From NCBI GenBank assembly GCA_024278215.1, contig JAJRTR010000194.1:1-36411 (forward strand): 36,411 nucleotides of DNA. The letters are read 5' to 3'. Source of the DNA: a bacterium (GTDB taxonomy: Bacteria; UBP15; UBA6099; JAJRTR01). The notes beneath the pieces are model-generated. The model had not been told where the DNA came from. It saw only the letters and a list, made by a program, of their open reading frames with translations, and made no database searches. The translations under genes and the position numbers were made by a program. Shown here piece by piece: positions 1 through 36,411 of this stretch; the first letter of the stretch is position 1, and every line of letters starts with the position of its first letter.

Positions 1-168
1 ATTATATTCGATGCGAGGTCGAACGAATTTTTTCATAAGCAAGTCGAAGGTGTAAAGTCCTCACAGACGTAACTCTTATAGCACGTTGAGGACGAGCGTG
101 TGACGCGACAACGCAGCTATTGACAATTGCAGCCGAGCGCAGACGAATCAGAATCTTGCAATTGGCTC
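1..168 (+). repeat. Structured repeat element, copy 1 (5' end cut by window edge)
   Basis: This stretch aligns nearly end to end with 11933-12108 at roughly 70% identity by eye. Shared blocks are GCGAGGTCGAACGAA, GTCG-N2-GGTG-N-AAA-N-TCC, ACGTTGAGGA, GCAGCTAT, GACAATTGCAGCCGA and the 3' end TTGCAATTGGCTC (156-168). Visible pairings are TTCG/CGAA near the left edge, GTCG with CGAC, TCCTCA with TGAGGA, and CAATTGCA with TGCAATTG at the 3' end. The 5' terminal inverted repeat seen in copy 2 falls outside the window. It ends 45 nt before the rhomboid ATG. It may be a structured leader RNA or a miniature non-autonomous mobile element; I know no named family that matches. Confidence 0.7.
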
Positions 169-213
169 AAAAGATTAACATTTCTTGGATCAGCAAACAG
201 GAATAAAGCAGGC

Positions 214-1026
214 ATGGATTCATATTATTACAGACAGGTAAGATTCGGCCCGGGCAGCATCTCGCCCGCGGTCAGGTACCTCATAATTGCAAATGTCGCG
301 GTTTTCCTCGTGCAGAGTATTCTATGGCGCTTTTTCAACACAGGCGCGTTCGATCTGTACTTTGGCATGCGTCCCGATCTTTTCGTCAAGCATTTTTATC
401 TATGGCAGCCTTTTACCTACATGTTTCTTCACGGCGGCCTCTTTCACATTCTCTTCAACATGCTGTTCCTGTGGATGTTCGGCACAGAAGTCGAGCAACG
501 GATGGGAACACGTGACTTTACGATATTTTATATCTTTTGCGGTGTTGGGGCGGGACTGCTGACATGTGTTTTCTGGAACAACTGGAATGTCACGACAATT
601 GGCGCTTCCGGTGCCATATACGGTGTATTCGTCGCATTCGGTCTCATGTTCCCCAACAGGATGATATTACTTTTTTTCATGATCCCTATCAGGGCGTATT
701 ACCTGATGGCAGGACTTGTCGCGATGCAACTATATGGACTGATATTTTCGCCGGGCGGCAGTGTCTCTTATGTTGCTCACGTCGGCGGCGCGGCGCTCGG
801 CTATCTTTTCCTGCGCTACCAGTCGACTATCACTGCTATGATCGACGATTATATTGATAAACACGAAGAACAGAAGGAATACATCCTCAGACAGGAGAAG
901 GTTAACGAGCAGAAGAAAACAGACGAAATACTCGATAAAATAAACCACGAAGGCATGCACAAACTCACACGGGCCGAAAGAAAATTCCTGAGGGACAGAA
1001 GCAGAAGGAAAAGAAGAAAAATGTAG
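214..1026 (+). CDS. Rhomboid-family intramembrane serine protease
   Basis: A 270-residue polytopic membrane protein expected to cleave transmembrane substrates within the inner membrane. The rhomboid signature is complete: HxxxN at H78/N82 in 'FHILFN', the catalytic serine in GASG (S132), and the catalytic histidine in 'AHVGG' (H189), with about six hydrophobic segments between residues 20 and 202. A charged cytosolic tail follows, ending in a very basic stretch; its 'ILDKI..EG...LT..ERKFL' pattern is familiar from the C-termini of other bacterial rhomboids. I chose ATG 214, preceded by an AGGA motif. An upstream in-frame TTG at 127 lies inside the repeat element and would add 29 non-conserved residues. 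It is a single gene, convergent with the acyl-CoA synthetase. Substrates cannot be predicted. Confidence 0.93.
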   Translation: MDSYYYRQVRFGPGSISPAVRYLIIANVAVFLVQSILWRFFNTGAFDLYFGMRPDLFVKHFYLWQPFTYMFLHGGLFHILFNMLFLWMFGTEVEQRMGTRDFTIFYIFCGVGAGLLTCVFWNNWNVTTIGASGAIYGVFVAFGLMFPNRMILLFFMIPIRAYYLMAGLVAMQLYGLIFSPGGSVSYVAHVGGAALGYLFLRYQSTITAMIDDYIDKHEEQKEYILRQEKVNEQKKTDEILDKINHEGMHKLTRAERKFLRDRSRRKRRKM

Positions 1027-1100
1027 CCCGCGTATTTCACAAATGCAGATAAAAAACGGAAGAAAGCCCATAATACAAGGCCCGGAAAGTGAAATTTATG

Positions 1101-1113
1101 GAGCCAATTGCAA
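1101..1113 (-). repeat. Isolated 13-bp end of the structured repeat
   Basis: GAGCCAATTGCAA here is the exact reverse complement of the 3' terminus TTGCAATTGGCTC shared by both long copies (156-168 and 12096-12108). No further similarity extends inwards. It could be a truncated remnant or a chance match. The rest of the 110-bp gap between the rhomboid and synthetase genes shows no clear terminator. Confidence 0.35.
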
Positions 1114-1136
1114 TAACTTTGTTTTGATAAATGCTG

Positions 1137-2660
1137 TTATTCAGAGGTCCAGGTCGGTTCCTCGACAAGTTTTTTCTTCTGTATTTTTCCGGTCGGGGTC
1201 TTAGGCATCTCTTTTATGAACGCCACAGATTTCGGACATTTATACTTCGCCATTTTTTCAAGGCAGAAGTTCAGAATCTCTTCTTCCGTTGCAGACTTTC
1301 CTTCTTTAAGCACTATATAAGCTTTAACTTCCTCGCCGTAGAAATCGTCGGGTACGCCAACAACCGCCGCCTCGGCAACTGCATCAATCTGATAGATAAA
1401 CTCTTCTATTTCCTTTGGATAGATGTTTTCACCGCCGCGTATGATCATCTCCTTGATCCGCCCGGAGATAAAGAAATAGCCGTCATCATCGACATAGCCC
1501 ATGTCGCCTGTATGCAGCCAGCCGTCTCTGATCGCTGCTTCGGTGGCCTCGGGATTGTTGTAGTAGCCTTTCATGACGTTCGGGCCTTTTATTACAATTT
1601 CGCCGCGTTCGCCGTTCGGCAACTCATTACCGTCATGATCCACTATCTTCATCTGCTGTCCCGGGAAAGGTAGTCCGATGCTGCCGACTTTTCGGGTACC
1701 ATCCAGCGGATTGACCGAACTGGCGCAGGTTCCTTCGCTCAGGCCGTATCCCTCGAGTATGCTTGCGTTGAATGCTTTCTCGAAATTGTTGAACACTTCG
1801 ACAGGCATCGGAGCCGCCCCGCAGACACAGAAGCGCAGACTGCTAAGATCATAGCCTTCAGTACCGGGCGTATTCAGCAGCATGGCATATATCGTCGGCA
1901 CGGCGCTGAACGCGGTTGGTTTGTATTTATCGACCGTCTCGAAAAATCTCGATGCGCTGAACCTGTTGACGAGCACCATGGCGGCGCCGACAACAAGCGG
2001 TCCCAGCACTGTCACAACCTGGCCGTTCACATGGAACAGAGGCAGGATGCACATGAAGCGATCATCTTCCGTCATCTTCGTCTGCCGTCCCATCATTGTC
2101 GCGTCCCATATATAATTCTTGTGGGTCAGCACCGCACCTTTCGGCTTGCCCGTCGTACCCGAAGTGTAGATAATCGCTGCTGTGTCGTCTTCAGACACAT
2201 CGACATCCGGTTTTTCCATCTGTGAATATGCGATCAATTTATCAAATGAATGCTCATTACCTTCTTCTTCTCCTCCGACCACTATTATCTGCTCGAGCTT
2301 TCCGAGTCTGTCACGAATCTTGCGTACATTCGGCACGAGCCTGGATTCGACAACAATTATTTTCGCTTCGGAATTGTTAATAATGTATTCGAGTTCATCG
2401 CTTCTAAGTGCCGGGTTTATCGGGCACGTTACAATGCCGGCCCGCGAGTTGCCGAAAAACACATAAATAAACTCTGGAATATTCGTCATCAGCAGGCAAA
2501 CATTATCACCTTTATTCAGTCCGAGGTTCAGTAACTCATTCGCAACACGGCTGGCAATTTCGTCCATCTCCTTGTATGTTTTACTTATGCCTTCATAATA
2601 CATGAATACTTTATCTGGATTCTCTAATGCTTTTTCGGACAGAACTTTGCCTATTGTCAT
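1137..2660 (-). CDS. AMP-dependent acyl-CoA synthetase (fatty/carboxylic acid-CoA ligase)
   Basis: A 507-residue ANL-superfamily enzyme that activates a carboxylic acid to an acyl-adenylate and then a CoA thioester. Core motifs are all present: the phosphate loop TSGTTGKPKG (166-175), YGLSEG (305-310), the ATP-ribose aspartate in HTGD (383-386), the A8 hinge region SGRIKEMIIRGGENIYP (399-415), and the catalytic lysine K492 in PTGKIQKKK. Length and motif spacing fit medium/long-chain acyl-CoA synthetases; the acid cannot be read from sequence. ATG 2660 is preceded by a good AGAGGTGA ribosome site. It is divergent from the beta-barrel gene, and the palindrome at 2757-2781 lies between them. The acyl-CoA dehydrogenase about 8 kb away could act in the same beta-oxidation-like pathway (inference). 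Confidence 0.93.
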   Translation of the reverse strand: MTIGKVLSEKALENPDKVFMYYEGISKTYKEMDEIASRVANELLNLGLNKGDNVCLLMTNIPEFIYVFFGNSRAGIVTCPINPALRSDELEYIINNSEAKIIVVESRLVPNVRKIRDRLGKLEQIIVVGGEEEGNEHSFDKLIAYSQMEKPDVDVSEDDTAAIIYTSGTTGKPKGAVLTHKNYIWDATMMGRQTKMTEDDRFMCILPLFHVNGQVVTVLGPLVVGAAMVLVNRFSASRFFETVDKYKPTAFSAVPTIYAMLLNTPGTEGYDLSSLRFCVCGAAPMPVEVFNNFEKAFNASILEGYGLSEGTCASSVNPLDGTRKVGSIGLPFPGQQMKIVDHDGNELPNGERGEIVIKGPNVMKGYYNNPEATEAAIRDGWLHTGDMGYVDDDGYFFISGRIKEMIIRGGENIYPKEIEEFIYQIDAVAEAAVVGVPDDFYGEEVKAYIVLKEGKSATEEEILNFCLEKMAKYKCPKSVAFIKEMPKTPTGKIQKKKLVEEPTWTSE

Positions 2661-2756
2661 AACTCACCTCTTCATGTAGTGGATATTCCTGCATTAATAT
2701 ATCATACAGACTGTCGGTGGGAAAAGAGAAAAACACAAAATACGATAAAAAGCATA

Positions 2757-2781
2757 TCTGGACATTTAATGATTGTCCGGA
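2757..2781. promoter_or_regulatory. Operator-like inverted repeat between divergent genes
   Basis: TCTGGACA, nine bases, then TGTCCGGA: 8-bp arms with one mismatch. It sits 97 bp upstream of the synthetase start and 79 bp upstream of the beta-barrel start in a 199-bp divergent intergenic region. There is no T-tract, so a dimeric regulator site is more likely than a terminator. The regulator is unknown. I found no convincing sigma-70 promoter pair on either strand here. Confidence 0.4.
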
Positions 2782-2859
2782 AGTTGATCAAATCATTTGT
2801 CATTTCAACATTGTCTGAACTAAAATATCTTTATACATTCACGTTCAGTTCAGAATGAC

Positions 2860-4059
2860 ATGGCGCAACAGAATACTGGTAAATCAGAATATGCGGAATC
2901 TTCAAAAGTGATAAGACTTAAATATTTAACACTGATTTTTTCTTTCCTTATTATCAGTTTCACCGTACACACGCGCGCTGCCGAGAGACCGAATTGCGAA
3001 AGTGAAGCAAAGTTCACACTGAACTACGAACACAACTCCAACCTCTATATGACTTCGTCCGACCCGGAGATTGATTCCGCCTACAAGTACAATTTTAAGT
3101 TTGATCATGACTGCACGATGACATCCGGCGCGACAATAAAGTTTGATGTCGAACGCGAGGAAAAGGACTTTTTCCGGAATACTGAAGAAAATTTTGAAAA
3201 TTTCGATCTTGGTGTCGAGTACACTCATCCGTGGCGCGATGAAAGCTGGTTCAGGCTTTCTTTCGACAGGGAGGTCGACGAAACCAGTGATGCGGCCTAT
3301 GTGGAAATGGAGGGAGACACAAACGAATACGAAGCTCGAATGGGTATGACATTCAGTCCGAAAACATCAGGTGAAATCTATTTCGGTCGTAAGCACAGCA
3401 GCTACGAGATTTATAATTCCTCCGATGCCGACGAAGATAATTTCGGCGCGAAATATACTTATGATCTGGGTGGCTTCTCGTATGTTGAAGTTGCTTTTGA
3501 GAAAACGAATACCGACTATCCCAATTCCCATCTATACGACACGGAAACTTTTCTCGAAACCTCTGAATACAGGACTGATGAAAAAAGCACTTTTTCAGTC
3601 ACTGTCGCGAAAACCATCAGCCTCTACCCTCTTAAATATCTTTACATAACAGCAGAAAGTTCCGACAACGATTCCACAAGTAACACATATTACGTATGGT
3701 ATGATCCTTTAACCTATGACGAACTGTATTTTTTTCGCAAAGGCTACGACAACTACTCGAATTTCAACTGGTCCATCTACTACATACAAGATATGTCGGA
3801 CAGGACATCGCTGTCTTTATATTATCTGAATGATCGCACAGATTACGATAATTTCCTGATTACCTATGACGATTTTTTTATCATGCCCAGTGTGCCTGTT
3901 ACGATATCTATGGACATCTACTACGCCGCTTTGAGCTACAAACTTCGCGAAAACACGACTCTCGAACTCTCCGGTACACGCACAAAAAACAGCTCGAACT
4001 ACTCGCTCATGTCATATAAGCAGAATCTGTATGACCTGAGCATTTCGTATGAATTCTGA
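2860..4059 (+). CDS. Putative outer-membrane beta-barrel protein
   Basis: A 399-residue protein with a hydrophobic segment at about residues 20-39 ending in 'HTRA-AERP', a plausible signal peptidase I site. The mature part has alternating polar/aromatic strands, short turns rich in D, N and S, and ends in '...LSISYEF'. A terminal phenylalanine is the classical C-terminal signal of BAM-inserted barrels. Acidic residues dominate the first half. No specific family is recognised; a capillary-biogenesis/porin-like outer-membrane barrel is the best general description. ATG 2860 lacks a clear ribosome site; an in-frame GTG at 2908, with a GGAA motif upstream, would give a more typical signal peptide and may be the true start. 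It stands alone between a divergent and a convergent neighbour. Confidence 0.75.
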   Translation: MAQQNTGKSEYAESSKVIRLKYLTLIFSFLIISFTVHTRAAERPNCESEAKFTLNYEHNSNLYMTSSDPEIDSAYKYNFKFDHDCTMTSGATIKFDVEREEKDFFRNTEENFENFDLGVEYTHPWRDESWFRLSFDREVDETSDAAYVEMEGDTNEYEARMGMTFSPKTSGEIYFGRKHSSYEIYNSSDADEDNFGAKYTYDLGGFSYVEVAFEKTNTDYPNSHLYDTETFLETSEYRTDEKSTFSVTVAKTISLYPLKYLYITAESSDNDSTSNTYYVWYDPLTYDELYFFRKGYDNYSNFNWSIYYIQDMSDRTSLSLYYLNDRTDYDNFLITYDDFFIMPSVPVTISMDIYYAALSYKLRENTTLELSGTRTKNSSNYSLMSYKQNLYDLSISYEF

Positions 4060-4141
4060 TTTAATGCGTTATTCGATGCCGGCGCCCCGTGAATAGTTAC
4101 TGTTGTTTGAAATTATCTCCAAAACAAAGCAGTTGCAAATT

Positions 4142-4804
4142 TCAGATATGTTTAACGTAGCAGATATTATAGAAATCTTTGTCGGTAATATGGCTGAAAA
4201 AGGAATGTGTGACGCGAGTAGTGGAATACCGCTGGAACCCAAGTTTTTCATAGAAAGGCAGCGCCTGTGTATGGAAACTCGATGTGCCGAGATGCACACC
4301 GTGGATTCCTTTGTCGCGCAGGTAATCAAGATAATTATTTATCAGGAGCGCGCCGACACCGAATCTGCGAAAACTTCTGAAAAGATCAATGTGCAGATGT
4401 GCGGGGTAGACATCGAGAGGAGCACTGTTGCTTTCGCCCCTCAGACTCATTTCCAGTGCTCTCATAATGTTTATTCGCACACCCGGCCCGATGTTGTAAT
4501 GCCCACCGATGACTCTCTTCAGGATATTCGGTTTGATCTTCTTACGGGTTATTTCGTCGCATTTCTTCGTATCGACACAGCCGAGCAGATAGCCTGCCGC
4601 CTCGCCGTCTACAAGCGGAATGAAAGCGGACTCCGGCTCATAATCGGTGTAATATACAGTCAGGAAATCTGCGAAAAGCGCACGGTCCTCGAAGTATATT
4701 TCCGCACTGCCGCCTCCGTAGCCTGTTTCATATACGCAATTTCGCACAATAGCCCTGTACTCATCACTGTAGGGTATAATCTCTATCTTTTTTCTCGCAG
4801 TCAT
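4142..4804 (-). CDS. GNAT-family N-acetyltransferase
   Basis: A 220-residue protein with GNAT features: acceptor-side strands in the first 80 residues, the acetyl-CoA pyrophosphate-binding motif A 'FRRFGVGALL' (145-154; R/Q-x-x-G-x-G form), and the closing 'ALPFYEKLGF' motif (181-190). An insertion between residues 85 and 125 makes it longer than a minimal GNAT domain (about 150 residues). It is expected to transfer an acetyl group from acetyl-CoA to an amine in the cytosol; the acceptor is unknown. The start is ATG 4804 with a GGAG motif upstream. It is convergent with the beta-barrel gene, and the insertion sequence begins about 130 bp upstream of its start, so its native promoter region may be shortened. 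Confidence 0.87.
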   Translation of the reverse strand: MTARKKIEIIPYSDEYRAIVRNCVYETGYGGGSAEIYFEDRALFADFLTVYYTDYEPESAFIPLVDGEAAGYLLGCVDTKKCDEITRKKIKPNILKRVIGGHYNIGPGVRINIMRALEMSLRGESNSAPLDVYPAHLHIDLFRSFRRFGVGALLINNYLDYLRDKGIHGVHLGTSSFHTQALPFYEKLGFQRYSTTRVTHSFFSHITDKDFYNICYVKHI

Positions 4805-4932
4805 AACTTCATTTCTCCGGTTCTACAAATAACTCCCTGGAGCCGCTTGCACTTTCGGAGCGGGGCAGAGTTGATGTGTTTTTGCGACAACTGTTTGTGC
4901 GGACACCGGTTGAGACGAGGTGCCGGTGACAG

Positions 4933-6902
4933 ATAAACCAGAGTTTTCAATTTCACTGTAGCGATGGTGAAATATCCCCGTAATTGAATGGATCAATAGA
5001 GGGGTTTGTGTAAGTAAATTTGCTTTTGCATTTTGTCGAGTTCGAAGAGTTTCCATAGATTATCCTGTACTGTGCTGCGATGTGTGATTTCTCTGGCGGC
5101 GTTGTCGGGGCCGCAGATCATTACTACTTCTTTGAGATCAGCAAGTTCCTGTTTCAGAACCGGGGCGCTCATCTGGAGACCGGCCCGCTCGCATTTCATG
5201 AGCATGACGCGCAGTAGAACGAGGGACATGACGCAGCAGAATCCGAATGCGCGAATTTTTGTGTCGGTCCAGTGGCGGATGGACCGGAAGCGGATAAGTT
5301 CGGGATTTTCGAGAAGCTTTAAGTCCTGTTCTATTTTGTCTTTCTGCCGGTACTGCCCGATGCCTCATCCTTCATCTGCCGTGGTTCTGTTGGTGAACAG
5401 CAGGTTTTTCCCGAATCGTTTTTTATTCTCTGCCCATGCTTCGTGATTTTCCTCGAAGACTGATTTCCCATTCTTAATCTCTGTGACGCGCAGGTATTTG
5501 CCGTAGCAACTGCTTTCAAGGATGCTCAGGACGCCGCGCGGAACTCTTTTGGGGACGCGCTTGTAGCCGTCGATTTTTTCACGCACTGCCAGTTTGAGTT
5601 TTTCCACGGATGTGTTAAGTGTGCGCTCCTGCCGGCGCGCAGGGCCGGGTTGCATGTCATTACCAGCAGGCATTTTATGCCTGACACTTTGCAGCAAAGG
5701 CTGAGGTGGCGTGTTTCTTTCCAGCAACCGGGATATTGCTCATGGTCGATGTCCAGCAGGTCGGGATAATGAGACGGCGCGAGGGAGCCGATCCAGTCTA
5801 TGCGATCTTGCATTGCTTTGAAATTGTCGCGGCTGTTGTTGCCTTTGTCGAGGATGAGGACGAGATCGGCGATTCTGGGGAAACTGTTGTTTATCTGATC
5901 GATGAGTTCATCGACAAGGTGAGAAAACGTGGGGGAATCATGACTGTTTCCCCGGTAGATACGGTGAAAAAAGGGGATGCCCCATTGCTTGTCGGCGCAG
6001 AGTGCGAGGCCCACCTGGCGGAGATGATGCCGACTGTCCTTGCTGTGACCAGTAGCCGCGAGCGCCGAAGGAGTCGCCGCCTCGATGTAAGTGAAGAAGT
6101 AGGTTGTGTCGTAGAGCACGGCTTCGGGCTCTATATCGAAACGCTCGACAAGGATTTGCCCAAGCTCGTCTTCCATATCGCGCAAGACGGCATCGTCCAG
6201 CCCCGCGAGCAATTCCCCGGACGCCTTTTTGTCCTTTTCTCTGCGCCGCCGAAGTTCCTTCCCGCAGATGACATCGTCAATAGCATACCAGAAGGATTTT
6301 CTGTTAAGCTTCTTTGGAGAAAAACCTATCAGGTCCGCCAGCACAGTCTTTGCAGACCAATCGCCCATTTGCTCCTTGCTGGTGGCCTGAGCGGGTCTGT
6401 TGATGATGGAAAGCATAAAATAGTTCCAACGCTCGATGCCGAACCGTTTCCCGGGGATATGCTTCCTGAGTATTTCGATCAGACCGGTATCCAGAGCAGT
6501 CTGATGCAGCGGCGCAACGAAACCGAAATCGCGATGAGACGCCCCAAGAGGTTCGCGGGACCGGAGAACCCTCTGCCTGATATGTTCTGCTGATCCGAGA
6601 TATTCAGAACGAGTGCGAACCCTGCTTTTGCCGCTGCCGAGTTTCTTGCCGAAGTCAGAAGAATCTATTTTTTCGCGCCAGGTTTTCTGGTAGTAATAAT
6701 AATATTTGCCATTTATAACCTTCTTAACAATATTTCCGGACACGTGAGCCTCAAATTTCAGACATAACCTTATAATAGCATAATTAAATCAATATGCAAA
6801 GTATATTTATTGTATTATACATACACTACACTACAAGACAAAAAAGCAAAATCCATGCGGTTATTCAATTTTGAAAAATGAAACTGAAAAGTCCGGTTAT
6901 AT
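4933..6902 (-). mobile_element. Degenerate IS1634-like insertion sequence
   Basis: An element of about 1.97 kb around a broken DDE transposase. Imperfect terminal inverted repeats can be seen: ATAAACCAGAGTTTTCA... at 4933-4954, and the complement of GAAACTGAAAAGTCCGG... at 6880-6902, matching at about 18 of 22 positions with one gap. No clear target-site duplication was found, so the outer edges could be off by a few bases. Size and transposase type suit the IS1634 family of the IS4 superfamily. The region 6744-6879 inside the right end is AT-rich and non-coding. Confidence 0.6.
4993..6743 (-). pseudogene. IS1634-family transposase, disrupted by a frameshift and a stop codon
   Basis: The N-terminal 350 or so residues are intact in one frame and include the DDE catalytic aspartates D212 ('LYDTTYF') and D299 ('LILDKGNNS'). 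Near 5630-5645, after 'MTCNPALRA', the reading must shift to a second frame that continues 'RRQERTLNTSVEKL...'. That frame is then cut by an in-frame TGA at 5365-5367, after 'TTADEG', and continues as 'GIGQYRQKDKIEQDLKLL' to 4993. The stretch after the TGA holds the Y-x2-K-x3-E signature with the third catalytic residue, so no single product carries the full catalytic triad. The element cannot move by its own enzyme unless the lesions are sequencing errors. A 295-residue open frame on the opposite strand is a shadow. Confidence 0.85.
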
Positions 6903-6920
6903 ACAAAAATGTCAACTGTA

Positions 6921-6939
6921 CTGGAAAATATATTTCCAG
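6921..6939. promoter_or_regulatory. Perfect hairpin/palindrome upstream of tex
   Basis: CTGGAAA-ATATA-TTTCCAG: a 7-bp perfect stem with a 5-nt loop, just outside the right end of the insertion sequence and 73 bp before the tex start. It has no T-tract, so it is an operator candidate rather than a terminator. A possible tex promoter follows, with an extended -10-like TGTGTAAAAT at about 6968-6977 and only weak -35 candidates. The ribosome site is an AAAGGAAAG motif about 10 nt before ATG 7013. Confidence 0.35.
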
Positions 6940-7012
6940 CTCCCCTTGTTGTCCACATGTTTTTTTTGTGTAAAATACACTACCTGTCACATGGGAAAGG
7001 AAAGCCGATTCG

Positions 7013-9172
7013 ATGGAAATAAAACATATAGAAATAATCTCCAATGAGCTTAACGTAGAAATGAAACAGGTGGAGAACACTGCCCGGCTGCTTGAAGGCG
7101 GCGCAACCATCCCTTTCATTTCAAGATACAGGAAAGAGGCAACCGGCTCACTCGACGAGGTACGGATTACGGAAATACGCGACCACCTCGAGAAACTGGC
7201 CGAACTCGACGCGCGCCGCAATGCAATACTGAAATCTTTGACGCAACGCGACATGCTGACGCCTGAACTCGAACATACTGTTGCGACGGCTCCGACACTC
7301 ACCGAACTCGAGGACGTCTACCTGCCCTACCGGCCAAAGCGTCGAACGCGGGCGGCTGTCGCAAAAGAAAAGGGGCTCGAACCTCTGGCCGATATAATTC
7401 TCGTCCAGGAAAATACCGACATAATTTCTGAAGCTGAAAAGTTCATAAATGAAGAAAAGGAGGTCCGCAGTACGGACGACGCGCTCGCGGGCGCCCGCGA
7501 CATCATCGCCGAACGTGTCAACGAAGATCAGTCGGCGCGCGAAAGGATACGACGTCTTTTTCACATAAAATCGCAGATCACTTCGCGTGTCGTGACAGGC
7601 GCCGAAGAAGAGGCCGCGAAGTACCGCGACTATTTCCAGTGGAGCGAACCCGCGTCGAACGCGCCTTCCCACAGGGTGCTCGCAATGTTCAGGGGCGAGA
7701 AGGAAGCGCTGCTCATCGTACATGTCGCACCGCCGGAGGAGGAGGCGCTAGACATACTCGAATCTATGTTCATAAAATCCGGCAACCCGGCAGGCGAACA
7801 GGTCGCGGCTGCCGTAAGGGACGGATATAAAAGACTGCTCGCGCCTTCGCTGGAAACTGAATTCCGCAAAGAGCTTAAGCAGAAAGCGGACGCGAAAGCA
7901 ATCAGTGTTTTCGCAGACAACCTGCGCGAACTGCTGCTGATGCCGCCGCTGGGTGAAAAGCGAGTACTGGCTATCGACCCCGGCTTCCGCACAGGCTGCA
8001 AAGTTGTTTGCCTCGACTCGCAGGGGAAGCTCCTCCACAACGACATTATATTCCCGACTCAATCGCAGAGAATGAAACAGGAAGCGGACACCAAACTTCG
8101 CAAACTTATAGAAGAATACGACATCGAAGCAATAGCCGTCGGCAACGGCACGGCAGGACGCGAAACTGAAGAATTCATTCGTAAAATGGGCCTCCCCGGC
8201 TCGATCCCCATCGTAATGGTTAATGAGAGCGGCGCGTCGATCTACTCGGCATCGGAAGCAGCACGCGAAGAATTCCCCGATCACGACCTCACCGTTCGAG
8301 GCGCTGTATCGATAGGCCGCCGTATGATGGACCCGCTTGCGGAACTCGTCAAGATCGACCCGAAATCAATCGGCGTCGGGCAGTACCAGCACGACGTGGA
8401 TCAGAAAGCCCTCAAACGCAGCCTCGACGATGTTGTCATGAGCGCAGTGAACGCAGTAGGTGTCGAGGTCAACACAGCGAGCGTACAACTACTGTCCTAT
8501 GTATCCGGGCTCGGCCCGCAACTTGCAGGAAACATCGTGGCTTTCCGCGACGAAAACGGCGCGTTCGACAGCCGCGCCTCACTCAAGAAAGTGCCGCGCC
8601 TCGGCCCGAAAGCATTCGAGCAGGCGGCAGGTTTCCTGCGCATCAGGGGCGCGGCCAACCCGCTCGATTCAAGTGCTGTCCACCCCGAAAGCTACCACAT
8701 TGTGAAAGCTATGGCGAAAGACAACCGTTGCACTGTCGCCGATCTTATGAAGGATGAAATCCTGCGAAAGAAAATCGACCTGCGGAAATATATTGATGAA
8801 AAAGCAGGACTTCCCACGCTCGAAGATATCGTGCGGGAACTGTCGAAACCGGGACGCGACCCGCGCAGCAGGTTCGAAGCCTTCAGCTTTGCCGAAGGTG
8901 TGAGCGAAATGAAAGACCTCACGCCCGGAATGAAGCTGCCGGGCATCGTCACGAATGTAACAGCGTTCGGCGCGTTCGTCGATGTGGGAGTCCACCAGGA
9001 CGGACTCGTTCACATAAGCCAACTTGCAGACCGCTTCGTAAGGAACGCGTCTGATATTGTAAAAGTGGGAATGAAAGTGGAAGTCACAGTAGTCGATGTA
9101 GACATATCGCGCAAGCGAATAGCGCTTTCGATGAAAAAGAATCCGGAGATCGGGCCTCACAGGAAGAAATAG
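7013..9172 (+). CDS. tex: Tex-family transcription accessory / RNA-binding protein
   Basis: A 719-residue protein with the full Tex layout: an N-terminal helical region opening with the family-typical 'GATIPFISRYRKEATGSLDE' (about residues 30-49); a YqgF/RNase H-like domain from about 319 ('VLAIDPGFRTGCK'); helix-hairpin-helix segments at about 495-555 ('SYVSGLGPQLAGNIV', 'VPRLGPKAFEQAAGFLRI'); and a C-terminal S1 RNA-binding domain from about 640 ('GIVTNVTAFGAFVDVG', 'GLVHISQL', 'KRIALSMK'). Tex is the bacterial relative of Spt6 and is thought to act on nucleic acid around transcription. Length is slightly below the usual 730-780. It is a single gene, convergent with the cyclase gene with a 35-bp gap. 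Confidence 0.96.
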   Translation: MEIKHIEIISNELNVEMKQVENTARLLEGGATIPFISRYRKEATGSLDEVRITEIRDHLEKLAELDARRNAILKSLTQRDMLTPELEHTVATAPTLTELEDVYLPYRPKRRTRAAVAKEKGLEPLADIILVQENTDIISEAEKFINEEKEVRSTDDALAGARDIIAERVNEDQSARERIRRLFHIKSQITSRVVTGAEEEAAKYRDYFQWSEPASNAPSHRVLAMFRGEKEALLIVHVAPPEEEALDILESMFIKSGNPAGEQVAAAVRDGYKRLLAPSLETEFRKELKQKADAKAISVFADNLRELLLMPPLGEKRVLAIDPGFRTGCKVVCLDSQGKLLHNDIIFPTQSQRMKQEADTKLRKLIEEYDIEAIAVGNGTAGRETEEFIRKMGLPGSIPIVMVNESGASIYSASEAAREEFPDHDLTVRGAVSIGRRMMDPLAELVKIDPKSIGVGQYQHDVDQKALKRSLDDVVMSAVNAVGVEVNTASVQLLSYVSGLGPQLAGNIVAFRDENGAFDSRASLKKVPRLGPKAFEQAAGFLRIRGAANPLDSSAVHPESYHIVKAMAKDNRCTVADLMKDEILRKKIDLRKYIDEKAGLPTLEDIVRELSKPGRDPRSRFEAFSFAEGVSEMKDLTPGMKLPGIVTNVTAFGAFVDVGVHQDGLVHISQLADRFVRNASDIVKVGMKVEVTVVDVDISRKRIALSMKKNPEIGPHRKK

Positions 9173-9175
9173 GAA

Positions 9176-9208
9176 AGCAGTTTCAATATCATAAAATGAT
9201 GTTCTGCT
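9176..9208. terminator. Weak imperfect stem between convergent genes
   Basis: Between the tex stop and the cyclase stop an interrupted stem can be drawn: AGCAG with CTGCT enclosing ATCAT-AAA-ATGAT. There is no T-run, so it is at best a weak bidirectional terminator. Nothing else is seen in this gap. Confidence 0.25.
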
Positions 9209-10461
9209 CACTTCGCGACCGGATCGAGTGAATAAGCGGCGACTTTTTTCTTTTTGCCCTTTATGCGCACAAGGCCGACACGCCTGAACTTATATTTTCT
9301 GCGCCCGACTGCCCTGTATGTCGCCGCCGAAACAAGTATGCAGCCTGTGCCTGCCATGCTCTCGAGCCGCTGGGCGATATTGACCGCGTCTCCGATCAGC
9401 GACCTGTCGCCCCGCCTCGTGCCGCCCATGTTTCCATGCACTACCTCTCCCGTATTTATCCCTATGCGCACCCTCACCTTCCGCACGGGATCATTGAAAT
9501 CGGCCTTCTTCGCCTCGACATCTATTTCCTCCTGTATGGCTATCGCGGCATCGACGGCGTCGGTGGCGTCATCGAATACCGCCATGACCGCATCTCCGAT
9601 AAATTTGTCGATGTCGCCGCCATGATCGTATATTATCTCACTTATCAGGTCGAAATGACTGTTGAGCATCGCGATAACTTCGCCCGGTTTTATCCTTTCT
9701 GAAATCGCAGAGAAGCCTACTATATCTGTAAACATGATTGTTTTCTCCGCCGTATGCTCCTCCAGCACATCGGTTCGGTGCTTTGCCGCGTTGGAGGCTT
9801 CCGCCCATGTTTCGTTCGACACGAGTTTTCTCACAATGCCCTGCAATCTTATGTTTTCGTCGATCGCATCCTGCAACTCATAGCGCACTCTGCCTATCAG
9901 GGCACTCATATAACCGAAAAAAACTCCGCATGATATCATGATAATATTCCAGAGCAGCACGGAGTATTTCAGTTTCGTTTCGTCAAAAACTGTAAAATTC
10001 AGTTTCATGAAAAACTCACGCGGCTCCAGTATTCCGTGCATCTGCATCATGATCATGATGTCGAATGCAGCGCACGAAAGTATGCTCAGGGTGGTCGTCA
10101 CTGTTTTTGAATTCGATATGATTGCAACGATCAGGATCATCACGAGAAAAGCGAACATGAACGGACTTTTCTCGGCACCCGAGTAATACACGCCGATCAC
10201 TATTATGATGATGAATATCATTCCGTTCATCATGGCGAACGCCCTGACGGGGTAGTCTTTTTTTATAAAGTAGAAAGAAAGTATATTTACGACTATGAGC
10301 CCGACTGCCGTAAGTATCAGGCTGAAAAGGCTGAAAACGTGATAGTGGAAAACTGCAACACCCATGCCGACGAGCATCAGCAGACTTGTGCCGATACGCG
10401 CCTTCAGCATCGGCCTCAACAGGCGCATATATCTTATTTCGTCTTCACGCGCTTTGGGCAT
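9208..10461 (-). CDS. Membrane-bound class III adenylate cyclase
   Basis: A 417-residue protein with six or so hydrophobic segments (about 24-65, 73-93, 101-140, 166-190), a short linker with coiled-coil character (190-215), then a class III cyclase domain (240-400). The metal-binding aspartates are D246 ('FTDIVGFS') and D290 ('KFIGDAVMAVF'). The transition-state Asn/Arg pair lies in 'GDAVNIAQRLE' (N361, R365). K286 plus a serine at the position equivalent to the CyaC threonine ('SLIGDAVN') favour ATP, hence cAMP, over GTP (inference from family rules). No PAS, GAF or HAMP domain is recognised, so any signal is sensed by the membrane part. I chose ATG 10461 with GGAAAAA upstream; a TTG at 10536 would add 25 residues of poor quality. 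Confidence 0.9.
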   Translation of the reverse strand: MPKAREDEIRYMRLLRPMLKARIGTSLLMLVGMGVAVFHYHVFSLFSLILTAVGLIVVNILSFYFIKKDYPVRAFAMMNGMIFIIIIVIGVYYSGAEKSPFMFAFLVMILIVAIISNSKTVTTTLSILSCAAFDIMIMMQMHGILEPREFFMKLNFTVFDETKLKYSVLLWNIIMISCGVFFGYMSALIGRVRYELQDAIDENIRLQGIVRKLVSNETWAEASNAAKHRTDVLEEHTAEKTIMFTDIVGFSAISERIKPGEVIAMLNSHFDLISEIIYDHGGDIDKFIGDAVMAVFDDATDAVDAAIAIQEEIDVEAKKADFNDPVRKVRVRIGINTGEVVHGNMGGTRRGDRSLIGDAVNIAQRLESMAGTGCILVSAATYRAVGRRKYKFRRVGLVRIKGKKKKVAAYSLDPVAK

Positions 10462-10565
10462 AATTTTTCCAGTTTTTTCCGCTCCGGCATTACTTGCAGA
10501 CGTGCAGATTGTACGTCCGGCCCCGCACAGAGTCAACGCGGTAGTATTGCTGTTTTATCCCGATC

Positions 10566-10614
10566 TGTCATATCATCATATATGCGTGACATATATTTTT
10601 CGATTTACCATAAT
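10566..10614 (+). promoter_or_regulatory. Sigma-70-like promoter with possible operator for the acyl-CoA dehydrogenase
   Basis: GTGACA (10586-10591), 17 bases, CATAAT (10609-10614): each hexamer is one base from consensus. The predicted start near 10621 leaves a leader of about 12 nt carrying AAGGTGA before ATG 10633. TGTCA (10566-10570) and TGACA (10587-10591) form a small inverted repeat overlapping the -35, a possible repressor site. The rest of the 171-bp gap to the divergent cyclase shows nothing clear. Confidence 0.5.
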
Positions 10615-10632
10615 ATGAAGTAAGGTGAAATA

Positions 10633-11787
10633 ATGGATTTCAGATTGACAGAAGAGCAGCGGATGTGGCGCGGATCAGTGCGCCGGTTCGCCTGCGACAA
10701 ACTTTTCCAGGCTGCTTTCATACATGACGAAGCACAGACCTTCGCGGTGGAACTCCTGCCCGAGATGAAAGAACTCGGCTACTGGGGCGCTTTTGTACCG
10801 TTGGAATACGGCGGTGCGGGCGGCGACAATTTCTTATGGGTGCTGATGATGGAGGAGGTAGGCCGCGTGGACGGCGGCATGGGCATCGCGCTTTTGAGCC
10901 ACGCGAATTGTGTTCGTTCAATAATGATAATGGGCAGCGAGGAGCAGAAGCGGAAATATCTGCCCGGCCTGTCCGGGAAAGGCGGGGTCGCGGGGTTTGC
11001 ACTCACTGAGCCCGATGCAGGCTCCGATGCAGCGGCAATCGTCTCGACAGCCGTGAGACGCGGCGACAAATATATTCTTAACGGAAGCAAAGCTTTTGTT
11101 ACGAATGCGGGCATAGCCGATGTTTATATAGTGTTCGCGAAAACAGACGTCAAAACCGGAGCGGGCGGCATATCCGCTTTCATCGTAGACGCAGACGCGC
11201 CGGGTTTGAGCATCGGCTCGATGGAAAACAAACTCGGTGTGCGCACGTGCGCGACGGGCGAGGTTATTCTCGACGATTGCGAAGTCCCCGCGGAAGACCT
11301 TCTCGGTCGCGAAAACTACGGATGGAAAGACCTGATGGAAATGTTTGCTGTGCAGAGACTCGGAATCGCGGCGATAGCCGTCGGCACCGCCCAGGGGGCA
11401 CTGGACTGGGCGTTGAGCTACACGACGGAACGGCCTGCTTTCGGAAAGATGGTATCGGGCTTCCAGGGTGTGCAATGGATGCTGGCGGATATGAAGACCC
11501 AGATCGAGGCGGCGCGTATGCTGACATACCGGGGCGCGGACCTCGCCGACCGCCGCATGCCCCACAGGCAGGAGGCGGCGATGGCGAAAGTTTTCGCAAG
11601 CGAAATGTGTATGCGGGTGACGACTGATACCGTGCAGCTTTTCGGCGCGCACGGCTACTGCAAATCATTCCCGGTCGAGCGCTATTTCAGAGACGCAAAG
11701 ATGTATGCCGTCGGCGGCGGCACAACGCAGATACTTCGCACACTTATCGCGCGCGATATGATAAAGGAAGTGCAGGATAGAAAATAA
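10633..11787 (+). CDS. Acyl-CoA dehydrogenase-family flavoprotein with unusual active site
   Basis: A 384-residue protein of standard acyl-CoA dehydrogenase length. Family motifs: 'GFALTEPDAGSD' (121-132), 'LNGSKAFVTNA' (149-159), 'KLGVRTCATGEVILDDCEVP' (200-219), 'RPAFGKMVSGFQGVQWMLADM' region (267-287) and 'LFGAHGYCKSFPVERYFRDAK' region (336-356). Such enzymes oxidise acyl-CoA to enoyl-CoA using FAD and pass electrons to ETF. Neither usual catalytic glutamate is present: the C-terminal 'YEGT' position reads G-G-G-T (G362), and the isovaleryl/long-chain position before the arginine in 'AVQRLGI' is Q241. Either another residue is the base, as in the Asp-dependent cyclohexanecarboxyl-CoA dehydrogenases, or the reaction differs. 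AAGGTGA precedes the ATG. It is a single gene with its own promoter candidate. Confidence 0.92.
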   Translation: MDFRLTEEQRMWRGSVRRFACDKLFQAAFIHDEAQTFAVELLPEMKELGYWGAFVPLEYGGAGGDNFLWVLMMEEVGRVDGGMGIALLSHANCVRSIMIMGSEEQKRKYLPGLSGKGGVAGFALTEPDAGSDAAAIVSTAVRRGDKYILNGSKAFVTNAGIADVYIVFAKTDVKTGAGGISAFIVDADAPGLSIGSMENKLGVRTCATGEVILDDCEVPAEDLLGRENYGWKDLMEMFAVQRLGIAAIAVGTAQGALDWALSYTTERPAFGKMVSGFQGVQWMLADMKTQIEAARMLTYRGADLADRRMPHRQEAAMAKVFASEMCMRVTTDTVQLFGAHGYCKSFPVERYFRDAKMYAVGGGTTQILRTLIARDMIKEVQDRK

Positions 11788-11919
11788 AGCGGAAATCTGT
11801 TTACAGCAGCAATAGAACAGACTTTGCAAGCGGCTCGATATAATAAATTTCGTGATCGGTGTCAGTTGGCGTATACTACGCTCATAGTGATATATAGAAA
11901 AGTTTTGGTTACAATAAGG

Positions 11920-11925
11920 TATAAT
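11920..11925 (+). promoter_or_regulatory. Perfect TATAAT -10 box just upstream of repeat copy 2
   Basis: TATAAT lies so that a transcript would start near 11932, almost exactly at the first base of the repeat element (11933). The -35 region is poor (no TTGACA-like hexamer at 16-18 bp). If used, it would produce an RNA carrying the whole element as the 5' leader of the M48 protease gene. The rest of the gap after the acyl-CoA dehydrogenase gene (11788-11919) shows no other feature. Confidence 0.35.
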
Positions 11926-11932
11926 GTTAGAT

Positions 11933-12108
11933 GCAATTGCAAAATTATGTTCGTAGCGAGGTCGAACGAAATTTTTCAGTAACAAGTCGGCGGTGCAAAA
12001 TCCCCGCAGGCGTACTCGCCAAGTACGTTGAGGAAGATTTTGTACCGACAAAGCAGCTATGGACAATTGCAGCCGACCGCAGCAGAATCGGAATTTTGCA
12101 ATTGGCTC
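11933..12108 (+). repeat. Structured repeat element, copy 2 (complete)
   Basis: Complete copy of about 176 bp. Its ends are a near-perfect 14-bp inverted repeat, GCAATTGCAAAATT and AATTTTGCAATTGGC (one extra G). Inside are a TTCGT/ACGAA hairpin, a GTCGG/CCGAC pair closing a central arm with GGCG-TACT-CGCC, and a 3' hairpin CAATTGCA ... TGCAATTG with inner CCGA/TCGG. The 3' TTGCAATTG can pair with either the 5' end or the internal CAATTGCA, so two exclusive folds are possible. It lies in the same orientation as copy 1 and ends 42 nt before the M48 ATG. A 60-codon open frame crosses it but has no ribosome site and is not conserved in copy 1. Confidence 0.75.
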
Positions 12109-12150
12109 GTTAGAATTATAATATTGTGAAGCTCTTCGAGAGAGAGTGTG

Positions 12151-12876
12151 ATGTTTATGAAAAAAACAGCGGTATTTATAATGATGGTACTGGCTTTGTG
12201 CATCTTCCCCGGCACATCATTTGCGAAGCAGCAGGGAGACAGCCCGGAGATTGAAGCGTTGAGAAAGCATGTCGAGCAGATCGCTTTCAAGCTTCGCGAC
12301 CAGATGTCGAGACCCGACAAATTGAGAAATGTACATGTGCAGAAGGGACCCGACATAAACGCCTTCGCGGACAACAAAGGCGATATAACTATTTTTACGG
12401 GGATGATAGATTTTGTAAGGAACGAAGACGAACTGGCAACTGTTATCGGGCATGAACTTGCGCACTTGTCGGCGCAGCATATAAAACGAAGTATCGGCAC
12501 GAGCATACTGGCGACAGTTGCGCAGGAGGCGATCGGCGGCACACTTGGCAACCTGGCGGGCTCGGCGCTTTTTACCAAGCAAAGCCGCAAGCACGAAAGG
12601 GAGGCGGACCGGCTGGGTATGCTCTATATGTGGCGCGCCGGGTACGATCCCCGTTTGATCTGGAAGTTCTGGACCGACATGGACAAGCAGATGAAAGCCG
12701 GAAATTCAAAAATCGAGAAATTCCTCAGCACGCACCCTGTGCACAGCGAAAGGATAGAAAACTTCAAGGTCCTGCTTGTGCGCTACTGCAAAGAATTCCC
12801 CGAACTCAACTATTGTCCGGGAATCATGGGAAACGAAGACCTGATAAGAACATTTAATGAATTCGAGGCCAGGTAA
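12151..12876 (+). CDS. Exported M48-family metalloprotease
   Basis: A 241-residue zinc protease. A signal peptide at residues 1-25 ('MKKTAVFIMMVLALCIFPGTSFA') indicates periplasmic location; the Cys in it does not form a good lipobox. The zinc motif is HELAH (H101-H105) in 'VIGHELAHLSAQH', with the third ligand E151 in 'HEREADRLG', and the M48 motif 'FLSTHPVHSERI' (191-202). This is the minimal M48 form without the TPR domain of BepA or the membrane helices of HtpX; such proteins are linked to envelope protein quality control. I chose ATG 12151 behind a GAGAGAG motif; GTG 12148 and ATG 12157 are alternatives. The 3' end overlaps the next gene by 20 bp, so the two are probably cotranscribed. 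Confidence 0.92.
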   Translation: MFMKKTAVFIMMVLALCIFPGTSFAKQQGDSPEIEALRKHVEQIAFKLRDQMSRPDKLRNVHVQKGPDINAFADNKGDITIFTGMIDFVRNEDELATVIGHELAHLSAQHIKRSIGTSILATVAQEAIGGTLGNLAGSALFTKQSRKHEREADRLGMLYMWRAGYDPRLIWKFWTDMDKQMKAGNSKIEKFLSTHPVHSERIENFKVLLVRYCKEFPELNYCPGIMGNEDLIRTFNEFEAR

Positions 12877-13939
12877 TCTTTTGAGAAAAATATTCCTTTT
12901 GTTTTTAGCTTTAGTTGCTTTTTCTTACACTGCAAGTTTTGTGTCGGCGGAAGAAAAACCGGCTGACGGGAAATACATGACCAAAGTCAGCGCTTTTCAG
13001 GAAGGCGACTTTGTGAAAGCGGAACCGTTCAAGCTTATCGGCGGTGGCGAATTCGATCTTGCAGATTACAAAGGTAAAAAAGTTGTTATTATCGCGTTCT
13101 GGCTTCCCAACTGCGAACTGTGCTTCGATCAACTGCGTGACCTGAAGAAATTCATTTCGGAAAACGACAGAAAAAAACACGTAGTTGTGTTAACAGTTAC
13201 CAAGGCCGCGACCAGAGAAGAAATCGCAATCGCAAAGTATTTCATAAAAAGGGAGAAAATCACTTTCCCGGTTGCTATGGACGATGACACGGTGATAGCG
13301 AGGAGTTTCGGGGCATCCCAGATTCCCTTTTATGTCGCGATCGACAAGAAAGGCAGACTGGTATCGCCAAAAGTGAGTTATCCCGAAAAGAAGATCAGGG
13401 ACCTGTCGTTTTTCGACTACGTGGATGTTCTGATTGCCGACCGGGAAATACCGAAAATCCAGTATTATCCATATAATTGCTCCGAAAAGATGAAAAAACT
13501 TATCGGCACCATACCGCCGCAGTTTTCCCTCGAGTCCGTGCGCGGCAGGACTTTCGATCTATCCGAATATAAAGATAAGATGAATGTCGTTCTTGTCTTC
13601 TGGCACCCGTACAGCCAGACGAGTCTGCGCGAGATGAAAAAGCTCATAAAGTATTACAGCCGCTACCGCCGCGATCACAACTTTGTCCTCCTCACGTTCG
13701 TTTCAATATACGGGCAGAGCCAGAAAGACACAACTGCACAATTCATCGCGCAAAATAATCTCTCTTTCCCTGTTCTCGATGATTCAGGAAGCGTTGTCGG
13801 CAAAAAATACGGCATCGAAAAGATACCGACAACTTTCTTCATTAACAAAAAAGGCAGGATCGTCGAGATCATCGAAAGCGAAACGCGAATTGTTGAAAAA
13901 AGATTCAACGCTGTTTTCGATTCTCTGATGAAGGATTGA
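12857..13939 (+). CDS. Secreted tandem thioredoxin-like (TlpA/AhpC-TSA type) protein
   Basis: A 360-residue protein with an N-terminal signal peptide (about 9-31, ending 'FVSA-EEKP') and two thioredoxin-fold domains. Domain 1 (about 45-200) has an active-site CxxC in 'WLPNCELC' (C86, C89) and the cis-proline in 'SQIPFYV' (P157). Domain 2 (about 215-360) keeps the fold landmarks 'FWHPYSQTS' and 'KIPTTFFINKKGRIVEI' (P324), but both cysteines are replaced by serine (S253, S256). The first domain may reduce or oxidise periplasmic thiols; the second may bind substrate only. ATG 12857 overlaps the M48 gene; a TTG at 12881 behind an AGGT is a possible alternative start. Pairing with M48 suggests a shared envelope role (inference). 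Confidence 0.87.
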   Translation: MNSRPGNLLRKIFLLFLALVAFSYTASFVSAEEKPADGKYMTKVSAFQEGDFVKAEPFKLIGGGEFDLADYKGKKVVIIAFWLPNCELCFDQLRDLKKFISENDRKKHVVVLTVTKAATREEIAIAKYFIKREKITFPVAMDDDTVIARSFGASQIPFYVAIDKKGRLVSPKVSYPEKKIRDLSFFDYVDVLIADREIPKIQYYPYNCSEKMKKLIGTIPPQFSLESVRGRTFDLSEYKDKMNVVLVFWHPYSQTSLREMKKLIKYYSRYRRDHNFVLLTFVSIYGQSQKDTTAQFIAQNNLSFPVLDDSGSVVGKKYGIEKIPTTFFINKKGRIVEIIESETRIVEKRFNAVFDSLMKD

Positions 13940-13995
13940 CCTCTCTTCGTTTCAAACCCCACCGTTCCGACCTGCAAATTGGCTTTGATTGTTTG

Positions 13996-14022
13996 TTGAC
14001 ATAAAACAAGATAGAATATCAT
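13996..14022 (+). promoter_or_regulatory. Possible promoter of the Fe-S protein/DUF169 unit
   Basis: TTGACA (13996-14001) followed after a short 15-base spacer by TATCAT (14017-14022). The -35 is perfect, but the spacing is below the usual 16-18. The 112-bp gap after the thioredoxin gene otherwise shows no terminator hairpin. Confidence 0.3.
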
Positions 14023-14060
14023 ATCCTTACAATTGACATAAACCGGAGCATGTGTTTCGT

Positions 14061-14858
14061 ATGTCGTTTATTCATGACATGACAGGGGAAGGCCGTTCGT
14101 TGCAAAAAAAAGGGCTGTATATGCTCGCGCGTTATCTCGAGCTGCCTTTCCTGTGGCTTTCCTATAGACTGCTAAGAGGTAAATGGAAGCGTTTCGGCGA
14201 CATCCCTGTAATAAGGTATATCTTCGCGCATCTTATTGTGAAACCGATAGCACGCCACGGCGACACGGGCAGCCCCATACCATACAAAGAAGTTCTCAAG
14301 CATATCGATCAACTCGAAGGCGCTATCGCTGTGGGCACTTGCAGATGCAGGATAACAAACGACGGCTGCGACCATCCGCTTGAAACAGACATCGTCGTGC
14401 GCGCAGGTGAGGAAGCCTTCCGCAGGGCGTTCCCCGATGTCTACAGACCGATCTCGAAGGAGGAAGCAAAGAAGATAATGAGCGACGGTCGTGCGGCGGG
14501 TCTGTTCCCGATGGTTTTCTATCACTGCCCTTCTACGGGAGTTGTCGAATACGCGATTTGCAATTGCTGCAAGTGCGGCTGTGCGATTACAATATTAAAC
14601 AACGAGCTGGGCGACGACGTTTTCCCGCTTAAGCGCGGCGAATGGATTTCAATCACGGACAGAAATAAGTGTACCGGACATGGCTCGTGTGTGGATATAT
14701 GCCCTTTCGGCGCGAGAGAAATTGTGGGAGGCAAGGCAGTAACCAGAGAGTGTCTCGGGTGCGGTCTCTGCGAGGACGCCTGCCCCGAAAACGCAATCGT
14801 CATGAAGAATATCGCCCACGGCCACGACAACGATAAAAATAATGAATATATAAAATAG
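14061..14858 (+). CDS. 4Fe-4S ferredoxin-domain protein with extra cysteine clusters
   Basis: A 265-residue cytosolic protein (numbering here from GTG 14052, adding 3). The C-terminus is a two-cluster ferredoxin domain: cluster 1 'CTGHGSCVDICP' (C207, C213, C217) and cluster 2 'CLGCGLCEDACP' (C234, C237, C240, C244). In cluster 1 the second ligand position is His210 instead of Cys. Upstream are a CRC...C motif (C97, C99, C106 in 'CRCRITNDGCDHP') and 'ICNCCKCGCAI' (170-177), a layout I know from uncharacterised ferredoxin-like proteins of anaerobes, possibly binding another metal centre. It probably transfers electrons for an unknown partner. GGAG at 14044-14047 fits neither start ideally (4 nt to the GTG, 13 nt to ATG 14061). 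The next gene begins 18 nt after its stop, indicating one operon. Confidence 0.85.
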   Translation: MSFIHDMTGEGRSLQKKGLYMLARYLELPFLWLSYRLLRGKWKRFGDIPVIRYIFAHLIVKPIARHGDTGSPIPYKEVLKHIDQLEGAIAVGTCRCRITNDGCDHPLETDIVVRAGEEAFRRAFPDVYRPISKEEAKKIMSDGRAAGLFPMVFYHCPSTGVVEYAICNCCKCGCAITILNNELGDDVFPLKRGEWISITDRNKCTGHGSCVDICPFGAREIVGGKAVTRECLGCGLCEDACPENAIVMKNIAHGHDNDKNNEYIK

Positions 14859-14876
14859 GATAGAGGCAGAAAAGAC

Positions 14877-15650
14877 ATGTCGAATATAACTGTAAAAGTC
14901 GGGCCCCTTCCCGCCGGAATAAAAATAAACCCTTCAGGTTCCGGCGACTATCCGAAGGGGAAAGAGTATAAAGGCATTTCATATTGCGACGCGTTGCGCC
15001 GCGCGACTACCGGCAAAGGCGGCGCGCTGGTTATCGGGCCGGACTCGGTGAGCACCTGCCTGTGGAACCCGCAGGTTTTCGGTTTTAAGCCACCCGACGA
15101 CAGGTTCGATCTGAAAGTCGAATACTCGCTGCCCGGAAACACGGAAAACATTCTCATTGCGCCGCTGGATTATTATGAATCCGGTTATCCGCCGGATGTT
15201 GTTGTGATCAGGACTGTACCGAGCGAGGTCAGGAAGATATACAACGCGCTCGGCGAATCGAGATTCAACGTCGATATGGCGGGGCGGCTCGACCGGTCCG
15301 CGATTGAGATTTTCAGCGGAGGCGGGCGCGGGAGAGACAAGAGAAGAGTCAAAATCGTCAGCAGGATTCTCGGTGATCTGAACCAGTTTCCGGAATGGCG
15401 GGATTTCACAAAGTTTATTTTCAAATATGAATGGACAACATATATTTTCGATCTTTTTCTCGATCGTTTCCTCGCCAATATGTCGCTGTGCCGCAATGCG
15501 ACGGTTATACCGCACCTGACGGGCAAAGCAAACATATCATTTTTCTGTACCGGCGCTATTGCGTGGGGACTCAATAATCCGAGGCATATCGCATGCGGCA
15601 TCCCCTACCCTCTTGCCGAGGGCATCCGCTTTATTTCCGAAAGCGCATGA
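14877..15650 (+). CDS. DUF169 (COG2043-type) family protein
   Basis: A 257-residue soluble protein resembling DUF169. Supporting features are the 'GISYCDALRRAT' N-terminal segment (C37), 'STCLWNPQVFGF' (C61), a central 'VVVIRTVPSEVRKIYNAL' type segment, and the C-terminal 'SFFCTGAIAWG...IACGIPYPLAEGI', where conserved cysteines and GIP are typical of the family. The biochemical function of DUF169 is unknown to me. The family is common in anaerobes and archaea and often sits near Fe-S or metal-related genes, which fits the ferredoxin gene directly upstream. A ribosome site (GAGG) precedes ATG 14877. It is last in its two-gene unit and followed by a strong bidirectional terminator. Confidence 0.8.
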   Translation: MSNITVKVGPLPAGIKINPSGSGDYPKGKEYKGISYCDALRRATTGKGGALVIGPDSVSTCLWNPQVFGFKPPDDRFDLKVEYSLPGNTENILIAPLDYYESGYPPDVVVIRTVPSEVRKIYNALGESRFNVDMAGRLDRSAIEIFSGGGRGRDKRRVKIVSRILGDLNQFPEWRDFTKFIFKYEWTTYIFDLFLDRFLANMSLCRNATVIPHLTGKANISFFCTGAIAWGLNNPRHIACGIPYPLAEGIRFISESA

Positions 15651-15665
15651 CGAAAGTATCATAAA

Positions 15666-15697
15666 AAACCCGAACCTGAAATTTCAGGCCCGGGTTT
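15666..15697. terminator. Strong bidirectional terminator hairpin
   Basis: AAACCCG pairs with CGGGTTT and, across an AA/CC internal loop, CCTGA pairs with TCAGG around an AATT loop: 12 bp in all. T-rich flanks on both sides (TTTATAT rightwards; a run of A at 15663-15668, read as T on the other strand) suit termination of both the DUF169 unit and the giant minus-strand gene ending at 15742. Confidence 0.8.
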
Positions 15698-15741
15698 ATA
15701 TGCTTTATATATCGGCGGCGCGTCGCTATGCCGTCGTCGCT

Positions 15742-16240
15742 TTACTTCGTTATTGTCAATACGCAACCTGTGTCTGCGACGTCGATCCAGTACCCGTACC
15801 ATGGAATGATGTATGCGCTGTCGTTCGCTTCGAGTTTCCTGTAGCCGAGCGTGTCACTGTAGTAATAAATCGGCACAAGGGTTTTCGATTGTCCGGAACA
15901 ATCGAGACTCACTTTGCTGTCACCCCAGAATATGCTTTCATTGAACGGGTCCGATATTACATTCCAGCCCTGCTGTAGTGTGATCTGATATGAGTTCCCT
16001 GAATAATCCGTTCCGTGCGCGCTTACCGCACCTATATCCGATTCGGAATATATCCAGAGACCTTCGGCGAAGTCCATATCGACCTTCGTTTCGGAAGTCA
16101 GGAACTCGAAGGTGCCGCCGGTCTGTTTCACAATTTCATAAACGTTCACGCCGAAGACTGTCGCCGGGCTGATGTAGGCGTTCTGCTGAGAGACGCCGAC
16201 GAGCGACCAGCCTTTATTGATGATGAGACCCGAGGCAGTC
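15742..16240 (-). other. C-terminal GW-module domain of the giant protein
   Basis: About 165 residues with two parallel modules, 'GLIINKGWSLVGVS...' and '...ITLQQGWNVISDPF', each followed by a 'GLWIYSES'/'GYWIDVAD' type strand. This resembles the 'GWNLIS' beta-rich domains at the ends of other large secreted bacterial proteins. No LPXTG, PEP-CTERM, OmpA-like, autotransporter or RTX signature is seen. Confidence 0.55.
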
Positions 16241-19200
16241 GGAGTAACAGTCGTGCGCGCGCCGTCGCTGTCGGCTGTCGAATAAACGGAACCGTCATAC
16301 GCGAACGCCGCATAGTAATATGTGTAGCCGTTTGTCAGGCCCGTATCAAGGAACGACTCGCCGGCACCGTCGTATACTTCCGTGCCGTCGACAATGCTCG
16401 AGGGATAGCCGCCGAGTTTCCTGATGATCTTCGTGCTTGTCGCGGCTTCCGGGTCGGTCCACATGAGCTGGGCTTCCGTGTCGCCTGCGAGCGCCGTCAT
16501 AGCAGTGACTTCGTCGAGTGTGCCGAGTTGCACTGTGACGCCGTCGGAGTTCGCTGGAGTCGACTCCATACCCGCGCCGTTTTCAGCTTTCACCGTGAAG
16601 TAGTAAGTCGAGCCGACAGAGAGAGAAAGTCCGGACTTCGTTACAGTCGTGGCGGTTGCGTTATCGGTCCAGGAAACGATGTCCGTGCCGCCCGCTGTCG
16701 TACCGACAGCATAGGAATATTTGACGATGCCGCTTTCGGCGTCGGTCGAGGCGGTCCAGTTGGCGGAAAGTTGTGTCTGTGAAGTCGTCGTGTCGACATC
16801 AGCGCCTGTGCCGTCGTTGACGGAAGCGATTGTCGACGGTGCAGTCGCGTCGATGGTCTGGCCGTCGGATGTTGTGACGTTCGATTGGAGGCCCGCGCCG
16901 TTTTCGGCTTTCACGGAGAAGTAATATGCCTGTCCGCCGGTCAATGACAGTCCGGTTTTCGTGACGCTGGTGTTCGTGCTGTTGTCAGTCCAGCCGACGA
17001 TGTCCGCGCCGCCCGCCGTTGTGCCGATTGCGTACCAGTAGCGGGCGATACCGCTTTCGGTGTCGGTCGACGCGGTCCAGTTGGCGGTTAGTTGCGTGAG
17101 CGATGAAGAGTAATCAATATCCGCGCCCGCGCCATCGTTGACCGTAGCGATATCCGTCGGGTTCGTCGAGTCGCCTCCCGTGACCTGCTGGCCGTCGGAG
17201 TTCGCGGGAGTAGACATCAGGCCGACGCCGTTTTCGGCTTTCACAGAGAAGAAATATGTCGATCCTTCAGTAAGAGAAAGTCCGGTTTTCGTGACGCTGG
17301 TGTCTGTACCGTTATCGGTCCAGCCGACGATGTCGGTGCCGCCCGCCGTTGTGCCTACCGCGTACCAGTAACGGGTGATGCCGCTTTCGGCGTCGGTCGA
17401 GTCGGTCCAGTTGGCGGTGAGCTGGACGAGCGATTGCGTCGTGTCTATGTCCGCGCCCGCGCCGTCGTTGACCGTCGTTATCGCCGAAGGCGCACTCGTG
17501 TCGACCGTATAATCCACATCTTCATTCGTATCGGCAGTATCCGCGCTGCCGCCTGTGTCCGAACACGCAATGTAGACGACTTCACTTCCTTCGGCAAGTG
17601 AATCCGCCGAGCATGTATGGAATGTGACGCCTGTGCCGGAGCAGGTATTCTGGGCGGGCATGTCGCCGTAGGCCTGGTCGCTGAGAGACCACTTGCACGA
17701 CGAGTTTTCGTCGGTATCGAAAGTGATCTCGACGGAAGTGCTTGTAAGCCCCGAACCTTTCGCCGGGTCCCAGTTGCTCTGGACAGGCGGATCGACATCT
17801 ATAGTGTAAGACAGTTCGGTGTTGGTCGAGGCGGAATGCGTATTGCCGATAGTGTCGGTGCAAGCGATATAGACGACATCCGATGTGCCGGTGAGTCCCG
17901 ATACGGAACAGGTATGGCTTGTGCCGCCGCCGCCCGCGCACGCGCCCGCGATGTCCATATCGCCGTAAGCTTCGTCCGCGAGAGACCATCTGCATGTCGC
18001 GTTCTCGTCGGTGTTAAGAGTGATCGTCGGCGATGTTGTCGTAAGAGTTGTTCCGGCTGACGGCGACCAGTTGCTCTGGACCGGCGCGGATACGTCGACC
18101 AGTTGTCCGTCCGAGTTCGCCACATCCGCGACAAGTCCCGCGTTATTCTCGGCTTTAACCGAGAAGTAATACGTCTGTCCGTCGGTGAGTGTCAGTCCGG
18201 TTATTGTAACCGATGTCGTCGCGCTGTTGTCGGTCCAGTCGACTACATCCGTGCCGCCCGCGGTCGTGCCGACAGCATACCAGTATTTCGCGACGCCGCT
18301 CTCGGTGTCGGACGATGCAGTCCAGTTCGCGGACAACTGGGTCGAGTCGCCTGTCGTATCGACATCCGCGCCGGTGCCGTCATTTACCGATGTTATGGTG
18401 GCCGGAGCGGTTGTGTCGATTGTCTGGCCGTCAGAATTTGTCGCGCCCGATTGCAATCCGGCTCCGTTCTGTGCTTTGACGGTGAAGTAATAAGTGTCGC
18501 CGTTCGTAAGACCGAGCCCGGTGCGCGTGACGTAAGTGACGGCGCCGTTATCAGTCCAGTCGACTACATCCGTGCCGCCCGCTGTCGTGCCGACAGCGTA
18601 CCAGTATTTCGCGATGCCGCTCTCGGTGTCCGACGACGCCGTCCAGTTGGCTGAAAGCTGGGAGGTAGAACCTGCCCACGACGCGTCGACACCGGTTCCG
18701 CTGCCGTCATAGACTGTCGCTATGTCGGACGGTGGAGTCGTATCGTTGAAGTCGGCGGTCGCACCGTAGGAGGTCGTTATATTCGACATCATGCCCGCGC
18801 CGTTCTCCGCCTTTACCGATACGTAATAAGTTACCCCGTCGGTGAGAGCGAGTCCGGTGCGTGTTACGGAAGTTTCTGTGCCGTTGTCGGTCCAGTCGGC
18901 AGTGTCGGTTCCACCTGCTGTCGTTCCGATAGCGTACCAGTAGCGCGCTATGCCGCTCTGCGGGTCGGTCGAAGCGGTCCAGTTCGCCGATATCTCCGTA
19001 CCTGAAGATATGACATTCGAGTCGACGCCGATTGTGCCGCCGTCGTAGACAGTAGCGATGTCGGTGGGCGCGGAAGCGTCGATGAAATAATTGATGTCGT
19101 CGTTTGTCGCAATGGTGTCCTCGTTGCCGAGAAGGTCGGCGCATGAAATATAGACGTAATCGGAGCCCTCGCTCATGCCGCTTACCGCGCAACTCTGGCT

Positions 19201-22200
19201 TGTAGTGCCGCCACCCGCGCAGGCGTTACCTGACGACATATCAGTGTATGACTGATCGGTGAGAGACCAGCGGCAATAGGCTTCCTCGTCCGTAGTCAGA
19301 GTTATCGAGGGCGATGTAGTGTATATGTAATCGCCCTTGTCCGGGTTCCACGCGCTCTGAACCGGCGGGCTCGCGTCTATAGTGTAATTTATATCTTCGT
19401 TCGTCGCCGCGCTGTCTTCATTACCGGCGGTGTCGGTGCATGAGATGTAAACGTATTCCGCACCTTCGGACATACCGGTTACCGCGCATGATTGCGATGT
19501 CGTGCCGCCGCCGGTACATTCGTTGCCCGCCGACATCGAACTGTAAGAATCGTCGGAGAGCGACCAGCGGCATGTCGCGTTTTCACTTGTTGTGAACGTA
19601 ATCGTCTGTGATGTGCTCGTGAGATACGAACCCTTCGCCGGGCTCCATCCGCTTTGCGACGGTGGACTCACATCCACGGTCTGGCCGTCGGATGTCGCGA
19701 CTGTGGATTCGACGCCGACGCCGTTCTCCGCCTTGACCGACACATAGTAAGTCTGGCCCGGAATAAGTGTAAGTCCGGAGACACTTACTGTTGTAACGAG
19801 CGCGTTGTTCGTCCAGTCGACGACATCGGTTCCACCGGCGGATGTGCCGACGGCATAATAATAACGGGAAATTCCGCTTTCCGAATCGGACGATGAAGTC
19901 CAGTTGGCCGACAGATCGGTCGTCGACGCGACGTAGTCGATGTCCGAGCCTATGCCGTCGCTTACGGTGACGGTGGACGGCGGTGTGGAGTCGACAGTTG
20001 CGCCGTCGGAGTTTGTCGCGCCGGATTCAAGTCCCATTCCGTTTTCAGCTTTGACAGTGAAGAAATATTGCTGGCCGTGGCTGAGGCTGAGACCTGTCTT
20101 CGTTACGGAAGTGTTTGTGCCGTTGTTTGTCCAGGAAACAACGTCCGTAGCCCCGGCAGTCGTTCCTATCGCGTACCAGTATTTCGCGATTCCGCTTTCG
20201 GGATCGGACGAGCCGGTCCAGTTGGCAGACAGCTGGGTTGTGCTGCCCGTTACGTCGATATCCGAGCCGGTGCCGTCATAAACATCGGCGATGTCGGAGG
20301 GCGGCGTCGAATCCGACAGGTTGACCTGCTGCCCGTCGGAACTGACGACATTCGACAACAGGCCCGCTCCGTTCTCCGCCCTGACGGAGAAATAATATGT
20401 AGTACCGTCGGCGAGCGCGAGCCCTGTGTGTGTGACGGAAGTGTTCGTGCCGTTGTCCGTCCAGTCGACGACATCCGTGCCGCCCGCGCTTGTGCCTATT
20501 GCATACAGATACCTGACAATGCCACTCTCGGCGTCGCTGGAGGCTGTCCAGTTGGCGGAAAGCTGCACGCCGGATGTAGTCGTGTCTATATCGCTTCCCG
20601 TGCCGTCGTTGACAGTCGCGACGTCCGCGGGTGCGGTGTCGTCTACCGTATAGCCGAGGTCTTTATTTGTCGACGTTGTGTTCCCGTTGCCCTGTATGTC
20701 CTCACATGCGATATACACATACTCGGCGCCCGTGCTCATTCCGGTTACGGAACAACTGTGGTTTGTGGACGCCGCACCGGAACATGTGTTTTCGACGGGC
20801 ATCGAACTGTAGCCGTAGTCGGTAAGCGACCATCGACATGTGCTCGCTTCGTTCGTGTTCAGAGTGATGGTCACCGAAGTGTCCGACAGATATGAACCGG
20901 CCGCGGGCGACCAGTTGCTTTGTATCGGATCGCCGGTATCGACCGTGTAAGTAAGTTCCGTATTCGTGATCGAAGTGTCGGCGTTGTTATTTTCATCTAT
21001 GCAGTTCAGATACACTATATTCGCGCCCTCGGAAAGGCTTGTGACGCTGCATGACTGGCTTGTCGTGCCGCTGCCGCCGCAAATATTGCCCGGAGCGATA
21101 CTGCCGTAATCAGCATCCGCGCCCGCAAATTTACACGTCGCGTTTTCATCGGTATCGAAGGTAACCGTCGGGTTTGTCGTGCCGATTACCGAACTGTCGG
21201 CGGGCGACCAGTTACTCTGCACCGGGGGCGATGTGTCGAGCGTCGCGCCGTCGGAGGTCACAGTGCCCGACGTAAGGCCGGCCCCGTTTTCCGCCCTGAC
21301 GGATACATAATAAGTCTGTCCTTCCGTGAGTCCCAGCCCCGTCTCCGTCACAGATGTATTGGTTCCGTTATTCGTCCATGCGACAACGTCCGTTCCGCCC
21401 GCCGTCGTGCCTATCGCGTAGTAGTAAGCGGCGATACCGCTTTCCGCGTCGGACGACGCGCCCCAGTTTGCGGAAATCTGCGATGAATTTGTAATTACGT
21501 CCACATCGCTTCCCGTGCCGTCGTACAAGTAGGAGACATCGGCGGGAATGGTCGTGTCGATTGTCTGGCCGTTGGAACTCGTGGTTCCGGATTCGAGCCC
21601 AACGCCGTTCTGCGCTTTGACGGTGAAGTAATAGGTGTTCCCGTTCGTAAGTACGAGACCGGTTTTTGTAACCGATGTGTTCGCGCCGTTGCCGGTCCAG
21701 TCGACGACATCAGTCGCGCCCGCCGTCGTGCCTATCGCGAAGTAATATGCGGCGATTCCGCTTTCGGCGTCGGATGAGGCGGACCAGTTGGCCGAAAGCT
21801 GCGAGGCCGAGCCGGCCCATGTCATGTCGATGCCGATATCGGCACCGTCATAGACAATCGCGATGTCGGACGGTGCGGTCGTGTCGCTGAAGTCGGCGGT
21901 CTGGCCGTCGGAGGTAGTGACGCCCGACATCATGCCCGCGCCGTTTTCCGCCTTGACCGACACGTAATACGCCTGTCCGTCGTTCAGGGCGAGTCCCGTC
22001 GCGGTCATGTACGCGTTTGTTCCGCTGGTTGTCCAGTCGCGAACATCGGTGCCGCCGCTCGTCGTGCCGATTGCGTACCAGTAGGCGTCGATACCGCTCT
22101 GCGGATCAGACGACGCCGTCCAGTTGGCCGACAACTGCGTGCCGGATGTCACTGTGTCGATGTCCACGCCCGTAGTACCGCCGTCGTAGACGGTGGCGAC

Positions 22201-25200
22201 ATCCGCGGGCGCGGAAGTATCTATAGTGTAGTTAATATCTTCGTTGGTCGAGGCTGTTTCCTCATTCGCGTTGAGGTCCACGCACGATATGTACACGAAA
22301 TCGGAACCTTCGCTGAGGCCCGACACGGAACATGTGTGTCCTGTCGTGCCGCCGCCGGTGCAGACGTTCGCTCCGGGCATTGCGCTGTAATCGTTGTCGT
22401 TCAGTTCCCATCGGCAATAGGCGGCTTCGTCGGTCGTCAGGGTAATAGTCGGAGAAGTCGTGTATATGAACGCGCCTTTCGCCGGGTCCCACGCGCTCTG
22501 CGCGGGCGCCGTCGTGTCGACTGTGTAACCTATGTTCTCATTTGTTGTCGCGTCGTCCTCGTTTCCTGCTTCGTCGGCACATGCGACGTATACATATTCC
22601 GCACCTTCGTTCATCCCTTCGACAGCACACGACTGGCTGGTTGTCCCCGCACCGGAACACTGGTTCGCGGGCGGCATCGTCGAGTATGAATCGTCTGTTA
22701 GCGACCAGCGGCAGTAAGCGGCTTCGTCGGTCGTCAGGGTCAGAGTCATGGCGGCGCTCGTGACAGTCGCGCCCTTCGCCGGGTTCCACGCGCTCTGTAC
22801 GGGTGTCGACAGGTCGAGTTTCTGGCCGTCGGACGTCGCGACATCCGACTCCAGATTTACGCCGTTTTCCGATTTGACGGAAACGTAATACGTCGTGCCG
22901 TCGGTGAGTGTCATGCCCGATTTCGTGAATGAAGTCGCAAGCCCGTTGTCGGTCCAGCCGACGACATCCGCACCGCCCGACGTCGTGCCGATAGCATAAA
23001 GATATCGTGTTATGCCGCTCTCGGCGTCCGTGGACGCGGTCCAGTTGGCGGATAGTGAAGTTGTTGATGTGATGAAGTCGACATCGACGCCCGTACCGTC
23101 ACTGACTGTAACGGCGGAAGGCGCGGTCGCGTCGACGGTGACACCGTCGGAAGTCGTCACGGAAGATTCGAGCCCCATACCGTTCTCGGCCTTCACGGAG
23201 ATGTAGTAATCCTGATTCTGCGCGAGGCTCAGCCCAGTGTGCGTCATCGAAGTGCTCAGCACGTTATCCGTCCATGTAACAATGTCTGTACCGCCGGGCG
23301 TTGTGCCGATTGCATACCAGTACCGGGCAACGCCGCTTTCCGGATCGCTCGACGATGTCCAGTTGGCCGAAAGCTGCGTCGTCGAGGCCGTCATGTCGAT
23401 GTCCGCGCCGGTTCCGTCATACACCGATGTGATGTCGATGGGCGGCGTCGAGTCGGTCAACTCGACCATCTGGCCGTCCGAACTCACCGCGTTGGATTCG
23501 AGTCCCGCTCCGTTTTCGGCTTTGACCGACACGTAATATGTCACACCGTCGGAAAGCGCGAGTCCGGACTTCGTTACGGAAGTATTTGTACCGTTGTCCG
23601 TCCAGTCGACAACGTCCGTGCCGCCCGACGTCGTGCCGATAGCATACCAGTACTTCGCCACGCCGCTTTCGGCGTCGCTCGACGCGGTCCAGTTCGCCGA
23701 AAGTTCCGTGCCGGATGTCGTCGTATCAATATCGGCGCCCGTGCCGTCGCTTACGGAAGCGACATCGGCCGGAGCCGTGTTGTCTATAATATAACTGAGG
23801 TCCTTATTTGTCGTTTCGGAGTTTTCATTGCCGAGCGCATCCGCACACGCGACATACACTGCCTCCGCGCCTGTGCTCATGCCGGTTACCGAACAACTAT
23901 GGCCCGTCGCGCCGCCGCCCGAACATGTGTTCGCAGGTGCCATGGAGCTGTACGCGGAGTCCGTGAGCGACCATCGGCATGTCGCGTTTTCATCGGTATT
24001 CAGGGCTATCGTTTCGGAAGTATCCGACAGGTACGAACCCGATGCGGGCAGCCAGTTGCTCTGTACCGGTTCCATCGTATCGACCGTGTAACTCAATTCG
24101 GTGTTTGTCGACGCGGAGTCCTCATTGCCCGCGACATCAGAACATGCAGTGTATACCATGTTCGCGCCTTCGCTCAGGCCGGTGACGGAACAGATATGAC
24201 TGGTTGTTCCGGTGCCGCTGCAATCGTTCCCGGACATGCCGTCGTAGGAGAGGTCGGAGAGCGACCACCTGCAACTCGCGTTCTCATCAGTCGAGAATGT
24301 CACCGAGGGCGATGTTGTCGATAATGACGCGCCGTCCGACGGGTTCCACGCGCTCTGCACGGGAGTGGACAGGTCGACTGTAGCGCCGTTTGAACTCACG
24401 ATGCCGGAAGTGAGCCCGGCGTTGTTTTCCGCCCTGACGGATATGTAATATGTCTGTCCGTCCGTCAGGCTCAGCCCGGTTTTCGTGAACGACAGGTTCG
24501 TCCCGTTGTCTGTCCAGTCGACAACGTCCGTGCCGCCCTCGGTTGTGCCGATTGCATACCAGTACTTCGCCACGCCGCTTTCGGCGTCGCTCGACGCGCT
24601 GTAGTTGCCGGAAATCTGCGTATATGAATATATATATGTCTCGTCGGCGCCTGTGCCGTCGTAGACATAAGTGACATCAGCAGGCGCGGTATTGTCGAGT
24701 GTCTGGCCGTTGGAACTCGTCGTCCCGGACTGGAGCCCTACCCCGTTTTCAGCCTTGACGGTGAAGTAATAGGCCTGGCCGTTCGTAAGTGTCAGCCCTG
24801 TGCTTGTAACGGACGTGACCGCGCTGTTGTCGGTCCAGTCGACGACATCGTTTCCGCCCGCGGTCGTACCGATTGCATACCAGTAGCGCGCCACGCCGCT
24901 TTCCGCGTCGGCGGAATCCGTCCAGTTGGCGGAAAGCTGTGTGGACGAGCCTGTCCATGTTATATCCACACTTACCGTATCGCCGTCATAAACGGTCGCG
25001 ACATCAGATGGCGGTGTCGAATCGGTGAAGTCGGCGGACTGGCCGTCCGAGGTCGTCACATTTGACAACATTCCGGCACCGTTCTCCGCCCTGACCGACA
25101 CGTAATACATTTGTCCGTTCGTGAGCGACAGCCCGGTTTTCGTGACGTAAGTCAAAGCGCCGTTGCTCGTCCAGTCCACGATGTCCGTGCCGCCGATGCT

Positions 25201-25437
25201 CGTGCCGATTGCATATTGATAATCCGAAATTCCGCTCTGCGTGTCCGTAGCGGAAGTCCAGTTCGCCGAAAGCTGCGAGCCGGATGCCGTCGTGTCTATA
25301 TCGACGCCGACCGAGTCGCCGTCGTATACGGTGGCGATGTCGGACGGAGCGGAAGTGTCGACTGTATAATCTATATCTTCGTTGGTCGAAGCGGTGTCCT
25401 CGTTAGAGTTGGCGTCGGTGCAGGCGATATACACATA
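15742..25437 (-). CDS. Giant repeat protein, downstream part (same frame, after the internal TAA)
   Basis: About 3,230 residues continuing directly after the TAA. It has 18 A repeats in six triplets and ten whole B repeats in five pairs, followed by an FN3-like domain (about 16240-16530) and a C-terminal domain (15742 to about 16240). The C-terminal domain has two 'GW' modules ('INKGWSLVGVSQQ', 'LQQGWNVISDPF') and two cysteines near the end ('SLDCSGQ', 'TGCVLTI'). The first possible start is GTG 25434, with AAGGTG eight bases before it, but the same bases encode E-G-A in other repeats, so this is probably fortuitous. Without the upstream part it would lack an export signal. It is best read as the rest of one gene. 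A terminator lies 45 nt beyond its stop. Confidence 0.85.
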   Translation of the reverse strand, partial: YVYIACTDANSNEDTASTNEDIDYTVDTSAPSDIATVYDGDSVGVDIDTTASGSQLSANWTSATDTQSGISDYQYAIGTSIGGTDIVDWTSNGALTYVTKTGLSLTNGQMYYVSVRAENGAGMLSNVTTSDGQSADFTDSTPPSDVATVYDGDTVSVDITWTGSSTQLSANWTDSADAESGVARYWYAIGTTAGGNDVVDWTDNSAVTSVTSTGLTLTNGQAYYFTVKAENGVGLQSGTTSSNGQTLDNTAPADVTYVYDGTGADETYIYSYTQISGNYSASSDAESGVAKYWYAIGTTEGGTDVVDWTDNGTNLSFTKTGLSLTDGQTYYISVRAENNAGLTSGIVSSNGATVDLSTPVQSAWNPSDGASLSTTSPSVTFSTDENASCRWSLSDLSYDGMSGNDCSGTGTTSHICSVTGLSEGANMVYTACSDVAGNEDSASTNTELSYTVDTMEPVQSNWLPASGSYLSDTSETIALNTDENATCRWSLTDSAYSSMAPANTCSGGGATGHSCSVTGMSTGAEAVYVACADALGNENSETTNKDLSYIIDNTAPADVASVSDGTGADIDTTTSGTELSANWTASSDAESGVAKYWYAIGTTSGGTDVVDWTDNGTNTSVTKSGLALSDGVTYYVSVKAENGAGLESNAVSSDGQMVELTDSTPPIDITSVYDGTGADIDMTASTTQLSANWTSSSDPESGVARYWYAIGTTPGGTDIVTWTDNVLSTSMTHTGLSLAQNQDYYISVKAENGMGLESSVTTSDGVTVDATAPSAVTVSDGTGVDVDFITSTTSLSANWTASTDAESGITRYLYAIGTTSGGADVVGWTDNGLATSFTKSGMTLTDGTTYYVSVKSENGVNLESDVATSDGQKLDLSTPVQSAWNPAKGATVTSAAMTLTLTTDEAAYCRWSLTDDSYSTMPPANQCSGAGTTSQSCAVEGMNEGAEYVYVACADEAGNEDDATTNENIGYTVDTTAPAQSAWDPAKGAFIYTTSPTITLTTDEAAYCRWELNDNDYSAMPGANVCTGGGTTGHTCSVSGLSEGSDFVYISCVDLNANEETASTNEDINYTIDTSAPADVATVYDGGTTGVDIDTVTSGTQLSANWTASSDPQSGIDAYWYAIGTTSGGTDVRDWTTSGTNAYMTATGLALNDGQAYYVSVKAENGAGMMSGVTTSDGQTADFSDTTAPSDIAIVYDGADIGIDMTWAGSASQLSANWSASSDAESGIAAYYFAIGTTAGATDVVDWTGNGANTSVTKTGLVLTNGNTYYFTVKAQNGVGLESGTTSSNGQTIDTTIPADVSYLYDGTGSDVDVITNSSQISANWGASSDAESGIAAYYYAIGTTAGGTDVVAWTNNGTNTSVTETGLGLTEGQTYYVSVRAENGAGLTSGTVTSDGATLDTSPPVQSNWSPADSSVIGTTNPTVTFDTDENATCKFAGADADYGSIAPGNICGGSGTTSQSCSVTSLSEGANIVYLNCIDENNNADTSITNTELTYTVDTGDPIQSNWSPAAGSYLSDTSVTITLNTNEASTCRWSLTDYGYSSMPVENTCSGAASTNHSCSVTGMSTGAEYVYIACEDIQGNGNTTSTNKDLGYTVDDTAPADVATVNDGTGSDIDTTTSGVQLSANWTASSDAESGIVRYLYAIGTSAGGTDVVDWTDNGTNTSVTHTGLALADGTTYYFSVRAENGAGLLSNVVSSDGQQVNLSDSTPPSDIADVYDGTGSDIDVTGSTTQLSANWTGSSDPESGIAKYWYAIGTTAGATDVVSWTNNGTNTSVTKTGLSLSHGQQYFFTVKAENGMGLESGATNSDGATVDSTPPSTVTVSDGIGSDIDYVASTTDLSANWTSSSDSESGISRYYYAVGTSAGGTDVVDWTNNALVTTVSVSGLTLIPGQTYYVSVKAENGVGVESTVATSDGQTVDVSPPSQSGWSPAKGSYLTSTSQTITFTTSENATCRWSLSDDSYSSMSAGNECTGGGTTSQSCAVTGMSEGAEYVYISCTDTAGNEDSAATNEDINYTIDASPPVQSAWNPDKGDYIYTTSPSITLTTDEEAYCRWSLTDQSYTDMSSGNACAGGGTTSQSCAVSGMSEGSDYVYISCADLLGNEDTIATNDDINYFIDASAPTDIATVYDGGTIGVDSNVISSGTEISANWTASTDPQSGIARYWYAIGTTAGGTDTADWTDNGTETSVTRTGLALTDGVTYYVSVKAENGAGMMSNITTSYGATADFNDTTPPSDIATVYDGSGTGVDASWAGSTSQLSANWTASSDTESGIAKYWYAVGTTAGGTDVVDWTDNGAVTYVTRTGLGLTNGDTYYFTVKAQNGAGLQSGATNSDGQTIDTTAPATITSVNDGTGADVDTTGDSTQLSANWTASSDTESGVAKYWYAVGTTAGGTDVVDWTDNSATTSVTITGLTLTDGQTYYFSVKAENNAGLVADVANSDGQLVDVSAPVQSNWSPSAGTTLTTTSPTITLNTDENATCRWSLADEAYGDMDIAGACAGGGGTSHTCSVSGLTGTSDVVYIACTDTIGNTHSASTNTELSYTIDVDPPVQSNWDPAKGSGLTSTSVEITFDTDENSSCKWSLSDQAYGDMPAQNTCSGTGVTFHTCSADSLAEGSEVVYIACSDTGGSADTADTNEDVDYTVDTSAPSAITTVNDGAGADIDTTQSLVQLTANWTDSTDAESGITRYWYAVGTTAGGTDIVGWTDNGTDTSVTKTGLSLTEGSTYFFSVKAENGVGLMSTPANSDGQQVTGGDSTNPTDIATVNDGAGADIDYSSSLTQLTANWTASTDTESGIARYWYAIGTTAGGADIVGWTDNSTNTSVTKTGLSLTGGQAYYFSVKAENGAGLQSNVTTSDGQTIDATAPSTIASVNDGTGADVDTTTSQTQLSANWTASTDAESGIVKYSYAVGTTAGGTDIVSWTDNATATTVTKSGLSLSVGSTYYFTVKAENGAGMESTPANSDGVTVQLGTLDEVTAMTALAGDTEAQLMWTDPEAATSTKIIRKLGGYPSSIVDGTEVYDGAGESFLDTGLTNGYTYYYAAFAYDGSVYSTADSDGARTTVTPTASGLIINKGWSLVGVSQQNAYISPATVFGVNVYEIVKQTGGTFEFLTSETKVDMDFAEGLWIYSESDIGAVSAHGTDYSGNSYQITLQQGWNVISDPFNESIFWGDSKVSLDCSGQSKTLVPIYYYSDTLGYRKLEANDSAYIIPWYGYWIDVADTGCVLTITK

Positions 25438-28400
25438 TTAGGCACCTTCGATAAGCCCGGAGACTGCGCAACTCTGGCTCGTCGTGCCGCCGCCTGAGCA
25501 AGCGTTCGATCCTGACATTCCGGAGTAAGCGTCGTCGGTGAGCGACCAGCGGCAATACGCGGCTTCGTCGGTCGTCAGTGTTATAGTCGGCGATGTCGTG
25601 TCGACATACGCGCTCTTTGCCGGGTTCCACGCGCTCTGCGCGGGCGGCAGTGTGTCGATCGTATAATCAATGTCTTCATTTGTCGATGAATCGTCGGAGT
25701 TGCCCGCCTCGTCCATGCAGGCGACATATACATATTCCACGCCTTCAGATAGTCCGGTGACATCGCACGACAGTGAAGTAGTTCCACCGCCCGAGCACTG
25801 ATTCGCGCCGGACATCGAGCTGTACGAGATGTCCGACTGCGACCAGCGGCAATACGCGGCTTCGTCGGTCGTCAATGTAATAGTCGGCGATGTAGTTGTG
25901 AGCGTCGAGCCTTTTGCCGGGCCCCACGCGCTCTGCACAGGCGTTGTGAGGTCGAGCTTCTGGCCGTCGGATGTGGCGACTGCCGATTCGACCCCCACAC
26001 CGTTCTCGGACTTCACAGAGACGTAATATGTCGTGCCGTCGACAAGTGTCAGCCCGGAATTCGTGACTGTCTGCGACGTGCCGTTTCCCGTCCAGTCGAC
26101 TATGTCGGTACCTCCGGAAGTTGTTCCGACAGCGTAATAATATGCGATGACACCGCTTTCGGCGTCTGTCGATGCCGTCCAGTTGGCGGAGATAGTCGTC
26201 GCGGAAGTAATGAAATCGACATCCGCGCCCGTGCCGTCACTCACGGTTACCGCGGACGGCGCGGTGGCGTCGACCACAACACCGTCCGACGTTGTCGTGT
26301 TCGACTGGAGTCCCATACCATTTTCCGCCTTGACCGTGAAGTAATACGTCACTCCATGTGAAAGGGGCAGACTGCCGCGCGTCACGGATGTGTTGGTGCC
26401 GTTGTCGGTCCAGCCCGCGAGTTCGCCGCCGCCCGGCGTGGTTCCTATCTGATACCAGTATTTCGCCACGCCGCTTTCGGCGTCGGACGAAGCGGTCCAG
26501 TTGGCGGACAACTCCGTAGTCGATCCCGTAACATCGATATCGGTGCCAGTGCCGTCATATACACTTGTTATGTCCGAAGGCGGAGTCAGGTCCGACAGGT
26601 CGACAGTCTGGCCGTCCGAACTGTTGGCCGAACCGATCAGCCCCGCGTTGTTTTCCGCCTTGACCGCTACATAATAAAGTTGCCCGTCGGACAGCGCGAG
26701 CCCTGTTTTTGTGAAGGAAAGATTTGTTCCGTTGTCTGTCCAGTCGACTATTTCGTTGCCGCCGGCGGATGTGCCGATTGCGTACCAGTACTTCGCGACG
26801 CCGGTTTCCGGATCGGACGCCGCCGTCCAGTTGGCGGACATCTGTGTAGCCGATGTCGTTATGTCGATATCCGCGCCCGTGCCGTCGTTTATAGTGGCAA
26901 CCATAGTCGGCGGTGTTATGTCTACGATATATGAAAGTTCCGAATTTGTCGTGTCCGAGTTTTCATTATCGACCGGGTCCGCACACGCGATATAAACATT
27001 CTGTGTGCCGGTGCTGAATCCGTTTGTGAAGCACGAATGGCTCGTGGACAAAGAACCCGAGCAGGTGTTGCCGGAGAACATCGAGCTGTACGCGAGGTCG
27101 GACAGCGACCATCGGCATGTCGCGATTTCATCGGTGTTCAGATCAATAGTTGCCGAAGTGCCTGTAATGTACGAACCGTCCGACGGGTTCCAGTTGCTCT
27201 GCACCGGCTCCTGTGTGTCAACAGTGTAGTCGAGTTCGGTATTCGACGCCGCAGAATCCTCATTCCCCGCGACATCTGCGCACGCGACATACACTACCTG
27301 CGCACCTTCGACAAGTCCGGTTACGGAACATGTATGGGCTGTCGACTGCGATACATCGCAGGTGTTGCCGCCCGGCATCAGGTCGTAGGAAGTATCGGTC
27401 AGTGCCCAGCGGCACGAGGCGTTTTCATTTGTGGTGAATGTGACAGTCGGCGTGGACGTCGCTATAGTGTCGCCGTCCGCCGGGTCCCAGCCGCTCTGCA
27501 CAGGCAGCGAAGCGTCCACACGCTGTCCGTTCGAGCTTACAGGCGTGGATTCGAGTCCCGCGCCGTTCTCGGCCTTAACTGTCACATAATATATCTGGCC
27601 GTCCACCAGCGTGAGCCCGGAGCGCGTCACGGAAGTATTCGTGCCGTTATCCGTCCAGCCCGCGATACCCGTCCCGCCTGCCGTTATGCCGATGGCATAC
27701 ATGTATCTCACGATTCCGCTGCCGGGGTCCGACGAGGCCGTCCAGTTCGCGGAAAGCTGTGTGAGCGAAGTGGAGTAATCGACATCCGCGCCGGTACCGT
27801 CGTTGACAGTCGCAATATCGAGCGGCGGGCTGGTATCCACAAGCACACCGTCGGATGTCGCCACCGATGATTCGAGCCCGACACCGTTCTGCGCTTTTAT
27901 CGACACATAATAAGTCTGGCCGTCGATGAGAGTGAGCGCTGTTCTGGTGAGGTTCGTGCTGATTCCGTTACTCGTCCAGTCCACGATGTCCGTGCCGCCA
28001 GCAGTCGTGCCGACAGCGTAATAATAGGCGGCGATTCCACTTTCAGGATCGGAAGACGCCGTCCAGTTGGCGGAAAGCTGCGAGCCGAGCCCCCACAGGT
28101 CGACATCCGCGCCGGTGCCATCGTTTACAGTTGCGATGTCGGCGGGAGGCGTGGAGTCCGCGAAGTCCGTCTGCTGGCCGTCCGAACTCACGGGATTTGA
28201 CTCCAACCCCGCCCCGTTTTCCGCTTTGACCGTGAAGTAATAAGTAGTAGCGTCCGAAAGTGAGAGCCCCGTTCTGGTGACATTCACGCCGGTTCCGTTA
28301 TCCGTCCAGTCCACGATGTCCGTACCGCCCGCCGTCGTGCCTATCGCGTACCAGTAGGCGGTTATCCCGCTGCCGGTGTCGCTCGAGGCCGTCCAGTTCG

Positions 28401-28443
28401 CGGAAAGCGTGGTGCCCGATGTAACTGTATCTATATCGACATG
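19027..28443 (-). repeat. Ten-domain super-repeat, period 3135-3141 bp
   Basis: The landmark codon in the first A repeat of the 'type I' triplet (the residue before V-D-I-D in 'VYDG...VDIDT') starts at 28441, 25306, 22168 and 19027, giving spacings of 3135, 3138 and 3141 bp (1045-1047 codons). Within each period two five-domain blocks (AAABB, about 1.57 kb) differ consistently. Type II third A repeats begin 'VTVSDGTG' and their following B pair reads 'QSAWxPAKG'; type I B pairs end in 'QSNWxPxxGSYL'. The phase breaks N-terminal of about 30 kb, where B runs lengthen. This points to growth by duplicating the ten-domain unit (inference). Confidence 0.8.
25438..25440 (-). other. In-frame TAA nonsense codon inside a B repeat
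   Basis: The minus strand reads ATC GAA GGT GCC TAA TAT GTG TAT ATC GCC TGC. Sister repeats read E-G-A-E-Y-V-Y or E-G-A-D-Y-V-Y here; for example 'NEGAEYVYVAC' at about 22.6 kb uses GAA. GAA to TAA is one base change. The following base is T, which gives an efficient stop context, so natural readthrough is not favoured. Confidence 0.9.
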
Positions 28444-31400
28444 GTATGTGCTGCCGTCGTAAACAGTCGCCACATCCGACGGGGCGGTCGTGTCGATCGT
28501 ATATGATATATCCTCGTTGGTGGACGCCGTGTCTTCGTTTGCCGCTGTGTCGATGCAGGCGACATAGACATAATCAGCGCCTTCGCTCAATCCCGTCACA
28601 GCGCACGACTGTGTTCCTGTTCCCGCGCCCGAGCATTCGTTGCCCGCCGACATACTGCTGTATGCGTCATCTGTGAGCGACCAGCGGCAGGTGGCGTTTT
28701 CATCCGTTGTGAACGTGAGTGTAGTCGAACTCGTGGCGAGGAAAGAATCTTTCGCCGGGTTCCAGTTGCTCTGTACCGGCGGCAGTGTGTCCACCGTGTA
28801 ATTCAATTCCGTGTTGGATGCCGCCGAGTCGTAGTTGCCTGCTTCGTCGTTGCAGGCGAGATATACATATCCACTGCCCTGCGAAAGTCCCGACACCGCA
28901 CAGGACTGACTGGTTGTGCCGCCGCCCGTACATATATTGCCGCCGGGCATGGATGTGTACGCGACATCGCTGAGCGACCAGCGGCAGGTGGCCGCCTCGC
29001 CGGTTGTGAATGTCAATGTTGCCGATGTGTCGGTGAGCGTCGAGCCGTCCGCCGGGTTCCACGCGCTCTGCACGGGTGTCGATATGTCCAGCGTCTGGCC
29101 GTCCGAACTCGCGGGCGTCGACAGGAGACCGGCCTCGTTCTCGGCAGTTACGCAGAAGTAATATGTCGTTCCGTCAGTAAGTGTCAGGCCTGTCGCCGTT
29201 ACGCTCAGTGAAGCGCCGATGTCCGTAAGGCCCACGACTTCCGTGCCGCATGATGTGGTGCCGATAGAATACCAGTAGCCCGCTATGCCGCTCTCAGAGT
29301 CCGAGGAAGCGGTCCAGTTCGCGGACAGTTGGCTCGTGTCTGTTGTATAAGTGATGTCCGCGCCGGTTCCGTCGCTTACAGTGACCGCGGCGGGGGCGCT
29401 GCTGTCGATTGTCACACCGTCGGAATCCGCGGGATTGGACTCGAGCCCCATCCCGTTTTCGGCCTTGACCGTGAAGTAATACGTCTGCCCGTCAGTCAGC
29501 GACAGGCCGGTTTGGGTGACGGAAGTATTCGCGCTGTTGTCGGTCCATGCGACGACATCCGTGCCTCCCGCCGTTGTGCCGACGGCATACCAGTATTTCG
29601 AGACGCCGCTTTCGGGATCGGATGAAGCCGTCCAGTTTGCCGACAGTTGTGTTGTCGAACCGTCGAAGTCGATGTCCGAGCCCGTACCGTCGTTCACCGT
29701 TGCAATGTCCGACGGCGGCGTGCTGTCCGTGAAGTCCGCAACCTGGCCGTCGGAACTTGTCGTGAATGAAACAAGGCCCGCGCCGTTCTCGGCTTTCACA
29801 GTGAAGTAATATGTTTCGTCGTCCGTGAGCGCGAGTCCCGATCTCGTGACGGAAGTGCTCGGGCCGTTGTCCGTCCAGTCGACGAGGTCGTTTCCGCCCG
29901 CCGTTGTTCCTATCGAATACCAGTACCTTGTTATGCCTGTTTCGGCATCGGCGGAGGCTGTCCAGTTCGCTGAAAGTTCGGTACCCGATGTTGTCGTATC
30001 GATATCCGCGCCCGTGCCGTCGTTCACGGTTGTAATGGTATCGGGCGGCGTTGTATCTATCGTATAATCAATATCTTCATTTGTTGCGGAAGTATCTTCA
30101 TTGGACATAATGTCCGTGCACGAAATATAGACATATTCAATTCCCTGCTGTAGTCCTGAAGTCGAACACGAATGGCTTGTCGTGCCGCCTCCGGTACAGT
30201 TGTTGGACGATGAAATGGAACTGTAGCCGAGGTCTGTAAGCGACCATCGGCAATAGCCTGTTTCGTCGGTTGTGAATGTTATAGTCGGCGAATCAGTGCC
30301 CACGATACTTGATTTGGCGGGCGACCACGCGCTCTGCACGGGTGGACTGTAATCGACCGAATAGCTAAGTTCCGAATTCGTCGACACCGTGTCGCCGTTG
30401 CCCGCGGTGTCCTCGCAAGCGATATAGACGATTTCAGTGCCTTCGCTCATGCCCGCGACAGAACACGACTGGCCGTAAGTTCCCGCGCCCGAGCATGTCG
30501 CTCCGGAGGACATCGCGCTGTACGACTGATCCGAAAGCGACCACCTGCATGTCGCGTTTTCGTCCGTTCCGAATGTTATGTCGGTGGCGGAACTCGTGAT
30601 CGTCGAACCCGGCGACGGGCTCCAGTTGCTCTGCACAGGCGTCGAAAGATCGACGGTATAATTTATGTTTTCATTCGTTGCGTCCGAGTCCTCGTTGCCA
30701 AGCGAGTCCACACACGCGATGTATACATATTCCGAACCTTCGATGAGGCCGGTGGGATAGCACGTCTGTGAAGTCGAGTCGATACCGTCGCAGGTCTTAA
30801 GCGATGGAATGGAGGCATACGCGCCGTCGGTGAGCGACCATCTGCATGTCGCGTTTTCATCGGTCGTGAAAGTGATGGAAGGCGCGGTCGTATTGATGCT
30901 GCTGCCTTTGGCGGGCGACCATCCGCTCTGCTCCGGCGGCGATATATCGACAGTCTGGCCGTCGGACACGACAGGCGTCGATTCGAGCCCGGCGTTGTTC
31001 ACAGCCTTTATGCTGAAGTAATAAGTCGCACCGCCGCCAAGTGAGAGTCCGGAATGTGTGACGGAAGTGTTCGTGCCGTTGTACGTCCAGTTTACAATAT
31101 TCGTCGAGCCCGGTGATGAACCGACGGCATAATAATAGCCTTCGACATCGCTTTCGGCATCGATCGAGGCTGTCCAGTTGGCCGAAAGAGTGGTGAGCGA
31201 GTTAGTGGAATCTATGTCCGCGCCGGTACCATCGTTCACCGTTGCGACATCGTCGGGCGGCGTATTGTCTATCGTCTGGCCGTCCGAACTCACGGCAGTC
31301 GATTTCAGTGCCGCGCCGTTCTGTGCCTTTACGCTGACGTAATATGTCTGTCCGTTTGTAAGTGAGAGTCCATATATAGTGTCTGAAGTCACCGGCCCGT

Positions 31401-34400
31401 TGGTGCTCTGCCATGTCACGACATCCGTCGCGCCCGCGGTGGTGCCGATAGCCATCCAGTATGTGGATATCCCGCTTTCCGGGTCGGATGCTGCATCCCA
31501 GTTCGCCGACAATGTTGTCGTCGAGCCGGAATAGACGGCATCCGCGACCAGCCCGTCATAAACGTACGTTACGGGCGACGGTTCGGTCGAATCCGTGAAA
31601 TCGGCCATCTGGCCGTCGGAACTCACTTCGCCCGACTCGAGGCCTGCCCCGTTTTCCGCCTTCACAGTGAAGTAATACATCTGATCGTCGACAAGTGAAA
31701 GCCCCGTATGCGTGACCGACGTATTCGCGCCGTTGTCGGTCCAGCCGACGACATCGACGCCGCCCGCCGTTGTGCCGATAGCGTACCAGTATTTCGCTAT
31801 TCCGCTTTCGGCGTCGGTGGAAGCCGTCCAGTTGGCCGAAAGGATCGTCCCGAGCGCCGTAACGTCAATGTCCGCGCCTGTGCCGTCGTTTACTGCGGCC
31901 ACATCCGCGGGGGCTGTCGTATCTATCGTGTAATTTATTTCAGTGTTGTCCGCCGCGATATGGCTGTTGGCGAACATGTCGGTGCAGGCGATGTACACGA
32001 CTTCGGCACCGGTCGTCAGACCGCTCGCCGAGCATATATGAGATTTCGTGCCGCCGCCCGCGCATGTGTTCGCTCCCGGCATCGTATCGTAATCGTCGTC
32101 GGTGAGCGACCACCTGCATATCGCGTCCTCATCCGTGTTCAGGTCGATAGTCGGCGATGTATTCGGCAGGTACGAACCATCCGCCGGGTCCCAACTGCTC
32201 TGCACCGGCGGTGTCGTGTCCAGCGTGTAGGCGATGCTCTCGTTGGTGGACGCGGTGTCTTCATTGCCGTAGTCGTCCGTACACGCGGTATATATCGTGT
32301 TCGCGCCTTCTGCAAGTCCGGTCACGGAACAACTGTGGTTGGTTGTTGACGTGCCGCAACTGTTTCCGCCCGGCATGGCCGAGTAAGCCTGGTCTGTGTC
32401 CGACCACCTGCATGTCGCGGATTCGTCTGTATCGAAAGCGACAGTCGGCGTCGCGGTATTAACGGTGGAATCCTTCGCGGGGTTCCAGTTGCTCTGAACC
32501 GGAGCCGTCGTGTCGACAGTGTAGTCGAGGTCGGAATTCGTCGAAACAGAATCGGCGTTGTCCGCCATATCGACACAGGAAATGTACACGATTTCCGGAC
32601 CTTCGGACAGGCCGGTTGTCGAACAGGTATGCGAGGTTGTGCCGCTGCCCGCACACTCATAGGTTATCGGAATAGAATAATAGGGCAGGTCGGAGAGCGC
32701 CCAGCGGCACGTGGCGTTTTCGTCGGTATTGAAGGAGATGGCCTGCGAAGTCGATGTAAGCACAGTGCCGGTCGCAGGGCTCCAGCCGCTCTGTGACGGC
32801 AGGGTCGTGTCGAAGGTCTGGCCGTCGGAAGTCGTCACGCCCGATTGCACGCCCGCATAGTTCTCGGATTTCGCCGACACGTAATACGTCTGAGCTTCGA
32901 CAAGTGTAAGCCCGGTTCTGGTCACACCTTCGGAGAAGCCGACGTCCGTCCAGTCCACCACATCCGTAGCGCCCGCGGAAGTGCCGATCGCATACCAGTA
33001 GCGAAAAAGCCCGCTTTCATTATCGACGGCGGCGTCCCAGTTCGCCGCCAGCCTGTCGGAATCCGTCGTGAAATCTATATCCAGGCCGTTACCGTCCCTG
33101 ACTTCGGCGAGGTCGCCGGGTGGTGTGATGTCGACAGTCTGCCCGTCGGAACTTGTCGCCGCCGACTCGAGTCCCGCGCCGTTCTCCGCCTTAATGCTGA
33201 TGTAATATGTCTGCGTGTCGGTCAGGGAGAGTCCCGTCATCGTAGCAGTTGTCGACGTCGCGTTATTCGTCCAGTCGACAACGTCTGTAGCCCCCGCCGT
33301 CGTTCCGGCCGCGTACCAGTACGCGGTTATGCCGCTTTCCGGGTCCGATGAAGTGCTCCACGTGGCGGACAATTGTGATGCCGAGCCGACAAAGTCGATA
33401 TCCGAGCCTGTGCTTCCGTCATAAACAGATGATATTCCGGACGGTGGCGTCGTGTCGATGAAGTCCGTGGTCTGGCCGTCGGAGGTCGTAACATTCGACA
33501 TAAGCCCCGCGCCGTTTTCAGCTTTGACGGACACATAATAGGTGGTGCTGTCCGACAGGGAGAGCCCGGTAGCCGTCACAGTCGTTGCCGTCGCATTGTC
33601 GGTGTATGTCCTGATATTCGTGCCGCCCGGCGTCGTGCCGATGGCATACCAGTAGCTCACGATCCCGCTTTCCGCGTCGGCGGAAGCCGTCCAGTTGGCG
33701 GAAAGCTGTACGCCCGAAGTCGCGGTGTCTATATCCACACCGATGCCTTCGCCGTCATATACGGTTGCTATGTCCGACGGCGGGGTGGTGTCGACAGTAT
33801 AAGTAAGCTCGGAATTCGAAGCGGCATCGTCCGCGTTGGACAATGTGTCCTCGCAAGCGAAGTAAACAACCTGCGTACCGCCTGAAAGTCCCGACAGTGA
33901 ACAGGAATGATATGTGCTGCTGTCACCCGAACAACTGCCCGCCATCGAGGCGTAATCCTGGTCGGTGAGCGACCATTTGCAGGAAGCGATTTCGTCGGTG
34001 TCGAAAGTGATCGTCGGCGACGTGCTCGAAACATAAGTGCCGGACGCCGGGTCCCAGTTGCTCTGCACCGGCGGGGTGCTGTCGACATTGTAGAACAGAT
34101 CGGTGTTGCCGGACGCGGAGTCCTCATTCGCATAGAGATCGACACAAGCGATATAAACATAATCCAGTCCTTCGGACAGACCGCTTACGGCGCAACTCTG
34201 GCTGGTGGAAAGAGCGCCCGAACATTCGTTGCCCGCGCCCATTGTCGTGTAATCCGTATCACTCAGAGACCACCTGCAAGTCGCCGCTTCATTCGTTGTA
34301 AATGTTATAGTCGGCGAATTCGTGCCCACTGTCTGGGATGTCGCGGGGTACCAGCCGCTCTGCACCGGCGGCGTCGTGTCCACAACATAGTAGAGCGCAG

Positions 34401-36411
34401 TATTTGTGAGGGAAGTGTCCGAATTGGACTGCATATCCTCGCAGGCGACAAATATATATTCGCCGCCCTCGTCGAGCCCGTCCGCATCGCACGAATGGCT
34501 TGTGGTTCCCGTTCCCGAGCATTCATTCCCGACAGCCATATCGTCATACCCGAGATCGGTGAGCGCCCATCTGCATGTCGCGTTTTCGTCCGTATTAAAA
34601 GTTATTGTCTGTGATGTCGTTGCGAAAACGGTTCCCGTCGCCGGGCTCCAGTTGCTCTGCACCGGCAGAGTGGTGTCTATTGTGTAGCCGAGTTCGGAAT
34701 TGGTCGTGTTCGTGTCCTCATTGCCCTGAAGATCGGAGCAGGAAATATATAATGTGACAGAACCTTCGCTCAGACCGCTGACGTTGCATGTGAGGCTGGT
34801 GGTGCCGCCGCCGCCGCACGTGCGCACGGACGTAATGTCGCTGTAACCATCGTCGGTCGTCGACCACCTGCATGTCGCGTTTTCGTCGGTATCGAATGTA
34901 ATCGCTACAGAAGGCGAAGTCAGCGACGCGCCGTCCGCCGGGTTCCAGTTGCTCTGCACCGGCGTCGACAGGTCGACGATGTACGTCACCGCTTCATTCG
35001 TCGCGGATGTATGCTCATTGCCGTCACCGTCCGTACACGCGAAGTATACAGTCTGCGTCGCCGCGCCGAGTCCCGTCACCGAACAGCTTTGCAACTTTGT
35101 CGCCGCGCCGGAACATTCATTGAGCGCCGGCATCGCGCTGTAGCCGTTGTCGTTCTGCTCCCACCTGCATGTCGCGTTCTCGCCGGTAACGAATGTGACG
35201 GTCGGCGACGCGGTCGCAATGGATGTTCCGTCCGCCGGTGCAATGCTGGAAATCACAGGCGGCAGGGTGTCTATACTGTAAGTAAGACCCGTGTTTGTAT
35301 CCGCCGAATCCTCGTTGCCGGAAGTATCGGCACATGCGAGATAAACAGTTACAACACCTTCGGAAAGCCCCGCGGTCTGGCAACTCTGGCTCGTCGTGCC
35401 CGCGCCCGAACATTCGCTGCCCGCTCCCATAGTCGTATAATCGGTATCGCTCAGCGACCACCTGCACGTTGCGTTTTCGTCGGTAGTGAAAGTTATCGCC
35501 GGTGTCGAGGTCGCGAGATTCGAGCCGTTGACCGGGCTCCAGCCGCTCTGTGCCGGAGGCGATACATCCACGAGCACGCCGTCCGAACTCTGCGGAGTCG
35601 ACTGCGCCCCGACACCGTTCTCCGCTTTGACGGTTATGTAATACATGTGACCGTCGCCGAGTGACAGTCCTGAGATCGTTACCGTTCTCGAAACGCCGTT
35701 ATCCGTCCATCCCACAAGGTCCGTCGCTCCGAGCGTCAGCCCGGCGGCATACCAGTACTTCGCTATCCCCGTTTCAGTATCTGACGAAGTCGTCCAGTTC
35801 GCGGACAGCGCGGAATCGCTGGTAATGACGTCGATGTCCGCGCCCGTGCCGTCTGCAACAGAGACATCCGACGGCGGTGTCGCGTCGACCGTCTGGCCGT
35901 TGGAACTGGTAGCGTTGGACATAAGCCACACGCCGTTCTGGGCCTTGACGGAGAAATAATATGTCTGGCCATCGACAAGTGAGAGTCCGGTCTTCGTGAC
36001 GGAAGTCGCCACGCCCACATTCGTCCAATCGACGACATCGGTTGCACCGGCGGTAGTTCCGATTACATACCAGTACCTGTATATTCCACTTTCCAGGTCG
36101 GATGAAGTCGCCCAGTTGGCCGACAACTCGGAAGTCGAGGCCGTATAAGAAACATCGGAACTGAGGCCGTCGTATACCCACGAAATATCTGAAGGCGGAG
36201 TGCTGTCGTCGAAGTTCGCCATCTGGCCATCGGACGACACCGGAGTGGATTCGAGCCCCGCGCCGTTTTCGGCCTTTACGGAGAAATAATATACCTGGTC
36301 GTCGATAAGCGACAAACCAGTGCGGGTGACGGATGTCGATGTGGCATTATCAGTCCAATCGACAATGTCGACGCTGCCGGCGGATGTGCCGATAGCATAC
36401 CAGTATTTCGC
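25438..36411 (-). CDS. Giant repeat protein, upstream part (5' partial; ends at the internal TAA)
   Basis: At least 3,657 residues: open at the window edge (first visible codons read 'AKYWYAIGTSAG') and ending '...SCAVSGLIEGA' at the TAA. It contains 18 A repeats (one partial) and most of 18 B repeats. A repeats read roughly V-x-DGTGADIDTT..., NWTASSDxESGI, YWYAIGTTAGGTDVVDWT, GLSLTDGQTYY, VKAENGAGLxS, SDGQ, in an FN3-like strand pattern. B repeats read PVQSNW-P-GS, TDENATCRWSL, a Cys about 15-18 residues later, SQSC, GLSEG, VYIACTD, NED, YTVDTT. B runs here are 6 (about 33795-35562), 3, 3, 2, 2 and 2. The stop falls between the third and fourth cysteine of the last B repeat, so this product would end in an unpaired half-domain. 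No signal peptide or start codon is within the window. Confidence 0.85.
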   Translation of the reverse strand, partial: AKYWYAIGTSAGSVDIVDWTDNATSTSVTRTGLSLIDDQVYYFSVKAENGAGLESTPVSSDGQMANFDDSTPPSDISWVYDGLSSDVSYTASTSELSANWATSSDLESGIYRYWYVIGTTAGATDVVDWTNVGVATSVTKTGLSLVDGQTYYFSVKAQNGVWLMSNATSSNGQTVDATPPSDVSVADGTGADIDVITSDSALSANWTTSSDTETGIAKYWYAAGLTLGATDLVGWTDNGVSRTVTISGLSLGDGHMYYITVKAENGVGAQSTPQSSDGVLVDVSPPAQSGWSPVNGSNLATSTPAITFTTDENATCRWSLSDTDYTTMGAGSECSGAGTTSQSCQTAGLSEGVVTVYLACADTSGNEDSADTNTGLTYSIDTLPPVISSIAPADGTSIATASPTVTFVTGENATCRWEQNDNGYSAMPALNECSGAATKLQSCSVTGLGAATQTVYFACTDGDGNEHTSATNEAVTYIVDLSTPVQSNWNPADGASLTSPSVAITFDTDENATCRWSTTDDGYSDITSVRTCGGGGTTSLTCNVSGLSEGSVTLYISCSDLQGNEDTNTTNSELGYTIDTTLPVQSNWSPATGTVFATTSQTITFNTDENATCRWALTDLGYDDMAVGNECSGTGTTSHSCDADGLDEGGEYIFVACEDMQSNSDTSLTNTALYYVVDTTPPVQSGWYPATSQTVGTNSPTITFTTNEAATCRWSLSDTDYTTMGAGNECSGALSTSQSCAVSGLSEGLDYVYIACVDLYANEDSASGNTDLFYNVDSTPPVQSNWDPASGTYVSSTSPTITFDTDEIASCKWSLTDQDYASMAGSCSGDSSTYHSCSLSGLSGGTQVVYFACEDTLSNADDAASNSELTYTVDTTPPSDIATVYDGEGIGVDIDTATSGVQLSANWTASADAESGIVSYWYAIGTTPGGTNIRTYTDNATATTVTATGLSLSDSTTYYVSVKAENGAGLMSNVTTSDGQTTDFIDTTPPSGISSVYDGSTGSDIDFVGSASQLSATWSTSSDPESGITAYWYAAGTTAGATDVVDWTNNATSTTATMTGLSLTDTQTYYISIKAENGAGLESAATSSDGQTVDITPPGDLAEVRDGNGLDIDFTTDSDRLAANWDAAVDNESGLFRYWYAIGTSAGATDVVDWTDVGFSEGVTRTGLTLVEAQTYYVSAKSENYAGVQSGVTTSDGQTFDTTLPSQSGWSPATGTVLTSTSQAISFNTDENATCRWALSDLPYYSIPITYECAGSGTTSHTCSTTGLSEGPEIVYISCVDMADNADSVSTNSDLDYTVDTTAPVQSNWNPAKDSTVNTATPTVAFDTDESATCRWSDTDQAYSAMPGGNSCGTSTTNHSCSVTGLAEGANTIYTACTDDYGNEDTASTNESIAYTLDTTPPVQSSWDPADGSYLPNTSPTIDLNTDEDAICRWSLTDDDYDTMPGANTCAGGGTKSHICSASGLTTGAEVVYIACTDMFANSHIAADNTEINYTIDTTAPADVAAVNDGTGADIDVTALGTILSANWTASTDAESGIAKYWYAIGTTAGGVDVVGWTDNGANTSVTHTGLSLVDDQMYYFTVKAENGAGLESGEVSSDGQMADFTDSTEPSPVTYVYDGLVADAVYSGSTTTLSANWDAASDPESGISTYWMAIGTTAGATDVVTWQSTNGPVTSDTIYGLSLTNGQTYYVSVKAQNGAALKSTAVSSDGQTIDNTPPDDVATVNDGTGADIDSTNSLTTLSANWTASIDAESDVEGYYYAVGSSPGSTNIVNWTYNGTNTSVTHSGLSLGGGATYYFSIKAVNNAGLESTPVVSDGQTVDISPPEQSGWSPAKGSSINTTAPSITFTTDENATCRWSLTDGAYASIPSLKTCDGIDSTSQTCYPTGLIEGSEYVYIACVDSLGNEDSDATNENINYTVDLSTPVQSNWSPSPGSTITSSATDITFGTDENATCRWSLSDQSYSAMSSGATCSGAGTYGQSCSVAGMSEGTEIVYIACEDTAGNGDTVSTNSELSYSVDYSPPVQSAWSPAKSSIVGTDSPTITFTTDETGYCRWSLTDLGYSSISSSNNCTGGGTTSHSCSTSGLQQGIEYVYISCTDIMSNEDTSATNEDIDYTIDTTPPDTITTVNDGTGADIDTTTSGTELSANWTASADAETGITRYWYSIGTTAGGNDLVDWTDNGPSTSVTRSGLALTDDETYYFTVKAENGAGLVSFTTSSDGQVADFTDSTPPSDIATVNDGTGSDIDFDGSTTQLSANWTASSDPESGVSKYWYAVGTTAGGTDVVAWTDNSANTSVTQTGLSLTDGQTYYFTVKAENGMGLESNPADSDGVTIDSSAPAAVTVSDGTGADITYTTDTSQLSANWTASSDSESGIAGYWYSIGTTSCGTEVVGLTDIGASLSVTATGLTLTDGTTYYFCVTAENEAGLLSTPASSDGQTLDISTPVQSAWNPADGSTLTDTSATLTFTTGEAATCRWSLSDVAYTSMPGGNICTGGGTTSQSCAVSGLSQGSGYVYLACNDEAGNYDSAASNTELNYTVDTLPPVQSNWNPAKDSFLATSSTTLTFTTDENATCRWSLTDDAYSSMSAGNECSGAGTGTQSCAVTGLSEGADYVYVACIDTAANEDTASTNEDISYTIDTTAPSDVATVYDGSTYHVDIDTVTSGTTLSANWTASSDTGSGITAYWYAIGTTAGGTDIVDWTDNGTGVNVTRTGLSLSDATTYYFTVKAENGAGLESNPVSSDGQQTDFADSTPPADIATVNDGTGADVDLWGLGSQLSANWTASSDPESGIAAYYYAVGTTAGGTDIVDWTSNGISTNLTRTALTLIDGQTYYVSIKAQNGVGLESSVATSDGVLVDTSPPLDIATVNDGTGADVDYSTSLTQLSANWTASSDPGSGIVRYMYAIGITAGGTGIAGWTDNGTNTSVTRSGLTLVDGQIYYVTVKAENGAGLESTPVSSNGQRVDASLPVQSGWDPADGDTIATSTPTVTFTTNENASCRWALTDTSYDLMPGGNTCDVSQSTAHTCSVTGLVEGAQVVYVACADVAGNEDSAASNTELDYTVDTQEPVQSNWNPSDGSYITGTSATIDLNTDEIATCRWSLSDLAYSSMFSGNTCSGSLSTSHSCFTNGFSTGTQNVYIACADPVDNENSDTTNSELSYIVDITPPTMVATINDGTGADIDITTSATQMSANWTAASDPETGVAKYWYAIGTSAGGNEIVDWTDNGTNLSFTKTGLALSDGQLYYVAVKAENNAGLIGSANSSDGQTVDLSDLTPPSDITSVYDGTGTDIDVTGSTTELSANWTASSDAESGVAKYWYQIGTTPGGGELAGWTDNGTNTSVTRGSLPLSHGVTYYFTVKAENGMGLQSNTTTSDGVVVDATAPSAVTVSDGTGADVDFITSATTISANWTASTDAESGVIAYYYAVGTTSGGTDIVDWTGNGTSQTVTNSGLTLVDGTTYYVSVKSENGVGVESAVATSDGQKLDLTTPVQSAWGPAKGSTLTTTSPTITLTTDEAAYCRWSQSDISYSSMSGANQCSGGGTTSLSCDVTGLSEGVEYVYVACMDEAGNSDDSSTNEDIDYTIDTLPPAQSAWNPAKSAYVDTTSPTITLTTDEAAYCRWSLTDDAYSGMSGSNACSGGGTTSQSCAVSGLIEGA
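33795..35562 (-). repeat. Run of six consecutive four-cysteine B repeats
   Basis: Six B repeats follow one another without an A repeat, opening with 'PPAQSGWSP', 'PPVISSIAP', 'PVQSNWNP', 'LPVQSNWSP', 'PPVQSGWYP' and 'PPVQSNWDP'. Elsewhere B repeats come in threes (about 31926-32811 and 30058-30950) or twos. Each has the four cysteines in the same order. Boundaries are approximate, derived from residue counts. Confidence 0.75.

Follow-up and report, generated by a model that had tools for sequence, protein, structure and literature searches.

An apparently new high-copy MITE family with copies upstream of rhomboid and M48 protease genes in a bacterium of the UBP15 lineage

Organisation of the locus

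The window, by which we mean the whole stretch of DNA analysed here (36,411 nucleotides; contig JAJRTR010000194.1 of assembly GCA_024278215.1), contains two related copies of a repeat, as a preliminary description had stated, and each of them is followed in the same orientation by a protease gene. Behind copy 1 lies a gene for a rhomboid protease (214–1026, + strand; Pfam Rhomboid, PF01694) and behind copy 2 a gene for an exported M48 peptidase (12151–12876, + strand; Pfam Peptidase_M48, PF01435), and the Pfam matches bear out the identity first assigned to both neighbours. Taking the predicted starts ATG 214 and ATG 12151, the copies end 45 and 42 nt before the genes, in agreement with the 42–45 nt given earlier; the second gap depends on the start chosen and would be 39 nt for GTG 12148, the longest option of the ORF caller, or 48 nt for ATG 12157. 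Elsewhere in the window two giant ORFs adjoin one another on the minus strand (15742–25434, 3230 aa, and 25438–36315, 3625 aa), and this pair gives fibronectin type III and Ig-like matches.

Copy 2, delimited by means of genome matches, nhmmer and an analysis of the TIRs and flanks, is a full-length element of 179 bp (11930–12108, + strand) bounded by GATGCAATTGCAAAATT and AATTTTGCAATTGGCTC. Its left TIR, GATGCAATTGCAAAATT (11930–11946, + strand), has two mismatches to the TIR of the family, and its right TIR (12092–12108, minus strand) reads as a perfect GAGCCAATTGCAAAATT on that strand; the first base of the element is thus G11930 and not position 11933, where it had been placed. Directly outside the TIRs stands the 4-bp sequence GTTA, at 11926–11929 on the left and 12109–12112 on the right, as the two copies of a target-site duplication. 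At least 39 further places in the genome, from a list of the best 40 matches, resemble copy 2 at 89–94% identity over nearly its whole length.

Copy 1 (1–168, + strand) had been taken as a copy of 168 bp; it is rather one truncated by the assembly, the contig starting within the element. Positions 1–168 correspond in nhmmer to model positions 11–175, and the copy therefore lacks some ten model positions, the 5' TIR and any target duplication, while its 3' TIR ends at 168. It looks like a short natural variant because draft contigs break within these repeats. With 83.5% identity to the family consensus it is also among the most diverged members. Contigs of this draft often start or end within copies, for example at C136:1, C62:5, C28:6, C31:37 and C172:1.

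Copy number, ends and target duplications

The TIR GAGCCAATTGCAAAATT, with up to two mismatches allowed, occurs at 662 ends in the 4.55-Mb genome (332 forward and 330 reverse; none for a control with the reversed pattern), which corresponds to about 330 elements and, if the copies average 178 bp, to some 1.3% of the genome. Detailed statistics were drawn from 40 stretches together with the window, amounting to 820,849 bases or 18% of the genome, and this 821-kb sample holds 57 full-length copies, nearly all of them 178 or 179 bp long. The element carries the 17-bp TIR at either end, is non-coding and shorter than 500 bp, and contains no transposase gene.

A perfect direct repeat of 4 bp stands directly outside the TIRs in 34 of the 57 copies, whereas shuffling the right flanks yields 1.3 such cases on average and never more than 6 in 2,000 trials; perfect duplications of other lengths are rare in the flanks of these copies. 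The duplicated targets differ from copy to copy and are rich in A and T (103 of 136 bases). Internally shortened versions of 52, 64, 82, 106, 107 and 122 bp, and one of 46 bp (L132), retain both TIRs.

One copy (L142) is interrupted by the insertion of another MITE-like element, a relative of a second and distinct MITE-like family of about 140 bp whose ends read GATTCGTGTGYAATAAGTC and which is found at C151:41136–41275 (L097) and C43:1385–1525 (L118), with a variant, GATTCCGGCGCAAAAAGTC, in L133. A recurring palindrome, GGATTTCTCACAAAGGAATCCGG, is seen just inside several unpaired TIRs (L136 near 1519, C109:7264 and C160:33004) and is possibly a third repeat family.

High copy number, palindromic structure and intergenic position would also be expected of a REP/REPIN or of a structured RNA already described. 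REPs would not be expected to have defined TIRs of 17 bp or target duplications of 4 bp, and a search of Rfam 15 gave no match at the gathering score, so that we consider a repeat of either kind most improbable.

Position of the copies relative to genes

The preliminary description favoured a cis-regulatory RNA dedicated to envelope proteases, acting as a two-state switch, on the strength of the two co-oriented copies lying at nearly the same distance before the rhomboid and M48 genes. With genes called by a simple codon-usage ORF caller, whose starts are approximate, 49 of the 57 full-length copies overlap no called gene. Over all layouts together, 32 copies have a co-oriented downstream gene and 17 an opposed one (P = 0.044, uncorrected for several tests), a weak excess which would suit a regulatory leader but which arises in part because the 17 divergent gaps count as co-oriented whichever way the element points. 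Tandem gene pairs are the only layout in which orientation is informative, and there 15 copies point with the genes and 10 against them, a bias that is not significant (P = 0.42).

Nor is there a fixed spacing of the kind that the similar distances in the window had suggested: the distance to a co-oriented start ranges from -13 to 467 nt and ten copies lie at 33–59 nt, so that two copies at about 40–45 nt are not unusual. As for the proposed link to envelope proteolysis, the neighbours prove to be functionally unrelated, with no protease theme. Among 20 downstream genes scanned with Pfam we find those for radical SAM, methyltransferase, ABC transporter, FMN reductase, GH92, response regulator, NAD(P)HX repair, TrkH, DUF362, ThiD2, glycosyltransferase and histidine kinase proteins, among others, and besides M48 a single protease, a C25 peptidase; one further neighbour resembles argininosuccinate synthase by inspection.

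RNA folding and covariation

The RNA of copy 2 is predicted to form a fold that runs the full length of the element (-60.2 kcal/mol) and is more stable than expected by chance (z = -3.9), and the opposite strand folds likewise (z = -3.5), in keeping with a long imperfect palindrome. Copy 1, which is truncated, gives no significant fold (z = -0.26). The search for covarying base pairs that had been proposed as a check of the regulatory reading found none supported: in a consensus fold of 50 copies the covariation term is -0.67, and just 2 of 29 pairs have any double change, one each. As for the switch, the 3' TTGCAATTG can indeed pair with CAATTGCA, which recurs in copy 2, but this internal CAATTGCA is present in only 24 of the 57 copies, and we reject a two-partner switch for that reason. 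Unrelated neighbours, unbiased tandem orientation, variable distance, the lack of covariation and an unconserved pairing partner, together with target duplications that contradict it, leave a dedicated cis-regulatory RNA exceedingly unlikely.

Promoter-like sequences around copy 2

The perfect TATAAT that had been proposed to start RNA at the first base of copy 2 does exist, at 11920–11925 (+ strand), but it sits in unique flanking DNA before the GTTA and we reject it as a part of the element; a promoter scan found no TTGACA-like partner paired with it, and a TATAAT occurs within the 20 nt upstream of only 2 of the 57 copies. At the other end, TTTGCA of the right TIR and a TATAAT in the flank are separated by a 16-nt spacer and together match 10 of 12 promoter positions (12095–12122, + strand), forming a candidate hybrid promoter.

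Such a promoter, or a hairpin leader cleavable by RNase III, might allow the insertion at copy 2 to alter expression of the M48 gene incidentally, an effect which would be compatible with a MITE and which the strong fold of copy 2 and the reported behaviour of Correia and ERIC elements (PMC10969869) make conceivable. Against this, only 3 of the 57 copies have a TATAAT-like hexamer at the matching offset past the right TIR, no more than the background seen at other offsets; the promoter scan shows a weak excess, with three promoter-like matches per 400 bp scanned against 1.1 in shuffled sequence; and copy 1 has no significant fold. We therefore regard an effect on M48 as possible at copy 2, albeit somewhat doubtful, and as one that the family as a whole does not indicate. 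The broader proposal, that the element is a genome-wide source of leader hairpins or hybrid promoters with which part of the roughly 330 insertions tune their neighbours, M48 being one example, seems improbable.

Distribution and the search for a source transposase

Six other genomes of the same order contain neither the element nor its TIR, and among 53 more distant genomes there is no full match, only a chance match of 27 bp. Plasmid, phage and viral collections gave no match at the sensitivities used, and a scan of the genome collection for the TIR listed at least two unpaired matches, about the number expected by chance and without the element.

The families searched for an autonomous partner were the DDE_Tnp_1, IS1380-type, DDE_5, DDE_Tnp_1_2, DUF772 and ISL3 transposases, and none of these gave a transposase bounded by the TIRs in this draft assembly, which breaks at repeats. 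DDE_Tnp_1 has three matches in the genome, none with the TIRs of the element; an IS1380-type remnant of 51 aa lies outside the ends of a normal copy, some 150 bp away; DDE_5, DDE_Tnp_1_2 and DUF772 yielded no TIR-bounded transposase, and neither did the ISL3 type, which is represented by a fragment at a contig edge. Inspection by eye of the sequence just inside the unpaired TIRs showed host genes or another MITE.

Interpretation

The TIRs, the uniform length, some 330 copies, 4-bp duplications, intergenic placement in both directions and a palindrome running from end to end lead us to conclude that the repeat is almost certainly a MITE, that is, a non-coding transposon derivative of about 178 bp, presumably mobilised in trans via its 17-bp TIRs and tolerated as an intergenic insertion. 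A miniature element that happened to land at these sites was the second reading put forward at the outset, and it is supported by the hundreds of copies in both orientations with target duplications, which the preliminary description itself had named as the findings that would show a MITE and speak against a regulatory role. A transposase recognising the 17-bp TIRs would have moved the element in trans, each insertion duplicating 4 bp of an AT-rich target, and the location of the copies ahead of two protease genes would then be a coincidence of tolerated intergenic insertion, with no regulatory system behind it. Several DDE families produce target duplications of this length; the enzyme was presumably a DDE transposase that is now lost, is too degraded to detect or is missing from the draft assembly. 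The family is apparently a new one and its mechanism apparently ordinary. The analysis removes a false lead on the regulation of envelope proteolysis and places on record a high-copy MITE family that appears to be undescribed.

Comparison with known elements

The TIR of the Correia element differs in sequence from the present one. The two are alike in being short, non-coding, TIR-bounded and multicopy and in lying near genes; they differ in that Correia has characterised promoters, whereas none is conserved in the present family. In Neisseria this MITE is present in over 120 copies, which frequently lie immediately upstream of genes (PMC10969869). The ERIC elements of enterobacteria, present at 30 to 711 copies per genome across hosts (PMC10969869), share with our family a palindromic structure and an intergenic position, but are unrelated in sequence as far as the plasmid and phage collections, which gave no match, allow this to be judged, and the present family is distinguished by clear 4-bp duplications. 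The Chunjie MITE of Geobacter uraniireducens, at 178–235 bp and with conserved TIRs, direct repeats, intergenic sites and many degraded partial copies (PMC10969869), resembles it by description in size, TIRs, direct repeats and intergenic sites, and differs in number, its 38 full-length and 57 partial copies comparing with some 330 in the present family.

Follow-up and report, generated by a model that had tools for sequence, protein, structure and literature searches.

A giant bacterial surface-protein candidate in which FN3-like and four-cysteine beta-sandwich domains form an old ten-domain super-repeat

The best-known examples of regular super-repeats made of two domain types with a linker code are giant muscle proteins, titin among them. 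The A-band region of titin is organised in Ig/FN3 super-repeats containing FN3 triplets, in which domains at the same position resemble one another, linkers are position-specific and growth has occurred by duplication of the super-repeat (PMC10665226). In bacteria, the available parts of two reports describe very large, presumed extracellular and poorly annotated proteins in Apilactobacillus (lactic acid bacteria) and Omnitrophota (PMC12863079, PMC10066038). The protein analysed here is similar to them in size and presumed location but differs from the architectures described in the available text of these reports, in which no mention of fibronectin domains was found. An independent bacterial case with old copies makes it possible to test if this kind of order is only a by-product of duplication or is kept for spacing and mechanics.

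The window, i.e., the whole stretch of 36,411 nucleotides analysed, is an entire contig (JAJRTR010000194.1, C172) of a 4.55-Mb genome in 207 contigs from a barely sampled phylum. A giant gene on the minus strand (36411 to 15742; 6,890 codons in one frame with a single internal stop) encodes a Ser/Thr-rich and acidic protein (pI 4.05) of at least 6,800 residues. The contig end cuts the 5′ part of this gene, so that the N-terminus is missing. Motif- and HMM-based segmentation into two domain types, A and B, gave the following features:

36199..36411, minus strand, first A domain, incomplete at the contig end; its linker has 13 residues, as is typical when an A comes after a B
35560..36198, minus strand, second and third A domains of the opening triplet (segmentation)
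33784..35559, minus strand, six B domains (segmentation)
32803..33783, minus strand, A triplet (segmentation)
31915..32802, minus strand, three B domains (segmentation)
30940..31914, minus strand, A triplet (segmentation)
30049..30939, minus strand, three B domains (segmentation)
17494..30048, minus strand, eight AAABB units that alternate between two types, i.e., four 10-domain super-repeats (segmentation, identity by lag, clades)
25438..25440, minus strand, TAA in frame within B domain 35, the sole stop before the gene end
16519..17493, minus strand, last A triplet (segmentation)
16228..16518, minus strand, divergent FN3-like stretch, recognised by eye and without a Pfam match
15745..16227, minus strand, terminal 'GW' domain, ending at the stop codon 15742-15744 and without a Pfam or NCBIfam family

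The 64 domains (36 A, the first of them partial, and 28 B) follow the order (A)AA B6 AAA B3 AAA B3 (AAA BB)x8 AAA, then a divergent FN3 and a terminal domain of about 156 residues. A sequence-only reading of this stretch had announced at least 64 domains, with A solely in threes (twelve triplets) and B in runs of 2, 3 or 6, and this description is accurate for the gene in the window: all 12 A runs are triplets (the first cut by the contig end), and the B runs succeed one another as 6, 3, 3 and then eight times 2. The same reading placed the protein built from the two repeats at 15742-36411; within this range, 15745-16518 is not A/B but holds the divergent FN3-like stretch and the terminal domain. 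If the 36 A and 28 B domains were arranged randomly, every A run would be exactly three with a probability of 4.6e-11, the realistic null for this constancy being tandem block duplication rather than random placement. The positions within a triplet can indeed be told apart (p 5e-4 by permutation within triplets), also by their linker lengths, and the longer 'ADFxDST'-like tail ascribed to first A repeats is present in 11/11 testable ones, as well as in the partial one.

Both domain types had been expected to be FN3- or Ig-like beta-sandwiches, and the evidence supports this for A and, tentatively, for B. The A domain appears to be FN3-like from its sequence matches: two stretches of the protein score 56 and 63 bits against Pfam fn3 (PF00041), above the curated cut-off of 25, and the PDB sequences that match belong to FN3 chains, from Neogenin and from titin (a titin FN3 pair at E 0.002). 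For the B domain, the evidence is a confident AlphaFold2 model (pLDDT 97.5), which is all beta except for a short helical turn. Foldseek searches with this model returned weak matches, none at E <= 0.001, to CopC/Ig-like domains (TM about 0.6) and to domains of the S-layer protein SbsC (E 9e-3). No Pfam Ig-like family among Big_13, HYR and Big_7 reached its curated cut-off or matched B convincingly (the best was Big_13, with E 1e-3 in 12/71 copies, the others being weaker), and PDB sequences included no convincing relative and no titin Ig match. B may be described, on the basis of its model, as a putative four-cysteine Ig-like sandwich. Its four cysteines (C32, C50, C60 and C76) are invariant in 71/71 copies from several genomes, which suggests the formation of two disulfides per domain, with C32-C76 and C50-C60 as the expected pairs, and would suit an oxidising exterior. 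Because of these invariant cysteines and the confident fold, we regard B domains as compact modules, probably disulfide-locked, rather than as passive linkers.

The profile searches over genomes that the sequence-only reading had recommended showed that A is widespread and B almost limited to the host phylum. A domains occur in named loci of Elusimicrobiota, Chloroflexota, Armatimonadetes, Marinimicrobia and others. The A-only arrays of Elusimicrobiota and other bacteria repeat the same domain up to 19 times in a row, with 46-58% identity in the best-matching segments, but no B was found in the 17 A-bearing genomes searched outside the phylum, and these arrays hence have no A/B order. B is present in 7/7 genomes of the host phylum, all from one order, and weakly in 2/379 others, and is essentially confined to this phylum.

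Similarity between the eight AAABB units follows an alternating pattern. The units belong in turn to a type X and a type Y; identity is 0.674 at a lag of two triplets vs 0.628 at a lag of one, with even lags above odd ones; four of the units form a single clade (support 97/96), and none of the other splits among the 35 possible for the eight units does as well as the alternating one. Since the types alternate, duplication copied a block of ten domains, about 1,046 residues in length and of the form AAABB(X)-AAABB(Y), and not AAA. Protein identity between units is 55-71%, and four-fold synonymous sites are 0.34-0.48 identical vs 0.35 expected by chance. This combination of near-saturated synonymous sites with retained protein identity indicates that the block duplications are old and that the domains have since been under purifying selection; a recent tandem expansion can be discarded, given the near saturation of four-fold sites. 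We consider the strict order to be mainly a fossil of block duplication.

Linker lengths obey a rule that depends on the neighbours. Within the window, the linker has 13 residues in 11/11 A domains preceded by B and followed by A, and 10 residues in 12/12 second A domains (Fisher p 7e-7), and in other proteins of the phylum it has 13 residues in 5/5 B-A-A cases and 10 in 26/33 measurable cases of A after A (Fisher p 5e-4), the copies counted in both tests being related and not independent trials. The junction rule (13 residues for an A between B and A, usually 10 elsewhere) holds across the phylum, and the linker longer by three residues probably makes for a regular joint or a regular spacing. 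As the partial first A has a 13-residue linker, a B domain is expected just past the contig end.

Paralogs and relatives allowed us to ask how far the triplet order extends. The most informative paralog, C34 (L010), is complete (3,583 residues) and starts with a hydrophobic leader, recognised by eye, and an M6 metallopeptidase; a single A and a beta-helix region of NosD type precede A6 B6 AAA B3 AAAA, and the protein ends with the same terminal GW domain. C34 shares with the giant protein the A and B domains, a B6-AAA-B3-AAA core, 13-residue linkers after B and the terminal domain, and differs from it in being complete, in its M6 peptidase and NosD-type beta-helix, in having A-runs of 6 and 4 besides 3 and in the absence of the 10-domain expansion. 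In the same genome, C118 (L011) carries an S8 peptidase (subtilase) head on an A/B stalk, C107 displays A-runs of 7, 5, 1 and at least 3, and C118 and C1 show orders of the ABBA...ABBBA type, while two relatives from the same order (G001 and G006) have A7 B2 A4. Because A-runs of 1, 3, 4, 5, 6 and 7 thus occur among paralogs and same-order relatives, 'A only in threes' is no rule of the family, and the triplet order belongs to one gene.

This bears on the proposal that AAA is a functional unit, for binding or mechanics, with selection acting on the triplet and B runs serving as adjustable spacers. The exact triplets of all 12 A runs in the window and the distinguishable triplet positions speak for it, as does an order that outlasted duplications old enough to bring synonymous sites near saturation. 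We nevertheless find the proposal unlikely: A-runs of 1, 4, 5, 6 and 7 exist elsewhere in the family, similarity tracks the 10-domain block, and constant triplets are expected from block duplication alone. As a general grammar it also lacks support because B is a compact domain with four cysteines, probably disulfide-locked. Random mixing of A and B in wider sequence had been named as what would make the grammar unremarkable, and the varied A-runs go part of the way in that direction.

The frame of the giant gene is the same throughout, over 6,890 codons with no frameshift and no second internal stop, but it is not one intact ORF: the TAA at 25438-25440 breaks it into parts of at least 3657 and 3230 codons and would truncate the protein as assembled. 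Reassignment of the stop codon is ruled out as an explanation: genes in the window terminate with TAA, TAG and TGA, and TAA is therefore a stop in this code. Possible origins of the internal TAA are a recent nonsense change, a strain variant or an assembly error. That the gene is a decaying pseudogene, whose downstream half is no longer made, seems quite improbable to us; such decay would agree with the in-frame TAA under standard stop usage and with a downstream half devoid of a leader of its own, but the 6,889 other codons contain neither a stop nor a frameshift, amino acids are conserved on both sides of the TAA while synonymous change is near-saturated, so that any decay must be very recent, and an assembly error is equally possible.

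The terminal GW domain is an all-beta domain of about 156 residues without a family in Pfam or NCBIfam. Its structure model (pLDDT 93.8, pTM 0.88) retrieved nothing better than E 0.05 from the PDB with Foldseek, and the modelled fold may be new. An HMM built in this analysis identified 40 copies in the fetched loci of the host phylum (GW-bearing loci being the window, 15745-16227 on the minus strand, and L010, L011, L028, L039, L041 and L145-L162). In this phylum, GW is often paired, at a distance of about 340 residues, and the last copy of a protein nearly always lies 4-10 residues from the C-terminus, although three proteins have it near the N-terminus instead. GW was detected in 80/372 genomes searched, 73 of them outside the phylum, corresponding to about 20% of the sampled unrelated bacteria. 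In most sampled cases outside the phylum, it is located about 260-290 residues before the C-terminus and is followed by a segment resembling, by eye, a FlgD/T9SS-type tail. This offset and the three N-terminal cases weaken the idea that GW is a strictly C-terminal sorting tag. The T9SS tail Por_Secre_tail (PF18962) is absent from the C-terminus of the giant protein, which ends in GW, and produced a single sub-threshold match elsewhere in the genome; a search of the genome for SprA gave no match, and neither did the same search in the control genomes. As far as searched, neither B nor GW has a convincing Pfam/NCBIfam family or a near neighbour by fold in the PDB, and since GW is widely distributed, describing it would provide an annotation for the terminal parts of numerous large secreted proteins.

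We think it probable that the product of this gene is a giant surface protein that is exported, that has a rod-like A/B stalk, a GW end, and a leader and head as in C34, and that has grown by old block duplication. The stalk would contain no fewer than 64 beta-sandwich domains, 36 of type A and 28 of type B. By analogy with C34, its missing N-terminus would carry a leader peptide, followed by a head with an enzymatic or binding role, and the GW module would close the stalk at the opposite end. Growth would have proceeded by old tandem duplications, the last of them that of the 10-domain block AAABB-AAABB, with the domains themselves retained by purifying selection. FN3 and Ig domains measure about 3.5-4 nm; 64 of them in line would give a stalk of roughly 0.22-0.26 µm, which could display the head away from the cell for adhesion or degradation at a distance. 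Stiff stretches of locked B domains may alternate with yielding stretches of FN3-like A domains, and the 13-residue linkers may act as a regular joint.

The arrangement invites comparison with the A-band of titin. Two beta-sandwich types, a fixed super-repeat, FN3 triplets, position-specific linkers and growth by super-repeat duplication are common to both, and the giant protein displays the features of a titin-like super-repeat, namely a fixed multi-domain period with same-position similarity and position-specific linkers (13 vs 10 residues). The periods are 7 and 11 domains in titin vs 10, as (AAABB)2, in the bacterial protein. The latter also differs in its B domain, which carries four invariant cysteines and does not match titin Ig in sequence, and in having no thick-filament partner. 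Searches for whole-protein homology to titin returned generic FN3 matches only, and the likeness is an analogy, not a whole-protein relationship. The statement that no described family has this arrangement holds for bacteria as searched, but an arrangement of the same kind is present in the A-band of titin (PMC10665226). We offer with much reserve the further idea of a bacterial counterpart of titin, in which disulfide-locked B and FN3 A domains, with a 10-domain period and a 13/10 linker code setting the pitch, would be held at the surface by a GW domain of undescribed fold, which about a fifth of the sampled bacterial genomes would place at the C-terminus, or close to it, in large secreted proteins. 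That the protein builds a lattice, as an S-layer-like or sheath component, instead of single stalks is very unlikely, since the indications for this, the acidic composition (pI 4.05) and the weak Foldseek match of B to SbsC (E 9e-3), have against them the M6 and S8 heads of paralogs, which suit head display, and the fact that B matches other Ig-like folds at least as well as it matches SbsC.

C107, with a gene running off its 3′ end, was considered as the missing N-terminal part of the giant gene; its orientation is compatible with this, but the two sequences do not overlap, and C1 fits C107 equally well or better. The contig ends of C107 (L012) and C1 (L009) are perhaps halves of another A/B giant, likewise with no sequence overlap. 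No RNA families or tRNAs were found in searches across the window. The neighbours of the giant gene (1-15650) encode an AMP-binding ligase, Tex, a cyclase, an acyl-CoA dehydrogenase, an M48 peptidase, a thioredoxin-like protein, an Fe-S protein and a DUF169 protein, in a region with a GC content of 42-53% vs 56-60% in the giant gene. Elsewhere in the data, C198 (L152) harbours an open frame of 5,232 codons with two GW domains and otherwise scattered weak Pfam matches.
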